Shown here: positions 1 to 64,000 of the stretch, piece after piece | How positions within the stretch are numbered: the first letter of the stretch is position 1 | Layout: each line of letters opens with the position of its first letter | Source of the DNA: Gammaproteobacteria bacterium | GTDB lineage: Bacteria; Pseudomonadota; Gammaproteobacteria; Xanthomonadales; SZUA-36 | Direction: 5' to 3' | Assembly (NCBI GenBank): GCA_021772935.1 | Contig: JAJFLA010000056.1 | Coordinates: forward strand, 124,001 to 188,000 | DNA length: 64,000 bases | Program-made: the position numbers and the translations under genes | Notes under the pieces: generated by a model | Database searches by the model: none | Told to the model about the DNA's origin: nothing | What the model saw: only the letters and a program-made list of their open reading frames with translations

Positions 1-154
1 TCTCTCAGATGTAGTTTCAAACCCGGTACATGCGACCGGTGTTGGATTGCTACTTTATGGCAGCCAGGCGGATAGTAGTCGCAATCTGGCACTGTCTGGA
101 AGTGGTGATTCATTATTGTCCAGGGTTCAGAGTTGGTTTCGAGGTGAATTTTGA
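1..154 (+). CDS. ftsA: Cell division protein FtsA, C-terminal end (partial)
   Basis: Only the last 50 codons are in the window, read in the frame starting at base 2 and ending with TGA at 152-154. The visible tail contains HATGVGLLLYG and ends in SWFRGEF, matching the conserved FtsA end: an actin-fold strand, then a short linker to the C-terminal amphipathic helix that binds the inner membrane. FtsA is the actin-like ATPase that tethers FtsZ filaments to the membrane and recruits later divisome proteins. ftsZ follows 152 bp downstream in the same direction, the standard dcw order, which supports the call. Confidence 0.9.
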   Translation, partial: LSDVVSNPVHATGVGLLLYGSQADSSRNLALSGSGDSLLSRVQSWFRGEF

Positions 155-306
155 GACCGAGAGAGCTTATAAATCAGCCCGGGAAACAGGTTATTAAAAA
201 ATGGAATTCGTGAATCCGGAAAGTCAGACTAACAACAGAATTCGCTGCAAGGCGATCAACCGGGATTTAACGGGTATTTTTACGGCGAGCGAGAGGAGAT
301 ATAAAA
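155..306 (+). promoter_or_regulatory. ftsA-ftsZ spacer with ftsZ ribosome binding site
   Basis: This 152-bp spacer carries a strong Shine-Dalgarno AGGAG at 294-298, eight bases before the ftsZ ATG at 307. Its length would allow an ftsZ-proximal promoter as in other proteobacteria, but I could not pick out a convincing -35/-10 pair. Confidence 0.5.
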
Positions 307-1491
307 ATGTTTGAATTGGTGGAAAACTACACGCCCAGTGCAGAGATTAAAGTCATTGGCGTTGGCGGTGGCGGCGGAAATGCTGTATCACAGATGATTG
401 ATGCGAACATCGAAGGTGTAGAGTTTATTGCAGCCAACACGGATTCCCAGGCTTTGAGACAGTTCAAAGGCCGCACCCTGTTACAGATTGGTTCAAGTGT
501 GACAAAAGGCTTGGGTGCAGGTGCTAATCCAGAAGTTGGTCGTCAGGCCGCGCTGGAGGACCGTGACCGCATCATCGAGATGATCGATGGAGCAGATATG
601 GTGTTCATCACAGCTGGCATGGGGGGTGGAACAGGTACCGGAGCTGCACCGGTTATTGCGCAGGCTGCCAAAGAGTTGGGTATTTTAACGGTCGCAGTTG
701 TCACCAAACCGTTTCATTTTGAAGCAAAACGTCGCATGACAATTGCCGAGCAGGGTATAGAAGAACTGTCCAAACATGTGGATTCGTTAATCACCATACC
801 CAACTCCAAGCTGCCCGAGGTTATGGGTGAAGATGCGTTGTTATTGAATGCCTTTAAGGCGGCCAATGATGTTTTGCAAGGTGCGGTTCAGGGTATTGCA
901 GAATTGATTACACGACAGGGTCTCATCAACGTGGATTTTGCTGACGTGCGAACCGTTATGTCGGAAATGGGTATGGCAGTAATGGGTGCCGGTCAGGCGA
1001 AAGGTGAAGATCGTGCCATTATGGCGGTACAGTCCGCCATTGGAAGTCCGTTGCTTGAGGATGTGAACCTTCAGGGTGCCCGCGGCGTGCTTGTCAATAT
1101 TACTGCTGGCATGAATCTGACGATGAGAGAATTTGAAGAGATCGGTTCAGCTGTGTCCGACCTGGCTTCAGATGATGCCACTGTTGTAATTGGCACTGTG
1201 ATTGATCCCGAAATTGGTGATGAACTGCGCGTAACTGTGGTGGCAACCGGTCTTGGCGATAGTCAGGTTAAACGTAAACCGGTTGAGTCGATTGAAAAGA
1301 CCATTCATGTGGTCCGAAATGGAACCACGGGTCAGCCAGAACCCACGTACATGGGTGATGAGAATCAGCCCCATTATACTGGAGCTGCAGGCGGTCGGCG
1401 GGCGGACTCGGGAACTACGGATCTGTTTGCACCAGATGCGAGTATTGACTACCTGGATATCCCGGCGTTCCTCAGAAACCAGGCTGATTAA
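307..1491 (+). CDS. ftsZ: Cell division GTPase FtsZ
   Basis: FtsZ is the tubulin-like GTPase that polymerises at mid-cell into the Z ring. The 394-residue product has the usual length. The tubulin signature GGGTGTG lies at residues 106-112. The catalytic T7 loop NVDFADV is near 208-214, so head-to-tail subunits can complete the GTPase site. After a variable linker (about 320-375) it ends with the conserved C-terminal peptide DYLDIPAFLRNQ, which binds FtsA, ZipA and MinC. The ATG is preceded by a strong AGGAG. ftsA is upstream and lpxC downstream, the standard gammaproteobacterial order. Confidence 0.99.
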   Translation: MFELVENYTPSAEIKVIGVGGGGGNAVSQMIDANIEGVEFIAANTDSQALRQFKGRTLLQIGSSVTKGLGAGANPEVGRQAALEDRDRIIEMIDGADMVFITAGMGGGTGTGAAPVIAQAAKELGILTVAVVTKPFHFEAKRRMTIAEQGIEELSKHVDSLITIPNSKLPEVMGEDALLLNAFKAANDVLQGAVQGIAELITRQGLINVDFADVRTVMSEMGMAVMGAGQAKGEDRAIMAVQSAIGSPLLEDVNLQGARGVLVNITAGMNLTMREFEEIGSAVSDLASDDATVVIGTVIDPEIGDELRVTVVATGLGDSQVKRKPVESIEKTIHVVRNGTTGQPEPTYMGDENQPHYTGAAGGRRADSGTTDLFAPDASIDYLDIPAFLRNQAD

Positions 1492-1699
1492 CTCTCAGTT
1501 ACAGGTCCGGCAGTCCCGGAAGGGATTTGCTCGCCGTAAATTCCTGGACGTTTGGTCCAGTAATCCCAAGGCTGTCGGGTCCTGATTGTTAAATAGTTGT
1601 TAATTATCAATATTTGCTGGAGAGCTCTTGATAAATTCTATGTTGATATAGTGGATTGTGATAGTATTCCGTCGAATAATAGGCCCTGGTGCCACAAAA
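1492..1699. other. ftsZ-lpxC intergenic region
   Basis: This 208-bp spacer holds a small hairpin at 1544-1560 (CTGGAC, 5-nt loop, GTCCAG) with no T-run, so it is at best a weak attenuator. Two TTGATA boxes (1628-1633 and 1643-1648) and TATAGT-like boxes occur, but with a poor 13-bp spacing, so I do not assign an lpxC promoter. Confidence 0.35.
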
Positions 1700-2611
1700 A
1701 TGATCAGACAAAGAACCCTCAAAAACGTCATTCACGCCACCGGCGTCGGTTTGCATACCGGTGATAAGGTATTCATGACGTTACGGCCAGCGGCGGTCAA
1801 TACCGGAATTATATTCCGCCGTGTTGATTTGGACCCGGTTGCTGAGATCGCTGGTTTTGCGACCAATGTTGGTGATACCAGCATGTCGTCGACATTGGTC
1901 GACGGTGAGGTGCGGGTTGCCACAGTTGAACATTTGCTATCTGCACTGGCAGGTATGGGTGTTGACAATGCGTACGTAGATCTGAGTGCTCCGGAAGTAC
2001 CTATCATGGACGGCAGTGCCGGGCCTTTCGTTTTTCTGATTCAATCAGCGGGTATTGAAGAGCAATCAGCAGCAAAACGATATATTCGCATTCTGGAACC
2101 GATCGAATATCGTTGCGAAGACAAATGGGCAAAAATTGAGCCCTATGAAGGTTTTCGCGTTTCATTCAAAATCGAATTTGATCACCCGGTTTTCAAATCG
2201 CATACAAGTTTTGCCTCTGTTGATTTTTCGACCACCTCATTTTTGAAAGAAGTTTCCCGTGCACGCACGTTCGGCTTTATGCGTGACTTGGAAATGTTAC
2301 GTGATCGAAAGCTGGTGTTGGGTGGTAGCCTGGATAATGCGGTGGTCCTCGACGATTATCGTGTGCTCAACGAAGATGGGTTGCGTTATGAAGATGAGTT
2401 CGTCAAGCACAAGGTGCTTGATGCTATTGGTGACCTTTATCTGCTGGGTCATAGTCTTATCGGCGCCTATTCAGGATACAAGTCCGGTCATGAACTGAAC
2501 AACCAATTGCTAAGACGGTTACTTAGACAACCTGAGTCCTGGGAAGAGGTTACTTTTGACGAGCAGGAATGTGCGCCTATTTCATACCTTCAACCTGCAC
2601 AGGCGTTGTAA
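1700..2611 (+). CDS. lpxC: UDP-3-O-acyl-N-acetylglucosamine deacetylase LpxC
   Basis: LpxC catalyses the committed, zinc-dependent deacetylation step of lipid A synthesis in the cytoplasm. I start it at the ATG at 1700 (MIRQRTLKN), giving 303 residues in line with the E. coli enzyme. An in-frame upstream extension of 14 codons has no family similarity. The zinc ligands are visible as H78, H237 and D241, with catalytic E77 (VEHLL motif) and H264, each offset by one from E. coli numbering. Its presence shows that the organism makes lipid A, which matters for reading the sphingolipid and Lpt-like genes further along: any sphingolipid here would coexist with, not obviously replace, LPS. Confidence 0.98.
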
Positions 2612-2728
2612 TGCAGATGAGGTGCGTCAATGAGTCCTGTACAAAACGAGTATTTCATAAGGCGGACATTGATATCCGCAACTTAATACTTCTGGCCAAA
2701 TAGGTAAAAAACTCGAAAACTGTTGTTA

Positions 2729-3190
2729 TTAGCGGTTTCGACGGGTGTTAATTTTTTCAAAAATTGCCTGGATGTCAGCATCACCACTGTCTGATGCAAA
2801 CCTGCCGAGTGCTTCAATGGCAGCAGACGATAAAGCCCGTGTTTTAGGTGTTTCGGGTTGGGGGCGGTTGACTGGGGCAATGCGTATTTTCACACGTTCA
2901 ATTTTGAATTCGCCTTCTTCCCTGAATGAGTCAAGTAACTGTTGCGAGATCATTTGGATGCGTGTGGCAAATGTGGCGTTGGAACAAACCAGGATAAGGC
3001 AATGATTACGAAATTCAGCAACCTGGCAATGGGGCGACAAAGCGGGATCAAGTCTGGATTCCAATTGTTGGTCGAGACGGTCCAATTCGCGGGCATGGGC
3101 GAGAAGTTGCCCAAATCCAGGGTTGCGGTTTTGCATCAGCGTCTGCACGCTTTTGAACTTACCGCCAGGTTTTCTTGAAGAGTCAGACAT
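2729..3190 (-). CDS. dciA: DciA family (DUF721) helicase-loading protein
   Basis: This 153-residue product matches the DUF721/DciA family: a basic N-terminus (KPGGKFKSVQTLM), then a KH-like domain of about 90 residues containing LVCSNATFATRIQ and QQLLDSFR, and a disordered basic tail. DciA loads the replicative helicase DnaB in bacteria that lack DnaC. It is antisense to its neighbours, between lpxC and an M23 peptidase, the position seen in Pseudomonas. The 117-bp lpxC-dciA gap contains a weak hairpin (GCGGA, 8-nt loop, TCCGC) near 2662-2680. Confidence 0.88.
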   Translation of the reverse strand: MSDSSRKPGGKFKSVQTLMQNRNPGFGQLLAHARELDRLDQQLESRLDPALSPHCQVAEFRNHCLILVCSNATFATRIQMISQQLLDSFREEGEFKIERVKIRIAPVNRPQPETPKTRALSSAAIEALGRFASDSGDADIQAIFEKINTRRNR

Positions 3191-3237
3191 TGTTAAACAC
3201 TAAACTATCCTCAATACTTGCTGCCAGCAAGAACTAT

Positions 3238-4113
3238 ATGCAGTCACTACAAAGCAAGCACGGTAGGCGTGTAGTGCCGATTTTACTCATGCTGACATTT
3301 TCTATGTTTGTTATCGGCCGCTGGAGTGCATCCATGCCGGAGCTAATGCAGCAGACAATGGCCGAAATGAGGATTGAAATCATACAGCAACAGAATATGC
3401 TTGATCAGTTGTCGCGTGAGCAAGAAACGAACATTAATGCACTGGCTGCCAGACTGGCCGAGTTGAAAGCCGCTTCGACCCGTCTTGATGCATTGGGTGA
3501 GCGCCTTGTCCAGTTGGGTCAGTTGGATACGGAGGAATTCAATTTCAACCAGCCACCAACAGTAGGTGGGCCTGAACGACTCGTCAATGATGGTCAAACA
3601 AATATGATGGTAATGAGTCAATCTATCGGTCACTTGTCACGGATGTTCAACAGCCAGTTCGCTCGTCTTGATGCTCTACAATTATTATTGCTTGACAGCA
3701 ATTTGGAGAATGAAAGAACACCCGCAGGGTGGCCTGTTAGTTCAGGTTGGATATCTTCGGGTTTTGGCGAACGAAATGACCCCTTCAGCGGAAAACCAAC
3801 TCACCATGATGGCCTGGACTTTGCGGGTGTTAAAGGTACCGAGGTGTTAGGTGTTGCCGGTGGTGTGGTGACCTGGTCAGGTTCGAGACAGGGTTATGGT
3901 AAGCTTCTTGAAATTGACCATGGGAATGGTTACATCACACGCTATGCTCACAATGATGATCTGCTGGTTAAGGCTGGTGAAAGGATTATTGCCGGCCAGG
4001 TAATTGCCACAATGGGTGCAACGGGCAGGGCCTCTTCACCGCATGTTCATTTTGAAGTGCTGTATAAGGGCAAAGCGGTTAACCCGTATCAATTTGTTAA
4101 GAATATGCGTTAA
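3238..4113 (+). CDS. M23 family peptidoglycan endopeptidase, membrane-anchored
   Basis: This is a LytM-type zinc endopeptidase acting on peptidoglycan crosslinks in the periplasm. From the ATG at 3238 it has 291 residues: an N-terminal membrane segment (about 12-29), a coiled-coil stalk (about 40-100), and an M23 domain from about 175. Zinc and catalytic residues are H190 and D194 (HHDGLD), H238 (YAHND) and H271 (HVHF), so it looks active rather than a degenerate activator. A longer TTG-initiated form from 3175 is possible but would overlap the divergent dciA start. The gene sits just upstream of secA, as in Pseudomonas. Confidence 0.88.
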   Translation: MQSLQSKHGRRVVPILLMLTFSMFVIGRWSASMPELMQQTMAEMRIEIIQQQNMLDQLSREQETNINALAARLAELKAASTRLDALGERLVQLGQLDTEEFNFNQPPTVGGPERLVNDGQTNMMVMSQSIGHLSRMFNSQFARLDALQLLLLDSNLENERTPAGWPVSSGWISSGFGERNDPFSGKPTHHDGLDFAGVKGTEVLGVAGGVVTWSGSRQGYGKLLEIDHGNGYITRYAHNDDLLVKAGERIIAGQVIATMGATGRASSPHVHFEVLYKGKAVNPYQFVKNMR

Positions 4114-4365
4114 GCAGCCTCTGGTTTATTCTGAGCGAAGTAGATTGCGAGTCAAGATATTCAGAATTGCCAACAGTAAGCGCTTGAAGCGACGAGAAGC
4201 TGGACATTTTGGACGCAAGATACTAGTTCATGAATAGATTAAAGGCTCCTTAAGCAAGTGCATGGCAATATTTGGGTTAAAATTACTTGTATCATTGAGC
4301 AATTGACCCCATTTATTTCGCGGGGCACTACACCATTTAAAACTATCCGGAAAAGCTAAAACCTC
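4114..4365. other. secA upstream region
   Basis: This 252-bp, fairly AT-rich spacer must hold the secA control region. No SecM-like arrest peptide is recognisable, and no clear promoter or riboswitch-like structure stands out. Confidence 0.3.
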
Positions 4366-7086
4366 ATGTTGAACGCACTGTTTACCAAAATATTTGGCAG
4401 CCGAAATGACCGTGTTGTAAAGAAAATGGGCCGGGTCGTTGACCAGGTCAATGCATTTGAAGACGGCATCAAAGCGCTCTCCGATGAAGAACTCAAAGCC
4501 AAAACGGCTGAGTTTCGTCAACGTTTTACTGCTGGCGAAACACTTGATGCCTTGTTGCCAGAAGCGTTCGCTACTGTCCGCGAGGCCAGTGTCAGAACAT
4601 TAGGCTTACGTCATTACAATGTCCAGTTGATCGGTGGCATCGTTTTACACCAAGGCATGATCTCGGAGATGAAAACCGGTGAAGGCAAGACGTTGATGGC
4701 CACATTAGCGTGTTACCTGAATGCCTTGAGTGGGCATGGGGTACACGTTGTGACAGTCAATGATTACCTGGCCAGTCGTGATGCTGAGTGGATGAGGCCA
4801 ATCTACCACGCACTCGGCATGGAAGTAGGTGTGGTCATTCCGGGTATGACACACGATGCCAAGCGTGCCGCTTATGCTTGTGAGGTCGTTTATGCTACCA
4901 ATAACGAGCTGGGATTTGATTATTTACGCGACAATATGGCGTTTACCGTAGATCAAAAAGTCCAACGAGATCATATTTTTGCCATTGTGGATGAGGTTGA
5001 TTCCATCTTGATTGATGAGGCACGTACGCCGCTGATCATATCAGGCCCTGCAGAAGAGACACCGCAACTTTACGTACGTATCAAGCAGTTGATTCCTAGT
5101 ATGCAACTTGCCGAAACACCGGAAGTGGGCTCCGAAGAAGTGCCTGCCGGTGACTTCACGATCGATGAGAAACAAAAACAGGTTTACCTGACTGAAGATG
5201 GCATGGCCAAGGTAGAACAGTTAATGGTCAGTGGTGGCCTGCTAACGGCCGAGGACAGTCTCTATAACGCACAAAATCTGAACCTGGTTCACCATCTGAA
5301 TGCGGGGCTTCGAGCTCAACACCTATTCAACAAAGATGTAGATTATATCGTCAAGGATAACGAAGTTGTTATTGTTGATGAGTTTACCGGGCGTACGCTG
5401 GCTGGTCGACGTTGGTCAGATGGTTTGCACCAGGCGGTTGAGGCCAAAGAAGGTGTGCCAATCCAGCGTGAAAACCAGACATTGGCTTCGATCACTTTTC
5501 AGAACTACTTCCGTTTGTACAAGAAACTGTCTGGTATGACCGGAACGGCCGATACGGAAGCCTATGAATTTCAGTCCATTTATGACCTGGAAGTGGTAGT
5601 CATTCCCACAGCCAAGCCAATGATCCGTCTGGACCACGACGATCTGGTGTTTCTGAAGGAAGAGATCAAGTTCAAGGCCATCGTTGAGGATATCAAAGAT
5701 TGTTCGAAACGTGGTCAACCGGTGCTGGTGGGTACAACCTCGATTGAGACCTCTGAACTGATTTCCAAGCTGTTGAAAAAAAATAAAATCAGTCACGAGG
5801 TTCTAAACGCCAAGCAACATGAACGCGAGGCACAGATCGTCGCCCAGGCGGGGCGGACTTCCGCGATAACTATCGCAACCAACATGGCCGGACGTGGTAC
5901 TGACATAGTGCTCGGTGGTAGTTTTGATGCTGAAGTTGCGGAGCTTGGTGAAGGCGTAAGCGAGCAACAGATAGAAGAGCTTCGTGAGCAATGGCAGCAA
6001 AAGCACAATGCAGTGCTTAAGGCCGGCGGTTTGCACATTATTGGTACCGAGCGTCACGAGTCTCGTCGTATTGACAACCAGTTACGTGGACGTTCAGGTC
6101 GCCAGGGTGACCCAGGCTCGTCTCGTTTTTATCTGTCACTTGAAGACAACCTGATGCGCATTTTTGCATCTGACCGGATGTCATCAATGATGCAACGTTT
6201 TGGCATGAAAGAAGACGAGGCCATCGAGGCTGGCATGCTGAATCGCGCGATTGAAAATGCTCAGCGTAAAGTCGAAGCACATAACTTTGATATCCGTAAG
6301 CATTTGCTGGAATATGATGATGTTGCCAATGATCAGCGCAGGGTGGTTTATGGACAACGTAATGACTTGATGGAAGATGAAGATATCCATGATGTCATTC
6401 TTGAGTTCAGATATAACGTATTTGGCAGCATTGTGAACCGATACATGCCGGAAGGCAGCATTGATGAACAATGGGATATCCCGGGTCTTGAGAAAGCACT
6501 GGAAGGTGAGTTTGGTATTAAGGTTCCGATTCACAACTGGCTGGAAAAGGATGAGAACCTGACAGATGTGGATGTTAATGAACGTATATCAGCTGCGGTT
6601 AACGCACATTTTGAAGCCAAAGAAGCCGATACCGGTGCTGACGTTATGCGTCATTTTGAAAAGGCTTTGATGTTGAACGTACTGGATCAACAATGGAAAG
6701 ACCACCTGGGTAATATGGACTACCTTCGTCAGGGGATTCATTTGCGGGGTTATGCCCAGAAACAACCGATGCAGGAATATAAGCGTGAGTCGTTTGAAAT
6801 GTTCTCGGCGCTACTTGAAAACATTCAGCACGAGGTTGTCAGGGTACTCGCACGTGTGCAAGTGCAGGCTGAAGAAGACGTTGAAGCAGTGGAGACACAG
6901 CGACGGCAGGATGCCCCAATGGAATATCGTCATGATCAGGCTTCGGCAGTTTCAGGTGGCCAAGATCAAAATGGCCCTGCCCCTGATGAACCTTTTGTTC
7001 GGGATGGGCGAAAAGTAGGTCGCAATGAAGCCTGTCCTTGTGGATCAGGTAAAAAGTTCAAGCATTGCCATGGAAAATTGACTTAG
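4366..7086 (+). CDS. secA: Preprotein translocase ATPase SecA
   Basis: SecA is the motor that pushes unfolded preproteins through SecYEG. The 906-residue protein has full length: N-terminal amphipathic helix ([14 protein letters not shown]), Walker A TGEGKT at 104-109, DEVD Walker B at 209-212, preprotein-binding domain, second nucleotide-binding fold with [11 protein letters not shown], helical scaffold, and a C-terminal zinc finger [14 protein letters not shown] that binds SecB. An acidic, Gln-rich linker precedes the zinc finger. coaE is convergent, starting only 36 bp after the stop. Confidence 0.99.
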
Positions 7087-7122
7087 TCTACGGACTTTTC
7101 AGCTATAAAGAGACCCGCCAGG

Positions 7123-7758
7123 TCACCGTTGTTGTGTTGCCAGTTGTGTGTATCTTTTGTGCAGTCGGGCTACTGCATCACGTGCCAGCGTCAACGAACC
7201 TGAGTTATTCAGAACCTCATCCGCAATTTCTAAACGCTGTGCCCTGCTTGGCTGAGCTGCCAAAACTTGCAATGCTTGTTGCCGGTTGCAGTTGTCTCTG
7301 GCCATTAAACGATGGACCTGAGTGTCAGGTTCAACGTCGACGACCAACACACGGTCGAGATACGGGTAAACATCCCTATCAGCCAATAGCGGAATGACCA
7401 GGATGCAATAAGCAGAGGTTACGGCTTCAATGGCCTTTCTGACTTTCTGCCTGATTTGTGGGTGCAGGATGGACTCCAGGTGTTTGCGTGCTTTTGGGTC
7501 AGAGAAAATTAGATCTCTTAAATCCGACCTTTTAAGCTGCCCATTTTTATCAATAAACTGGGTTCCCATTGTGTGTTTTATTTCTTCCAGAGCGGGTTGA
7601 CCAGGTTCTACAATTTCATGTGCGATAACGTCGGCATCGATAACCGCGATGCCAAGTTTGGCAAACTCATCTGAAACAACGGTTTTGCCTGAAGCAATGC
7701 CACCGGTGAGTGCAATGGTGAAAGGATGGTTGGTTTCAAGCACAGGGTTCGGGCTCAC
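7123..7758 (-). CDS. coaE: Dephospho-CoA kinase CoaE
   Basis: CoaE phosphorylates dephospho-CoA in the last step of CoA synthesis. The 211-residue protein has the P-loop GGIASGKT at 19-26 and the family's lid and CoA-binding regions (VDVEPDTQVHRLMARD). The start is a GTG at 7758. Its stop-proximal side abuts secA convergently. Upstream it is separated by 7 bp from pilD, so it is the last gene of the pilBCD-coaE operon, a gene order conserved in pilus-bearing gammaproteobacteria. Confidence 0.95.
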   Translation of the reverse strand: MSPNPVLETNHPFTIALTGGIASGKTVVSDEFAKLGIAVIDADVIAHEIVEPGQPALEEIKHTMGTQFIDKNGQLKRSDLRDLIFSDPKARKHLESILHPQIRQKVRKAIEAVTSAYCILVIPLLADRDVYPYLDRVLVVDVEPDTQVHRLMARDNCNRQQALQVLAAQPSRAQRLEIADEVLNNSGSLTLARDAVARLHKRYTQLATQQR

Positions 7759-7765
7759 AATCAGA

Positions 7766-8647
7766 TCAGAGGCCGCCTAAGCCACTACTCCTCAGGTATA
7801 TATTGATGATTTGATCACCCCACATCAGGGCTATCCAGCCAGCCAATGCAATAAACGGCCCAAATGGCATGGGTTGTGATGATTTGTGGCGCTTGAGAGC
7901 AATCATGATCAGCCCGATCACAGCACCAACCAGGGAAGATAGAAGAATGATTAATGGCAACATTTGCCACCCTGTCCAGGCGCCTAGCGCTGCCAGTAAT
8001 TTGAAGTCGCCGTAACCCATACCTTCTTTACCGGTCAGTAAGCGGAACAGGTGGTACACGAGCCATAAAGACAGATAACCGGCCAGTGCACCGATAATAC
8101 TACTGACAGGGTCGGTGAATACATTGAACAAGCTTAAAAATAGCCCTGCCCACAGCACAACGAAGGTAAGGTCATCGGGCAGTAGTTGGTGGTCAATGTC
8201 GATGGTAGCCAATACGATGAGTAATGCGGTTAATCCAATTGCAGCCATTGATTGCAGAGTCGGTCCAAAATGCATCGCCACCACCAGAAACAATATGGCA
8301 GTGGTGGCTTCAATCACGGGGTAGCGGATGGATATGGGTGCTTTACACCCAGCACAGCGTCCTTTCAGGAACACGTAGCTCAGCAAAGGGATGTTTTCAT
8401 GGGCTCTTATCAAGTGGCCACATTTGGGGCATTGTGAGCGCGACCACATAATACCTGGTGGTGGTTCAGCCACCGCATTGTCCTGGTTTTCAATTTCCAG
8501 CAATTCTTTGCACTGGCAGTGCCAGTCGTGTTGAAGGCGAGCAGGTAGTCTGATGATGACGACATTGAGAAATGAACCGATTAACAGACCGAAAACCAAT
8601 ACCCCAGCAAAAAACAGAGGAGAACTAGTGCTAATCAATTCCAGCAT
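7766..8647 (-). CDS. pilD: Type IV prepilin peptidase/methyltransferase PilD
   Basis: PilD is the inner-membrane aspartyl protease that removes the basic leader from prepilins and N-methylates the new N-terminus. The 293-residue polytopic protein has the bifunctional form: an N-terminal cytoplasmic loop with two zinc cysteine pairs (CPKC 73-76 and CAGC 98-101), and the two catalytic aspartates in the contexts ATIDIDHQLLPDD (about 150) and GYGDFK (D214). It should process both pilins encoded upstream in this window. pilC is 6 bp upstream, coaE 7 bp downstream. Confidence 0.97.
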   Translation of the reverse strand: MLELISTSSPLFFAGVLVFGLLIGSFLNVVIIRLPARLQHDWHCQCKELLEIENQDNAVAEPPPGIMWSRSQCPKCGHLIRAHENIPLLSYVFLKGRCAGCKAPISIRYPVIEATTAILFLVVAMHFGPTLQSMAAIGLTALLIVLATIDIDHQLLPDDLTFVVLWAGLFLSLFNVFTDPVSSIIGALAGYLSLWLVYHLFRLLTGKEGMGYGDFKLLAALGAWTGWQMLPLIILLSSLVGAVIGLIMIALKRHKSSQPMPFGPFIALAGWIALMWGDQIINIYLRSSGLGGL

Positions 8648-8653
8648 TGAGGA

Positions 8654-9874
8654 TTAAATGACGGCAGCCATCTTGAAAATGGGCAGGTACATGGCAATCA
8701 CCATGGTGCCAACGATTAAACCTATGAAGACAATAATTAACGGTTCCAGCAGGCTGGATAATGCGTCTACGGAGTTACCTACTTCCTCCTCATAGGCCTC
8801 TGCTACCTTGAGCAGCATTTCATCAAGAGAGCCGGCCTCTTCGCCAATGGCGGCCATTTGGATAACCATGCCTGGGAATACGTTGGTTTGCTGCATAGCA
8901 AGCTGCAACTGGTGGCCAATCGCAACATCGTCCCGAATGTTTGATGCTGCATTGTTGTAAACAGTATTACCCGTGGCGCCTGATACGATTTGTAGAGCAT
9001 CGACTATCGGAACACCGGCCGCGAAAGTAATTGCCAGGGTTCTACAAAAACGGGCAATGGCAGATTTCTCAAGGATATCGCCAACAATAGGTACTTTTAG
9101 AGAAATCCGGTCAATCCAATGTGAGAATGGCTTAGAGCGCTTTTGTGCCATGATGAAAGTGACAATAAAAGCAATGAAGAAGAATAATACATATAAACCA
9201 TTTGCTCGCAGCCAGCGGCTCGTATCAATGATCGCCTGTGTAAATGCGGGTAAGGCAGCACCAAAACTTTCAAAGATACCTTCAAATTGAGGAATCACAT
9301 AAATCAACAGAATGGCAGATACCATGATAGCAACACCGACGACTGCAATCGGGTAATACAGGGCTTTCTTGATCTTACCTTTAATGCTTTCGATACGTTC
9401 TTTATAGGATGCAATTTCGTCCAGTATGGTATCCAGCACACCGGCGCTTTCACCCGCTTTGATCAGGTTGGTATAAAGCTCATCAAATTGGACCGGGTGC
9501 TCTTTTAACGCTTCATATAAGCTACCACCACCTTCCACTTCAGTGCGGATTTTTTCTACCATTGTCCGCATTCTGGGGTTTTTGACACCGCTGGCGATAA
9601 TTTGAAATGATGTTACCAAGGGCACACCGGATTTCAACATGGTCGCCAGTTGGCGGCTAAAAACTGCGATCTCCTTGGGTGTGATTCGCTGACCTGCACC
9701 ACCGAATAATGCTTTGGGCTTTTTCTTTACCCGGATGGGGTTGATACCTTGGCGTCTAAGTTCCGCCCGCACCAAGTTGGGGTTGGGTGCGACTTGCTGG
9801 CCCTTTAGCTTGTTGCCGCGTTTGTCGCGCCCTTCCCAGAGGAAGGTAACGAGAGTCGTTGGTGCTACCGCCAT
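8654..9874 (-). CDS. pilC: Type IV pilus inner-membrane platform protein PilC
   Basis: PilC (GspF family) is the inner-membrane platform on which PilB and PilT act to add or remove pilin. The 406-residue protein has two repeated GspF cytoplasmic domains (about 70-195 and 275-400), each followed by membrane helices. The first domain shows AVFSRQLATMLKSGVPL, the second ARFCRTLAITFAAGVPI. Only 4 bp separate it from pilB, consistent with translational coupling. Confidence 0.97.
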   Translation of the reverse strand: MAVAPTTLVTFLWEGRDKRGNKLKGQQVAPNPNLVRAELRRQGINPIRVKKKPKALFGGAGQRITPKEIAVFSRQLATMLKSGVPLVTSFQIIASGVKNPRMRTMVEKIRTEVEGGGSLYEALKEHPVQFDELYTNLIKAGESAGVLDTILDEIASYKERIESIKGKIKKALYYPIAVVGVAIMVSAILLIYVIPQFEGIFESFGAALPAFTQAIIDTSRWLRANGLYVLFFFIAFIVTFIMAQKRSKPFSHWIDRISLKVPIVGDILEKSAIARFCRTLAITFAAGVPIVDALQIVSGATGNTVYNNAASNIRDDVAIGHQLQLAMQQTNVFPGMVIQMAAIGEEAGSLDEMLLKVAEAYEEEVGNSVDALSSLLEPLIIVFIGLIVGTMVIAMYLPIFKMAAVI

Positions 9875-9878
9875 AAAC

Positions 9879-11591
9879 CTAGTCCTTGGTTACTCGGTTG
9901 GTTTCAGTTAGATCTATTGCGCCTTCAGCCACTTTGTTCAGTGCAGAGCGACGTAAATCATTAATGCCTTCTTCTCTGGCTTGCATGGCGATGTGCATGG
10001 CGTCGCCTTCCTCCAGTACAATTCTCGCAATACTATCGGTGATAGGCATCACTTCAAATACACCGGTTCTGCCCCTATAGCCCTGATTGCAGTCACTACA
10101 GCCAACGGATTTGTAAATCTTAAGGTTGTCGATTTCATCTTCTTCGAAACCAGCCTCCAACAAAACCTCTTTGGGCAGATCATCGGGTTTCTTGCATTTA
10201 TGCAAGCGCCGCATCAAACGCTGGGCAATTACGAGGTTCACGGCGGATGTAATATTATAAGTCGGAACACCCATATTCATGAGACGGGTGATGGACTGCG
10301 GTGCATCGTTGGTATGCAGGGTCGAAAAAACCAGGTGACCGGTTTGAGCAGCCTTGATCGCGATCTCTGCGGTTTCCAGGTCACGTATCTCACCCACCAT
10401 GATGACATCCGGATCCTGCCTCAGGAAAGAGCGCAAAGCACGTGCGAATGTCATACCCTGCTTGACGTTTTGTTGTACCTGATTGATGCCGGGCACGCGA
10501 ATTTCTACTGGGTCTTCAACGGTTGAAATATTACGTCCCACGTCATTCAGGATATTGAGGGCGGTATAGAGGGTCACGGTCTTACCGCTGCCGGTTGGTC
10601 CGGTAACCAGTATCATTCCATATGGTTTGATGACAGCACTATGGAAAGTTTCCTGTTGGAGCGGTTCAAAACCAAGACCTTCTATCCCAAGTTGCGTGGA
10701 AGATGAGTCAAGTATACGCAATACGACTTTTTCCCCGAACATGATCGGGCAGGTCGATACACGGAAATCGATAGATTTCTTACGCGAGAGGTTGAGCTTG
10801 ATGCGCCCATCCTGGGGTATACGTTTTTCAGCAATATCAAGCCCCGCCATAACTTTGAGTCGGGAAGACAGTCTTCTGGACATCTGGATTGGCGGGTTAG
10901 CGGCCAGTACCAAAATACCATCAAGGCGGTAGCGTATCCGGTATGATGTTTCATAGGGCTCAAAGTGTATGTCAGAGGCCCCTTTTCTGATCCCATCCAG
11001 CAGTACCTTGTTGATGAACTTGACGACAGGGGTTTCATCAACGGCGGGGTCAAAAGAATCATCATCCAAATCGTCATCACCAGCTTGAAAGCCTAAGTCT
11101 TCCAGGCCTTCGTCTTCAAAATCATCAAAGACCGGCTGAGCGGATTGCAATGCTCGTTCTATAGCAGCTTCGAGATGATTGGGTGCAACCAAAATGGGTT
11201 CAATCCGAAAACCTGAACTGAATGAGATCGCGTCTATAACTTCCTGGTCAGTGGGGTCAGATACAGCGAGAAAAAGAGAATTTCCACGTAGGTATAGTGG
11301 AAATGCCCGGTGTTTTTCGATCAACCTCTCATTAACCAAACTGTCTGGGGTGGCGCTGAGGTCTACGGCTCTGATATCAATAATTGGAACACCATATTCA
11401 ACCGAAGCTGCAATGGTCAATGCTTCTGGATCCACACCATTATTTTTAATCAGCCAGGCTAGGATTGTACTGCCTGTTTTAGCCGCTTCCTGGCTGGCAG
11501 AAATAGCAGCTTGTTCTTCCATCAGACCTTCGGCAACCAGACGACGGGCAAAGCCCTGCAGCTTGCTGGTTGCTTTTAGCTCTGTATTCAT
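9879..11591 (-). CDS. pilB: Type IV pilus assembly ATPase PilB
   Basis: PilB is the hexameric ATPase that powers pilus extension. From the ATG at 11591 it has 570 residues: an N-terminal MshE/GspE-N domain, an acidic linker (about 155-185), Walker A GPTGSGKT at 331-338, Walker B with VGEIRD near 400, and a zinc finger near the C-terminus (CKK...CSDC). I prefer this ATG because GGAGTGA lies about 10 bases upstream. The in-frame extension to 11627 would run into the structured repeat that ends 25 bp before the start codon. That repeat separates pilB from the pilin terminator, so pilB needs its own promoter. Confidence 0.96.
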   Translation of the reverse strand: MNTELKATSKLQGFARRLVAEGLMEEQAAISASQEAAKTGSTILAWLIKNNGVDPEALTIAASVEYGVPIIDIRAVDLSATPDSLVNERLIEKHRAFPLYLRGNSLFLAVSDPTDQEVIDAISFSSGFRIEPILVAPNHLEAAIERALQSAQPVFDDFEDEGLEDLGFQAGDDDLDDDSFDPAVDETPVVKFINKVLLDGIRKGASDIHFEPYETSYRIRYRLDGILVLAANPPIQMSRRLSSRLKVMAGLDIAEKRIPQDGRIKLNLSRKKSIDFRVSTCPIMFGEKVVLRILDSSSTQLGIEGLGFEPLQQETFHSAVIKPYGMILVTGPTGSGKTVTLYTALNILNDVGRNISTVEDPVEIRVPGINQVQQNVKQGMTFARALRSFLRQDPDVIMVGEIRDLETAEIAIKAAQTGHLVFSTLHTNDAPQSITRLMNMGVPTYNITSAVNLVIAQRLMRRLHKCKKPDDLPKEVLLEAGFEEDEIDNLKIYKSVGCSDCNQGYRGRTGVFEVMPITDSIARIVLEEGDAMHIAMQAREEGINDLRRSALNKVAEGAIDLTETNRVTKD

Positions 11592-11616
11592 TAGCGGGTC
11601 ACTCCATGTTCCCTGG

Positions 11617-11877
11617 TGTAGTGTCAACCCTAAAAGGTAGGATCAGCGAGCTCACAAGCTGTTAGCTGCAAGGCAGTGGTTCGAAGATATAGTGGTTCTA
11701 TATCGAGAAACGCTTACGTAGCAGATGACAGCTTGTGAGCTCGCCCTGCGGGTGCCTACCAGAATGCCCATCACGGCGTTACACTCGCTTGACGTAGAAC
11801 CACTATGCCTACGCGAGTATGCCTTGTGCTGAACATTCTGGTAACCACTGATCCTACCTTTTAGGGTTGACACTACA
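11617..11877. mobile_element. Structured MITE-like element 1, twin hairpins with complementary loops
   Basis: A 261-bp non-coding element with about 30-bp terminal inverted repeats (11617-11646, starting TGTAGTGTCAACCCTAAAAG, and 11848-11877). It is flanked by CTGG (11613-11616) and CTAG (11878-11881). The left arm is a stem pairing 11646-11669 with 11721-11744 (17 perfect bp GCGAGCTCACAAGCTGT, then imperfect). It encloses the hairpin GATATAG-TGGTT-CTATATC (11686-11704). The right arm is a stem of TACCAGAATG (11757-11766) with CATTCTGGTA (11834-11843). It encloses a hairpin closed by CGTAG/CTACG around the loop AACCACTATGC (11798-11808). The left loop TGGTT complements AACCA in the right loop, and opening the inner stems would allow 12 bp of pairing (11689-11700 with 11795-11806). 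CCCTGCGGG (11744-11752) sits at the exact centre. No transposase gene is present. Confidence 0.85.
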
Positions 11878-11929
11878 CTAGTACCATTATACTTAAATGT
11901 TACCGGTTTACTGTAAATTACCGCATTTT

Positions 11930-11963
11930 AAAGAAAAAAGCCACCACGCAAGCGTGATGGCTT
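11930..11963 (-). terminator. Rho-independent terminator after pilA2
   Basis: On the minus strand, AAGCCATCACGC and GCGTGGTGGCTT pair through a 12-bp stem (one G-T pair) with a short loop, followed by TTTTCTTT. It lies 26 bp after the second pilin gene and should isolate the pilins from pilB. Confidence 0.9.
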
Positions 11964-11988
11964 TTGACTGATTGTTCGTTGAGAGGGC

Positions 11989-12453
11989 TTAGCTATCGCG
12001 ACAAACTGATGGTAAGTATTTTAACTCTATAGGAGAGGTTTCACCTGGAGTGCAGCTCCACTTAATGACGTTACTAAGGGTTACTGTGGGGATAAAAACC
12101 GGTGAAATGTCTGTCAAATCAGGGTCAACGGCAGTCTCATTCACATTAATGGTGAAAGCACCTGTCGTGCTTTGATAATCGCTAATGGCAGTGCAGAAAG
12201 TGCTCGCGCCAACATTGACCAATCCGGCAGCCTCCAGGTTGGGTGGCCATGCACCCAGGGTTTGTCGGTATTCAGTTATTGCCACCTTGGCTGGAACTAT
12301 GCCGTTAACACACTCGTTGATCTTGGCACGAATCATATAATCGGAATAGGCTGGCACGACGAGTGCCATAAGAACAACTACGACTGCGATTGCAATCATA
12401 CCTTCAAGTAGTGTGAACCCCTTGTTAAAGAGAACTCGTTTGATGCTTTGCAT
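11989..12453 (-). CDS. Type IV pilin-like protein (second pilin, PilA2)
   Basis: From the ATG at 12453 this is a 154-residue prepilin: short basic leader MQSIKRVLFNKG, PilD cleavage before FTLLEG with the conserved Glu5, a hydrophobic N-terminal helix, and a C-terminal disulfide loop bounded by cysteines in the context WSC...KYLPSVCR. The same KYLPS-x-CR ending occurs in the neighbouring PilA1, so the two are paralogues, but the globular parts differ strongly. ATGs at 12465 and 12474 would lengthen the leader; initiation is uncertain. It could be an alternative major pilin or a minor one. It has its own terminator, and an earlier terminator separates it from pilA1, suggesting independent expression. 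Confidence 0.88.
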   Translation of the reverse strand: MQSIKRVLFNKGFTLLEGMIAIAVVVVLMALVVPAYSDYMIRAKINECVNGIVPAKVAITEYRQTLGAWPPNLEAAGLVNVGASTFCTAISDYQSTTGAFTINVNETAVDPDLTDISPVFIPTVTLSNVIKWSCTPGETSPIELKYLPSVCRDS

Positions 12454-12474
12454 CGTAACGTCCATTCCCGCCAT

Positions 12475-12950
12475 TCTTCAGTGTCTCAACTTCATGCTTT
12501 GAAGTTGATCCCCTGACCCACTGGATCGCTTATTGCGATCACATGTCCTTGTATTAGGCGGGTGATATCTTCCCCTACGGTCAGTATATGCCGATATTTG
12601 TTGTTTGTAAAGATATACAGCACCTTGCCCACACGGCCTAAGGCACCCCTGGTCGATTCATGAAGGCGTGGTCTTGTGCCGAAAGATTCAGGATATGTCA
12701 TGCAGAATGGTGTTCACCAGTTGATTGCCAATGGATAGGCGGGTATGGGGTGCGAACGGGGGGGGGCTTTTACGTGTCTTGTGGTTTGGTTCTGGGTGGT
12801 TCGAAGTGAAAGGTACTTTACCTGAAATGAAGCAGAGGCTTCTTGGTGGTTTGGATCACAAAAGAAAAGCCCCTGATTGTTCAGAGGCTTCTCTTTTACG
12901 ACTTACGCTTAGGCTGAAAATTAATGATTCAACCTTAGCGTGTGTATTAC
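12475..12950. other. pilA1-pilA2 intergenic region
   Basis: This region of nearly 480 bp contains the pilA1 terminator (12860-12890), a G-run around 12759-12767, and otherwise unrecognised sequence. It must contain the pilA2 promoter unless that gene is read through from pilA1. I found no second sigma-54 site with correct GG-N10-GC spacing. A 69-codon minus-strand frame (12492-12701) has no recognisable family or pilin features, and I treat it as spurious. Confidence 0.45.
12860..12890 (-). terminator. Rho-independent terminator after pilA1
   Basis: On the minus strand AAGCCTCTGA, loop ACAA, TCAGGGGCTT form a 10-bp stem (one mismatch or wobble), followed by TTCTTTTG. It lies about 60 bp downstream of the major pilin stop codon. 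Confidence 0.88.
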
Positions 12951-13403
12951 TTAAGAAGAACCACCACTACGGCAGGTTGATGGTAGGTACTTGGCCAAGG
13001 TTGCGGCACCGCCATTTGAGCAAGCCCAGTTGATGGTGCCCGTGGTTGCGTTCACTGTAGGGGTCAATGTAGCCGTAGCGCCTTTATTAGCCGCAGTAGC
13101 TTTAACTGTTATGGCACCGGTTGTAGCTGAGTATGTAGTGGCGACACACTCGGTGCTTAACCCAGTGTTGGCATCAATACCAAGCTGCGCGGCAGTTGGC
13201 AGACTTCCAGTAGTTATACGATGTTCTGAGACTGCCAGTTTAAGCGGTGCGGCACTATTAACACATTCGGCGACTTTCGCACGAACGGTGTAGTCCTGAT
13301 AAGCCGGTACGGCCAGTGCGACCAGAATCGCCACGATGGCGATAACGATCATGAGTTCGATCAAGGTAAACCCTTGTTGTACGTTACGTTTCATATTCTT
13401 CAT
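12951..13403 (-). CDS. pilA: Type IV major pilin PilA1
   Basis: A 150-residue prepilin. The start is the ATG at 13403, with GGAGG eight bases upstream. The leader [11 protein letters not shown] is cleaved before [20 protein letters not shown], the classic class IVa pilin N-terminal helix with Glu5. The C-terminus has the disulfide loop WACSNGG...KYLPSTCR. The low-complexity Thr/Ala-rich globular domain is typical of fast-evolving pilins. A sigma-54 promoter, a tandem repeat in the leader and a dyad like a PilR-binding site lie upstream, and pilRS is the next locus upstream. This marks it as the major, regulated pilin. Confidence 0.96.
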
Positions 13404-13460
13404 AATATAACCCTCCAATGGTGGTTTGACAGACTGTTTAAATCAGACGTGCCCGTTTAT

Positions 13461-13511
13461 TCCCTTAAAATCCCTGGGATATGACAATCCCTTAAAATCC
13501 CTGGGATGTGA
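13461..13511. repeat. Tandem direct repeat in the pilA1 leader
   Basis: Two copies of TCCCTTAAAATCCCTGGGAT followed by RTGA (13461-13484 and 13488-13511) differ at one base, with a 27-bp period. Each copy contains the near-palindrome ATCCC-T-GGGAT. They begin at about the predicted transcription start and would lie in the 5' untranslated region of pilA1. They could be an operator or an mRNA element; nothing in the sequence decides this. Confidence 0.8.
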
Positions 13512-13520
13512 TCTTATTAA

Positions 13521-13536
13521 TGCAAGTAATATGCCA
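13521..13536 (-). promoter_or_regulatory. Sigma-54 (RpoN) promoter of pilA1
   Basis: The minus strand reads TGGCAT-ATTAC-TTGCA: the -24 GG and -12 GC with the exact ten-base spacing required by RpoN (consensus TGGCAC-N5-TTGC). It lies about 120 bp before the pilA1 start codon. Sigma-54 control by PilR is the known mode for pilA in Pseudomonas, and pilR lies directly upstream. Confidence 0.88.
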
Positions 13537-13615
13537 AGGTGATCTTTGCTTTAGAAACAGTGGCATAGTTAAACCAAAATTGCCTATGGTGAAGGCACTT
13601 GACCGTAAAACGTCA

Positions 13616-13640
13616 GGAAGTGACAAAAAATGTCACTTCC
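13616..13640. promoter_or_regulatory. Perfect 10-bp dyad, probable PilR enhancer site
   Basis: GGAAGTGACA-AAAAA-TGTCACTTCC is a perfect inverted repeat centred about 100 bp upstream of the sigma-54 promoter, the usual distance for an enhancer-binding protein. It contains TGTC in both halves, and a further GTGTC follows at 13643-13647. TGTC is the core reported for PilR sites. It is not followed by a T-run on either strand that would make it a terminator. Confidence 0.7.
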
Positions 13641-13784
13641 TTGTGTCGAGATGAATCCTGGGGATGAAATGCGATACCGAAAAAAGCTAAGGAGCCAGGG
13701 TGATTCGGTCGAATGCTGACAACCCGTGTGTTTGAGTTTTTTTTGGCGTCTGTCCCTCTGCTTTATTTTGCAGGGTGCCGACTG

Positions 13785-15161
13785 TCAGTCGATATCGAAC
13801 TTTTTCAGTTTGTAGCGAAATGACCGAAAGCTGATCCCTAGCGAATTGGCCGCGCGGGTTTTGTTATAACGCGCCTTTATCAAGGCGTCTTCCAGCATCT
13901 TCTTTTCGATGTCTTCGATATAGGTATCGAGAGTTTGGTCTTCATCAGGCCCTGATAAAGCCTGCTCCGAATCTTTGATAGAAATTTGTTCCAGCATCAG
14001 GTCATCAGGCTCAATGATGTTGTTTTCGCACATGGTTACCGCGCGTTGCAGGATGTTGATCAGTTCCCGTACATTACCTGTGTAATGGTGATCTTTGAGT
14101 TTTTGCATGGCTTGTTTTGAAATAACGGGTGTTCCTGACTCATCCCATTGCTCGTTAATTTCTTTCAGAAAACGATGGGCTAATAATTCGATATCGTCTC
14201 TGCGTTCCATCAAGCTTGGCATGGCCAGTTCGATTACGTTAAGCCTGAAAAACAGGTCGCTCCGGAACTTACCAGCCTCAACCAGGGGTCTTAGTGTCTG
14301 GTGAGATGCGCTGACAATACGTACGTCAACTGGCACCTCTTGACGAGCGCCGATGGGCAGTACCGCTTTTTCCTGTATTGCGCGTAACAGTTTCACCTGC
14401 ATATGTAAGGGCAAATCTGCCACCTCGTCCAGCATCAGAGTGCCACCATCTGCTGCCTGAAAAAGCCCCTCCTTGTCAGTTGCAGCGCCGGTAAAGCTAC
14501 CCTTACGGTGACCGAAGAATTCACTTTCCATTAATTCAGTCGGAATAGCGCCGCAGTTAACGGGTACGAATGGCTGGTCAGCGCGCGGGCCAAGATCGTG
14601 AATCAGGCGCGCCGCCAATTCCTTACCGGAACCAGACTCACCACTGACAAGTATCGGTGCCTGGCTACGCGCCAGCTTTTTGATCATGGCCTTACATTTT
14701 TGTATGGCCTCGGAGTTACCGGTCAGTTTGTCGAGTCCATCATTGCTAAAGGGACTGTCATTGTCAGTTAATGTTGCAGTTGCCTGCAATTCTTCATCGC
14801 GTAGCTTAAGCGCTGCATTGACCAACTTACGGAGAATGTTAAGGTCAACTGGTTTGGAAACAAAATCGAAAGCACCCATTTTCAGTGCGACTACGGCATC
14901 TTCAACTTTCCCATAGGCCGTGATCACTGCCGCAGGCAGTTGAGGGTATTTCTCTGAGATTTCACGTATCAAATCCAGGCCGTTGCCATCTGGCAGGCGC
15001 ATATCGGTCAGACAAAAACTGAAGTTTTCATTAGCCAACGCCCGTCGTGCCGTAGCCACATCTTCGGCGGTGGTCACCTTTAAACCCATTCTGCTCAGTG
15101 TCAGGTCGAGCAGTTCCCGGATGTCAGGTTCGTCATCTACGACTAATACATGATGCTGCAT
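13785..15161 (-). CDS. pilR: Sigma-54-dependent response regulator PilR
   Basis: PilR is the NtrC-type enhancer-binding protein that switches on pilin transcription. The 458-residue protein contains a receiver domain (phospho-acceptor D53 in LTDMRLPDGN), an AAA+ domain with Walker A GESGSGKE (174-181) and the sigma-54 contact loop GSFTGA (221-226, a common variant of GAFTGA), and a C-terminal FIS-type helix-turn-helix (about 415-455, KTRAANSLGISFRSFRYKLKK). pilS lies 24 bp upstream in the same operon. Its target pilA, with a sigma-54 promoter and dyad, lies directly downstream. Confidence 0.97.
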   Translation of the reverse strand: MQHHVLVVDDEPDIRELLDLTLSRMGLKVTTAEDVATARRALANENFSFCLTDMRLPDGNGLDLIREISEKYPQLPAAVITAYGKVEDAVVALKMGAFDFVSKPVDLNILRKLVNAALKLRDEELQATATLTDNDSPFSNDGLDKLTGNSEAIQKCKAMIKKLARSQAPILVSGESGSGKELAARLIHDLGPRADQPFVPVNCGAIPTELMESEFFGHRKGSFTGAATDKEGLFQAADGGTLMLDEVADLPLHMQVKLLRAIQEKAVLPIGARQEVPVDVRIVSASHQTLRPLVEAGKFRSDLFFRLNVIELAMPSLMERRDDIELLAHRFLKEINEQWDESGTPVISKQAMQKLKDHHYTGNVRELINILQRAVTMCENNIIEPDDLMLEQISIKDSEQALSGPDEDQTLDTYIEDIEKKMLEDALIKARYNKTRAANSLGISFRSFRYKLKKFDID

Positions 15162-15185
15162 GATTGAGTACTTTTTCTCCGGGCT

Positions 15186-16835
15186 TTATCCAGTTGATAC
15201 TTCGGCAAGTCGGCCTGCCTTATCTATTGAGCTGCGTGCCAGTGCCAGGCGTATGTGGAACCGTGTGCCTTTACCGGGTGAAGAGTCTACGGTAAGTTCT
15301 GCCTGATTGACTTCGCAAAGTTGGCGGGCAATGTATAAACCAAGGCCAGAACCTTGTTTGTGTGTGGTGTAAAAGGGTTCAAAGATATATTCGATCTGTT
15401 GTGTCGGAATGCCAGGGCCGTTGTCTTCAATCGTTATCACACAATACCCGGTGTTGCTTAAGGGCTCCATTATTATCTTTACGTTTGGCGTCTTATTTTC
15501 GTCTTTGGAATGTTGTAAGGCATTTTCCATTAACTTCCAGATAACCTGATGCAACTGGCTGCGATCGAACAAAACCAGCACGTCCTCCGCAGAGAAATCA
15601 GTGCTTAAGTCGATGGTCATGGCGGGCAGTGCAGCTTTGAATTCGTGGGCAATGGCTTTTAACCATGCTTTCAGATCAAGTATCTCGGGGCGTGATTTTT
15701 CCCGCCGAGACAGCTGCAGGATATTCTCCACGATATCATTCATTCGCCGTGACTGATTCTGAATGATATTGACCAGACGGGCATCAGCTTCGGATAGATT
15801 CTCCACCTCTGTCAAAAGCTGTGCGGCATGGCTGATAGCCGCGAGCGGGTTTCGAATTTCATGTGCGATGCCACCTGAGAGCTTTGCCAGCGAGTTGGCA
15901 GACATCTCTGATGCCCGTTGTGCGACAACATCGTTGTCCTCGAGAAAAATCAACACACGGATTTCGGCATTGCCCGGCAGGGCTACAAATTTTGGCACCG
16001 CCTGAGCTTGGCTCGCCTGCAAAGTGATTGGTTCAATGTCGCTGGAGGGGTCGTTGCGCCATGTAGCCATCGCAGCTTCGAGTTCGGGTGAAATATCGGC
16101 CAGGGGTTGATGATGACCGGCCGGGCTACCCAGCAGAAACCAAGCAGACTCATTCATTAATTGAATACAAGAATCAGCATCAACTGCCAACACGCCACCA
16201 CGCATACGGCGAATAATCAGCTCGTTAATTTGCTCCAGTCGGTTCAGGTCAAGTGCCTGTTTCTCAGCGAGTAGGCGATAGTCTCTGAGCCAGAACGAAA
16301 GCAGATTGACGAGTATGGAAATGATAAATGTGGTGACACCGTAAAGGCCTGCTTGTACCAAATTTGCGTAGGTTCCACCGTGAAGCAATATCCCAGCCAC
16401 GGTCTCACCGATTAATGCCAGAACTACCAGTGATGCTATAAATAGTGCTATTCGTAATGGCAACAAAACGGCGGCCGAGGCACTGGCAAAAATGAGCAAC
16501 ACAGCCAGACCGCTGTCCAACCCACCAAAGATAAACAGCAAGACCGTCAGGAACAAAATATCGGTATACAGTGATAGTTGAGCCAAAAAGAAAGGCTGGG
16601 TGCTACGTCTTGTGGTCTCCACGGTCAGGTAAACAGCCATAGCGAAATAAGAAAGCACCAGGGTGCCAGCGATGGTCCCGTTGTCCAGAAAATACACCTT
16701 AATCATCAGGTCGGTAAAAAATGCAAGCATCAGTGCGAAGCTGATGAACAGGCGAAAAACCGTCAGATAGGTCACAACCCGGCGGGTCAATGCCACAGGT
16801 AAGGGGTAGTTGCTGAAGTCGGGTGCCTGGCTCAT
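15186..16835 (-). CDS. pilS: Sensor histidine kinase PilS
   Basis: PilS is the inner-membrane kinase that phosphorylates PilR and monitors pilin levels in the membrane. I start it at the ATG at 16835, which has AGGA seven bases upstream, giving 549 residues. The longer frame to 16967 adds a basic, non-conserved 44-residue extension. It has six hydrophobic segments (about 20-185), a PAS-like domain (about 200-300), the phospho-acceptor H325 in GGIAHEIRNP, and a HATPase domain with EDNGPGIP and GSGLGLY. This matches the Pseudomonas PilS layout. Confidence 0.95.
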   Translation of the reverse strand: MSQAPDFSNYPLPVALTRRVVTYLTVFRLFISFALMLAFFTDLMIKVYFLDNGTIAGTLVLSYFAMAVYLTVETTRRSTQPFFLAQLSLYTDILFLTVLLFIFGGLDSGLAVLLIFASASAAVLLPLRIALFIASLVVLALIGETVAGILLHGGTYANLVQAGLYGVTTFIISILVNLLSFWLRDYRLLAEKQALDLNRLEQINELIIRRMRGGVLAVDADSCIQLMNESAWFLLGSPAGHHQPLADISPELEAAMATWRNDPSSDIEPITLQASQAQAVPKFVALPGNAEIRVLIFLEDNDVVAQRASEMSANSLAKLSGGIAHEIRNPLAAISHAAQLLTEVENLSEADARLVNIIQNQSRRMNDIVENILQLSRREKSRPEILDLKAWLKAIAHEFKAALPAMTIDLSTDFSAEDVLVLFDRSQLHQVIWKLMENALQHSKDENKTPNVKIIMEPLSNTGYCVITIEDNGPGIPTQQIEYIFEPFYTTHKQGSGLGLYIARQLCEVNQAELTVDSSPGKGTRFHIRLALARSSIDKAGRLAEVSTG

Positions 16836-17043
16836 TTTCTTCCTGCAAAAGAGATTTGTACGGATTCCACCTATATCCATTTGAGGTCTATTTGCAGACG
16901 CAGTATACCACTGAGAAATTAACGCAGCTTGCCTTTGCTTTAAACTTCGTTTCGGGGGAAAATACATCCTTTTGGCCGAGCTGAGATTTATTCGCAGCTT
17001 GATCAGCGTGGCGCCTTATGCGCCATTTTCTGAAGGAGTAAGC

Positions 17044-18222
17044 ATGAATTTCCATGAATATCAGGCGAAAGAACTGTTCGCCAGTTACGGAATACCAGTC
17101 CCTGAAGGTAAAGTAGCACGAACACCTGAAGAGGCAGTCATTTCGGCACAGAGCCTTGGTGGCAATATGTGGGTTGTCAAAGCACAAGTGCATGCGGGTG
17201 GTCGTGGTAAAGCGGGTGGTGTCAAACTGGTTCGAACACTCGATGAGGTACGTGCTGAGACCAATCATATGTTAAACATGAAAATAAGCACCTACCAGAC
17301 AGGTGGCTTGTCACTGCCGGTGGATTCAGTCCTGATTGCTGAGGCGATTGATATTGAAAGCGAGCTTTATCTTTCAGCACTGATCGATCGAGTCAACCGC
17401 TGTGTGACGTTTATGGGTTCAGCCGCAGGCGGCGTGGATATTGAGCAGGTAGCAGCGACTGAGCCGGAAAAAATCGTCACGGTCAAGGTTGACAATACTG
17501 TTGGTTTTCAAGCATACCAAGGCCGTCAGATGGGTTTCGGTATGGGGCTTTCGGCCAAGCATGTTAAGCAAATGACTAAAATCATGTCGGCGCTTTATCG
17601 CTTATTTATAGATAAGGATCTCAGTCTGCTGGAAGTTAACCCGTTGATCATTGACGGTGATGACAACCTGGTGGCATTGGATGCGAAGATCAACATGGAT
17701 GACAATGCCCTTTTCCGGCACCCGGCCCTGGCGGCGATGCGTGATGAAGCTCAAGAAGATCCAACCGAGGCAACCGCGAGCCGTCATGGTTTGAACTACA
17801 TCACTCTGGACGGTAACATCGCCTGCATGGTCAATGGTGCGGGTCTTGCAATGGCGACTATGGATGTGGTCAAGCTTAATGGCGGTGAACCGGCGAATTT
17901 TCTTGATGTTGGTGGTGGTACCAACGCGGAGCGTGTTAAAGAAGCGTTCAAAATAATCCTTTCCGGCGAACATGTTGAAGCCATCCTGGTGAATATATTC
18001 GGAGGTATTGTCCGCTGTGACCTGATTGCCGAAGGCATTATTGCCGCGGTCGAGGAAGTTGGCGTGAATGTACCGGTGGTTGTCAGGCTGGAAGGCACGC
18101 TGGTGGATGAGGGCAGGCAGTTGCTGGCCGACAGCGGTCTTGCCATTATTTCTGCATCAGATTTGAATGACGCCGCAAAGAAAGCAGTTGCGGCAGCCAA
18201 TAACAATGGAGTGGCCCAATGA
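17044..18222 (+). CDS. sucC: Succinyl-CoA synthetase, beta subunit SucC
   Basis: The beta subunit forms the nucleotide-binding half of the TCA-cycle enzyme that converts succinyl-CoA to succinate with formation of ATP or GTP. The 392-residue protein begins at the ATG at 17044 with GAAGGAG upstream ([12 protein letters not shown], the family's conserved start). It has an ATP-grasp domain with [11 protein letters not shown] and a C-terminal flavodoxin-like domain ([10 protein letters not shown]). sucD overlaps by 4 bp. The pair stands apart from sdh and sucAB, which are not in the window. Confidence 0.98.
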
Positions 18223-19088
18223 GTGTTCTGGTTAACAAAGATACAAAAGTCATTTGCCAGGGGTTTACAGGCAACCAGGGCACCTTCCACTCTGAACAGG
18301 CAATTGAATATGGTACCCGCCTGGTTGGTGGTGTTACGCCAGGAAAAGGCGGACAACAACACCTCGGCTTACCCGTATTTAACACTGTTGCTGACGCGGT
18401 TGACGAAACCGGTGCTGATGCTACTGTTATCTACGTACCACCACCTTTTGCCGCTGATGCCATTCTCGAAGCAGCTGATGCAGGTATAGAAGTGATTGTG
18501 GCCATCACTGAAGGAATTCCTGTACAGGATATGATTCGAGTCAAAGCGGTATTGGATAACAAACCGGATACGTGGCTTATCGGTCCGAACTGTCCGGGCA
18601 TCATCACTCCAGGTGCCTGCAAGATTGGTATTATGCCTGGGCGTATTCACAGCCCCGGAAAAGTAGGGGTGGTTTCCCGCTCCGGCACATTGACTTATGA
18701 AGCCGTATACCAAACTACACAGGCTGGCTTGGGTCAAACCACTGTTATAGGAATTGGAGGTGATCCGATTCAGGGTATGAACTTTATTGATTGCCTGCGT
18801 ATGTTCCAGGATGACGAACAAACCGAAGGCATTATCATGGTAGGTGAAATCGGTGGTTCTGCCGAGGAAGAAGCTGCCGAATTCATTACTGAATATGTAA
18901 CCAAGCCAGTGGTGGCCTACATTGCTGGTGTAACGGCCCCCGCGGGCAAGCGCATGGGTCATGCTGGTGCCATTATTGCAGGTGGCAAGGGTACGGCTGA
19001 GGCAAAATTTGAGGCACTGGAAGCGGCTGGGGTGACGACCGTTCGTTCACCGGCTGACCTTGGTAATGCGATACAGAAAGAACTTTAA
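18219..19088 (+). CDS. sucD: Succinyl-CoA synthetase, alpha subunit SucD
   Basis: The alpha subunit carries the CoA-binding site and the phosphorylated histidine. At 289 residues it has normal length. It has an N-terminal Rossmann CoA-binding domain ([10 protein letters not shown] and [10 protein letters not shown]) and the catalytic H248 in KRMGHAGAI. The ATGA overlap with sucC indicates translational coupling. A terminator lies directly downstream. Confidence 0.98.
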
Positions 19089-19102
19089 CGACCACTTTTT
19101 TG

Positions 19103-19139
19103 ACCTGTCTGTACCAACAGGCAGGTTGATTTCTGTTTT
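19103..19139 (+). terminator. Rho-independent terminator after sucCD
   Basis: ACCTGTCTGT, loop ACCA, ACAGGCAGGT form a 10-bp stem (one wobble), followed by the T-rich TGATTTCTGTTTTA. It begins 15 bp after the sucD stop and ends just before nadE. Confidence 0.85.
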
Positions 19140-19145
19140 ATTCTC

Positions 19146-20804
19146 ATGATTCAAATCGCCCTTGCACAACAAGATTTCCCGGTGGGTGATATGACCGGTA
19201 ACCTGGCTCGGGTGCTGCAAAGTATTTCGACAGCTGCCACCAGGGGTGCTGATCTGATCCTGTTTCCTGAAATGGCTATGAGTGGTTATCCGCCCGAAGA
19301 TTTGTTGTTGCGTCCCGGATTTATGCACAGCTGTCATGATGTGATGGGGCAGTTGATCAGCAGTGTTCAAGGTATAGATGTTGTCATCGGGCATCCATGG
19401 GCAGTGGGTTCTGAAAGATTTAATGCGGTCAGTTGGATACGAGACGGTGTGGTACTTGGGCGTTATTTCAAGCAGATTTTACCCAACTATGCCGTTTTTG
19501 ATGAGCGACGCTACTTTTCAGCCGGCACGCAACCGCTGGTGGTAAAAATTAAAGGTAGTAGCGTGGGTGTCATTATTTGTGAGGATGCCTGGGTGCCAGG
19601 TCCGGCTTCAATGGCAAAAACGGCGGGTGCTGAATTACTGTTGGTACCGAATGCCTCGCCTTTTCGTGACAACAAACTGGCAGCACGTACGGATATACTT
19701 CACGATCGGGGACAGGATTGTGGCTTACCTATTGTTTACAGCAACATGGTTGGCGGTCAGGATGAACTGGTTTTTGACGGACGCTCAATGTTGATGAATT
19801 CCAACGGTGGCTTCAGCATTTGTCCCAATCCGTGTGAAGAGAGTTTGCAGATAGCTTGTTTTACACCTGAATCGGGTCACCTGTTTTTTAAAGGTAACGA
19901 AGGCAATTCGAACCTCGGTGCCAATACCATCTGTCAGGATGAAGACATCACCGCATGTATTTACACGGTGTTGGTGCGTGGCTTGAAAGATTATATTGTT
20001 AAAAACGGCTTTACAGACGTTGTGATTGGTTTGTCCGGTGGTATCGACTCCGCATTGACACTGACACTGGCAGTGGATGCATTGGGTGCGGAGCACGTAC
20101 ACACCGTCATGATGCCATCCCGGCACACCACCAACCTGAGTCTGGAACTGGCTTGCCAACAAGCGCAGATACTGGCCGTTGACCACCGTGAGATATCGAT
20201 AGAACTGGCTTTTGAAGCCCTGCTGGATACGCTGGAGCTGTCATTTGAGGGTTGTCATGCAGATGTTACTGAAGAAAACCTGCAAGCCAGGGTGCGTGGC
20301 AATTTATTGATGGCTTTGTCTAACAAGTTCGGCTGGATGGTACTGGCCACAGGCAACAAGAGTGAACTGGCCGTGGGTTACAGCACTATTTATGGCGATA
20401 TGTGTGGTGGGTTTTCTCCCATTAAAGATTGTCTTAAAACGCGGGTTTACGAATTGAGTGTCTATAGAAATACAATTTCACCTGCAATCCCACAAGCTGT
20501 CATAGAGCGCCCACCTTCTGCCGAACTGGCGCCTGGACAACTTGATCAGGACAGCTTGCCGGAATATGAATTACTGGACCAGATTCTGTATCACTATATT
20601 GAGCAGGACTGCTCGATTGCTGATATTGTCAGTAATGGTTTTGATGAAGTGACAGTGCGCCGAGTGGCGGCCATGGTTATCAGGAATGAATACAAACGAC
20701 GCCAGGCTGCGCCTGGGGTGCGCATTACATCAAAGGCATTTGGTCGGGACAGGCGTTACCCGATTACTTCGGGTTGGCACGAAGAAAGTCTCAAAAAATC
20801 CTGA
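19146..20804 (+). CDS. nadE: Glutamine-dependent NAD+ synthetase
   Basis: This enzyme amidates nicotinic acid adenine dinucleotide to NAD+ with glutamine as nitrogen donor. The 552-residue protein has the two-domain form: an N-terminal nitrilase-fold glutaminase with the catalytic triad E42 (FPEMAMSGYPP), K109 and C145 (IICEDAW), and a C-terminal synthetase with the PP-loop SGGIDS at 297-302. The GMSGGIDS-type loop, a TGNKSE motif and length fit the glutamine-dependent rather than the ammonia-dependent form. It is a single gene with its own leader after the sucCD terminator. Confidence 0.97.
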   Translation: MIQIALAQQDFPVGDMTGNLARVLQSISTAATRGADLILFPEMAMSGYPPEDLLLRPGFMHSCHDVMGQLISSVQGIDVVIGHPWAVGSERFNAVSWIRDGVVLGRYFKQILPNYAVFDERRYFSAGTQPLVVKIKGSSVGVIICEDAWVPGPASMAKTAGAELLLVPNASPFRDNKLAARTDILHDRGQDCGLPIVYSNMVGGQDELVFDGRSMLMNSNGGFSICPNPCEESLQIACFTPESGHLFFKGNEGNSNLGANTICQDEDITACIYTVLVRGLKDYIVKNGFTDVVIGLSGGIDSALTLTLAVDALGAEHVHTVMMPSRHTTNLSLELACQQAQILAVDHREISIELAFEALLDTLELSFEGCHADVTEENLQARVRGNLLMALSNKFGWMVLATGNKSELAVGYSTIYGDMCGGFSPIKDCLKTRVYELSVYRNTISPAIPQAVIERPPSAELAPGQLDQDSLPEYELLDQILYHYIEQDCSIADIVSNGFDEVTVRRVAAMVIRNEYKRRQAAPGVRITSKAFGRDRRYPITSGWHEESLKKS

Positions 20805-20820
20805 GCTATACACCAAAAAA

Positions 20821-20963
20821 TCGGGGGTCAGATTCAAATGCACTTCGCCCAACTGGGGTCAGACTCAAATGCACTTAACCCCCTTCTATTTATGACTTAG
20901 TATTTGTTGCATTTAAATCTGACCCCCGATTCATGTGATGTATTTGAATCTGACCCCGGTTCA
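20821..20963. repeat. GGGGTCAGA-type palindromic repeat cluster (four units)
   Basis: Between the convergent nadE and bamD genes lie two direct units, TCGGGGGTCAGATTCAAATG (20821-20840) and CTGGGGTCAGACTCAAATGC (20853-20872), and two inverted ones, GCATTTAAATCTGACCCCCG (20909-20928) and TATTTGAATCTGACCCCGGT (20941-20960). The outer units pair as a long cruciform around an AT-rich centre. Arrays of this TCTGACCCC type are common as intergenic repeats and may act as bidirectional terminators here. No transposase gene is adjacent. Confidence 0.85.
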
Positions 20964-20984
20964 TCTTCAAGCTGTGGTCGTCAG

Positions 20985-21821
20985 TTAGTTCTTGCCAAAT
21001 GGCCACAATTTGCGGAAGAACCCACTTTTAGACTCACCCGTCACATAAGGATGGTTGGGGTAATTCAAAACCAGGACTTTCATAGTGTCTTCTGCCAACT
21101 CCGGCAGCCCCATTTCAGTGTAACTGATATGTAGAATTTCGAGCGCATTGCCCATTTCAGGCGAGCCAGGAAAGGTTTCAATCGCGTAGCGGGCCCTGTT
21201 GGCTGCTGCCACATAGGCTTTTCGGCGCAGATAATAACGTGCAACGTCCAGCTCATAAAAAGACAAGTTGTTGCGCAGGAATACCATGCGTTGTCTTGCA
21301 TCCGGCCCGTAGCGACTGTCCGGGAAACGTCTGATCAACTGGTTAAAATCCCGCAACGATTCTCTGGCCACTGTCTGATCGCGATCACGTACCCGCGATG
21401 GCATCATGCGTTCCATGAAACCCACACGCTGCTCATAATTAGTCAAGCCACGAATGTAAAAGGCATAGTCTACGTTTGGGTGACTGGGATAAGTCCTGAT
21501 AAAACGATCTGCCGTTGATAATGCAGCTTCCGGGCTGCCACCTTTGTGATAGGAATAGGCGAGTTCCAATTGAGCTTGTTCTGTAAACCGTCCGAACGGA
21601 TAGCGTGTAGACAATTCCTGGTAAGCCTGGATGGCCCGCCCCCAGTTTTGGGAATTCATATAACGCTTAGCCGACTCATACATTTCTGCGGCGGGCTTAC
21701 CGTCATCAATTTTTTTATCTTTTTTACAACCCGAAACCGTGATTAACATCAGCGCAATCATCACGCTGATTAACAGTTGGGAATTGATTATGAACTTCAA
21801 ACGAGGCGAAGTTGAAAACAT
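20985..21821 (-). CDS. bamD: Outer membrane protein assembly factor BamD
   Basis: BamD is the essential lipoprotein of the BAM complex that inserts beta-barrel proteins into the outer membrane. Started at the ATG at 21821, it is 278 residues with a signal peptide and lipobox VSGC (cysteine at about residue 32). Five TPR units follow, with typical pieces such as YQELSTRYPFGRF, ADRFIRTYP, and FNQLIRRFPDSRYGPDAR. It lies divergent to rluD, as in most gammaproteobacteria. Confidence 0.97.
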   Translation of the reverse strand: MFSTSPRLKFIINSQLLISVMIALMLITVSGCKKDKKIDDGKPAAEMYESAKRYMNSQNWGRAIQAYQELSTRYPFGRFTEQAQLELAYSYHKGGSPEAALSTADRFIRTYPSHPNVDYAFYIRGLTNYEQRVGFMERMMPSRVRDRDQTVARESLRDFNQLIRRFPDSRYGPDARQRMVFLRNNLSFYELDVARYYLRRKAYVAAANRARYAIETFPGSPEMGNALEILHISYTEMGLPELAEDTMKVLVLNYPNHPYVTGESKSGFFRKLWPFGKN

Positions 21822-21931
21822 GATTTGGCCTGACAAAATACAGAAGGCGGAATGATAGCGAAAAAGACTGACTAAAACCATAGAATAGAGCCGTGCAATA
21901 ATGCTTGGAAGTAGTCGCCGGATAAAAAATA

Positions 21932-22888
21932 ATGCCCAGTAAAATCAGTCTAAGTCAACAAGTTGCTGAAAATTTAACCGGTTTACGGCTGGATCAGGTC
22001 GCCGTCGAATTGTTTCCGGGTTACTCCCGTGGTCGTTTGCAGCGGTGGATAAAACAGGGTGAACTGACCGTTGATGGTAAATGTGTCAAGCCCAGCAGCC
22101 GTGTTGTGGGTGGTGAAAAACTCCGTATTGAAGCACAGATGATTTTTGAAGGTGAAGTTGAGCCGCAGGACATACCACTGGATATCCTTTTCTCAGACGA
22201 TCATTTGCTGGTGCTGAATAAACCTGCTGGTTTGGTGGTCCATCCCGCTGCTGGGAACTGGGATGGCACATTGCAGAATGCCCTGTTGAATTATGACTCG
22301 GAACTGGACACCCTGCCGCGTTCGGGTATCGTTCATCGACTGGATAAAGATACCAGTGGGGTGATGGTGGTAGCGCGCAGCCTTAAAGCACACGCCAGTC
22401 TGGTCAAGCAGTTGCAAACACGCAGTATGAGCCGTATATACGAGGCGGTTGTAAAAGGTGAGATTCCACCGGCCGGTACCATTAGTGCGGCCATCGACCG
22501 TAATCCTCGTGATCGTAAAAAGATGGCTGTCATTAAAAGTGGTAGAGCGGCAATCAGCCATTACAAGCTAATGCAGCATTTGCCTGGTACCAGTCATGTC
22601 GAGGTCGCGCTGGAATCGGGGAGAACACACCAGATACGTGTTCATATGACACATATTGCTTATCCCATCGTCGGAGATATGATCTATGGTCGAGGACCTA
22701 TCAAACAAAAAGGTTTGCCTGCATCAGCTATTAAAGTCATCAATGGATTTCCGCGCCAGGCACTGCACGCACGTAAATTAAGGCTGATTCATCCTGAAAG
22801 TGGAGACGAATGTGAATATAGTGCACCGCTGGCAGATGACATCAGTGGATTGATTGAGACACTTAAACAGGCGCTGGCTGATGCCTGA
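21932..22888 (+). CDS. rluD: 23S rRNA pseudouridine synthase RluD
   Basis: RluD makes pseudouridines in helix 69 of 23S rRNA. The 318-residue protein has an N-terminal S4 domain (about 18-75, LFPGYSRGRLQRWIKQGEL) and the pseudouridine synthase domain with catalytic D138 in HRLDKDTSG. It ends in an 8-bp overlap with pgeF, indicating translational coupling. The bamD-rluD-pgeF neighbourhood is conserved in gammaproteobacteria and supports RluD over other RluA-family paralogues. Confidence 0.96.
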   Translation: MPSKISLSQQVAENLTGLRLDQVAVELFPGYSRGRLQRWIKQGELTVDGKCVKPSSRVVGGEKLRIEAQMIFEGEVEPQDIPLDILFSDDHLLVLNKPAGLVVHPAAGNWDGTLQNALLNYDSELDTLPRSGIVHRLDKDTSGVMVVARSLKAHASLVKQLQTRSMSRIYEAVVKGEIPPAGTISAAIDRNPRDRKKMAVIKSGRAAISHYKLMQHLPGTSHVEVALESGRTHQIRVHMTHIAYPIVGDMIYGRGPIKQKGLPASAIKVINGFPRQALHARKLRLIHPESGDECEYSAPLADDISGLIETLKQALADA

Positions 22889-23639
22889 TCTGCCCAGGTT
22901 TGACGTGTCTGAAATCGGTATGGTTCAGCCGGACTGGCCAGCGCCAGGCAATGTCCAGGCTTTTACAACTACCCGCAAGGGTGGTTTTAGCCGGAAACAG
23001 TGGAGCAGCCTGAATCTGGGTGATCGTTGTGGTGATGATCCGAGTGACGTTAAACAAAATCGTGAATTGCTACGAAGCTTACTACCTTGTGACCCGCATT
23101 GGTTAAAACAGGTGCATGGCAAAAGAGTGGTTGCGTGGGCTGATGGTCTCAACTTTGAACCCGAGGCCGATGCAATGGAGAGCAAAAACGTCAGACAGGT
23201 GTGTGCAGTGTTAACTGCGGACTGTCTGCCTGTTCTATTTTGTAACAAGGATGGAACAAAAGTGGCTGCTTCCCATGCGGGATGGCGTGGTCTTGCCGCC
23301 GGTGTTCTTGAAGCCACGGTTCTGGCGATGGAAAACGATCCGGCTGAGTTGATGGCCTGGCTGGGACCTGCTATTGGCCCACAGGTGTTTGAAGTGGGTA
23401 ATGATGTTTATGACTCATTTGTAAATGTGAATGATCATAACTCGAAGGCTTTCAAACCTGATGGTGACCGGTGGCTCGCCGATCTGTATCTACTTGCCAG
23501 GCAGGCGCTTTCCAGGGTTGGTGTAAAACAGGTTTCGGGCGGACAGTATTGCACTTATTCAGACCCCGATAAGTTCTTTTCTTACCGGCGCGATGGTGTC
23601 GTGGGTAGGATGGCGAGTGTGATCTGGTTGGCAGATTAA
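22881..23639 (+). CDS. pgeF: Peptidoglycan editing factor PgeF (laccase-domain, YfiH family)
   Basis: The YfiH/PgeF family are zinc/copper-binding proteins with a Cu-oxidase_4 fold. The E. coli member removes wrongly incorporated L-Ser from peptidoglycan precursors. Started at the ATG at 22881, inside the end of rluD, the protein has 252 residues. Conserved metal-binding residues appear in VHGKRV, TADCLPVLF and SHAGWRGL, followed by GPAIGPQVFEVG and the C-terminal QYCTYSDPDKFFSYRRDG. It matches the family's usual length and neighbourhood. Confidence 0.95.
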   Translation: MPDLPRFDVSEIGMVQPDWPAPGNVQAFTTTRKGGFSRKQWSSLNLGDRCGDDPSDVKQNRELLRSLLPCDPHWLKQVHGKRVVAWADGLNFEPEADAMESKNVRQVCAVLTADCLPVLFCNKDGTKVAASHAGWRGLAAGVLEATVLAMENDPAELMAWLGPAIGPQVFEVGNDVYDSFVNVNDHNSKAFKPDGDRWLADLYLLARQALSRVGVKQVSGGQYCTYSDPDKFFSYRRDGVVGRMASVIWLAD

Positions 23640-23685
23640 AGCACTAGACAATGGGTTCTACTCATAGCAGGCGGAGCCCATGTGA

Positions 23686-24723
23686 CTATGGCATTCCCTC
23701 AAATGAATCAATCAAAAAAGAGGTTTCCCGATCAGTGGTTGAATGCCCAAAAACAAAGCGGGCCAGATCATCCCTTCCAGGCCATAGCAGAAACTGGATG
23801 TGCTGCGATTTGAGGTGATCAAAACCTTCCTTTGTCCACTTTACAAATACCTCATTAGCTTCAACAGGAAACTCCAGATTAGCCCTGCCATGATTATCTA
23901 CTGCTGCACCAAACTTCGCAGCCTGCCGGTTAGCATGCCCCGCCATTTTCAACCAGCGGTCATTTTCGATATATGCCAGCAATTGAGCCGAGACATATCT
24001 CATCTTGCTCAACAGGTGACCGGAGCGCTTACGCAGGCGTTCTGCGGTTTCGCGCCATTGTGATTGCTTGAAGATGACCAGCGCTTCAGCGGCCATGCAG
24101 CCATTCTTGCTGGCACCGAAAGAGAGCATGTCAATGCCTGCTTCGCAGCTGACTTCGGCTGGATGACAGCCGAGACTGGCTATCGCATTGCCAAACCGGG
24201 CGCCATCCATATGCGTTTTCATTCCCATGGCATGAGCAGCATCACACAGGGTACTGACCTCATCAATTGAATAAACGGTTCCACCTTCAGTCGCCTGAGT
24301 CAGGCTTAGCGCGGATGGTTTATAACTATGCACACCATGTCCCTCAGAGGCGTAAACGGATTGTTCCAAGGTAGCGAGATCCAGCTTTCCCTGCTCGCCA
24401 TCGACCGCAACCAACCTCAAGCCATTGCCAAAAAATTCTGGTGCACCACACTCATCATTCAGGATATGTGCACCACTGTGGCAGTAAACACTACCCCATG
24501 GGGGGGTGATGGTGGCGAGTGCGATGGAATTGGCGACCGTGCCTGTCGAGACAGGTAGCACCATCGCTTCGGTTCGAAAAAGCTCAGAAAAAGCCTGATC
24601 CAGTCTGGTCGACCAATCGTCCTCTGCGTAAGCCCACGCGGAGCCATGGTTGGCCTCGAGTATTGCATCCAAGATGGCTGTTGCCACCGGGGTTTCGTTG
24701 TCGCTGCGGAAATTGGCAGTCAT
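23686..24723 (-). CDS. Threonine aldolase family PLP enzyme
   Basis: This 345-residue protein belongs to the beta-eliminating lyase / threonine aldolase family (fold-type I PLP enzymes). The PLP lysine is K206 in SFGASKNG. The aspartate and histidine contacts are visible in HMDGARFGNA and SGAHILNDECGAPEFF. Low-specificity members cleave L-threonine or L-allo-threonine to glycine and acetaldehyde; the exact stereospecificity cannot be told from sequence. It sits on the minus strand between pgeF and hrpA, where many relatives have clpB, so it is probably a local insertion. It is monocistronic. Confidence 0.88.
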   Translation of the reverse strand: MTANFRSDNETPVATAILDAILEANHGSAWAYAEDDWSTRLDQAFSELFRTEAMVLPVSTGTVANSIALATITPPWGSVYCHSGAHILNDECGAPEFFGNGLRLVAVDGEQGKLDLATLEQSVYASEGHGVHSYKPSALSLTQATEGGTVYSIDEVSTLCDAAHAMGMKTHMDGARFGNAIASLGCHPAEVSCEAGIDMLSFGASKNGCMAAEALVIFKQSQWRETAERLRKRSGHLLSKMRYVSAQLLAYIENDRWLKMAGHANRQAAKFGAAVDNHGRANLEFPVEANEVFVKWTKEGFDHLKSQHIQFLLWPGRDDLARFVFGHSTTDRETSFLIDSFEGMP

Positions 24724-24812
24724 ATGGATTCCGGGAAAAGTTTTATTGAGGTCTGGATTATAAGCAGGCTCCTAGTGGTAGACAATATCAAGCGCTGGGA
24801 TAATATACCGCC

Positions 24813-27800
24813 ATGGGAAACGATACAAAGCCGTCTAAAGTACTTGATCAGGTCGCAGGCATGCTTGGTGACATCATGCAGTCTGATGCTGCCTGGTGCA
24901 GGCAGCGTGTTAAGGCGGCCAGGGGGCGTTTGAAAGCAGGCAGGCCAATCGACGCAATTGTGAAGTCATTAATCGACCATTGCACCCAGTCAGCTCAACA
25001 ATGCCAAGCCCGGCAACAAAGACTGCCAGAGCCGGTTTATGATCCGGTTCTGCCAATTGTTGAATGGCGTGAAGAAATAATCTCGGCAATAAAAAAGCAC
25101 CAAGTCGTAGTTATTTCAGGTGAAACCGGCTCCGGTAAAACAACTCAGATACCCAAGATGTGCATGCAGGCTGGCCGTGGTATACGCGGCTTGATTGGCT
25201 GTACACAACCCCGTCGAATCGCAGCACAGGCGATGGCAGACCGAGTGGCAGAAGAGTTGGGCTCGCCGATGGGTGATGTGGTGGGCTACCAGGTCCGCTT
25301 TCGTGAAAAACTAAGAAAAGACAGCATCATCAAGTTTATGACTGATGGTATCTTGCTGGCCGAGACCACCCATGATCGAGACCTGAATGTCTACGATACG
25401 ATCATCATAGATGAAGCCCATGAGCGCAGTCTTAATATTGATTTTTTGCTTGGATATCTGAAGCAATTGCTGAGTCGGCGCCCTGATCTGCGTATCATCA
25501 TTACTTCGGCCACCATTGACACGGAAAAATTTGCAAGTCATTTCAACGATGCGCCGGTGATTGAGGTTTCGGGTCGTAGTTATCCGGTGGATATTGAATA
25601 CCACCCACTGGATGAGGATGAAGCAGCCACTCAGATTGCGGATCAACCAGCAAGCCGCGACCTTTATGCAAGTATCGCCCGGGCTGTGCATCGATTAAAC
25701 CGTATCGACGCTCACGCTGATATGCTGGTATTTTTCTCTGGTGAGCGTGAAATTCAGGAAGCTGGAGAATTCCTGCAAAGACAAAATTTTCGTCATACTG
25801 AAATTTTGCCCTTGTATGCAAGGCTTCCAGTTGCGGAGCAGCGCCGGGTTTTTCATCCGGGCGTCGCACGCCGTATCATTTTGAGTACCAATGTGGCTGA
25901 AACTTCCCTGACTGTGCCGCGGATTCGGTTTGTGATTGACACCGGTTTTGCGCGTATCAGCAGGTACTCGCATCGAAGTCGGGTCCAACGCTTACCGATT
26001 GAGGCGATTTCACAAGCCTCTGCAAATCAGCGTAAAGGCCGTTGCGGTCGTCTGGGCCCTGGCACCTGTATCCGCTTGTATAGCGAGGCTGATTTTGATC
26101 TACGACCAGAATTTACCGAACCGGAGATTCTACGTACATCACTTGCTTCAGTTATTTTGCGTATGTTGACAACCGATCTCGGGACGGTTGAAGAGTTTCC
26201 ATTTCTGGACCCACCAGCGCCAAGAATGATTAACGATGCCTATCATTTATTGTTCGAGCTCGGTGCAATAAGTGCTGCTCGTCAACCGGTGAAACTGGGT
26301 CGGCAACTTGCACGCTGGCCACTGGATGTGCGCTTGGCGCGAATGCTAATTGAAGGCTCAAAAAAGTCCTGTTTGTATGAACTGATTGTATTGGCCTCTG
26401 CCCAAAGCATCCAGGATCCGCGAGAGCGACCGCTGGATGCCAGTGCTGCCGCAGATGAAGCCCATGGCAGGTTTGAGGATGATAATTCCGACTTCATGAC
26501 ATTCTTGAAGCTGTGGCAATACCTGAAACAACAGCGTAAGGAAAAATCTTCCAGCCAGTTTCGCAAACTATGCAAGCGTGAGTTTCTGAACTGGACGCGG
26601 GTGAATGAATGGTTTGATCTCTATCGCCAATTGTCTGAACAGGCACTTGAAGAAAAATTGTCGTTCAGTAAAGAACCTGCGACCGATGGGCATATTCACC
26701 AGGCTTTACTGGCTGGCTTATTAAGCCACGTTGGCCACAGGCATCCAGAAGATAGCAGTTATATGGGGCCGCGATCGAGGACGTTTCATGTTTTTCCGGG
26801 GTCCGGCTTATTCGCCAAACGACCGCAATGGCTAATGGCCGCAGAGATAGTGGAAACCAGTAAAACCTATGCTCGCATCAACGCTGTCATAAAGCCGGAG
26901 TGGATAGAAGCCGCTGCTGCACACCTGTTAAAGCACCACTATTTCGACCCCCACTGGTCGCGTAAGCAAGGTCGGGTGCTGGCTTGGGAGCAAGTGGCTT
27001 TATTCGGTCTGGTGATTGTTGAAAAACGGCGGGTAAATTACAGTAAATACAATCCATTAGAAGCACGCAAGATATTTATAACCGGTGCATTGGTACGCGG
27101 AGAACTGGATACACGAGCTGGGTTTTTAAAAAACAACCAACAGGTCCGTGAAGACATTGAGGAGATGGAACATAAACGCAGAAAGCATGATGTGATGGCT
27201 GATGAATCATCCCTGTTCGAATTCTTTGACGCACGTATTCCTGATAGTGTTTTTGACAGTATCAGCTTTGAAAAATGGTTAAAGGAACTGGGCCCCTCAG
27301 GTCGGCAACAATTATACATCGGCCACGATGTACTCATGCATGAACAAGCGGGTGATGCACCGGGTGACCTGTATCCAGATGCATTGGTAATTGGTGTGGG
27401 AAATCTACCCTTGAATTATCAGTTCATGCCGGGTGATGCAGCGGATGGTGTAACCCTGGTTGTGCCACTGGAACGGCTCAATACATTGGCAAAGGGACAG
27501 TTGCAGTGGTTGGTGCCAGGTCTGCTGCGGGACAAGATAATTGCACTGATTAAGAACTTACCGAAGCCGCAACGCAGAATGCTCACGCCGGTGCCCCAGT
27601 TTGCGGATGCTGCGCTGGAACGTGTGCGTGATCGGTACCCGAGTCCCTTGTTGCCTGCACTGGTTGGTGCACTGAAGGACATGACGGGTATCGAGATCGA
27701 TTTGAGCCTGTTTGATGAAAGTCTTTTGCCGGACTACCTGCGTTTTCGGATAGAAGTGATCGATGCAAATGAAAAAAGCATCGCCATTAGCCGAGACCTG

Positions 27801-28727
27801 CCCGGTTTACAGCGACAATTCGGGCAACAAGCCAAACGTCACTTTATGGATCGTCTTGGCAGTGAAGAGCAATGTGATAATGAGTTGGACTGGGTGTTCG
27901 GTGATTTACCCGGGTCAAAACTGACAGAAGATGACGACGGGCAATGCATCGAAGCATGGCCAGCGGTTGTTGACCAGGGTGAAGCCGTTGGTTTACGTAT
28001 GTTCGATACGGCCGAAGAAGCGGCGGTTGAACACCATCATGGCGTATTGCGCTTACTGGCATTGCAGCTTGGCGGCAAGTTGCGTGACCTGCGCAAACAC
28101 CATGGTTTGAGTGCTGTAGGTTTGATGGCATGGAGTGTAACTGGCTCAACTGAAAGATTACTTGATGAGTTGGTGGCGAGTAGCCTCTCGTTGGTGGCCG
28201 GCGCCCGTCCACTTGCAGTTCGTGACAAAACCTCATTCGAGGCATTGCTAAAGAGTGTGCGGGCTGAACTCGGTTTATCATTTCGCAAACAATCGGATAA
28301 CCTTGATAAGACACTGAAGTTATGGGCTGAAATTTCAAACATACTGGACGATGGTTTCTTTATCCGACGACCCCATGTGTTCAACGACATGCGCAGCCAA
28401 CTCGATGACATGGTCTACGAGGGCTTTTTGCACGAGTTATCGCCTGCCAGACTTGAGCATTACCCACGTTACCTGAAAGCCATGTGTATCCGGCTTGCAA
28501 GTGTGGAAAAGGATCCGCATCGTGATGCTGCCAGGGTGAAAGAAATAGATCCCTTCTGGCACCAGTATTTACACTTTTTGGAAACAGGCCAGGCATATGA
28601 TGCTGCTGTAGATGAGTATCGCTGGTTGATGGAGGAGTTCCGGGTATCACTGTTTGCGCAACAACTAGGTACTTGTGCGAAAGTATCGGTTCAGCGATTA
28701 CGTAAAGCCTGGCAGAAAATTGCTTGA
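24813..28727 (+). CDS. hrpA: ATP-dependent RNA helicase HrpA
   Basis: HrpA is a large DEAH-box helicase implicated in mRNA processing and rescue of collided ribosomes. The 1304-residue protein has the usual length. Walker A GETGSGKT lies at 103-110, DEAH at 200-203 (DEAHERS), SAT in ITSATI, and motif VI in QRKGRCGRLGPG. They are followed by the HA2/OB-fold domains and the long C-terminal DUF3418 region. Its stop is about 20 bp before a structured repeat element that separates it from relA. Confidence 0.97.
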   Translation: MGNDTKPSKVLDQVAGMLGDIMQSDAAWCRQRVKAARGRLKAGRPIDAIVKSLIDHCTQSAQQCQARQQRLPEPVYDPVLPIVEWREEIISAIKKHQVVVISGETGSGKTTQIPKMCMQAGRGIRGLIGCTQPRRIAAQAMADRVAEELGSPMGDVVGYQVRFREKLRKDSIIKFMTDGILLAETTHDRDLNVYDTIIIDEAHERSLNIDFLLGYLKQLLSRRPDLRIIITSATIDTEKFASHFNDAPVIEVSGRSYPVDIEYHPLDEDEAATQIADQPASRDLYASIARAVHRLNRIDAHADMLVFFSGEREIQEAGEFLQRQNFRHTEILPLYARLPVAEQRRVFHPGVARRIILSTNVAETSLTVPRIRFVIDTGFARISRYSHRSRVQRLPIEAISQASANQRKGRCGRLGPGTCIRLYSEADFDLRPEFTEPEILRTSLASVILRMLTTDLGTVEEFPFLDPPAPRMINDAYHLLFELGAISAARQPVKLGRQLARWPLDVRLARMLIEGSKKSCLYELIVLASAQSIQDPRERPLDASAAADEAHGRFEDDNSDFMTFLKLWQYLKQQRKEKSSSQFRKLCKREFLNWTRVNEWFDLYRQLSEQALEEKLSFSKEPATDGHIHQALLAGLLSHVGHRHPEDSSYMGPRSRTFHVFPGSGLFAKRPQWLMAAEIVETSKTYARINAVIKPEWIEAAAAHLLKHHYFDPHWSRKQGRVLAWEQVALFGLVIVEKRRVNYSKYNPLEARKIFITGALVRGELDTRAGFLKNNQQVREDIEEMEHKRRKHDVMADESSLFEFFDARIPDSVFDSISFEKWLKELGPSGRQQLYIGHDVLMHEQAGDAPGDLYPDALVIGVGNLPLNYQFMPGDAADGVTLVVPLERLNTLAKGQLQWLVPGLLRDKIIALIKNLPKPQRRMLTPVPQFADAALERVRDRYPSPLLPALVGALKDMTGIEIDLSLFDESLLPDYLRFRIEVIDANEKSIAISRDLPGLQRQFGQQAKRHFMDRLGSEEQCDNELDWVFGDLPGSKLTEDDDGQCIEAWPAVVDQGEAVGLRMFDTAEEAAVEHHHGVLRLLALQLGGKLRDLRKHHGLSAVGLMAWSVTGSTERLLDELVASSLSLVAGARPLAVRDKTSFEALLKSVRAELGLSFRKQSDNLDKTLKLWAEISNILDDGFFIRRPHVFNDMRSQLDDMVYEGFLHELSPARLEHYPRYLKAMCIRLASVEKDPHRDAARVKEIDPFWHQYLHFLETGQAYDAAVDEYRWLMEEFRVSLFAQQLGTCAKVSVQRLRKAWQKIA

Positions 28728-29069
28728 ACGCGTGTCATACGGCACTAGTGCTCCTTCCATGTGATAACTACGGATTCAGAGGTACCCAGATGTTTCAGGA
28801 CAAGATGCAGACAGCAGTGAATGGCCCGGTCCTTCACAAGGGCTACATCGCAGTACTGGAACGTCTGGGTACCTCCCTGCGGGCGAGCTGGGAAGTGGTC
28901 GTCCGTAGTGCCGCAACACTTGGCAAGGACCGGGCCATTACTTGCGTGCTGCAACCCTACGGTCAACCACTTCCCAACTCGCTGAACTCGCAGTTATCAC
29001 ATGGAAGGAGCATTAGCTTGCTGCACACACAGCTTGCAATATACGGTGTAAGTACAACATATTCTGATA
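28728..29069. other. hrpA-relA intergenic region
   Basis: This 342-bp gap is almost entirely the structured element (28749-29012). The remaining 57 bp before relA (29013-29069) has no obvious Shine-Dalgarno. The relA promoter must lie in these 57 bp, in the element itself, or upstream in hrpA. A 118-codon plus-strand frame here runs across inverted repeats and is not a gene. Confidence 0.6.
28749..29012. mobile_element. Structured MITE-like element 2, twin hairpins with complementary loops
   Basis: A 264-bp non-coding element with terminal inverted repeats of about 31 bp (from TGCTCCTTCCATGTGATAAC at 28749; mirrored up to 29012). It is flanked by CTAG (28745-28748) and TTAG (29013-29016). 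The left arm is a stem of about 21 bp pairing 28779-28801 with 28853-28875. It encloses a hairpin GTGAA/TTCAC with an 11-nt loop (28822-28832, TGGCCCGGTCC). The right arm is a 25-bp imperfect stem of 28884-28908 with 28957-28981. It encloses a hairpin GCAAG/CTTGC with a loop spanning GACCGGGCCATTA. The left loop is exactly complementary to GGACCGGGCCA at 28927-28937. CCCTGCGGG (28875-28883) is central. The architecture equals that of the element before pilB, although stems and ends differ in sequence. Confidence 0.85.
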
Positions 29070-31235
29070 ATGACAAATAACACTGACAATGCACTGACTG
29101 CCTGGTTGCAGGCCTACCATGATTCCGTTGGAAGCCCAGCTGATGAGTGTCTGCGCTTGTACGGCAGCGTGTGGCAAGGCAAGTTGGCAAGTGAAAAAAA
29201 CCTGTCACTCCTTCGGCAATTGTTGGAGGTGATGTCAGGTCTGTCACCTGACCCACGCACGGTTGCTTGTGCGATGTTGTTTGTTGCTACCGAATGTGGT
29301 CAAGACCTTGAGTTAATAACCGCTGAAATATCAAGCAAAGTCAGTGATCAACTTGATCAGTTGCTGTACCTGATAAAACTTGAGTCGGAACACTTGCCTG
29401 CAAGTACCGGGCATAGTGCTGAAGGTCTGCGCAGGATGTTACTGGCGTTGGTCAAGGATGTGCGCGTAGTGCTGATTGCTTTGGCCTGGCAGCTGGTAAA
29501 GCTACGTGGGGCGAAAGATAACCCAGCACAAGCGGTTAGCCTGGCAAGGGAAGTCATATTGATCCACGCGCCGCTGGCCAATCGGCTTGGTGTGTGGCAA
29601 TTGAAATGGGAACTGGAGGACCTGGCTTTTCGTTTTGATCAGCCGGAGGATTACCGCCGAATCGCCCGGCTCGTGGATGAACGCCGTTCCGACCGTGAAA
29701 GCTTTATCCGGTTGTTTATTGAAAAACTCGGAACAGCAATAAGCTCTGCCAACCTCAAGGGTGAAGTCAAAGGCCGCCCTAAACACATATACAGCATCTG
29801 GAAAAAAATGCAGCGTAAAGGGCTGGATTTTCACGAGTTGTTTGATGTCAGAGCTGTGCGTGTGTTGGTCGATGACATACCAGCCTGTTACAGCGTATTG
29901 GGCTTGGTGCACACACTATGGCAACCCATTCCGGGGGAGTTCGATGATTACATCACCATGCCCAAGGGTAATGATTACCAGTCTTTGCATACGGCTGTTG
30001 TTGGACCTCAAGGCAAGGTTGTAGAGGTCCAGATTCGTACTTATGAAATGAACGAACATGCTGAACTCGGTGTGGCCTCACACTGGCGTTACAAGGAAGG
30101 GGGTCCGAATGATCCAGCTTTCGATAACAAGATTGCTGTCATGCGGCAACTGCTGGATTCCGGTGAGGACAAGCTGGATGATGAAAGTCTGCTTGAGAGC
30201 TTCAAAACGGCAGCTAGCGAGGATCGCGTATACGTGTTAACACCCCAGGGGCAGGTTATCGATCTGGCACTTGGCGCAACCGTTCTGGACTTTGCTTACC
30301 ATGTCCATACCGAGGTTGGTCATCGCTGTCAGGGGGCAAAGGTCAATGGCCGCATTGTTCCGCTAACCCATCATTTGCAGACGGGCAATCGGGTGGAGAT
30401 TCTTACCGGCAAACACCCAAGACCCAGCCGGGACTGGCTCAATCCACGGCTCGGGTTTATCCGTGGTGCGCGGGCGAGATCCAAGGTGCGCCAATGGTTT
30501 CGGCGTGAAAGTCACGAGGACAACCTGCGCCAGGGAAAGGAAGTGCTGGAGGCAGACCTAAAACGTCTTGGTCTATTGACTTCTGATCTGGAGAGCGTGC
30601 CGGAGAGGTTTAATTTCAATTCCGTGGATGATCTGTATGCTGCGGTGGGTAATGGTGATTTAACCGTTGGTCAGGTTGTTCATGCTGTTGAGCGTTACAA
30701 AGTCAAGGATGTCGAGCTAACGGCCCAGGACCTGGTTACGAAAACACCCAAACGCCGTCGTACACAAGCTGGCAGAGAGAGCAGTGATGTAACCATTGAA
30801 GGCGTGGGTAATTTGATGACTACCATGGCAGGTTGTTGTCAGCCTGTTCCCGGTGATCCGGTTTGCGGATATATCACACGAGGTCGGGGTGTGACCATTC
30901 ATCGTGATGACTGCCCCAACGTATTGCGCTGGGTGAGAGAGGATAATCCACGTTTGATTCAGGTGCGCTGGAGGAAACAGGTGGATTCAGGCTACCGCGT
31001 CAACCTGTTGCTCAGGGCATACAACCGACGAGAATTGATCAAGGATATCTCATCGATGATGGCAACCTCGGATGTGACTGTGACCGATATCAATAGTCAT
31101 GTTGATGAATTAACCGAAGAGGTCGCTATCCGTTTACAGGTGGCGGTAAAAGATTATCAACAGCTTAGTGATTTATTAAACCGGCTGAACACGATCCCCA
31201 ATGTGTACGAGGCCCGTAGATTGAGAGAGGTTTAA
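29070..31235 (+). CDS. relA: (p)ppGpp synthetase RelA
   Basis: RelA makes ppGpp on starved ribosomes. The 721-residue protein has an N-terminal pseudo-hydrolase domain in which the HD motif is missing (about 50-110), so it is RelA rather than the bifunctional SpoT. It has a synthetase domain with GRPKHIYSIWKKM and the RelA-type acidic motif EFDDYI plus NDYQSLHT, a TGS domain (VYVLTPQGQVIDL), a zinc-finger-like region with GCCQPVPGD and HRDDCPN, and a C-terminal ACT domain. The product is therefore predicted to synthesise only. Its leader is interrupted by a structured repeat element. Confidence 0.96.
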   Translation: MTNNTDNALTAWLQAYHDSVGSPADECLRLYGSVWQGKLASEKNLSLLRQLLEVMSGLSPDPRTVACAMLFVATECGQDLELITAEISSKVSDQLDQLLYLIKLESEHLPASTGHSAEGLRRMLLALVKDVRVVLIALAWQLVKLRGAKDNPAQAVSLAREVILIHAPLANRLGVWQLKWELEDLAFRFDQPEDYRRIARLVDERRSDRESFIRLFIEKLGTAISSANLKGEVKGRPKHIYSIWKKMQRKGLDFHELFDVRAVRVLVDDIPACYSVLGLVHTLWQPIPGEFDDYITMPKGNDYQSLHTAVVGPQGKVVEVQIRTYEMNEHAELGVASHWRYKEGGPNDPAFDNKIAVMRQLLDSGEDKLDDESLLESFKTAASEDRVYVLTPQGQVIDLALGATVLDFAYHVHTEVGHRCQGAKVNGRIVPLTHHLQTGNRVEILTGKHPRPSRDWLNPRLGFIRGARARSKVRQWFRRESHEDNLRQGKEVLEADLKRLGLLTSDLESVPERFNFNSVDDLYAAVGNGDLTVGQVVHAVERYKVKDVELTAQDLVTKTPKRRRTQAGRESSDVTIEGVGNLMTTMAGCCQPVPGDPVCGYITRGRGVTIHRDDCPNVLRWVREDNPRLIQVRWRKQVDSGYRVNLLLRAYNRRELIKDISSMMATSDVTVTDINSHVDELTEEVAIRLQVAVKDYQQLSDLLNRLNTIPNVYEARRLREV

Positions 31236-31276
31236 GAGCGTATAAGGTTTCGTTTGATCTTCTCGCGCTGAAAAAG

Positions 31277-31336
31277 ATCAGGGTCAAATCCAGACCTTGG
31301 TCTGAGTCTGGTCCCTGCTCCTGTCCCCGGGACAGC
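31277..31336. terminator. Palindromic repeat / bidirectional terminator between relA and glycosyltransferase
   Basis: Between convergent genes, CAGACC-TT-GGTCTG (31291-31304) forms a hairpin and CTGTCC-CCG-GGACAG (31321-31335) a second. The reverse strand contains GGGACCAGACTC, resembling the GGGGTCAGACTC units at 20.8 kb, so this is probably a degenerate member of that repeat family serving as a terminator for both genes. Confidence 0.6.
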
Positions 31337-34300
31337 TTATGGGTCTTGCTGGGATAATGAATCGAACAGGGACAGGATGCTGTCACGCGCAGCTTCGATG
31401 GAAAAATGTTTTTTGACATTTTTTATCGATGCATCTGAGAGCTTGTTCCACAATGTTTCGTCCTGATAAAGCCTGACAACTTCACGAGCAAACGATTCAG
31501 CATCTTCAGCAAGCAGGAACTCTCTTTCATGTTCTGCAAACATGCCTTCTCCAGCAACGGCGGTGGCAACAACCGGTTGACCGTGTGCCATGCTCATGTT
31601 GACCTTTCCTTTCACACCGGCGCCATAACGCAAAGGTGCAACTGCCAGACGACAGTCGCTCAGGAATGGTTGCAGGGATTCGACAAAGCCATGAAACACC
31701 ACACCGTCCCCCTGTAAGGAGCTGACTTGTTCCGGCGCCTTGCTGCCGATCAGGTGGAACCGCATTTCCGGTAGTTGAGCGTGGATCAATGGCCATACAT
31801 CTTTCACAAACCAACAAGCTGCATCGATGTTGGGTGGGTGTTGATAACCACCGACGAAATAGATATCCTTTCTTTCAGAAAAACACTTGTCCCGCCCCGG
31901 AACGTGGTGGATGTTGGAAAGTATATGTACTTTTTCACCAGGTGCATCTTGGGTCAGTACTTCTTGTTCGACCGAGCTTACGACCAATGTCACATCTGCC
32001 GCCTTGATAACCGATAATTCAGCACGCTGGGTTTGTGCGGCTGTGCTTCTCAGTGTCTTACTTTTTTCAAGCTCAGCAAGACGTTGTTCACGCAGATAGT
32101 GCAGGTCTACGGTGTCAAAAATAAAGCGAGCCTTGGGACAATAGCGCTTAATCAAAGCTACATAATTAGTTGCAATGTAGTGTCGACTGATAAAGACATA
32201 GTCGTATTCGTTACCACGTTCGCGGAAGAAATCTGTCAAGGAATCCAGCCATGGATGGTACAGGACCTCAATCCCGACTTTTTGCAGGTCACGTGTATAG
32301 CGCCCGGTATAGGCACGATTGTCGGCAAAAAATGTGACGTCGTACCCGAGTTGCTTGCAGATACGTAGTAGATTGGTCAGGCGTACGCTGCCAGAATCCT
32401 GATCAGGTTCAGGCGTGGTAGCGTCAACAAACAAAATTTGACCTTTACTCCTGTGGTGGCTCGCTTTTCGGGCAGCCGATCGGTCTTCAGGGTTGGAATT
32501 ACCTTGCGGTTGAGATTCAAGCTCAGACTGCCATCGCTGCAGGAACTTTTTCTGGTTGATAAGCTGAAATTTCTTGGTGCCGCTGGATGTGTCGGTGCCA
32601 GAGGTGATTCCTTCATGGTGGATGATGACTGACAAGGGTTGAACCAGTACCTTGTAACCGGACGCTCGTACCTTGAAAGCCAGGTCGGTGTCTTCGTAAT
32701 AAGCAGGAGCATAGCGTTCGTCCAAACCGCCTATCTGGTGGAAATAGTCGGTTTTCAGAGCGATACAAGCGCCGGAACAGTAGTCTGCTTCGCGTAGAAA
32801 ATGGTACTCAGGCCGATCCGCATCATCCCCACGGCCATAGTTCCAGCCTGAACCATCACTGAATATAATGCCGCCAGATTCCTGCAAGCTGCCATCAGGA
32901 TATACCAGTCGCGAGCCAACCAGACCAGCTTCGGGTTCCCGCTTAAAGGTGTTGATCAATTCATCAAGCCAAGCTTCGGTTACCTGTGTGTCGTTGTTCA
33001 GTAATACCAGAAATTCTCCCCGGGCATGTTTCGCGCCGCGGTTACAGCTGCCGACAAAACCAAGGTTCTGATCATTTCTCAGATGTTGTATGCCTTCAAT
33101 GTGTGTCAATTGTTCAGCAGTTTCGTCACTGGACTGGTCATCAACAACGATTACTTCAAATGAATAGCTACCTCTGGCCTCCAGCAAACTGTGCAGACAG
33201 GCGGCTGTGTAATCCCATTTGTTATAAACCGGGATGACAATACTGACATCTGGCTGTTCAAAAACCTGGAAAGAACCTGGTGATCCAGAGCTGTCAACGG
33301 GCTTCGGGTCAGTCTTGGATTCCTGCGTTGAAAGGGCCTCAGTACCGTTGTATTGCAATCGTTGCAAAGTGCCTGCAAAACCTTGTGTCGCCAGGTTGCG
33401 AACCAAGTTTGAAAACAACCACGGCCAACGCAAGGGGTTCCAACCACGTGCCTGCATAAAATTCTTTATAACACGCCGCATGGCACGAAGTGGTCGGGTA
33501 ATTTTCCAGGATGTGCTTTGTAATATCAGTGCGCGTTCTGCTGTGATGGTCTGATAGTCTGATTCGAGCTGGCCCAGGCGTGCGCTCTTCTCTCCCAGCT
33601 CCGTTTGCACATGCTGCAGTGCTGTGCGAGTGTCTTCCAATACCTCAGCCTGTTGCTCCATATCTGATTGTTTTTCTGTCAACATTTGTTTGAGTTCGCT
33701 GATTTCAGCATTGAGTTGTTCAACCCACTTTTCACGTCGTTTTTGTTCCTGTTCCAGGTCTTTGTTGATCTGTTGAGCCCATGCGGTCCTTTCCTTGACA
33801 TCGATTGCAAGTTGTTTGCCGCGTGATCGCTCCAATTTCAACAAGTCATCGGCCTTTTGTGCCCACTTAGTTCTTTCCTTGACGTCTTTTTCAAGTTGTT
33901 TGCCGCGTGATCGTTCCAGTTTCAGTAATTCATCGGCCTTTTGCGCCCACTGGGTCCTTTCCTTGACGTCCTTGGTCAGCTGTTTGCCGCGTGATCGCTC
34001 CAGTTTCAATAAGTCATCAACCTTCCGCGCCCACCGGTTTTTTTCCTTGACCTCCTTAGCCAATTGCTTGCCATGTAATCGCTCATGGTTTAGTAAATCA
34101 TTGGTCTTTAACGCCCACTCGGATCTGAGTTTGACCTCCTGAACCAGTTTATTCTGTTCCGCCTGGGCAAGATGCAGTTCGGTAACTGACATTGATCGCT
34201 GATAATCTGCGGCGGCCCGTTGTACCTGTGAAGGTCCGGTATCAAATGGTATGAACGTCTTCACGTCCATAGCTGGTGGACAAAATTTGTTGTACCTGGT

Positions 34301-36196
34301 GACCATCTGTTGGGGTGTGACCATAGTGCTGGTCGACAGTTTCTGGCGTACCGCTTTGATTTGACTCGGGTTGCGGCATAGTGCGGTCACCTGGCTGATC
34401 ATAGCATTGGCTTCAGCCTTGATTAACCAACCCGTTGTGCCGTGCGTGATGCGCTCTGGGAAGCTTCCATTACGGGTCGCCATAACGGGTATCTGTAATT
34501 GTTGTAACTCTGACAATGTATAGCTGAATGTTTCGGGCACGACAGACAAAAGTGCAGCAAAATCCGGTCCGATGGTGGTCAGTAGGTGGCTCAATGTGTC
34601 ACGGTCGTATTCAAGTACCACATCGACGCCGGAGATGCCAAAAAACGCTTCACCCGATTTACCGGCGCCTAGCAAGTAGACCTGCACGTGTTCAGCCAGT
34701 TTGGGCAGCGCGCGTGACAATAGCTTCTGACCTTTGCCTTCCTGCATGCGCCCCAGGATTACCATGCGCAGGCGTTTGTCTTCACGCGGTTTAGGTAAAA
34801 CGGGTTTCATCCCTGACATGATCGGAAAACCATGTGGGATAATCTTGCTTTTGAGTCCTGCAAATTTGGGTTCAAGCTTGTTTTGTAAGTCCAGAACCCA
34901 CTTGCCCGGCGCTGCAATTTTTACATTGAAATCAGTAACAGTTTGCAAATACGCCTTGTGGATAATTGACCAGGCAAGAACATCTTTATCCGGAAAGTTC
35001 TGGTTTCTCTTATGCTCTGACAAGGCCTTTTCAAGGTTTGTGCCACCAACGGTATACAGGTATGAGTCCGGGCTCACGTTAAGCAAAGGCCAGATTGGAA
35101 AGTGGTCATGCAAAATCTGCAACGTGGGTAAACCGGTGCGCAAAGGGTCGAGGCTGTGGCCGATAAGGGAGGAGATAAATACCCGGCCGATTTCGAATCG
35201 ATGGCAAATATCTGAAAGTATCTTCTGGTAGTTGGTATCGGTATCGCTTATGGACTCTATGGGCGGTTGCAGCCACCAGCTGGCGATAGGGCAGCGTAGC
35301 TCATTTCCAACATATAGTGACAGTTTTTGTCCATGAGCGTGGCCCGATTGCGTGAGTTCTGAGCGCAGTTGATAATGGGTATGGTGGTGGTCAGTTTCTA
35401 TAAATGACCTTAGCCATTGGCCAACTCCCCCGCCCCAGCTGTGAGTAATGTGCAGGGTAGCGAATTTTTCCAAGCTATGAGTTGTTGGAAGAACTGCAAT
35501 TTCTGCGTTAAACCAGTCCTGGAGTCTTGCACTCAGCTCACTGAAAGGCGGTGGGCAAGTGGATTCATGTGGTTCTAATGTCAGTGGCTCAAAAACCTGA
35601 AAAGCTGAATCATGCAGAAATATATGATCAGGCACCTGGAGTTTTCCACCCGCGGCCAATAATTCTTGCATCAGGGTGCCATGACGGGTTTTGGCAGTCA
35701 GGCACTTAACAGCTGCAACTGAAAGAAATACAAAATGGTCGACCCATTCGGTTAATGTATGCAGGTTCCCCGGAGCCAGCAGATTCACAAGGCCCGCAAG
35801 ATCAATTTCTTTGCCGTGTGAAGGGGGGTGTAAGCCGGCAAAAGGGTTTAATGAGGTATCAGCATTTGAAAGCAGGCTCAGGACCAAAGGTTTATCAGTT
35901 TGTTCAAGTAGTTCGGCAAGCTGGTCGAGCAGGGGTTTGCTTGGTTGCAAACCGGCGCGCAGGAAAACAACAGGTCTTGCGGGGAACAGCTTAGCCAACT
36001 CAGCCAAAAGCAAACCAGGTTGATCGTAGCCGTTTACAGTTGTTGTCGTACCATCAATCGTGAGCTTGCTGCAAAGTGGTAATCCCAGCTCCAATAAGGT
36101 TTGTAACTGGTCCACAGTAATTTGGCCGTGGTCTTTCGCATGTACGTAGATTACGGGCTTGGTTGACAGTTTACTGAGCGTTTTCTTTTCAGTCAT
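31337..36196 (-). CDS. Giant multidomain glycosyltransferase (GT4 - coiled coil - GT2 - GT4)
   Basis: From the ATG at 36196 (MTEKKTLSKLST) the protein has about 1619 residues. An N-terminal region without clear family (1-400) is followed by a GT4-like (GT-B) domain (about 400-640; LGRMQEGKGQ and PETFSYTLSELQQLQIPV), and a long coiled coil (about 680-865) containing four near-identical 28-residue repeats. A GT2 (GT-A) domain follows (about 975-1210; VSIVIPVYNKWDYT, LNNDTQV, and YYEDTDLAFKVR), then a second GT4-like domain (about 1250-1619). Such fusions build O-antigen or other surface polysaccharides at the cytoplasmic membrane face. The coiled coil may act as a spacer or ruler, by analogy to E. 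coli O9a chain-length control. It is monocistronic and divergent from mrcB. Confidence 0.85.
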   Translation of the reverse strand: MTEKKTLSKLSTKPVIYVHAKDHGQITVDQLQTLLELGLPLCSKLTIDGTTTTVNGYDQPGLLLAELAKLFPARPVVFLRAGLQPSKPLLDQLAELLEQTDKPLVLSLLSNADTSLNPFAGLHPPSHGKEIDLAGLVNLLAPGNLHTLTEWVDHFVFLSVAAVKCLTAKTRHGTLMQELLAAGGKLQVPDHIFLHDSAFQVFEPLTLEPHESTCPPPFSELSARLQDWFNAEIAVLPTTHSLEKFATLHITHSWGGGVGQWLRSFIETDHHHTHYQLRSELTQSGHAHGQKLSLYVGNELRCPIASWWLQPPIESISDTDTNYQKILSDICHRFEIGRVFISSLIGHSLDPLRTGLPTLQILHDHFPIWPLLNVSPDSYLYTVGGTNLEKALSEHKRNQNFPDKDVLAWSIIHKAYLQTVTDFNVKIAAPGKWVLDLQNKLEPKFAGLKSKIIPHGFPIMSGMKPVLPKPREDKRLRMVILGRMQEGKGQKLLSRALPKLAEHVQVYLLGAGKSGEAFFGISGVDVVLEYDRDTLSHLLTTIGPDFAALLSVVPETFSYTLSELQQLQIPVMATRNGSFPERITHGTTGWLIKAEANAMISQVTALCRNPSQIKAVRQKLSTSTMVTPQQMVTRYNKFCPPAMDVKTFIPFDTGPSQVQRAAADYQRSMSVTELHLAQAEQNKLVQEVKLRSEWALKTNDLLNHERLHGKQLAKEVKEKNRWARKVDDLLKLERSRGKQLTKDVKERTQWAQKADELLKLERSRGKQLEKDVKERTKWAQKADDLLKLERSRGKQLAIDVKERTAWAQQINKDLEQEQKRREKWVEQLNAEISELKQMLTEKQSDMEQQAEVLEDTRTALQHVQTELGEKSARLGQLESDYQTITAERALILQSTSWKITRPLRAMRRVIKNFMQARGWNPLRWPWLFSNLVRNLATQGFAGTLQRLQYNGTEALSTQESKTDPKPVDSSGSPGSFQVFEQPDVSIVIPVYNKWDYTAACLHSLLEARGSYSFEVIVVDDQSSDETAEQLTHIEGIQHLRNDQNLGFVGSCNRGAKHARGEFLVLLNNDTQVTEAWLDELINTFKREPEAGLVGSRLVYPDGSLQESGGIIFSDGSGWNYGRGDDADRPEYHFLREADYCSGACIALKTDYFHQIGGLDERYAPAYYEDTDLAFKVRASGYKVLVQPLSVIIHHEGITSGTDTSSGTKKFQLINQKKFLQRWQSELESQPQGNSNPEDRSAARKASHHRSKGQILFVDATTPEPDQDSGSVRLTNLLRICKQLGYDVTFFADNRAYTGRYTRDLQKVGIEVLYHPWLDSLTDFFRERGNEYDYVFISRHYIATNYVALIKRYCPKARFIFDTVDLHYLREQRLAELEKSKTLRSTAAQTQRAELSVIKAADVTLVVSSVEQEVLTQDAPGEKVHILSNIHHVPGRDKCFSERKDIYFVGGYQHPPNIDAACWFVKDVWPLIHAQLPEMRFHLIGSKAPEQVSSLQGDGVVFHGFVESLQPFLSDCRLAVAPLRYGAGVKGKVNMSMAHGQPVVATAVAGEGMFAEHEREFLLAEDAESFAREVVRLYQDETLWNKLSDASIKNVKKHFSIEAARDSILSLFDSLSQQDP
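33778..34140. repeat. In-frame 84-bp tandem repeats encoding a coiled coil
   Basis: About four tandem units of 84 bp inside the giant glycosyltransferase gene encode 28-residue repeats of the form LLKLERSRGKQL...DVKERTxWAQKA. The three central units are nearly identical in DNA as well as protein, which suggests recent expansion or gene conversion. Twenty-eight residues equal four heptads, so copy-number change would keep the coiled-coil register. Confidence 0.9.
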
Positions 36197-36358
36197 TTTA
36201 ATTTGCCACGTAACTGGATACGAGTGGTATTTGATCCCGGCCCGTGTTTTAAAATCATTTATTAAGTGATTGTCAGATGGATTATACCAAGACAAAGCGC
36301 GGCTATTATGGATAATGATTGAATTGATGTCACCCGATATCAAGAAGTATGAGAATAA

Positions 36359-38719
36359 ATGGCAAGCAAGGTAAAAAATACCAAATCGGTCCGACGTAAA
36401 CCTGCACGCAAAAAAACGGTCAATAAAAAGCCGGGATTGTTGCGGCGCCTGTTTCGTGTGTTATTGCTGTTGCTGGGTTTGGTGATTGGTTTGGGTGTAC
36501 CTTGGGTCATCTGGCTGGATATACAGGTCCGTGACGAATTTGAAGGTCGTCTGTGGGATGTGCCTAGCCGTGTATATGCACGTCCGCTCAGTATTTATAC
36601 AGGAAAACCTATTTCAAAAAACTCCCTGTTGCTTGAGTTGAAAGCTGCAGGTTATCGCCAGACAGCACAGGCAGTCGAACCCGGCAGTTATGCTGTTCAC
36701 GGTAATGATTTTGATATCAATCGCCGCGCCTTCATGTTTGATGACGGCATGCAGCCGACAACCCACTTTCGCCTGCAGTTGAGCAATGATGCTATCGCAA
36801 CACTAAATAGTGTGCCCGGCTCTGTCGACCTGGGTCTTGTGCGTTTGGACCCGGCTGAAATTGCCTCGATTTACCCTTTGCATGATGAAGACCGTACCCT
36901 GGTGGCCTTGCAGGATGTACCTGAGTTGCTGCTTACTGGGTTGCAAGCTGTCGAAGATCGACAGTTCAAACATCATCACGGCGTGGCGCTACGCAGCATT
37001 GCGCGCGCATTAGTGGCCAATGTGAAAGCGGGACGGGCGGTGCAGGGTGGAAGCACGCTGACCCAGCAATTAGTCAAAAACTATTTTCTGAGCAGCGAGC
37101 GAACACTGGTACGTAAGGCCAATGAAGCTGTCATGGCCGTATTGTTGGAATGGCATTACGATAAGGCGCAAATCCTGGAGGCCTATATCAATGAGATATA
37201 CCTTGGCCAGCAGGGGAGGCACGCCATTCATGGTTTTGGCCGCGCCAGCGAGTTCTATTTTAACCGCCCATTGCAGGATATTGAACCGCAACAGATTGCT
37301 TTGCTGGTTGGTATGGTGCGTGGTGCATCCTTATATAATCCAAGGCGAAATCCGCAACGTGCATTGCAGCGACGTGACCAGGTACTGGATATTTTTGGTA
37401 GCACCGGATTGATGACAGGTCATCAAATCAATACTGCAAAATCCTATCCACTCGGAGTTATTAACAAGCCACGTTCCGGTGCCAGTGTCTATCCGGCCTT
37501 TCTGGATCTGGTGCGGCGTCAGTTGAAGCGTGATTATCGCGCATCTGATTTGGGCAGTGAGGGGCTGAAGATTTTCACCACGCTCGCACCATCAGAACAG
37601 GAATATGCCCAACAGGCAGTGTCCATGGGCCTGGATGATTTACAACAACGTGGTTTACCCGCTGATTTGCAGGCTGCCCTGGTCCTTGCAGACGTCGCCA
37701 GTGGTGAGGTTAGGGCTCTTGTGGGTGACCGTGTAGCGGGGCGTAATGGATTCAATCGTGCACTGGACGCGCGCCGACAAATTGGCTCGGTCATCAAACC
37801 ACTGGTTTACCTCTTGGCACTGGAACACGTTGATGACTATAACCTGATTACACGAATTAAAGATGAGCCTGTGTCGCTGCGGCAAGCGGATGGAAGCTTA
37901 TGGTCACCAGCGAACTATGATCACAAGTCTCATGGTGAATTACCGCTTATGGATGCCCTGATTCGCTCATATAATCAGGCCACCGTAAAGGTCGGACTCA
38001 ATGTTGGCGTTGCCAACCTGATCCGTAAGATCAAACAACTGGGTGTTGATGTAGATATTCCGGCGGTACCTGCAACCTTGTTGGGTGCGGTCGAGTTGAC
38101 ACCGGTCGAAGTTACGCAGATTTACCAGTCATTGGCAGCAGGTGGCTACAGTGTACCATTGCGCTCAGTTACGGCTGTACTAACGCCGGAAGGCGACTTG
38201 CTAAGCCGTTATCCGCTACGGTTGAGGCCGCTGGAGCACCGGGAAGCAGTTGCATTGCTGAATTTTGCCCTAACCCAGGTGGTTGAGCAGGGCACTGCGA
38301 GAAACTTGCACGGTTTACTTGGAAATAACACATTGATTGCGGGAAAGACAGGTACAAGTAATGAACGACGTGACAGCTGGTTTGTCGGATATACACGTGA
38401 ACGTGTTGCTGTGTCGTGGGTGGGGCGTGACGACAATCGTCCAGCCGCTGTAACCGGGGGTAATGCAGCCATGCGAATTTGGGCAGGCTTATTTCAACAC
38501 TTACCCTTTGATGCCGTCGATTTACGTATGCCGGATGGTGCTAATTTTGTCTGGGTGGACAAACAACAACAGGCACTGACTGGGCCAACCTGTCCGAGGG
38601 CGGTGCAAATACCATTTATAGAAGGCACTGAACCGAAGGCAACCACAAAGTGCTTGGAAAAGCAGCTTGACAAGAACAGAAAATCTTTATGGAGAAAATG
38701 GTTTGAAGACAAAGACTAG
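36359..38719 (+). CDS. mrcB: Bifunctional penicillin-binding protein 1B
   Basis: PBP1b polymerises and crosslinks peptidoglycan. The 786-residue protein has a basic cytoplasmic tail, one membrane helix (about 28-50), a UB2H-like region, the GT51 domain with EDRQFKHHHG and QGGSTLTQQLVKNYFL, and the transpeptidase domain with the SVIK active-site serine (in RRQIGSVIKP), SYN and KTGTSN. The end overlaps the next gene. It starts 163 bp from the divergent glycosyltransferase, so both promoters lie in that interval. Confidence 0.97.
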   Translation: MASKVKNTKSVRRKPARKKTVNKKPGLLRRLFRVLLLLLGLVIGLGVPWVIWLDIQVRDEFEGRLWDVPSRVYARPLSIYTGKPISKNSLLLELKAAGYRQTAQAVEPGSYAVHGNDFDINRRAFMFDDGMQPTTHFRLQLSNDAIATLNSVPGSVDLGLVRLDPAEIASIYPLHDEDRTLVALQDVPELLLTGLQAVEDRQFKHHHGVALRSIARALVANVKAGRAVQGGSTLTQQLVKNYFLSSERTLVRKANEAVMAVLLEWHYDKAQILEAYINEIYLGQQGRHAIHGFGRASEFYFNRPLQDIEPQQIALLVGMVRGASLYNPRRNPQRALQRRDQVLDIFGSTGLMTGHQINTAKSYPLGVINKPRSGASVYPAFLDLVRRQLKRDYRASDLGSEGLKIFTTLAPSEQEYAQQAVSMGLDDLQQRGLPADLQAALVLADVASGEVRALVGDRVAGRNGFNRALDARRQIGSVIKPLVYLLALEHVDDYNLITRIKDEPVSLRQADGSLWSPANYDHKSHGELPLMDALIRSYNQATVKVGLNVGVANLIRKIKQLGVDVDIPAVPATLLGAVELTPVEVTQIYQSLAAGGYSVPLRSVTAVLTPEGDLLSRYPLRLRPLEHREAVALLNFALTQVVEQGTARNLHGLLGNNTLIAGKTGTSNERRDSWFVGYTRERVAVSWVGRDDNRPAAVTGGNAAMRIWAGLFQHLPFDAVDLRMPDGANFVWVDKQQQALTGPTCPRAVQIPFIEGTEPKATTKCLEKQLDKNRKSLWRKWFEDKD

Positions 38720-39200
38720 TGGTTTATGGTTATTGATTCTGCTGCTGGTTGCATGTAGCACTCAATCGCCAGCGCCGGTTGAAGATCGTGAGGTTAATGC
38801 TCGTGTCAGGGCCCCTGCCAATGAGGATAGTGCGGGTGTGCAAGTCTATTCACTGCAGAATCCGGCGGTGAAACAACTGACGGCGCTAGCCGGGGGTGCC
38901 GAACGTGCGGGTGATCTGGACCAGGCCAGCGACTACCTGGAACGGGCGTTGCGTATACAACCGCGAGACCCGCAATTGTTGCAACACATGGCAGAAATAA
39001 AGTTACAAAAAGAAGACTATCAACAAGCACTGAATTTTGCTGTCAGATCCTACGATATCGGCCCCCGGGTTGGTGAAATCTGTAGCAGGAACTGGCGTAC
39101 GATCAGTGTGGCAAGAGAGCACCTCAAGGATTTTAATGGCTCCAACGATGCCGAGGCTCGTGCGAGCCAATGTATGAACACACGACCAAAGGGGCTCTGA
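38703..39200 (+). CDS. Small TPR lipoprotein
   Basis: I start this at the TTG at 38703, inside the end of mrcB (17-bp overlap), with GGAG about ten bases upstream. The result is MKTKTSGLWLLILLLVAC, a textbook lipoprotein signal with lipobox LVAC. The mature 147-residue protein has one or two TPR units (DLDQASDYLERALRIQPRDP, then LQKEDYQQALNFAVRSYDI). A longer in-frame form from 38667 would lose the signal. Coupling to mrcB suggests a PBP1b-related envelope role, perhaps an outer-membrane partner, but this is inference. Confidence 0.75.
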   Translation: MKTKTSGLWLLILLLVACSTQSPAPVEDREVNARVRAPANEDSAGVQVYSLQNPAVKQLTALAGGAERAGDLDQASDYLERALRIQPRDPQLLQHMAEIKLQKEDYQQALNFAVRSYDIGPRVGEICSRNWRTISVAREHLKDFNGSNDAEARASQCMNTRPKGL

Positions 39201-41149
39201 GTAATACCATAGTGTCAGCTACAAAACAGACTAGTGCGCAGCTACTGGATTCAGGTGGGCCGTTTGAATCGGTTTTGTCCGGATTTGCCCCACGCCAGGA
39301 GCAATTACAACTGGCCGCCGCCATTGAGAAGACCATTGCAAGCGGTGGCGCGCTGGTGGCTGAAGCTGGAACCGGGATCGGCAAGACACTTGCCTATCTG
39401 GTGCCGGTACTCAAGGGTCGGGCACGAACCATCATATCGACCGGGACCAAGACGCTTCAAGACCAGTTGTATTTCCGTGATTTGCCAATGGTCAAAAAAG
39501 CACTGGGCAGCACGCTTAAAACAGCTCTCCTCAAAGGACGTGCAAATTACCTGTGTGTGTATCGAATGGAACAGGCCCGAAAAGATGGCAGACTGCCAAG
39601 CCGTGATTCGATAGCTGAGCTGGAGGCCATCAGGCAATGGGCACCCGTCAGTACTGACGGTGACCTTTCGATATCGACGGTGATTGCCGAAGACAGTGAG
39701 TTGTGGCCGCTGGTGACTTCCACGAGCGACAATTGTCTCGGCTCTGATTGTCCGGATTTTGAAGCTTGTTTTGTTGCTTCGGCGCGGCGTGAGGCACAGG
39801 AGGCTGATGTGGTGGTGGTTAATCACCACCTTTTATTTGCAGATATGGCAATCAAACACGGTGGCTTCGGTGAGGTTTTGCCCGGAGCATCAGTATTTAT
39901 AGTCGATGAAGCGCACCAGGCACCCGAAACGGCCTCGCAGTTTTTTAGTGCGTCCCTGTCAGTCAAACAAATCTCCGACTTGTGTCGAGACGTGTTGTCT
40001 GAAGCAGCAGAAACCAGTGGCGGTATGGCCGCTGTGCGTGATGAAGTGGCCCATTGCCGCCAGATAATCAAGGAATTTCAGCTTGTGTGTAATGACCACC
40101 TGGAGGACCGTGGTAGCTGGGATGAGATGTTGAACCATTCAGCGGTCAGAAATGTCTTGCAGGCATTAGACAGTGCAGTTGCTGGTTTAAAGCCGGTCGT
40201 CTTGCCATTGCAAGGTGCCAGTCGGGGCATGGATGCCTGTGTACAGCGTCTCGCCGAAGTTCAAGCACATTTTGACCATCTTGACAAACCGGTTCCCGAT
40301 ACAGAAGTGCGTTGGTTTGAGCGTCGTGGACGGGGTGTTTCAATTCATTCCACGCCTTTGGATATCTCGAATTTGTTTTCCAGTTATTGTGAGCAACTGG
40401 ATGCCGCGTGGATATTTACCTCCGCAACCTTGTCTGTCAATGGTGGTTTTGATCACTTCGTCCAGGCCTTAGGCTTGCAGGACGCCGATACACTGAATCT
40501 GGATTCGCCCTTCGACTACGAAAATCAAGCACTGTTGTGGTTGCCGAACTCCTTGCCGGAGCCACGTGAATCATCTTTTGTTCCTGCGCTGCTGGAACAG
40601 GTACGACCGGTGCTTAAAGCCAGCCAGGGCCGTGCTTTTATGTTGTTCACATCACACCGGGCTTTAAAACAAGCTGCGGAGTTGCTGGCAGACAGTATTG
40701 ATCACCCTTTGTTCGTGCAGGGCGACATGCCCCGTAGCATGCTGCTCGATAATTTTCGGAAGTCGGGTGATGGCATTCTGCTGGGGTCTGCCAGCTTTTG
40801 GGGTGGCGTGGATGTCATGGGTGACGCCTTGTCCCTGGTAATTATCGATAAATTACCGTTTGCACCACCCAATGACCCGGTCATGGTTGCACGCAGTAAT
40901 CAGTTGAGACAGCATGGCGGTAACCCATTCATGGAATTATTTTTACCACAGGCAGTCATTGCCCTCAAACAGGGTGCGGGTCGCCTGATACGTGATATCA
41001 ACGACCGTGGCGTGTTGGTGATTTGTGACCGTAGGTTGAATACCAAGGGTTATGGCAGCGTTTTTCTGGAAAGCCTGCCACCCATGCAACAAACATCGGA
41101 CCGGGACCGTGTAGTGGAGTTTTTTGAAAATGAATTTGCTCGCAATTGA
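39170..41149 (+). CDS. yoaA: DinG-family ATP-dependent DNA helicase YoaA
   Basis: This 659-residue XPD-like helicase has Walker A in AEAGTGIGKT, four iron-sulfur-cluster cysteines (ANYLCVYR, NCLGSDCPDFEAC), DEAH in VDEAHQAPE, and a C-terminal motif VI with QGAGRLIRD. The E. coli homologue acts with HolC in repair of replication forks. The adjacent tsaB, overlapping by 20 bp, matches the E. coli yoaA-tsaB neighbourhood and favours YoaA over DinG. The start at 39170 overlaps the upstream lipoprotein gene by 31 bp; a GTG 42 bases downstream is an alternative. Confidence 0.92.
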   Translation: MYEHTTKGALSNTIVSATKQTSAQLLDSGGPFESVLSGFAPRQEQLQLAAAIEKTIASGGALVAEAGTGIGKTLAYLVPVLKGRARTIISTGTKTLQDQLYFRDLPMVKKALGSTLKTALLKGRANYLCVYRMEQARKDGRLPSRDSIAELEAIRQWAPVSTDGDLSISTVIAEDSELWPLVTSTSDNCLGSDCPDFEACFVASARREAQEADVVVVNHHLLFADMAIKHGGFGEVLPGASVFIVDEAHQAPETASQFFSASLSVKQISDLCRDVLSEAAETSGGMAAVRDEVAHCRQIIKEFQLVCNDHLEDRGSWDEMLNHSAVRNVLQALDSAVAGLKPVVLPLQGASRGMDACVQRLAEVQAHFDHLDKPVPDTEVRWFERRGRGVSIHSTPLDISNLFSSYCEQLDAAWIFTSATLSVNGGFDHFVQALGLQDADTLNLDSPFDYENQALLWLPNSLPEPRESSFVPALLEQVRPVLKASQGRAFMLFTSHRALKQAAELLADSIDHPLFVQGDMPRSMLLDNFRKSGDGILLGSASFWGGVDVMGDALSLVIIDKLPFAPPNDPVMVARSNQLRQHGGNPFMELFLPQAVIALKQGAGRLIRDINDRGVLVICDRRLNTKGYGSVFLESLPPMQQTSDRDRVVEFFENEFARN

Positions 41150-41798
41150 AACGGCAACAGAGACCTGCTCTGTCGCTTTATCCATTAATGCTGAGGTTAT
41201 TGAACGATACCAGCACGCGCCAAGACAGCACGCTGAATTGTTGCTGCCCTGGGTTGACTCTGTATTGGCTGAAGCGGGTGTCGGCTTTTCATCACTCGAT
41301 GCCATCGCATTCAGTCGTGGTCCAGGGAGTTTTACCAGTTTGCGTATTGGCATCGGCGTTGTACAAGGCTTGGCGTGGGCCTCTGATTGCCCGGTCGTAC
41401 CTGTTTCCAGTCTCGCCGCCACCGCGCAAACCGCGGTCAGTGAAGGAATCAAATCAGCACTGGTCGCGCTGGATGCACGTATGAATGAGGTTTTCACGGC
41501 CACCTTTGAAACCAATAGAAATGGAATCATGCTTTTAGTCGATACAGAAAGGGTCTGTAGCCCAGAGAAGGTTGAACGGCCTGTTAATTCTGAAACCTAC
41601 GGTATTGGCATTGGTTTTGATCGCTACCCGGCCTTGCATACCCTGGCAGGAACTCTTGTGGGTATACAATCTGACATCTGGCCGAAAGCATCCTCTGTAC
41701 TCAAGCTGGCGGAAGTTTGGCTACAAACCAATGAGGCTCTACCTGCGGAGCTGGCACAACCTGTATACCTCAGGGACAATGTTGCAAAAAAGAATTAG
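41130..41798 (+). CDS. tsaB: tRNA threonylcarbamoyladenosine biosynthesis protein TsaB
   Basis: TsaB is the scaffold partner of TsaD and TsaE in making t6A37 on ANN-decoding tRNAs. From the ATG at 41130 (MNLLAIETATETCSVAL) it has 222 residues, with the ASKHA-fold features SRGPGSFTSLRIG and DARMNEVF. The start lies within the last codons of yoaA, with TGGAG upstream. The end overlaps the convergent LysE-type gene by 4 bp, leaving no room for a conventional terminator. Confidence 0.96.
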   Translation: MNLLAIETATETCSVALSINAEVIERYQHAPRQHAELLLPWVDSVLAEAGVGFSSLDAIAFSRGPGSFTSLRIGIGVVQGLAWASDCPVVPVSSLAATAQTAVSEGIKSALVALDARMNEVFTATFETNRNGIMLLVDTERVCSPEKVERPVNSETYGIGIGFDRYPALHTLAGTLVGIQSDIWPKASSVLKLAEVWLQTNEALPAELAQPVYLRDNVAKKN

Positions 41799-42412
41799 TT
41801 TACTAATCCATTGCTTAGCACACGCACTGCCAGTGCGATCAGAATCACGCCAAAAGCTCGCTCGACCCATATGACGTTTTGTTGTAACCGTGCTAACCAA
41901 CGTGGGTTGGAGAATGACCATACGACAACCATGTACCAGGCCATATCAATGACCATGGCAGTGGATGCATAGGTAAACTTTTCCAACCAGGATGTTTCAC
42001 TACCAATTACCTGGCTAAACAGGGCGATAAAAAACAGTGCAATCTTTGGGTTTAAAAAAACCACGAGAAAACCGTCACGTGCGGCGCTACCCGTAGTAGG
42101 AGGGTCTGCCAGCATGGCTTTGGAAGTAGTAGCTGCCCGCAGCGCGTTGATGCCCATCCACAGCAGGTAACCGGCACCACCCCATTGCAGCGTGGTAAAT
42201 AACACCTGAGATGCGGTAATCATAACCGCAATACCCGAAATGCATAACAGGGCGTAAAGCCCGACACCCAGCCCATGGCTTATCGCCGCTATAAGCCCTA
42301 CCTGACGACCGCCACTAAGTGTTTGTTTGAGTACAACAGCCAGAGACGGGCCTGGAGACATGGCACCAAGCAGGCAAATGGAAACTACTGTTAACCATAT
42401 TGCAATCGTCAT
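41795..42412 (-). CDS. LysE/RhtB family amino acid exporter
   Basis: A 205-residue inner-membrane protein with about six hydrophobic segments and the family signature GAMSPGPSLAVVLKQTLSGGR near the N-terminus, followed by GYLLWMGINALR and FLNPKIALFF. RhtB/LysE proteins export amino acids or related compounds; the substrate is unknown. It is monocistronic and divergent from the fatty-acid hydroxylase gene that opens the sphingolipid region. Confidence 0.9.
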   Translation of the reverse strand: MTIAIWLTVVSICLLGAMSPGPSLAVVLKQTLSGGRQVGLIAAISHGLGVGLYALLCISGIAVMITASQVLFTTLQWGGAGYLLWMGINALRAATTSKAMLADPPTTGSAARDGFLVVFLNPKIALFFIALFSQVIGSETSWLEKFTYASTAMVIDMAWYMVVVWSFSNPRWLARLQQNVIWVERAFGVILIALAVRVLSNGLVN

Positions 42413-42632
42413 AGCTTATGAGTGTGCGGCAATATCAACACAGATGCACCTACGAAGCTTGTGTTGAAAACACCAATCACGCGGCAATATCCAGGGTGCG
42501 TCGGTAATACTGATTCGATCAATTAGGATATAATGGTTGAAATCAGTGATAATGCATCAAGCAAACGTAGTTCAATCAACCCTTTTTCGGCTTATAAGCA
42601 AGGCTTGCAATGACAAGAGAGATTTATTGATT
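42413..42632 (+). promoter_or_regulatory. Leader of the hydroxylase gene with candidate -10 box
   Basis: TATAAT at 42529-42534 is a good -10 hexamer, but no clear -35 stands 17 bp upstream. The spacer also has an 11-bp direct repeat GCGGCAATATC (about 42426 and 42481). The longer reading of the hydroxylase from 42537 would start within the presumed initially transcribed region and is unlikely. Confidence 0.4.
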
Positions 42633-43274
42633 ATGAATGAAGGCCGCCTGCAACGAATACCGCCACATTTGGCGCCCCAAAAAGGGGAGATTCGCTTATT
42701 TAAAAACAAATTACTGGAGCGACTCAGCCGGATTTCACCACAAACGGTACTGGCGGTTTACCTTCCGATTATAGTGTTTTCTGTTTGGAAAAGTTTTGCG
42801 ATAGGTGTAAGTCCTCTGGTTTTCGGAGTTTTATTTTTGTCCGGTGTTATCTTTTGGACCTTGCTTGAGTTTGTCCTGCATCGCTATGCATTTCACTTTT
42901 TTCCGGTTGGAGATTTTCAGGTGCGTGTGCAGTTCCTGTTCCATGGAGTACACCACCAATACCCGAATGATAAGGATCGATTGGTGATGCCGGTGACTTT
43001 GAGTCTGCTGATCACCGCGTTACTGTTTTTACTATTTAGCGTAATTTTTGGAGAATTTGTTTGGGGTTTCTTTGTTGGGGTCACCTTGGGTTACCTGGCT
43101 TATGACATGACACACTACAGTATTCACCATATACGGGCACCGCGGAACGTTTACCTTAAAAGGCTTTGGAAGCACCACATGGACCACCACTACAGAGATA
43201 CCAATAAAGCTTATGGTGTATCTTCAGCGCTTTGGGATCATGTGTTTGGTACAATGCAAACGCAAAAAAAGTGA
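42633..43274 (+). CDS. Fatty acid / ceramide 2-hydroxylase (FA2H/Scs7 type)
   Basis: A 213-residue membrane di-iron enzyme of the fatty acid hydroxylase superfamily. The histidine boxes are LHRYAFHF, HGVHHQYPNDKDRLVMP, HYSIHH and HHMDHHYRD. The HGxHHxxPxDxxRLVMP string is that of eukaryotic FA2H/Scs7, which 2-hydroxylates the N-acyl chain of ceramides, rather than of carotenoid hydroxylases. Hydrophobic segments flank the boxes. From the ATG at 42633 the N-terminus is soluble and lacks the cytochrome b5 domain of the yeast enzyme. Placed at the head of a ceramide synthesis cluster, it probably hydroxylates ceramide or its acyl donor; sphinganine C4-hydroxylation is an alternative. Confidence 0.82.
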   Translation: MNEGRLQRIPPHLAPQKGEIRLFKNKLLERLSRISPQTVLAVYLPIIVFSVWKSFAIGVSPLVFGVLFLSGVIFWTLLEFVLHRYAFHFFPVGDFQVRVQFLFHGVHHQYPNDKDRLVMPVTLSLLITALLFLLFSVIFGEFVWGFFVGVTLGYLAYDMTHYSIHHIRAPRNVYLKRLWKHHMDHHYRDTNKAYGVSSALWDHVFGTMQTQKK

Positions 43275-43669
43275 CAGGGAATAGGTCGTGTGTCAGGTAT
43301 TTTGTTAGAATCGGGTCTATAACCAAAATTAAACGGTAATTTAATAATGAAGAACTAGCCCAAAAAATACTTGGGTTGGGTATAATTCGACATTATGATG
43401 TGAAGCTTGCATTGATCAAACAATTGCTGAGTTTGTTATCAATACGGTACCATTATTTAATAAGGGTGCAGAAAAAAGCAGGATGATTTACATTTAATTA
43501 ACGATTTTATAAGTTAAATCTGCGAAAATTGGTTTGATAAACGCAGGTGGGGAAGGCTTGGCTTGAATATTTTAATCAGACCTGATGCCATAACTTTAAA
43601 TTTAGAGGCCTACTTAGTGGTACTTAAATACTCTTTATTGAGTGCAAATTTCACAATGGTGTGTTGATC
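43275..43669 (+). other. AT-rich spacer before the acyl-ligase operon
   Basis: This 395-bp region, distinctly AT-richer than its neighbours, has no credible coding frame. It contains TATAAT at 43381-43386 without a well-placed -35, and an imperfect dyad built on TTGATC...GTTATCAA (about 43413-43442). It presumably holds the promoter and regulation of the ligase-reductase-ACP-SPT operon. Confidence 0.4.
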
Positions 43670-45436
43670 ATGAATCATATGAAACCAACTCCTGCCAACA
43701 CATCTTTGTCGGTAAAAATTACCCCGTACACCAATCTGGTGGATGCGCTTGAGTATGCGGCACAAGGTGATACCGGGTTTAACTTTTACGATGGCCGAGG
43801 TCACTTGTCTGCCGTTTTGCCATACTCGGAACTGCGTGACGAAGCCAAAGTGATTGCGCGCAAGTTACTTAGTCTTGGCTGTGAGCGCGGTGCACGGGTT
43901 GGAATTATTGCTGAAACAGAACCCATGTTTCACAGATTCTTTTTCGCCTGTCAGTACGCTGGTTTAATCCCCATTGCTTTACCGGCAGGAATACAACTGG
44001 GTGCCCATGGTGCTTATGTAAGTCAGGTTCGGCGCATGTTAAAAAGTTGTAGTGCCTCAATCGTGGTTGCGCCAGAGACACATGCAAACTTTATGACTGA
44101 AGCGGTTCAGGGTCTTGATTTGCTCATGGCCGGAACACAACAGGACTACGATGCTTTGCCAGAGGCTGATGTGGAATTTGTGCCTTTGGGTGCAGATGAT
44201 CCGGCCTATCTGCAATACACATCTGGCAGCACCAGTTTTCCGCGGGGTGTTGAAGTTACGCAAAAAACAGTATTGAACAACCTGATGGAAATCGCCCGTT
44301 ATGGGCTGAAGCTTGATTCCAATGACCGGTTTGTCTCCTGGTTGCCCTTTTACCATGATATGGGTCTTGTTGGGTTTGTGTTGGTTCCGCTGATTGGCCA
44401 GTTATCCGTGGACTATCTTGGTTCACGTACCTTTGCCATGAGGCCGAGATTGTGGCTGAAAATACTTTCAGATAATGGCGGTACAATTTCTTCCGCACCC
44501 ACATTTGGCTATGCTTTGTGTGCCAAGCGCCTTCGACCTTCCGATGTTGAAAATTATGATCTCAGTAATTGGCGGGCAGCCTGCGTAGGTGCCGAACGTA
44601 TTAATCCAGAGCCACTAAAGTTATTCGCCGACATACTTAAACCTAGCGGCTTTGATGAACGTGCATTTGTCGCCTGTTATGGTATGGCTGAATGTGTCCT
44701 GGCCACCAGTTTCGCGCCCTTGGGCGAGGGTCTGAATGTTGACGTGGTGGACAGAAAGCTGATGGCGATTACGGGTGAGGCCAGACCAACAGACTCAGAT
44801 TCTGTATCAGCCTCGTCTTATGTTGATTGTGGCAAACTCTTGCCAGGCTTTGAGTTTTCGATCCTGGATGATGACGGCAATGAACTTGAGGATCGTCACT
44901 GCGGCCACATACACCTCAAAGGCCCCAGCGTGATGCGTGGGTATTACAAAGATGAAGAATCCACGCGAAAAGTTTTATCGCTGGATGGTTGGTTAAATAC
45001 AGGTGATATTGGCTATCGGATTGGTCAACATGTGGTCATCACATCACGTAGCAAAGATGTCATTATCATCAAAGGGCGAAATATCTGGCCCTACGATCTC
45101 GAAGTACTGGCTGAAAAGACCTGTGGCGTCAAACACGGAGGTGTTGCTGCGTTCTCGGTCACTGATGAGCGTCAGGAGGAACAGGCAGTGATGGTGGTCG
45201 AGACCCGTGAAAAAGACACTGATAAACGTCAGCACATTGTTGAAGACATAAGTCGTTCCATCCATGCCTATTTTGGGATCAACGCACTTATTGACCTGAC
45301 CCCACGGGGAACATTGCCGAGAACCTCTTCCGGCAAACTATCCAGAACCCAGTCCAAGCAGGACTTTCTCGCACGCAAGACCTTGCAGGGTGTAGAAGAA
45401 TCAATGACGAGGGTTGCAAATAAGCAGCCTGCCTGA
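43670..45436 (+). CDS. aasR: Acyl-AMP ligase / acyl-ACP synthetase (AasR-like)
   Basis: A 588-residue adenylate-forming enzyme of the fatty acyl-AMP ligase group. The AMP-binding P-loop is YTSGSTSFPRG at 183-193, followed by WLPFYHDMGLVGF, typical of FAAL proteins. The C-terminal part has LNTGDIGY and the hinge region KDVIIIKGRNIWPYDLE. FAALs load acyl chains onto carrier proteins rather than CoA. In Caulobacter the equivalent gene activates fatty acids for the dedicated ACP used in sphingolipid synthesis; here reductase, ACP and SPT genes follow directly. The ATG at 43670 is preferred over an upstream GTG at 43661. Confidence 0.88.
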   Translation: MNHMKPTPANTSLSVKITPYTNLVDALEYAAQGDTGFNFYDGRGHLSAVLPYSELRDEAKVIARKLLSLGCERGARVGIIAETEPMFHRFFFACQYAGLIPIALPAGIQLGAHGAYVSQVRRMLKSCSASIVVAPETHANFMTEAVQGLDLLMAGTQQDYDALPEADVEFVPLGADDPAYLQYTSGSTSFPRGVEVTQKTVLNNLMEIARYGLKLDSNDRFVSWLPFYHDMGLVGFVLVPLIGQLSVDYLGSRTFAMRPRLWLKILSDNGGTISSAPTFGYALCAKRLRPSDVENYDLSNWRAACVGAERINPEPLKLFADILKPSGFDERAFVACYGMAECVLATSFAPLGEGLNVDVVDRKLMAITGEARPTDSDSVSASSYVDCGKLLPGFEFSILDDDGNELEDRHCGHIHLKGPSVMRGYYKDEESTRKVLSLDGWLNTGDIGYRIGQHVVITSRSKDVIIIKGRNIWPYDLEVLAEKTCGVKHGGVAAFSVTDERQEEQAVMVVETREKDTDKRQHIVEDISRSIHAYFGINALIDLTPRGTLPRTSSGKLSRTQSKQDFLARKTLQGVEESMTRVANKQPA

Positions 45437-46366
45437 GTGCAGACAGACTCATCATCGGTCTTTATTACAGGGGCAACTGGCTTCATTGGTCAGCGATTGG
45501 TGTCCTGTCTTCTCGAGCAGGGTCATGCCGTTCGAGCAATGGTTCGTCCTGAAAAAAAAAGTAGTAGCCAGATCCCATTAGCCTGTGAGCAGATTCCGGT
45601 TGGCCTGACGGATGTAGACAAGCTGACCGGTATCGTTGCTGAATCCAAAGCGGTCATTTATTGCGCGGGTAGTGTCAGGGGCCGTAACCTGACAGATTTT
45701 TCTGTCGCTAACATCCAGGGTATACAGGCGTTGATTGATGCGTCTGAGCGTGCCTCAAACGCTCCGCCATTATTGCTGGTGTCCTCACTGGCGGCAAGCC
45801 AGCCACAACTATCCGATTATGCACGAAGCAAAAATGCAGGTGAGCAATTACTACTGGGTAAGCCGTTATTACCGTGGACGATAATCCGCCCACCCGCTGT
45901 TTACGGTCCAGGTGACCAGGATATGTTGCGGGTTTTAAAAATGGTACGCCGGGGCTTGCTCCTACATGCCGGTCCACGTGATCAACATGTATCATTGTTA
46001 CATGTCGATGATCTGGCCAGTGCAGTTGTTGCCTGGTTATTAGCGTCGCAATGTTGTCGTCACAAAACCTATGCCATAGATGATGGAACACCGGGTGGAT
46101 ACACTTGGGATGCCATCGGAGAAGCGGTCAGCAAAAAAAAATTACGGGCCTTGAAATTGCCTCGTCTCTCGATGGACATTGTAGCAACAGCTAACGTGTT
46201 GTTTTCAAAGCTGTTAGGATATGCACCCATGTTTTCGCCAGGTAAAGTCCGGGAGCTCATACAACCGGAGTGGTTGTGTGACAACAGTAGTTTTACAGAT
46301 GCAACCGGTTGGAAGCCACAGTTGGATTTAAAGCAGGGTGCGGAGCGGCTATTCAAACCAGATTAA
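45437..46366 (+). CDS. cerR: Extended SDR reductase, probable ceramide reductase (CerR-like)
   Basis: A 309-residue NAD(P)-dependent epimerase/dehydratase-family protein with the Rossmann motif GATGFIG (12-18) and the catalytic Y128-x-x-x-K132 (DYARSKNAG), preceded by the SS pair at 116-117. The start is a GTG directly after the ligase stop. In Caulobacter a homologue in the same gene neighbourhood reduces the 3-keto group of the long-chain base, apparently after N-acylation. No signal peptide is visible here, so a cytoplasmic location is predicted from sequence, whereas work on Caulobacter placed its enzyme in the periplasm. The assignment rests on family and context. Confidence 0.82.
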   Translation: MQTDSSSVFITGATGFIGQRLVSCLLEQGHAVRAMVRPEKKSSSQIPLACEQIPVGLTDVDKLTGIVAESKAVIYCAGSVRGRNLTDFSVANIQGIQALIDASERASNAPPLLLVSSLAASQPQLSDYARSKNAGEQLLLGKPLLPWTIIRPPAVYGPGDQDMLRVLKMVRRGLLLHAGPRDQHVSLLHVDDLASAVVAWLLASQCCRHKTYAIDDGTPGGYTWDAIGEAVSKKKLRALKLPRLSMDIVATANVLFSKLLGYAPMFSPGKVRELIQPEWLCDNSSFTDATGWKPQLDLKQGAERLFKPD

Positions 46367-46468
46367 TAGATAGCTTGTCTACCTGATAGTTATGCAAATT
46401 TAACGCATGATCATCCATCGTGCGCTACAATCCCCAATTTCTACAGCCATAGTCCGGCGGAGATTTAA

Positions 46469-46741
46469 TTGAATAATTCGACTGACGTAGTGAGCGAAAA
46501 GCTTGCCGAAATACTGACTGAATACCTTAAGACAAACTGGGCGAACTCGCCGTCAAGTAACCGTACCGTTACCGCTACCACCAACATGGTGACAGAATTG
46601 CAACTAGACTCCTTTCAGGTCATGGAGTTTATGCTGGAAGTGGAGGATCATTACGATGTTGCTATTGATCTTGACAGCCTGTCAAATATTCAGAGTATCA
46701 CTGATCTTGCGGGTGTTGTTATCACCGCACACCAGGATTAG
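46469..46741 (+). CDS. acpR: Dedicated acyl carrier protein (AcpR-like)
   Basis: A 90-residue acyl carrier protein with the phosphopantetheine serine S48 in ELQLDSFQVMEF and the helix-2/3 pattern of the family. The start is TTG at 46469, with GGAG eight bases upstream; the first downstream ATG (residue 40) would destroy the domain. It lies only 6 bp before the SPT-like gene and downstream of an acyl ligase, so it most likely carries the acyl chain delivered to SPT, as with the separate ACP in Caulobacter and Sphingobacterium-type systems. Confidence 0.9.
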   Translation: MNNSTDVVSEKLAEILTEYLKTNWANSPSSNRTVTATTNMVTELQLDSFQVMEFMLEVEDHYDVAIDLDSLSNIQSITDLAGVVITAHQD

Positions 46742-46747
46742 CCAGGT

Positions 46748-47917
46748 ATGTCACTTCTAGATAAGTTTATAGGTGCCAAACAGCTAAAATCGGGCTTGGA
46801 AAACGCTGGTAAGGACCCTACAAATGTAGTGTTTGATTCTATCAACTCAGCTACAGAAGGGGTTGTAGATGGGCGAGTAACCATACTCGCAGGCACCAAC
46901 AATTATCTTGGTCTGACATTCAACCCGGATTGTGTTGCCGCAGGTGTTTCGGCGCTGAAATCAGATGGTACTGGCACCACGGGTTCACGCATGGCAAATG
47001 GCAGTTATGCAACACATGGTGCCCTGGAAGCGGAGTTGGCGGATTTCTTTCAGTGTGATCAGGCCATGGTATTTTCAACCGGTTATGCCGCTAATCTTGG
47101 AGTGTTGTCTGCATTACTGGGGAAAGGTGATGCAGTACTGTTGGACTCTGATGCCCACGCCAGCCTCTACGATGGTTGTCGAATGAGCGAGGCCGATGTG
47201 TTTCGCTTCAAGCACAACGATATGCAGAGCCTGGAAAAACGACTGACACGTTTGGGTGATCGCGCCAGTCGTTGCCTGATTGTCATTGAAGGCATGTACA
47301 GTGTATTGGGAGATTGTGCACCGTTGGCTGAGGTTGTGGCGCTCAAGGAGCGTTTTGGTGCCCATTTGCTGGTCGACGAAGCACATTCCCTCGGTGTTTT
47401 TGGTCCACGAGGTTGTGGTGTGGCCGAAGAGCAGGGCGTGTTGGACAAAGTTGACTTTATCGTGGGCACTTTCAGCAAAAGTCTGGGTGCAATGGGTGGG
47501 TTCTGTGCCAGCCAACACGATGTGCTGGGGCTGTTCCGCTACGTTTCCAGACCTTTTATGTTTACCGCTTCACCTAGTCCGTCAGTTATTGCAACAACCC
47601 GGGAAGCATTACGGCAATTACGCACCCGGCCTGAATTGAAAGAAACGCTGTGGTCAAATGCAAGACAACTTTATACCGGTCTGCAGGATTTGGGTTTTGA
47701 GCTTGGACCACAGCTTAGCCCCGTCATTGCTGTTCGTTGTCAGGACAGAGAATCAGCACTTTTCAACTGGAATCAGCTATTGCAGGCTGGTGTGTATGTC
47801 AACATGATGCTGCCGCCGGCGACACCGGGTGGTGCCTGCTTTTTGCGTTGTAGCATCGGTGCGGCGCATACCGCTGAACAAATCAGCACTATCATCGAAA
47901 AGTTTGCAGAATTGTAG
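46748..47917 (+). CDS. spt: Serine palmitoyltransferase (alpha-oxoamine synthase family)
   Basis: A 389-residue PLP enzyme of the alpha-oxoamine synthase family that condenses an amino acid with an acyl thioester. The PLP lysine is K244 in GTFSKSLGAMGG. VDEAHS (D210) and DSDAHASLYDG (H137) line the cofactor pocket, and TGSRMANGSYATHGALE binds substrate. Relatives include BioF, Kbl and HemA. The ACP, acyl ligase and reductase upstream and the ceramide-synthase-like GNAT gene downstream argue for SPT, which makes 3-ketosphinganine from serine. No bio or tdh genes are near. It ends 21 bp from a convergent flippase gene. Confidence 0.88.
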   Translation: MSLLDKFIGAKQLKSGLENAGKDPTNVVFDSINSATEGVVDGRVTILAGTNNYLGLTFNPDCVAAGVSALKSDGTGTTGSRMANGSYATHGALEAELADFFQCDQAMVFSTGYAANLGVLSALLGKGDAVLLDSDAHASLYDGCRMSEADVFRFKHNDMQSLEKRLTRLGDRASRCLIVIEGMYSVLGDCAPLAEVVALKERFGAHLLVDEAHSLGVFGPRGCGVAEEQGVLDKVDFIVGTFSKSLGAMGGFCASQHDVLGLFRYVSRPFMFTASPSPSVIATTREALRQLRTRPELKETLWSNARQLYTGLQDLGFELGPQLSPVIAVRCQDRESALFNWNQLLQAGVYVNMMLPPATPGGACFLRCSIGAAHTAEQISTIIEKFAEL

Positions 47918-47939
47918 CGTGGGCATGAAGTGCCCGTGT
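47917..47939. terminator. Small hairpin between convergent spt and flippase genes
   Basis: GGGCA-TGAAG-TGCCC forms a short stem in the 21-bp gap. It may serve as a weak bidirectional terminator; there is no strong T-run on the plus strand beyond GTTATTTATTT. Confidence 0.45.
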
Positions 47940-49216
47940 TATTTATTTCGCACCAGCCGCAGCATTAATAGAAGTGTCAATAAAGTGCCTGAGCTGGCGG
48001 CAACCCCTGGTCCCAGCAAGCCCATAGACGGTATTAGTACATAGAATAAACTCAGGTAAATCAATACGCTCAGCAGATAGATACGCAGCACCTGAGCTAC
48101 CTTGCCCATGGCATAGGCGGTAGCGCGCAATGGGGAGCCTGCCAGTTCAAATGTTGCTGCAAGCAGCATCAGGGTCAGGAGTGGTGCTGCTTCACTGTAT
48201 TCAGGTCCGATAATACCGAGTATCGGACCGGCTGCGGGAATTGAAAGTAAAACCAATAGTAGTCCGGCGGCCCCCGCCACTTTAACCGCACGAAAGGCCA
48301 ACTCATGGAATCCCTCTGCGTTGCTATGTAATATTCGGGCCAGGTCTGGGAACAATACTTCGTTAAGCATCATAGCCGGTTTACTCAATACACTTGAAAA
48401 ATCACGCGCCAGTCGGAACATACCGGCGGCGGCCGGCCCCAGCATACTGCCAGCAAGCAGAACAACAAGGTGTTTTGGCACTAAATCGATGTTGGTCTGC
48501 CAGTAAACCACTGCGATAAAGTGGCGAAATTCCTTGCTGGTTTTCCGAGTTTCCTGCCAGTTTCCACCTTGCCAGATGTGACTCTTGTGGTGCCGTTTGA
48601 ATTCTACATGGCCTCGAATCATTAACCAGACGTTATCCAGCACAAAAGCTGCGGCCCAGATGGCAACAAAAACAACCATGCCAGCGTCCACTGCCCAGGC
48701 AATGGCGACACCTGTGATGCGAATAGCTGGACCAACTATGTAGAAAACACTAAGCGCATCAAAGCGATCATATAAGCGCAATATGCCATTAGGTGTGTTG
48801 CTAGCGGTGCTCAACATGACCAGGCTATACAGACCCGTTAGTGAAATCATCTGTGCATCCCAGTGCAAAAAACCACCCGCCACTGTGGCTGCTGCCATAC
48901 CTACTAAAGTGGCTGCAATCGACGATGCCACATCGATCAGGGTGGTGGTTCGGAACAGCTGTTTCAGCCCTTTATTTTCACCATTTTCATGTAGTGGAAC
49001 GCCAAACCGTACGATGGCCTCGTAGGTTCTGAAGTTCAGAAAACCCCGCACCGCCAGCACGTATGTGTGTAACAGGATTACAAGACCAAACTCAGTGACG
49101 GGCAAGGCATGGGCCATCAGCGCTGTCGCTGCCAGCGTGAAGACCGCGGCGATACCTCGTCCTCGAAGTACAACCCCAAAATTTTTCAAAACCCGCCCAG
49201 AGGTATTTTTTTTCAC
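47939..49216 (-). CDS. Wzx-like polysaccharide/lipid flippase (MOP superfamily)
   Basis: From a GTG at 49216 that overlaps the upstream TAG by one base, the protein has 425 residues with about twelve hydrophobic segments, beginning VLKNFGVVLRGRGIAAVFTL. It resembles the polysaccharide_synt / Wzx group of the MOP superfamily, which flips lipid-linked substrates across the inner membrane. A longer TTG-initiated form to 49249 is possible. It is the last gene of a five-gene minus-strand set (lptF, lptG, CDP-alcohol transferase, nucleotidyltransferase, flippase). Inference: it flips a sphingolipid or its headgroup intermediate. Confidence 0.75.
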   Translation of the reverse strand: MKKNTSGRVLKNFGVVLRGRGIAAVFTLAATALMAHALPVTEFGLVILLHTYVLAVRGFLNFRTYEAIVRFGVPLHENGENKGLKQLFRTTTLIDVASSIAATLVGMAAATVAGGFLHWDAQMISLTGLYSLVMLSTASNTPNGILRLYDRFDALSVFYIVGPAIRITGVAIAWAVDAGMVVFVAIWAAAFVLDNVWLMIRGHVEFKRHHKSHIWQGGNWQETRKTSKEFRHFIAVVYWQTNIDLVPKHLVVLLAGSMLGPAAAGMFRLARDFSSVLSKPAMMLNEVLFPDLARILHSNAEGFHELAFRAVKVAGAAGLLLVLLSIPAAGPILGIIGPEYSEAAPLLTLMLLAATFELAGSPLRATAYAMGKVAQVLRIYLLSVLIYLSLFYVLIPSMGLLGPGVAASSGTLLTLLLMLRLVRNK

Positions 49217-50187
49217 TAGCGAAATGCACCCTGACGATAAAGTTTCCAAATCAAAGGCCAGGCAAAAATCAGGGGATGTTTAAGTTGCCGTGTGCTTGGT
49301 TCGATATAAATTCCGGAGTGCCGTTCAATTTTCCATAATAGGTATTCCATGGGTTCGTTAAACGTGAACGCCGCCTTGAACAAACGCAACATTGATAGCA
49401 GCTTGCCTTGCACGCGGCGCAGCCACCAGGTCAATGAAGAGGTTTTTCTGGAAAAACCACTGCTCTGGTTGCAGAACATACCATCGGCTTCTAACTTCAA
49501 AAGCGCTGGGTTTTTCTGGGCAAAAGAGTTCGTGACGCTGTCATAATATGCAGGTTCAAACTCATATATTGACTCGCCGCGGTTACTGTTTTCCGTACGC
49601 AGTTCACATTGATAGGTTAACGACAAACCACGTGTCCATAATTCCCTGCTGCTGAATTTGTCTTCCATGGCAGGTAGGGCACGTCGTAAAAACGTGGCTG
49701 AAGCGCTTTTGAATGCGTTTGTTAAAACGGCCTGTACTGTTTCATCGCGTACATACAGGACTTCACAGGGTTGTGCAAAACGCGCCCAAAAATAGGAATG
49801 AAAATCGTGTTGCATTGCGTCGCAAAATCGGCTCAGACTTAATAAGGCATATTTGGCACGCACGGCAAAGCTCTGATCGTCTGCAGCTTCTGTCTTATGG
49901 TGAATATGGTAAACGTTGGGTGGCAACAGCCTGCACATCCATCCTTGCCAGGCTGAATCAAGTGTTTGGTAATCATCCACCAGTACATAAAAGTCCAGCA
50001 TGGTATCGCGCTTACCACGTAGCCAGGAGCCATAGACCAGTATGGCCTGCATTGTGTCACCATGTTTGCGCCTGATTTCCTCAAGTAAAAGCTCAAGACT
50101 TACATCTTCCACCGATTCTTGCGGTGGAAATCTACTCTGATGGATATTGGGTGTCACCAGTTTATGCGTTTCATCACTGCCTTCCAT
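49216..50187 (-). CDS. Nucleotidyltransferase-fold protein
   Basis: A 323-residue protein from the ATG at 50187, overlapping the upstream CDP-alcohol transferase gene by 14 bp. Around residues 45-70 it has the pol-beta/NT-fold signature YGSWLRGKRDTMLDFYVLVDD, with GS and two acidic positions. The rest (a helical C-terminal part of about 200 residues) is not a family I recognise. Longer forms start at 50229 or 50247. It could transfer a nucleotide to a headgroup precursor or be a regulatory pseudo-enzyme; its place between a CDP-alcohol phosphotransferase and a flippase points to headgroup chemistry. Confidence 0.6.
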   Translation of the reverse strand: MEGSDETHKLVTPNIHQSRFPPQESVEDVSLELLLEEIRRKHGDTMQAILVYGSWLRGKRDTMLDFYVLVDDYQTLDSAWQGWMCRLLPPNVYHIHHKTEAADDQSFAVRAKYALLSLSRFCDAMQHDFHSYFWARFAQPCEVLYVRDETVQAVLTNAFKSASATFLRRALPAMEDKFSSRELWTRGLSLTYQCELRTENSNRGESIYEFEPAYYDSVTNSFAQKNPALLKLEADGMFCNQSSGFSRKTSSLTWWLRRVQGKLLSMLRLFKAAFTFNEPMEYLLWKIERHSGIYIEPSTRQLKHPLIFAWPLIWKLYRQGAFR

Positions 50188-51394
50188 AAGCGCCCCGGGT
50201 CGCACCAAATATTGAATAAGAGTATGCATTTGGTCCCGTTGCCACATTGGTTTCGCTTAACCAAGAAATCAGCGGGCCTCGTGCCAACCTGGCCATTAAT
50301 GCCTGGAACAGGCGAACAAGCAGTATGACCGTGGTCAAGGCAGACCAGAAGGTAACGGCAACAAATCCCCATTCCGGCCTGGCAATCAATAAGCTTAAAC
50401 TCAATAAAATCAAGCAAGGGTTACGTCGTGCTGTGACCAGTCTGAACCACGCGTCAAAAGGGCGCCATGTGAATATGCTGCATTTTCCCAAAAACGGGAA
50501 CACACCTTCAACAACCCGTCCCACAACATAAGCAGTGATGATGATCGTATACATCTGTTCAAGCCCCTGACCCAATACAAGCTGGAAATTGATCAACGAC
50601 ATGCCCCAGAAAATATACCAGAATGGAGGGTGAAACAGGTCGATAGCATGATCAAACAGGTGGCCAAATTTGCTTGATTGAATAGTGACACGAGCCAGCT
50701 TGCCATCGACCGTGTCGAGGAAGGTCATGATCCAGCCAGCCAACAGTCCCCAACCATAGTACCCGTTCAAGAACAGGTAACATGCAGCCAAAACCAGCAG
50801 GAGTCCAAAGCTTGTAACCATGTTCGGCGATATGCTCAAATTGGCACATAGGCGCACAAGCTGTTTGGCCGGTTTTGGCCAGACAAACTTAGTAACCAGA
50901 TCTGTAATTCCCCGGTAGGCATTGCCGTATAAGCGATTCTCAAGTTCGTGTTTACGTGTGGCATTTACTGGCTCGAGCAATGGTACGGTAGATCTGCGCA
51001 AATTTTCATCAAAAGCTTCCATATCCTTGGTTTGAACGACCTGCAGGTCTTCGGGCAGGTGTTGGCTGTGATCATGCATGTGAGTCAGCACTTCATTCAG
51101 GTAGTCCATATCAATAAAAGCTGCCGCCACAGTATTACCCGTATACTGCAAAACGGAATTTGGCTGTTCTAACACGCCTCTAAGTGTACGTTTTTCAAAC
51201 AGAAAATAGCCATTGAGCAATAAAACCTGACCTCTGAACGGCGCGTTATCGGCATTTTCCAACCAGTGTATGTGGCTTAAGTCACCAGCGGATTCCTTGC
51301 CTATTTCCTCTAGTTGCCGTTGTAGGCGGCGTGTTGAGCTAAGGCCCCAAAGGCGAACGGGTGAGTGTTCAGAAACAAGCGCGTAAATGGTCAT
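50174..51394 (-). CDS. CDP-alcohol phosphatidyltransferase with N-terminal extension
   Basis: A 406-residue membrane protein. The CDP-alcohol phosphotransferase signature D-x2-D-G-x2-A-R-x8-G-x3-D-x3-D is complete, in the stretch DTVDGKLAR...GHLFDHAID (about residues 222-245), surrounded by about six hydrophobic segments. The first 160 residues form a soluble extension faintly like the nucleotidyltransferase half of bifunctional inositol-phosphate enzymes, but without clear motifs. Such enzymes move a phospho-alcohol between a CDP-activated compound and an acceptor. In this context ceramide is a likely acceptor or product backbone. The headgroup (inositol, glycerol, ethanolamine or choline type) cannot be told from the sequence. 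Confidence 0.82.
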   Translation of the reverse strand: MTIYALVSEHSPVRLWGLSSTRRLQRQLEEIGKESAGDLSHIHWLENADNAPFRGQVLLLNGYFLFEKRTLRGVLEQPNSVLQYTGNTVAAAFIDMDYLNEVLTHMHDHSQHLPEDLQVVQTKDMEAFDENLRRSTVPLLEPVNATRKHELENRLYGNAYRGITDLVTKFVWPKPAKQLVRLCANLSISPNMVTSFGLLLVLAACYLFLNGYYGWGLLAGWIMTFLDTVDGKLARVTIQSSKFGHLFDHAIDLFHPPFWYIFWGMSLINFQLVLGQGLEQMYTIIITAYVVGRVVEGVFPFLGKCSIFTWRPFDAWFRLVTARRNPCLILLSLSLLIARPEWGFVAVTFWSALTTVILLVRLFQALMARLARGPLISWLSETNVATGPNAYSYSIFGATRGAYGRQ

Positions 51395-51427
51395 GTTATA
51401 TTTCGTCTCGGATTAAACAGTGACTTT

Positions 51428-52501
51428 CTATAATGTTCGTCGGCGAATTGCGAATATGGCTATCGCCAGTAAAATGAAAGGTGGGGTCAGGATAACCAGC
51501 GATGGGTTCAGACCCAAAATACCCGCCAGGTGACCACTTAACTGTTGCAACAAGTAAAAACCGATGCCAACTAATCCACCCGTCATGGCCCGCTGGCTGG
51601 CAGATACTGATCGGACTGAGCCCAACAGAAATGGCAAAGACAACAAAGCCATGGCCAGTAAACCGGGTAGCAGGCTGATCTGCTGCCATAGCACGACTTC
51701 ATACTGGTGGGTGTCAAGCTCATTTTTGTTCAGGTTTGATATTGTTTCAATCAGGTCATTTGGTGCCAATGCTTCGAGTGGCAAGATCAGTACTGCAGCT
51801 TGTTCAGCCGAAAGCAAAGCATTCCACTGCATGTTATCCCGTTTTGTTTCAGTCACCTGTGCATCCTGAAACCTGCTTTCCAAGACGTTAATCAACACCC
51901 AGTTTTCCCGCCCGGTATAAAACGCACTGGACGCTTGAATCAATTGTGTCAAGCGGCCTTGCTCATCGGTCGAGTAAATCTCAATACCAGCCAATGTACG
52001 GTCAGACTGTACATTGTCAACGCGGATAAAATGCTTGTCATTTCGGGTCCAGAATGCGCGTGATTCGCCTGTACCTGTTTCGGTGTTTTGCAATGCCTGT
52101 CCACGTAACCATGCCGCCTCACGTTCGAACCCAGGGACAACTGTGAACTGTAGAATTGTAATAAATATGCCCAGAAAAACAGCCAAACCAGCAACTGTTT
52201 GTGCGATGCGTTGTTTGGATATACCACTGGTACGTATAGCGATCAGTTCACGATGATTGGCCATTGCGCCCAGCCCAAATAAACCACCTAAAAGCGTGGT
52301 AACCGGTAGCAACTCTACGATTCGTTTGGGTGTGGTCAAAATAACCACTAACATGGCATCAGGCAGGGTAAAGCTACCCTTGCCGACATCTTCCAACTCT
52401 TCGGCCAACGCCATGAAGCTGAATAACGCTAATAATAACAGCAGCGCCGGGAATATCCCGGCCAGGAATCGCTGCATGATATAGCGATCAATCTTGAGCA
52501 C
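51428..52501 (-). CDS. lptG: LptG-like permease
   Basis: A 357-residue protein of the YjgP/YjgQ (LptF/LptG) family. It starts with MLKIDRYIMQRFLAGIFPAL from a GTG at 52501 (14-bp overlap with lptF), then three membrane helices, a periplasmic beta-jellyroll (about 130-265), and three more helices ending in FAIRRRTL. The coupling-helix region HRELIAIRTSGIS matches the family. LptG with LptF and the ATPase LptB extracts LPS from the inner membrane. Here the pair lies inside a sphingolipid locus and away from pepA, its usual neighbour. It may be a second, sphingolipid-directed copy or simply the only copy relocated. Confidence 0.88.
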   Translation of the reverse strand: MLKIDRYIMQRFLAGIFPALLLLLALFSFMALAEELEDVGKGSFTLPDAMLVVILTTPKRIVELLPVTTLLGGLFGLGAMANHRELIAIRTSGISKQRIAQTVAGLAVFLGIFITILQFTVVPGFEREAAWLRGQALQNTETGTGESRAFWTRNDKHFIRVDNVQSDRTLAGIEIYSTDEQGRLTQLIQASSAFYTGRENWVLINVLESRFQDAQVTETKRDNMQWNALLSAEQAAVLILPLEALAPNDLIETISNLNKNELDTHQYEVVLWQQISLLPGLLAMALLSLPFLLGSVRSVSASQRAMTGGLVGIGFYLLQQLSGHLAGILGLNPSLVILTPPFILLAIAIFAIRRRTL

Positions 52502-53573
52502 GTCGGTCCTTCCTCAATTTGAGTGTTGCGGGTATGTACAAGCCCGCAACCACCAGCGAGAGTAGGCCGGGGACCCACCATATGTAAGCACTACTGCCTT
52601 GTTCAACCCAGCTGCGGCTAACATCCAGCAGGAAGAAATAAACAGAATAAATTACCAGTGCCAACAGCATCTTTGCATAACGCCCCTGCCGGGGACGGCT
52701 GCGACTCAGTGGGATGGCTGCCAATGCTAGCAACAAGGCAGAAACAGGTGTTGACAAGCGCCATTGAAATTCTGCCTGGCCAGTTGGGTCGGAGGACTGC
52801 CATAGATTTTTTGTGGTAGCGGATTTGACCTTGTAACCCGGTGGTTTTGGAGTTTCAGCCGGCAACCAAAGTGTGAATGTGTCGAATTGTGCCGAAAAGT
52901 CCGTGCCATCTTGCACTTTTCTCAAGACACGCGCGTCTGTCAACTGTAAGCGGTGAAGCATGGGCTTGAAAAGATATTCAAAAACCCCTTTGGTGGCAGT
53001 AATTACCTGCAGATCACGGTCTTTTCTCGTGCGAACAAAAATACCATCCAGATCACTGCCGTTTTCAGCGATTTTATCTATAAAAACAGTCCGCCTACTG
53101 TCACCAAAAGTATAGAACCTCGCTGCCCGTATCCGCCCTGTTTCGGCGCTGGCCTCAGCGTTTGCCTTGACCTGGTACGATTGTGCGTAAGCCCAAGGCC
53201 GCGCCCAGGTAGACAGCACGGTCACCACCACGGCCAGTACCAGTGCCAGACGCATGAGTGGGCGCAACAGGCGAGCTTCACTGATGCCACTGGCGCGCAT
53301 GGCATAGATTTCAGAATCGGTATAGAGACGGCCAAGACCGGTCATAACGGCCAGGAACAAACTGAGTGGCAAAAGAGTGTCCAGTGAAATGATGGATTTG
53401 AGTAAAGTTAGTCGTGCGACTTCACTGGCTTGCAAAAGCCCCGCATCCGCATCCACCAGGAAGCGGCTAAGGCTGAAGGTAATGAAAATAACCACAAGCG
53501 CTATGAAAATACCCAGCAATGGGTGCAGTACTTCTCTGAGTAGGTAATGATCGATAATGTTTTTTGTGGGCAT
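52488..53573 (-). CDS. lptF: LptF-like permease
   Basis: A 361-residue LptF-family permease: DHYLLREVLHPLLGIFIAL at the start, six membrane helices in two groups of three around a periplasmic beta-jellyroll, LYTDSEIYAMRASGIS as coupling helix, and SRSRPRQGRYAKMLLAL before the last helices, as in canonical LptF. It is the first gene of the minus-strand set and divergent from an LptA-fold gene 99 bp away. LptFG needs the ATPase LptB, which is not in this window. ptsN-rapZ at the right edge suggests that the usual lptCAB genes lie close by, outside. Confidence 0.88.
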   Translation of the reverse strand: MPTKNIIDHYLLREVLHPLLGIFIALVVIFITFSLSRFLVDADAGLLQASEVARLTLLKSIISLDTLLPLSLFLAVMTGLGRLYTDSEIYAMRASGISEARLLRPLMRLALVLAVVVTVLSTWARPWAYAQSYQVKANAEASAETGRIRAARFYTFGDSRRTVFIDKIAENGSDLDGIFVRTRKDRDLQVITATKGVFEYLFKPMLHRLQLTDARVLRKVQDGTDFSAQFDTFTLWLPAETPKPPGYKVKSATTKNLWQSSDPTGQAEFQWRLSTPVSALLLALAAIPLSRSRPRQGRYAKMLLALVIYSVYFFLLDVSRSWVEQGSSAYIWWVPGLLSLVVAGLYIPATLKLRKDRRAQD

Positions 53574-53607
53574 TTGTGTGGTGATTTGTGTGTGTTAGGG
53601 TTTTTCT

Positions 53608-53639
53608 TTGACATCAAAGTTGCCAGAACTTGCTATGAT
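53608..53639 (+). promoter_or_regulatory. Candidate promoter for the LptA-like gene
   Basis: TTGACA (53608-53613) and an extended -10 TGCTATGAT (53631-53639) lie in the divergent lptF/lptA-like interval. The 20-bp spacing is long, but the TGn extension could compensate. The start codon follows 34 bp after the -10. Confidence 0.5.
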
Positions 53640-53672
53640 CAGTTAGCTTGAAGGTCAAATCCAGTAATAAGT

Positions 53673-54164
53673 ATGAAAAAAACAGTTATATGTAGTTTAT
53701 TGACATTAATAGTCTCCCCTTGTCATGCAACACCATTAGGAGAGGGTGCTTTTGATACCATCAGTATAAGCGCGGATGAGGCCCGTGAGGATGAACTGCC
53801 AGGAATTCTTCATTTTCAAGGACATTTTTTGATGCGAAGTGATGACTGGCAATTGACGTCTGCGCGGGCAACGGTTTATGGCAGACCCAACCGACCGGAT
53901 GAGGTTTACCTGGAAGGTTCACCAGCCCGTTTCCTGATCAGTCAGACACATAATACCCAACAGGGTCCGGTTGAGGCTGTTGCGTCGGTTGTCGAGTATT
54001 TGCGTGCTGTTAACAAGTTGAAGTTATCCGGTGGTGCCACATTGACGTTGGATAAAGAGGTTATTCGGAGTACATATATTGAGTACGACATCAATACCAA
54101 CCGCTATCATGCAGGCGGTATTGATGGTGTTCTGATCGAAGTTCAACCGGACAATATGTTTTAG
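53673..54164 (+). CDS. LptA/OstA-fold periplasmic bridge-like protein
   Basis: A 163-residue exported protein: signal peptide cut after SPCHA (about residue 19), then an OstA/LptA-type beta-jellyroll (about 28-160) with ISISADEARED, LHFQGHFLMRSDDWQLTSARATVYG, VEYLRAVNKLKLSGGATLTLD and IEYDINTNRYHAGG. Canonical LptA bridges inner and outer membranes for LPS. The canonical lptA is normally beside lptB and rpoN, so this copy is probably a paralogue. Its divergent pairing with lptF suggests that it completes an Lpt-like path for the lipid made by this locus. It ends 1 bp from the convergent nucleotidyltransferase gene. Confidence 0.85.
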   Translation: MKKTVICSLLTLIVSPCHATPLGEGAFDTISISADEAREDELPGILHFQGHFLMRSDDWQLTSARATVYGRPNRPDEVYLEGSPARFLISQTHNTQQGPVEAVASVVEYLRAVNKLKLSGGATLTLDKEVIRSTYIEYDINTNRYHAGGIDGVLIEVQPDNMF

Positions 54165-54165
54165 C

Positions 54166-54894
54166 TTATCGTGACCATCGCTCGACGACATCCGCCGCAG
54201 CTGCAAAATCTGCAGCATCATCGACTTCGCACCAACTCATACCATTTATCGGACAGATTCCAGCGATACCTTCACTGGCAAGCTGGTCGATGGCAGACAG
54301 GTACCACAGCTTGAGTGCATCTGACTTGTCCATCATTTCTTCGAGTTTCTGTGTGAATGCATGTGCACCGGTTTCATTAAATACCATCAGACCAATGCTT
54401 TCCCCGCTGACGAGGCTGATATCCAATTGCTTGCTGACTTTTAGTAGCCTGTCACCATCGGCAATAATCTTCATATCATCAAGGTCAAAATAGGATTTGG
54501 TGTCGGTGGCAAGTGTAATGCCATAACTGTTGTCACAAGCAAGCAAGCGTTGCAGAATGGCGGCTTCGAATAAGGTATCCCCATTCATCAGCACAAACGG
54601 CCCATCCATTTCAAAACGTGCTTCCCAACAAGTACCGAGGTTGTCGGTGTGAGCATACATTGGGTTATGTAATGTTCGTACCTTGATGCCGCTAACCTTG
54701 TTTACGATCGTATCGACCATTTCACTTGCAAAACCAGACACGACCACGACTTCATCTATGTCGCATTGTGCGATCTGGCCTAATTGCCATTCAAGAATTG
54801 AGATTCCATGAAGGGGCAAACAGCACTTGGCCATGTTTGATGTCAATGGCATCAGCCGACGACCCTGGCCTGCGCTAAGTATGATTGCTTTCAA
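54166..54894 (-). CDS. Sugar/alcohol-phosphate nucleotidyltransferase, CTP-type likely
   Basis: A 242-residue NTP_transferase with AIILSAGQGRRLMPLT at the N-terminus (nucleotide-binding loop), K23 of MAKCCLPL, and MNGDTLFE (metal-binding aspartate). Size and motifs resemble CTP-dependent enzymes such as LicC phosphocholine cytidylyltransferase and inositol-1-phosphate cytidylyltransferases. The start is a TTG at 54894 with AGGAA upstream. Beside a CDP-alcohol phosphotransferase, it is the natural source of the CDP-activated headgroup. Substrate unknown. It is monocistronic, convergent with the LptA-like gene and divergent from the GMC oxidoreductase. Confidence 0.8.
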   Translation of the reverse strand: MKAIILSAGQGRRLMPLTSNMAKCCLPLHGISILEWQLGQIAQCDIDEVVVVSGFASEMVDTIVNKVSGIKVRTLHNPMYAHTDNLGTCWEARFEMDGPFVLMNGDTLFEAAILQRLLACDNSYGITLATDTKSYFDLDDMKIIADGDRLLKVSKQLDISLVSGESIGLMVFNETGAHAFTQKLEEMMDKSDALKLWYLSAIDQLASEGIAGICPINGMSWCEVDDAADFAAAADVVERWSR

Positions 54895-54969
54895 ACAGGT
54901 TCCTTACGAGAAAAGTGCTGCATTAGAACATGAATTCGTTAATCTGCAAAATGCATTATTGATACAATT

Positions 54970-54984
54970 AAGTGCACAGCACTT
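54970..54984. promoter_or_regulatory. Short dyad in the divergent nucleotidyltransferase/GMC interval
   Basis: AAGTGC-ACA-GCACTT, a perfect 6-bp dyad, lies midway in the 168-bp divergent interval and could be an operator for both genes. No regulator gene is adjacent, so this rests on symmetry alone. Confidence 0.35.
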
Positions 54985-55062
54985 GATAAGTACACAGAGT
55001 TTGGAATTTTTGCTGCCTACCCTGTGACAGGAGTCTTAGCAGACAGACGACGGATTAGGAAT

Positions 55063-56670
55063 ATGTTAATAGATCTTGAACAGACCACTGATGACATTTT
55101 GCTGGGTGCGGAAGTCTGTATTGTTGGTGCAGGAGCAGCGGGTGTTGCGCTTGCACGGGATTTGATGCACGCAGGGCGTGACGTGTGTCTGCTGGAAGGT
55201 GGTGGGATGGATTATGAAGAACACACCCAGTCATTATTCGATGGCAATAATATCGGCATGGAATATTATGATCTTGACCATGCCAGGTTACGTTTTTTTG
55301 GAGGGACAACTAATATCTGGGGCGGGCGCAGTGTTCCGTTGGACCCGATTGATTTTGAAAAACGTGAATGGGTACCTCATAGCGGATGGCCGATCACACT
55401 TGATGACTTGCAGAATTATTACCGCATTGCTCATGATTCATTGGAACTGGGTGAGTTTGAGTATGAGGCCGGAATTTGGGAAAAACTTCAGCTAAGTCCT
55501 ATCGATTTTGATCCTGAAGAAATAGCCACGCGTTTCTGGCGGTTCGATGACCTTGCAGAACGCTTTAACAGCCGACGAAGTGATGACCTGATTAAATCGG
55601 CAAATGTACGCGTTGTACTGCATGCAAACACTGTCGGACTCCAGGCAGTCGAAAACGCATCGGGTATCACACATTTGAATGCAAAATCCCTGTCAGGCAG
55701 GAAATTAAAAGTCCAGTCCCATCACTTTGTGCTTGCCTGTGGCGCGATTGAAAATGCTCGCTTGTTATTGGCATCCAATAATGTGGAAGCCAATGGGATT
55801 GGTAACCAGCATGATCAGTTGGGTCGCTATTTCATGGAACACCCGCACGGTAGAATTGCCCATATTGATACACAGGATCCCGCAGCTTTCTGGGCGTTGT
55901 ATCGCAAGCGCTATCCGGTAGCGGGCGTGCCACTCGCCCCGGCGCTGGTGTTGCCGCCCTCTTTGCAGCAGCGATTGGGTATTCTTAATAGCGCAGCTAC
56001 CTTTAAATTACAGAAAGATCCGAGCAATGGCGCGACCATGAGTAAACGGGTATATCTAAACTTGAAACACAGTTTGTCGCCCTCGAAATCTGGTCGCCGT
56101 CTTTGGCAGACCTGGCGAGGCACTCAGGACTGGTTACAGCGGCATGTCTCCATGCCATTATTACGTTTTGGTGTGAAAGTTAACCGAATGGGTCTTTATG
56201 TGATTGCCCGCGCTGAGCAGGCCCCAAATCCTGATAGCCGCGTGTGCTTGTCAAAGAAGAAGGATGCATTGGGAAGCCCCAAGGCTGATCTCGATTGGCG
56301 TCTCAGCGCACTGGACAAGGAAACCATGCTGCAATTTGGCAAAACGCTGCAACGCGAGTTTGATCGGCTTGGCTTGGGTAAAGTGACAACCTCCCCATGG
56401 TTAGAGGACGGTCAACCCGAATGGCCGGTCGATGCGAGCGTAGGCAATCATCCGATTGGTGGTTACCACCATATGGGCACGACCCGTATGAGCGCGTCAG
56501 CCAAGAACGGTGTGGTGGACGCCAATTGTACGATACACGGATATCACAACCTACACATCGCTGGAAGTTCTGTATTTACTACCGGGGGGTGGGCCAATCC
56601 TACTTTGACCTTGCTGGCGTTGACGCATCGGCTCGGTGATCACTTGAATATCTTGTTGGACAGGCAGTAA
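55063..56670 (+). CDS. GMC-family FAD-dependent oxidoreductase
   Basis: A 535-residue flavoprotein. FAD-binding GAGAAG at residues 22-27, the GMC substrate domain (FFGGTTNIWGGRSVPLDP), and the C-terminal GMC signature with catalytic histidine in YHHMGTTRMS and the second site GGWANPTLTLLALTHRLGDHL. GMC enzymes oxidise alcohols such as choline, sugars or sterols. The ATG at 55063 with AGGA upstream is preferred over a frame to 55024. In this locus it might oxidise a headgroup alcohol or a lipid hydroxyl; there is no direct evidence for either. Confidence 0.85.
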   Translation: MLIDLEQTTDDILLGAEVCIVGAGAAGVALARDLMHAGRDVCLLEGGGMDYEEHTQSLFDGNNIGMEYYDLDHARLRFFGGTTNIWGGRSVPLDPIDFEKREWVPHSGWPITLDDLQNYYRIAHDSLELGEFEYEAGIWEKLQLSPIDFDPEEIATRFWRFDDLAERFNSRRSDDLIKSANVRVVLHANTVGLQAVENASGITHLNAKSLSGRKLKVQSHHFVLACGAIENARLLLASNNVEANGIGNQHDQLGRYFMEHPHGRIAHIDTQDPAAFWALYRKRYPVAGVPLAPALVLPPSLQQRLGILNSAATFKLQKDPSNGATMSKRVYLNLKHSLSPSKSGRRLWQTWRGTQDWLQRHVSMPLLRFGVKVNRMGLYVIARAEQAPNPDSRVCLSKKKDALGSPKADLDWRLSALDKETMLQFGKTLQREFDRLGLGKVTTSPWLEDGQPEWPVDASVGNHPIGGYHHMGTTRMSASAKNGVVDANCTIHGYHNLHIAGSSVFTTGGWANPTLTLLALTHRLGDHLNILLDRQ

Positions 56671-56836
56671 TAAAAGGCAAAACGAGACTAATTCAGAGGC
56701 GCTCCGGGTAAATCACCAGACCAGTTTCCGATGGCCCAGGCCAGCCTCTCGACCAGTTCCTGGTCTCACCTTCTCCGTGTGCTCTATTGCGAAATAGGTG
56801 TAACACTGACACGATCGCATCGCACGTCCCTGTGCT
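56671..56836. other. Repeat-filled gap between convergent GMC and nucleotidyltransferase-like genes
   Basis: This 166-bp gap holds a REP-like two-hairpin repeat (56724-56776) and the first of two copies of TGTGCTCTATTGCGA (56778-56792; the second at 56831-56845 overlaps the next gene's stop). No gene fits. Confidence 0.6.
56724..56776. repeat. REP-like repeat with two hairpins (intergenic copy)
   Basis: The unit contains TGGCC-CA-GGCCA and GACCAG-TTC-CTGGTC as adjacent hairpins. A second copy lies in the coding region at 60736-60790. There the second hairpin is GACCGG-TTC-CCGGTC: both arms changed together, so the structure is kept by compensatory substitutions. Confidence 0.8.
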
Positions 56837-57736
56837 CTATTGCGATATACCGTCCGTCCTGGACATAATTTTTTCTGCTAATTGCTGGTCTTCGATGGAA
56901 TCAACGTCCACGGCAGCCCTGGCAAAATCCAATTGCACATAGCCAATTCGGCAACCTGCAGCCGTTGAAAATGACCGAAGCACCTGTTCAAACGTTACGC
57001 GTCTGAACAGGTAACGCAAGAGAGCCATGGGACCGAAGCGACGCGCAATTCGCCAAGGGTGTTTGCGATCAGCTTCTGCCTGACGCCAGAAAACGAGTGC
57101 CTTCCGACCTTCTGGGCTGAGAATGGCGCAGAGGTTACTACCACAGAAATGTCCATCTGAAAATTTTAGTACCGTGCGTTTGTTTTCCGGCCAGGCCGCG
57201 TGAACCAGCGCGTGTGGGACAAAGCCCATGACAAGATCGTAGTTTGAATCGTTCACGGAAGAGGGGAGGGGACGGGCATCGATCGAGAGGCTGCCAGGGT
57301 CTACTGACAGCTGGTCGGGAGGCTGGTCTGGGGTATGCGAAAACGCTTGTGTGCAGAAGTCATCCACGATTTCGCCAGTTAACAAGGCATGGTCACCGGC
57401 TGTCAGCAGAGTCGGGTAATGATCCAGTTTCTCCAATGCCGCCAATGCACTATTGGTGGGCCCGAGGTCTGGCGCCAGCCACTCAAAAGCCCGGTGTTGT
57501 AGAAGATTTTTTAAACCTGGGTTGTTTGCAACGACATCAGCCGATGGCCCACAAATGATACCGCCACCCACCAAGCGACTATCTGTAATCGCCTGCATCA
57601 CATGTGCGAGTGCTGGTTTACCAGCAACAGGAACCATCACACTTGCTGTGATATTGAAGGCGTGGCTTAGTGCGCTGCCGCCTGGGCGTTCACCCGCGAG
57701 TATGATTGAGCGGTATTTAGCCGATTGCTCGATCAT
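56837..57736 (-). CDS. MobA-like nucleotidyltransferase-fold protein, altered signature
   Basis: A 299-residue protein with the shape of an NTP transferase: SIILAGERPGGS replaces the usual LAGGxGxRM loop, followed by MVPVAGKPALAHVMQAI (K of the signature kept) and LLTAGDHALLTGE, where GDH sits at the metal-binding position. The C-terminal 100 residues carry a hydrophobic stretch around LLRYLFRRVTFEQVLRSFS. The altered loop leaves catalysis uncertain. It lies 15 bp downstream of the ceramide-synthase-like gene in one operon, so it probably acts on sphingolipid precursors or headgroups. I do not know the substrate. Confidence 0.65.
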   Translation of the reverse strand: MIEQSAKYRSIILAGERPGGSALSHAFNITASVMVPVAGKPALAHVMQAITDSRLVGGGIICGPSADVVANNPGLKNLLQHRAFEWLAPDLGPTNSALAALEKLDHYPTLLTAGDHALLTGEIVDDFCTQAFSHTPDQPPDQLSVDPGSLSIDARPLPSSVNDSNYDLVMGFVPHALVHAAWPENKRTVLKFSDGHFCGSNLCAILSPEGRKALVFWRQAEADRKHPWRIARRFGPMALLRYLFRRVTFEQVLRSFSTAAGCRIGYVQLDFARAAVDVDSIEDQQLAEKIMSRTDGISQ

Positions 57737-57751
57737 GTCGGAGTAGAAGGT

Positions 57752-58897
57752 TTAAATGTCTTTGTCATACATTCGGTAACGTTTCGTAACCTCGCCACCG
57801 ACACTTTCAATGATATTTCTAGTGGCATGGTTATGCTCTAGTACCCAGGACATTTCAACACGCTCAAGACCTTTGGATGTACCGGCGTCCATTGCAGCCT
57901 TGATAACCATATAGGCCAGTGCCGGGCCGAAGCGGGTGTTCTGATATTTCTGCCGGACACCCATCAATGCCACCCGGGCTGTTTTGGGGGAAGCAACCTT
58001 CAGACGCCAAAACAATTTGGCCCAGCCGAATGGTAGCAGACGGCCATTCAAGTCTGCGATGGCTTCATTGATATTGGGTAGCAGGACAACAAAAGAAGCG
58101 GCTTGACCATCGATTTCAGCAATTTGGATAAAATCCTTGGGCAGCAACATCAATAATTCCTTGCCGATCACACTGAATTCTTCACGCGTAAACGGTACAT
58201 AGTTCCAATTGTTCTGCCAGGCGTCATTGAAAATGTCCCGCATCAATTCAAGCTCATTGGTCTTTTCGTTGCGATCCAGGCAACGGACCTTAACGCGGTT
58301 AGCGCTTCTTGTGATGAGTGCCTGCATAACCCTGGGTATGGTGAGCATGTGGTTGTCCAACTCATAGGCCAGCAAATCTTGTGCTGGCTGGTAGCCACAA
58401 CGCTCAATCGCGGCGCCGTAGTAGTTTGGTGAATGAGCCATCATGACGTAAGGCGGGGTATCAAAACCATCGACCAGGATGCCGAGTTCCTGATTGATGC
58501 CGAGGCTGAAAGGGCCTAAGGCCTTTCGCATACCCTTGGCCCGCAACCAATACTCAGCAGTATCAAACAATGCTTTGAAAACAGCATCATCATCTGGGGC
58601 TTCAATTAAGCCGAAAAACCCGATCTTGTTATCGTATCGTTGCTGGTGTAAATGATCGATTTGTGCCGAAATGCGCCCGACTGGCTTGCCGTCCCTGTAA
58701 GCTGTCCATGCCTGCCAGTCAGCGTGCATGAAATATGGGTGTTTGTGTGAAAAAGCTTCTCTGCGTTCGGCAAGCAGCGGTGGCACCCAGTTTGGATCAT
58801 CCTGGTAAATGCCCCAGGGTACCCGAATAAACGTATCTAAGGCCTGCTTTCCGGAAACCTCTCTGATTTCAACTGCTGTGTCAGAAAAACTATTCAT
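57752..58897 (-). CDS. bcerS: GNAT-fold N-acyltransferase, probable bacterial ceramide synthase (bCerS)
   Basis: A 381-residue protein with a GNAT fold in its second half. It starts with a region containing VPWGIYQDDPNWVPPLLAERREAF, then KALGPFSLGINQELGILVDGFDTPP, and ends GLERVEMSWVLEHNHATRNIIESVGGEVTKRYRMY, where GNAT proteins bind the acyl donor. It is unlike eukaryotic TLC-type ceramide synthases. The Caulobacter ceramide synthase is of this GNAT type and size and is likewise encoded a few genes away from spt. The reaction would be N-acylation of 3-ketosphinganine. Together with spt, acpR, aasR and cerR it completes the set. Confidence 0.8.
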   Translation of the reverse strand: MNSFSDTAVEIREVSGKQALDTFIRVPWGIYQDDPNWVPPLLAERREAFSHKHPYFMHADWQAWTAYRDGKPVGRISAQIDHLHQQRYDNKIGFFGLIEAPDDDAVFKALFDTAEYWLRAKGMRKALGPFSLGINQELGILVDGFDTPPYVMMAHSPNYYGAAIERCGYQPAQDLLAYELDNHMLTIPRVMQALITRSANRVKVRCLDRNEKTNELELMRDIFNDAWQNNWNYVPFTREEFSVIGKELLMLLPKDFIQIAEIDGQAASFVVLLPNINEAIADLNGRLLPFGWAKLFWRLKVASPKTARVALMGVRQKYQNTRFGPALAYMVIKAAMDAGTSKGLERVEMSWVLEHNHATRNIIESVGGEVTKRYRMYDKDI

Positions 58898-58970
58898 AAA
58901 CTAACTTCCAGTGAATGTGGGTTACATTGTCGTGTATCAATTGCAGGCAGGGTATGAAATAAGCCGACAG

Positions 58971-61469
58971 TCATTTGGGTATCCGCTGTATCGCTGAAAA
59001 AATGTTGAGGTAACGGCTGCAAATACTTTTCCAATCCATTTCAGCGGCAAAATCAAGCGCAGCGGCAGATAATTCGTGTCGATATTTTTTTGACTCAGCC
59101 AGTTTCATGATTTCATTTGACATGCTCAACCAGTCGTCGGTGATAATGGCTTCGCGACCATTGACGACCGGAATGCCTTCGATTCCTTTAGATGTGCTGA
59201 TAACGGGTAGTCCGGCGGCAAAACAATCGATGATTTTCATTCGTGTACCGCCACCTTCGCGTAATGGAATGACCGCCAGGTCACAGCCTTTCAGCCAGGG
59301 GCTGACTTCATCAACGCTTCCAGTGAAATGAATGTTGGTGTGCATGCTTTCGCTCGGTGGATTACGTCCAATGGCTATGAGATGAAAAGGGTACGGGCAG
59401 TTCGCCAGTTGCGGTAATAAAATTTCAGCAAAAACCTGCAATGCATCACAATTAGGTGGATAGGAAAATGTGCCGTGAAATGCTATCAATACCGCATTAT
59501 CCGGTAGATCAAAATCCTGTCGAATGGAATGCATCGCTGGTCGTTGATGATTGGCGGGCTTAAAACCATGAGGAATGGTATGCAGTAATGCCGGTTTTAC
59601 ACCGTCGCCAAGCAGTTGCTGGCGATCATTATCGGATACACAAATGACGGCATCGGAACGATTGCAAAGGTTGATTTCAATTGCCTGCAGGTTTCGAAAT
59701 TGCGCTGCAGAAAGTTCTGCTACCTGTGCTTTAAGCCGTGCATATTCGACATTGTGTTCGACCAGCACAACTGGTGTGTTCAAGATTTCGCGGGCTTCGA
59801 TGCAGGGTTTTGCATACGCTGGAAATTCTGCTTGCAGGATACCGGCATTCAACTGTTTGGCGGCATACAGACAATGCCAGAAAAAACTATTGTCGCTTAA
59901 TGGCAGGTACAAAAAGCTGTTGCTTTCGGGTATGTCCTTGCTGAAATGCAAAAGTCGGGTTAGTGAACGTGGCAAGCTCAGCAATCGCAACCAGAAAGGT
60001 AGACGACAACGCTGTTTGTGACCATTGTCAAATAGCCACCAGTATTTGCGGTCATCACTGACAATGCCTACCCTGCGACCATGTTGTGACAAGCCTCGTG
60101 CGGTTTCGACAATTTTGACAGCGGCTCCATGGTCATCTGGAAACAAATCACTGCGGGTAACGATCAGTATATTATTACGTGGTCCGGATTCGGGCCCTGG
60201 TTGGAATATTTGGCGAAGACCGAAGCGTCTGAGTAAACGGGCTTGCCTTTTTATTCGTTTGGGCCAAGGCGGCTTGCCAAGAGTTATAGATGTTGTTTGC
60301 TGAGGAGCCAAGGGTAGCCGTGCAGCTTTTGCCGGCATTTCAAGCCAGTTCAGTAAGGGTTTGCAGGCTTTGTCAGGGCACAGTTCATCTTCAACCAGGC
60401 GGAGCGCATTTTTTGAGCGGCTTTCCCATTCATCTGGGTTGTTCATTATTTGCTGCAATAATTTACTAAGGTCTTGCGGGCCTTGTATGGTCCAGCCGGC
60501 TTCATATTGTTTTACCAGTCTGGCTAGCGGCAGATAGTCATTGCAAATTAATGGTAAGCCGTGACGCAGAAATTCCAGAGAACGAAATGACTGACTAAAT
60601 TTTCTTTCAATATTTGATTGTGCAACTTCCAGGCCGATGTGGGCAGATTCCAGCAAAAAACGACTGAAGTGGCTGTAGGGTACAAGTTCTTGGGTTTGAT
60701 AGCCGGGTGCCTTGTGGCCCGGGGTCGTCTCTCGATGGGTCCCCGCTGGCCCAGGCCAGTCTTCCGACCGGTTCCCGGTCTGGTCTTCCCTCGCCTCCTG
60801 CCAGCGGTATTGTCCGCCAAACAATATCAGGCGTGGTGCTTTGGATTCTTGATCATCCTTTAAGTCTTGAATGGCCTGCCAGTACAGTTCAGATTTTCGC
60901 CAGGGCCAGTGGACGCCACCACTGACCAGTGTCCAGCCACTGGTTCGGGGATCAGACTCTGGTCTGCCTGCTGGTTCCGCTGCTAATGGCACTACCAGTA
61001 CAGGCTCGTTGCTGCGCAGGTCAAATCCTGCTTGCAGCAATGTATACCACAGCAGGTCGCGTTGCTTGTGATTGCCGCATAACAACACGTCACATTTTGA
61101 CAGCGCACGTTGCAATCGCTGCAACTCCGGGCCTACGAGCGCTGGGTGCTCAAAAAGTTTTTCCAACGGCCTGGGTGCGACAAAATCCACAATTACCGCT
61201 TGTGGCAACTCGAAAGGCAGTAATTCCAATAGTTCCCAATAGCTAACCAGGATGACATCCGGGTGTAGCCTCTTAATGGTTGCATGTAATTCATCACGGT
61301 TATGAAAAGCATCTGGATGTGAGCTTTTTTGCTTATCCAACCAGGTTTGTAAGATGGTATGTCCGGCACGACGCAATGCACTTTCCAGTTGTGCTGTACG
61401 TATGGCATTACCGGTGGCAACTACGTCAGTTGCTAACGGAGACTCCTGCGTGATCAATAATATCTGCAT
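58971..61469 (-). CDS. Tandem GT4-like glycosyltransferase fusion
   Basis: An 832-residue protein with two GT-B glycosyltransferase-like halves. The N-terminal half (1-400) has SFRSLEFLRHGLPLICNDYLPL. The C-terminal half (430-832) has PPNCDALQVFAEILLPQL, GCDLAVIPLREGGGTRMKIIDCFAAGLPVISTSKG and IGRNPPSE. The substrate is unknown. It lies between the ceramide synthase and mgtE on the same strand. Residues about 226-244 are translated from a REP-like repeat inserted in frame, and residues about 163-176 from another palindromic repeat. Both fall in the N-terminal half, and their tolerance suggests surface loops or loss of activity there. It could glycosylate a lipid or surface polysaccharide. Confidence 0.75.
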   Translation of the reverse strand: MQILLITQESPLATDVVATGNAIRTAQLESALRRAGHTILQTWLDKQKSSHPDAFHNRDELHATIKRLHPDVILVSYWELLELLPFELPQAVIVDFVAPRPLEKLFEHPALVGPELQRLQRALSKCDVLLCGNHKQRDLLWYTLLQAGFDLRSNEPVLVVPLAAEPAGRPESDPRTSGWTLVSGGVHWPWRKSELYWQAIQDLKDDQESKAPRLILFGGQYRWQEAREDQTGNRSEDWPGPAGTHRETTPGHKAPGYQTQELVPYSHFSRFLLESAHIGLEVAQSNIERKFSQSFRSLEFLRHGLPLICNDYLPLARLVKQYEAGWTIQGPQDLSKLLQQIMNNPDEWESRSKNALRLVEDELCPDKACKPLLNWLEMPAKAARLPLAPQQTTSITLGKPPWPKRIKRQARLLRRFGLRQIFQPGPESGPRNNILIVTRSDLFPDDHGAAVKIVETARGLSQHGRRVGIVSDDRKYWWLFDNGHKQRCRLPFWLRLLSLPRSLTRLLHFSKDIPESNSFLYLPLSDNSFFWHCLYAAKQLNAGILQAEFPAYAKPCIEAREILNTPVVLVEHNVEYARLKAQVAELSAAQFRNLQAIEINLCNRSDAVICVSDNDRQQLLGDGVKPALLHTIPHGFKPANHQRPAMHSIRQDFDLPDNAVLIAFHGTFSYPPNCDALQVFAEILLPQLANCPYPFHLIAIGRNPPSESMHTNIHFTGSVDEVSPWLKGCDLAVIPLREGGGTRMKIIDCFAAGLPVISTSKGIEGIPVVNGREAIITDDWLSMSNEIMKLAESKKYRHELSAAALDFAAEMDWKSICSRYLNIFSAIQRIPK
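60736..60790. repeat. REP-like repeat inserted in frame within a glycosyltransferase gene
   Basis: CTGGCC-CA-GGCCAG and GACCGG-TTC-CCGGTC hairpins, clearly homologous over about 50 bp to the intergenic unit at 56724-56776. Read on the minus strand it adds a Gly/Pro/Glu-rich segment (EDQTGNRSEDWPGPAG) without breaking the frame. Confidence 0.85.
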
Positions 61470-61480
61470 GCGGGATCAGG

Positions 61481-62845
61481 CTAGTTTGCAAGTAGCAAAT
61501 AGCTGGCCAGACCGATGAAAGCGAATATGCCAACAACATCGGTAACCGTGGTTAAGACAACACCGCCTGCCAGTGCGGGGTCAATTGACATACGCTTCAA
61601 AATGACTGGGATTAATGCTCCGGCCAGTGCTCCGGCCATCAGGTTCACAATGATGGCGATGGCCATCACGAATCCCAGACCGGGGTCACCGTACCAAAAG
61701 TAGGCGATTGCTGCGATGACGATGGAAAATAGGATTCCGTTGAGTATGCCAACAGCCAACTCCTTGCGTAAAATTGCCATGGAATTACGTGCGCTGACTT
61801 GTCCGGTCGCCATACCCCTGATCATCAATGTAAGTGTTTGGGTACCTGCGATACCACCCATACTCATCACCACGGGGAATAAAACGGCCAGTTCAACCAA
61901 CTGGTCGAGTGTTGGCTGGAAGGCGTATAAGACAACAGCTGCCAACAAGGCAGTAATCAAGTTCACGCTCAACCATAGCCAACGCCGACGTGCAGATTGC
62001 AACACAGGTGCAAACATATCGTCTTCTTCATCCAGACCAGCGGCGGTCAAAACCATGTGTTCACCTTCTTCACGAATAACGTCAACGACATCATCAATGG
62101 TGATCCGACCCAGCAGTAAACCATCCTTATCTGTGACCGGGGCTGATACCAGGTCATCGTGTTCAAATTCGATGGCCACCTGTCGGGCAGGCATATCAAC
62201 TGGGATTGCCTCGGTGGATGTATCAATTAAATCTGTAACCTGGCTGGTGGGTTCTTTGGTCAGTACATCGGCTAGCTTCAGTTGGCCAATATATATACCG
62301 GCTCGATCGACAACAAATAACTGGTCAAAGACATCCGGTAACTCGCCCCTGACCCGCAAATAGCGTAAAACCACGTCAAGACTGACATCCGGGCGTACGG
62401 TTACGACATCGGGGTTCATCAGGCCACCGGCAGAATCCTCCGGATAGGACATCACTTGTGCCAAGCGCTCGCGATCCTGCCTGTCCATGGCGCGCAGTAC
62501 TTCCTTGATAACGGCATCCGGCAGATCGTTCAGGATATCTGCAAGGTCATCGATATCCAGGTCACTCATGGCCTGGATCAGGTCATCGGCTGAAGTGTCG
62601 CGAATCAGGCCTGCACGTACTTCATCGTTGACTTCGACCAGTACGTCACCATCGAGGTCAACTTTTACAAAATCCCAGACGGCCTGGCGTTTGGTTTGAG
62701 GTAAAGACTCGAGTAAATCGCCAATCTCAGCGCCGTTGAGACTGTTGAGTAGTTGTTTGACCTGTGACTGAACACCACTGTCCAGTGCATCGGATAAGCG
62801 ATCAAGGTGACGGGCTGTTTTTTCTTCGTGCTGGTATTCCCGCAT
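61481..62845 (-). CDS. mgtE: Magnesium transporter MgtE
   Basis: MgtE is a dimeric magnesium channel gated by cytoplasmic magnesium. From the ATG at 62845 it has 454 residues: an MgtE N-domain (about 15-115, with IGDLLESLPQTKRQAVWDFV and ADDLIQAMSDLDIDDLADIL), two CBS domains (about 120-245), a plug helix, and five membrane helices with the pore signature PVVMSMGGIAGTQTLTLMIRG. A TTG-initiated form from 62887 is possible. rapZ lies upstream on the same strand. In Pseudomonas-type loci an NPr (ptsO) gene usually lies between them; here the gap is only 168 bp and empty. Confidence 0.95.
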   Translation of the reverse strand: MREYQHEEKTARHLDRLSDALDSGVQSQVKQLLNSLNGAEIGDLLESLPQTKRQAVWDFVKVDLDGDVLVEVNDEVRAGLIRDTSADDLIQAMSDLDIDDLADILNDLPDAVIKEVLRAMDRQDRERLAQVMSYPEDSAGGLMNPDVVTVRPDVSLDVVLRYLRVRGELPDVFDQLFVVDRAGIYIGQLKLADVLTKEPTSQVTDLIDTSTEAIPVDMPARQVAIEFEHDDLVSAPVTDKDGLLLGRITIDDVVDVIREEGEHMVLTAAGLDEEDDMFAPVLQSARRRWLWLSVNLITALLAAVVLYAFQPTLDQLVELAVLFPVVMSMGGIAGTQTLTLMIRGMATGQVSARNSMAILRKELAVGILNGILFSIVIAAIAYFWYGDPGLGFVMAIAIIVNLMAGALAGALIPVILKRMSIDPALAGGVVLTTVTDVVGIFAFIGLASYLLLAN

Positions 62846-63013
62846 CGTTTTCGCCAACCTTTGGTGGGGTTTATGGAAGACCGTCAAACACGTATTGCCA
62901 GTCTGGGTAACCTGTATATTGTACCAAGGAGCCTGTTGGAATTAAGGAAAAAATTGCAATACTGTTGTTGCTATCATTCTCAATCAATCAACAATATTCT
63001 GCTTTGATGGTCT

Positions 63014-63895
63014 TCAAACATTGTTCCATGATGGCATCTCGCGGTGATGCACCAATACATTTTCATGCTTCTTGCTGAGGCAGCCTGCCAGTTTTTCAGC
63101 GAGATAGACTGATCGGTGCTTACCACCGGTGCAGCCAATACCGATGGTCACGTAACTGCGTTGTGCATTTTGGAATGCGGGTAGCCAGGTATTCATGAAT
63201 TCCTGGATATCCTGAGTCATCTTTAACACACGTTCGTCACTTTCAAGCCATAAGCTGACGGCTTCATCTTTACCGGTAAGTGTTTTGAGTTCCTGTTCCC
63301 AGTAGGGGTTGGGAAGGATTCGCGCATCAAACATGAAGTCCACGTCCTGTGGCACACCTTGCTTAAACGCGAATGATTGCAGCACGATCGTCAAACCACT
63401 GGAACGGCGGTCAACAAAATTCCACACCTGGCGTCTGAGTTGGTGGATGTTGGTATTGCTGGTGTTAATGACCTGGTCCGCCTGGCGATGTAAGGGTTCC
63501 AGCAGTTGCTTCTCATTTTCGATCGCATTGGACAGTACTTTGTCGCTACCAGTGAGTGGGTGGCGTCGCCGTGTCTCGCTGAAACGTTTGATGAGAACCG
63601 GTTTATCTGCTGTGATAAACAGGAGTTTGCATTTAATGCCGTTTTCCCGTAGCGAAGTCATCCAATCAAGCACGACCTGAAGGTCTGACTCACGGGTGCG
63701 GGCATCGATGCCGAGTGCGACTTTTCTGTACAGATCCGGATTGGCGGAAATATGTGGTCCAAAATCTGGCAACATGGCCCCTGGTAGGTTATCAATGCAG
63801 TAATACCCAAGATCTTCAAGTGCATTCAGTGCAGTTGACTTGCCGCTGCCCGACATGCCGCTGACAATAACGACATCTTTGCTTGGCTTAGCCAT
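63014..63895 (-). CDS. rapZ: RNase adapter / nucleotide-binding protein RapZ
   Basis: RapZ directs RNase E to the small RNA GlmZ in enteric bacteria and senses glucosamine-6-phosphate. The 293-residue protein has Walker A GMSGSGKST at 13-21, a Walker B-like LLFITAD, and the conserved C-terminal domain with IGIGCTGGKHRSVYLAEKL. Its position directly downstream of ptsN is conserved across proteobacteria. The glmZ RNA itself is not visible here, so the RNA partner in this organism is unknown. Confidence 0.97.
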   Translation of the reverse strand: MAKPSKDVVIVSGMSGSGKSTALNALEDLGYYCIDNLPGAMLPDFGPHISANPDLYRKVALGIDARTRESDLQVVLDWMTSLRENGIKCKLLFITADKPVLIKRFSETRRRHPLTGSDKVLSNAIENEKQLLEPLHRQADQVINTSNTNIHQLRRQVWNFVDRRSSGLTIVLQSFAFKQGVPQDVDFMFDARILPNPYWEQELKTLTGKDEAVSLWLESDERVLKMTQDIQEFMNTWLPAFQNAQRSYVTIGIGCTGGKHRSVYLAEKLAGCLSKKHENVLVHHREMPSWNNV

Positions 63896-63934
63896 GTAAA
63901 ATTTCGCTATGATGGGTCAAACCCGGCAGACTCC

Positions 63935-64000
63935 TATTGTGAGCTTGAAAGCAATTGCCAAATCTCATTGGCATCGGTGGCGTTGCGTAGCTGCTCCAGC
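63935..64000 (-). CDS. ptsN: Nitrogen PTS EIIA component PtsN, C-terminal end (partial)
   Basis: Only 21 codons plus a TAG stop (63935-63937) are in the window; the gene enters from the right edge. The tail LEQLRNATDANEIWQLLSSS has the pattern of the last helix of PtsN. The position 39 bp upstream of rapZ matches the conserved rpoN-hpf-ptsN-rapZ order. The call rests mainly on that context. If right, rpoN and the lptCAB genes should follow beyond the window. Confidence 0.7.

Follow-up and report, generated by a model that had tools for sequence, protein, structure and literature searches.

A probable Caulobacter-type phosphosphingolipid locus in a gammaproteobacterium of the Xanthomonadales

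Introduction

Does this gammaproteobacterium carry the genes for a sphingolipid, and how far do they lead beyond ceramide? We addressed this question in a window of 64,000 nucleotides (the whole stretch of DNA analysed), for which an initial annotation had proposed five ceramide genes and an FA2H-type hydroxylase. Open reading frames and family models agree with all six assignments (Table 1), and the ceramide half of that proposal stands; a probable head-group and export half, which lies between spt and bcerS, had been overlooked. We read positions 42633–58897 as a Caulobacter-type phosphosphingolipid locus that unites ceramide formation, head group and export, with a probability of roughly 0.85. 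Judged by its gene content, the cluster very probably makes ceramide, attaches a phosphate-linked head group and sends the product to the outer membrane. What we observed are gene families, two predicted folds, conserved gene order and co-occurrence, and from these we infer reactions, product and transport.

Results

Layout of the locus and comparison sets

The locus comprises 15 genes, with spt and bcerS flanking the presumed head-group and export set. The genes aasR, cerR, acpR and spt follow one another on the forward strand with gaps of 0, 102 and 6 bases, and the reading frames of LptF2, LptG2, the phosphotransferase, the Tam41-like protein and the flippase candidate share a strand and either overlap or lie 33 bases apart. 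Close relatives show the same gene order at about 52–86% identity. For comparison, we used 13 alphaproteobacterial loci (Hyphomonad-type loci standing in for the C. crescentus proteins), 20 regions of up to 20 kb each from other gammaproteobacterial families (BLAST, E 1e-4), and a co-occurrence sample of 20 SPT-positive and 41 SPT-negative genomes.

Table 1 Genes of the locus with coordinates in the window and supporting match (bit score vs cut-off where given)
Feature	Position	Strand	Evidence
FA2H/Scs7-type fatty acid hydroxylase	42633..43274	+	PF04116 67.3 bits vs 31
AasR-type acyl-AcpR synthetase (fatty acyl-AMP ligase family)	43670..45436	+	AMP-binding; NF006624 706.8 vs 600
CerR-type extended SDR, predicted keto-sphingoid/keto-ceramide reductase	45437..46366	+	PF01370 (NAD-dependent epimerase) 75.4 vs 20.9
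AcpR, dedicated acyl carrier protein	46469..46741	+	PF00550 (PP-binding) 30.8 bits vs 20.8
Serine palmitoyltransferase (Spt)	46748..47917	+	NF047599 597.9 vs 500
MATE/Wzx-like flippase candidate	47939..49249	-	PF01554 17.3 bits, under cut-off 24.9
Tam41-fold nucleotidyltransferase (CC_1161/CpgC-type), candidate CDP-ceramide synthase	49216..50247	-	Predicted fold
CDP-alcohol phosphotransferase with cytidylyltransferase-like N-domain (AF2299 architecture)	50174..51394	-	PF01066 42.4 vs 22
LptG2, second LptG-type permease	51428..52501	-	PF03739 220.3 bits
LptF2, second LptF-type permease	52488..53573	-	PF03739 224 bits
LptA-like periplasmic protein	53673..54164	+	PF03968 38.3 vs 20.4
CpgD-like cytidylyltransferase	54166..54894	-	PDB relatives PntC-AEPT 3e-11, LicC 9.1e-10, 4jd0 1.6e-5
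GMC oxidoreductase, family-specific cluster member	55024..56670	+	PF05199 82.4 vs 24.6
CC_1153-like nucleotidyltransferase	56837..57736	-	PF12804 27.9 vs 27
bCerS, GNAT-type ceramide synthase	57752..58897	-	GNAT family; homology to alpha bcerS-position protein

Serine palmitoyltransferase and the ceramide genes

Spt passes the curated serine palmitoyltransferase model and falls below the cut-offs of the models for BioF (326.6 versus 426.45), glycine C-acetyltransferase (311.7 versus 460) and CAI-1-type synthases. Its best PDB match is a Sphingomonas-type SPT (E 1.3e-123, 415.8 bits). Residues H137, D210, H213, K244 and R367, which include the PLP lysine, the stacking histidine and the conserved arginine, are present, and leucine replaces arginine 378 of S. 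paucimobilis in a column that also varies among other cluster SPTs. In a quick tree, computed without bootstrap and containing some long branches, Spt belongs to a 29-row group of alpha- and gammaproteobacterial cluster SPTs (SH-aLRT 100), with Kbl and BioF of its own genome outside; the six BioF/Kbl rows do not lie on one side of a branch, and the window's family has an SPT group of its own (SH-aLRT 99). Such a phylogeny had been proposed in advance as a check on the ceramide-pathway reading, which is upheld by an SPT apart from BioF/Kbl and by a GNAT protein homologous to that at the alphaproteobacterial bcerS position. Another alpha-oxoamine, for instance a capnine-type sulfonolipid, a quorum signal or a secondary metabolite, could in principle be the product, as the enzyme belongs to a family that also includes cysteate fatty acyltransferase (matched at 194.8 bits) and CAI-1 synthase (at 134 bits). 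Given the Sphingomonas-type match, the outcome of the curated models and the company of bCerS and CerR, we regard this as highly improbable.

AasR is 37–41% identical to AasR of the alphaproteobacterial loci and 80–82% identical to that of L001 and L003–L005. AcpR starts at a TTG codon and carries the motif D47-S48-F49; homologues stand next to spt in 18 of the 20 other gammaproteobacterial regions and in 13 of 13 alphaproteobacterial loci, and those of CerR in 17 of 20 and 8 of 13, respectively. bCerS shares 35–38% identity with the protein at the bcerS position in 8 of 13 alphaproteobacterial loci; its likeness to the CC_1154 type is judged through these homologues. Co-occurrence in related genomes, another check envisaged beforehand, agrees as well: bCerS is present in 19 of 20 SPT-positive genomes and in none of the 41 SPT-negative ones. 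Together with the gene order kept in close relatives, this argues that the gene set is not random. In the proposed pathway, AasR would charge AcpR with a fatty acid and SPT would join the acyl chain from AcpR to serine; N-acylation by bCerS and reduction by CerR, in a sequence contested in the literature, would then yield dihydroceramide.

Hydroxylase and GMC oxidoreductase

The hydroxylase begins with ATG at 42633, where the aligned L004 protein also begins. A PDB search up to E 1 returned only two yeast Scs7 entries (E 1.4e-32), with the hydroxylase core and the histidine motifs aligned. Unlike the ceramide fatty acid 2-hydroxylase Scs7/FA2H, of which a cytochrome b5 domain is part, the 213-residue protein has no such domain and sits in a bacterial cluster. 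It is predicted to 2-hydroxylate the N-acyl chain of dihydroceramide. The gene was detected in 10 of 20 SPT-positive and 0 of 41 SPT-negative genomes (E ≤ 1e-60). Of the clusters examined, only two have it at the head of the locus, as annotated initially: the present one and that of G003 (= L004). In other family members it lies at another place or is absent. A close orthologue of the GMC oxidoreductase (at least 65% identity) occurs in 16 of 20 SPT-positive genomes and in none of the 41 SPT-negative ones, and no homologue was detected in the 20 regions from other gammaproteobacterial families.

Candidate head-group genes and the missing kinase

The model of the Tam41-like protein, whose real start may lie near 50187, superimposes on bacterial Tam41 (7ecd; Z 18.6, rmsd 3.6, 228 aligned, 16% identity), the next non-Tam41 row reaching only 9.6, and Foldseek matched it to 6ig2 (E 4.5e-9); against PF09139 it scores 18.1 bits, under the cut-off of 24. 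Its YGS and MLDF residues are invariant across 17 aligned homologues, and homologues at 31–35% identity adjoin spt in 9 of 13 alphaproteobacterial loci. Tam41 is a CDP-diacylglycerol synthase acting on phosphatidic acid, whereas the acceptor predicted here is ceramide-1-phosphate. The CDP-alcohol phosphotransferase contains the full motif DTVDGKLARVTIQSSKFGHLFDHAID at residue 227, and its model fits AF2299 (4o6m; Z 20.4, rmsd 4.4, 314 aligned). From its superfamily and three candidate active-site residues (R12/R13, K23, D106), the CpgD-like enzyme is predicted to yield a CDP-activated head group. The CC_1153-like protein is 28–32% identical to the product of the gene after bcerS in alphaproteobacterial loci.

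Searching the genome with the CpgB-type ceramide kinase of one alphaproteobacterial locus (L010) gave no match up to E 10, in a search that had no positive control. The sole DAGK_cat protein is encoded on another contig and, like DgkA, is not tied to SPT, which weighs against the proposed route through ceramide-1-phosphate. In our proposal, a kinase would phosphorylate the lipid, the Tam41-fold enzyme would form CDP-ceramide, and the CDP-alcohol phosphotransferase, CpgD-like and CC_1153-like enzymes would assemble the phosphate-linked head group.

Alternatively, the phosphotransferase might transfer phospho-X from CDP-X directly to ceramide and bypass ceramide-1-phosphate, much as cholinephosphotransferase does with diacylglycerol. 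In 11 family genomes, for some of which the region was only partly covered, no cluster kinase turned up, the CpgD-like enzyme is a candidate CDP-X synthase, and the phosphotransferase core resembles CPT1 (Z 11.8) and CEPT1 (Z 10.2). AF2299 and DIPPS, with Z about 20, are closer structural relatives of the protein than CPT1, however, and direct transfer would leave no role for the Tam41-like enzyme, which is kept in 10 of 11 family genomes (the exception, G020, is based on two contigs). We therefore consider direct transfer rather unlikely.

Candidate export genes and the extent of the product

LptF2 is 31% identical to the first gene product of the housekeeping pair (G000:C52:58280-60423), and the closest own-genome relative of LptG2 is the second (28%); two of the four PF03739 genes in the genome lie within the locus. 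PF03968 has two matches in the genome, the LptA-like protein of the locus and one at C52:191338-191661. The flippase candidate shares 26–28% identity with alphaproteobacterial counterparts, and in six alphaproteobacterial loci it is fused to the CDP-alcohol phosphotransferase as one protein. Transport of the lipid to the outer membrane would fall to the flippase candidate together with LptF2, LptG2 and the LptA-like protein. In the 20 regions from other gammaproteobacterial families, we detected the Tam41-like gene in 5, the phosphotransferase in 4, and the flippase candidate and LptA-like genes in none, so for part of the set the tie to SPT holds mainly within this family.

Could the product end at ceramide or glycosylated ceramide, with the Tam41-like, CDP-alcohol and Lpt genes serving an unusual phospholipid or part of LPS? 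The absent ceramide kinase would fit, as would two other gammaproteobacterial regions (L137, L139) where an LptF/LptG pair accompanies all five ceramide genes and head-group genes went undetected. In its favour too, bcerS has a two-domain glycosyltransferase (here at 58971–61469) as its neighbour in 8 of 10 genomes of the same genus. That glycosyltransferase is nonetheless away from bcerS in G007, G014, G015 and G033, the head-group and Lpt genes sit between spt and bcerS in one order in the family clusters read through, and their homologues recur next to spt in alphaproteobacterial loci. Such a shortened product thus appears improbable, and we retain a phosphosphingolipid as the preferred reading.

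Discussion

The initial annotation had correctly placed lpxC in the window (1658–2611; PF03331, E 1.9e-107) and had considered sphingolipids unusual for LPS-making gammaproteobacteria. The latter view is not borne out: C. crescentus produces LPS and sphingolipids alike, an even draw of 369 gammaproteobacterial genomes contains 21 with an SPT above the cut-off (own genome counted), and gammaproteobacterial cases have been published. The literature places ceramide, head-group and Lpt genes together in a single region for Azotobacter vinelandii and Pseudomonas luteola (PMC11324152) and reports ceramide genes in E. coli BL21 (PMC9386255); by these descriptions, all share the five ceramide genes found here.

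As described in PMC11324152, the C. crescentus cluster CC_1168-CC_1152 makes ceramide phosphoglycerate (CPG/CPG2), with a glycerate-based head group. Compared through that paper and the Hyphomonad-type loci, our locus resembles it in aasR-cerR-acpR-spt, in bcerS adjoining a CC_1153-like gene, and in the CpgC-like, CDP-alcohol phosphotransferase, candidate CpgD-like, LptF2/LptG2 and flippase-candidate genes. It differs in gene order, in that no CpgB kinase was found, and in the presence of the GMC oxidoreductase, FA2H-type hydroxylase and LptA-like genes. Sphingolipid clusters are already known from Caulobacter and some gammaproteobacteria; what looks new, at the level of the family, is the absence of a CpgB-type kinase together with the added GMC oxidoreductase and the Scs7/FA2H-like hydroxylase. 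We tentatively suggest, as a possible but doubtful scenario, that the family rebuilt the Caulobacter pathway: the ceramide kinase would have been dropped, with ceramide-1-phosphate supplied by, for example, DgkA or not used, and the GMC oxidoreductase would oxidise the alcohol of the head group or else the activated precursor of that alcohol. The outcome would be a 2-hydroxylated phosphosphingolipid whose head group is as yet undescribed, exported over an LptA2-LptF2-LptG2 bridge of its own.

With this locus, one more gammaproteobacterial lineage joins those in which sphingolipids are very likely made alongside LPS. Genetic work on the matching Caulobacter genes (PMC11324152, PMC12275187) supports our reading. 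The locus offers a compact, contiguous gene set for studying the function of the Tam41-like enzyme. The set bears on ceramide phosphorylation without CpgB and on sphingolipid export by duplicated Lpt parts. As a Scs7-like member of a bacterial sphingolipid cluster, the hydroxylase stands out as a candidate enzyme for forming 2-hydroxy ceramides there.

SPT identity and the ceramide genes

The initial annotation had placed five ceramide genes and a hydroxylase in this locus, and open reading frames bear out all six at the positions it gave; lpxC likewise lies within the window. The window comes from an assembly that is 98% complete and totals 3.96 Mb over 56 contigs. Among named relatives, the closest are metagenome-assembled genomes, entered in the database under Xanthomonadales, Lysobacterales, Oceanospirillales or simply Gammaproteobacteria. 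No Rfam family or tRNA was found on scanning the 64-kb window.

Features of the window and of compared loci
Feature	Sequence	Coordinates	Strand	Remark
lpxC	window	1658-2611
Glycosyltransferase ORF	window	31337-36343		1668 aa; group-1 (two stretches) and family-2 domains
G+C dip	window	42001-44000		0.439 over hydroxylase and gap before aasR; about 0.47-0.52 elsewhere
SPT	window	46748-47917	+
P0008, Tam41-fold	window	49216-50247	-
P0009, CDP-alcohol phosphotransferase	window	50174-51394	-
bCerS, GNAT-type ceramide synthase	window	57752-58897	-
Two-domain glycosyltransferase	window	58971-61469
Fused flippase-like/CDP-alcohol phosphotransferase	L010	18012-20516
bCerS-like near FA2H-like genes	L119	1366-6045
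bCerS-like near FA2H-like genes	L120	6208-9082
bCerS-like near FA2H-like genes	L126	5114-9159

SPT exceeded the cut-off of the curated model NF047599 (597.9 bits; cut-off 500) and stayed under those of the BioF and Kbl models, and among solved structures it matches Sphingomonas-type SPTs best (E 1.3e-123, 415.8 bits), with BioF (187 bits) and Kbl (220 bits) far behind. Residues K244, H137, D210, H213 and R367 are all present. The phylogeny proposed as a check, a quick 43-row tree with long branches in which no single branch sets off the BioF and Kbl rows, places SPT within a 29-row group of alpha- and gammaproteobacterial cluster SPTs (SH-aLRT 100). The Kbl (TIGR01822, 680 vs 493) and BioF (TIGR00858, 473.6 vs 426.45) that this genome also encodes lie outside the group. 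Because these are distinct genes, we dropped the reading of SPT as a BioF/Kbl paralogue. Two genomes of family f121 (G285 and G169; regions L144 and L149) carry divergent SPT-like genes, 41% identical and scoring below the SPT cut-off, and close by is a CDP-alcohol phosphotransferase-like gene; AasR, AcpR and bCerS were undetected within the fetched regions, and the products perhaps make another oxoamine lipid. For bCerS, a PDB sequence search gave no solved relative better than E 0.25.

Co-occurrence and spread

Among 61 genomes (our own and 60 relatives), SPT passes the cut-off in 18; G001 and G009, with partial copies below it, were scored positive for the acpR and cerR beside SPT. bCerS tracks SPT, being found in 19 of 20 SPT-positive and none of 41 SPT-negative genomes; the exception, G029, is 77% complete. 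A close orthologue of the GMC oxidoreductase occurs in 16/20 and 0/41, respectively; eight genomes, of which five score SPT-negative, hold more distant homologues (identity 30-48%, best E 1.8e-62) that were left out of this count. The presence-table Fisher values (6.7e-15, 2.0e-6 and 2.4e-11) overstate independence, since the relatives are mutually related.

The rarity in gammaproteobacteria suggested earlier did not hold up: gammaproteobacterial examples are already published, and across the class 24 of 369 genomes have SPT at E ≤ 1e-100, 21 of them (our own included) over the cut-off. From the other 23 we fetched 20 regions (18 over the cut-off; G065, G209 and G243 omitted), representing 14 other gammaproteobacterial families. 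bCerS is present in 14 of them (once as a weak match, 24% identity) and LptF/LptG-like genes are present in 15; a CpgD-like gene was seen in 8 regions and a CpgC-like one in 5, the CpgB-like kinase and the CDP-alcohol phosphotransferase in 4 each, and the hydroxylase in 3; flippase, LptA-like and GMC genes were found in none of the 20 (BLAST E 1e-4, regions of 10.9-20 kb). As each ORF was assigned to its best query at this threshold and the regions are short, absence from the presence table is no proof. The 13 alphaproteobacterial loci, several too short to tell, contain bCerS in 8, a CpgC-like gene in 9 and a kinase in 9.

Probable head-group and export genes

The interval from spt to bcerS holds the putative head-group and export genes. 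A minus-strand run encodes LptF2, LptG2, the CDP-alcohol phosphotransferase P0009, the Tam41-fold enzyme P0008 and a candidate flippase, with ORFs that overlap or leave a 33-base gap; beyond it follow an LptA-like gene, a CpgD-like cytidylyltransferase, the GMC oxidoreductase, a CC_1153-like nucleotidyltransferase and bcerS. Elsewhere the genome has a further LptF/LptG pair (28-31% identity to the locus pair) and one more LptA-type match. In six alphaproteobacterial loci (L010, L011, L015, L016, L018 and L023) the flippase-like and CDP-alcohol phosphotransferase parts form a single protein of 827-837 aa, an arrangement that supports a functional connection between their separate counterparts here. 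A metallophosphoesterase belongs to the cluster in 8 of 11 family genomes and, in this locus-level comparison, is lacking in G003 and in the locus described here.

P0008 had no solved relative by sequence search and matched Pfam Tam41 below the cut-off (E 0.0018). Its predicted model (17 sequences, pLDDT 74.6, residues 1-48 unreliable) aligned with CTP-bound bacterial Tam41 (7ecd; Z 18.6, rmsd 3.6, 228 residues) and mitochondrial Tam41 (Z 14.1 and 13.6), all other entries scoring Z 9.6 or less. For its Caulobacter counterpart, CC_1161, CDP-DAG-synthase-like activity was suspected earlier (PMC11324152). The P0009 model (12 sequences, pLDDT 77.4; input row L004 taken from an upstream start with extra N-terminal residues) has the AF2299 two-domain architecture (Z 20.4, rmsd 4.4, 314 residues), with a complete CDP-alcohol phosphotransferase motif and an N-domain that, read by eye, lacks the usual CTP-binding motif.

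On the other side of bcerS, the two-domain glycosyltransferase adjoins it in 8 of 10 same-genus genomes (mgtE is directly next in G007, a contig end in G008); not being conserved throughout the family, it was rejected as a core part of the locus.

A missing ceramide kinase

A CpgB-type kinase turned up neither in our genome, where the search lacked a positive control, nor in the regions fetched for 11 family genomes (partial in three); G054, from another family of the same order, has one in its cluster, missed by the BLAST presence table. A DAGK_cat protein on contig C41 was rejected as the dedicated kinase: its profile match is weak (26.7 bits), BLAST with the cluster kinase of L010 did not pick it up at E 1e-3, many SPT-negative genomes carry its family, and that family is missing from SPT-positive ones such as G020 and G030. 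DgkA (PF01219) was rejected likewise, as it occurs in 51/61 genomes regardless of SPT and is missing from SPT-positive G001, G008 and G054; the same search gave no match in the Caulobacter control genome. Neither of these general lipid kinases follows the distribution of SPT. Ceramide is a substrate of E. coli DgkA, and DgkA is a possible non-dedicated source of ceramide-1-phosphate; our literature search found no supporting paper for that activity.

The FA2H/Scs7-type hydroxylase

Among solved structures the hydroxylase matches only two, both of yeast Scs7 (E 1.4e-32), and its core and histidine motifs align with theirs. At E ≤ 1e-60 it occurs in 10/20 SPT-positive vs 0/41 SPT-negative genomes, leaving uncounted weak FA2H matches in G018 (SPT-negative, 1.9e-12) and G054 (SPT-positive, 4.7e-11). 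It heads the cluster in our locus and G003, lies on contigs carrying additional bCerS-like genes in G001 and G030, and shares a contig with the only bCerS found in G011; this placement fits a link to N-acylation. For the amide-linked chain in Caulobacter, the enzyme reported is of another kind, DesA-type (PMC11324152). The bCerS-like/FA2H-like neighbourhoods comprise two additional bCerS copies in G030 and the only copy found in G011. Judged by eye, the hydroxylase's neighbours in both genomes resemble genes for desaturases, methyltransferases and ketoacyl synthases, and these groups may represent N-acylation modules, each with acyl chains of its own.

Known and new features

Published work (PMC9386255, PMC11324152, PMC11087976, PMC12275187 and PMC11334938) already describes the five ceramide genes and their occurrence in gammaproteobacteria, CpgD, the head-group and Lpt genes of A. 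vinelandii and P. luteola, and the potential of many phyla to make sphingolipids. The locus is therefore of a known type with a family-level twist, namely the lack of CpgB and the addition of the GMC oxidoreductase and the hydroxylase, a combination not found in searches of open-licence papers, which addressed GMC only thinly and turned up no paper bringing together CDP-ceramide, sphingolipids and bacteria. In conclusion, we predict that the locus very likely directs ceramide synthesis, and that a phosphosphingolipid is likely formed and exported.
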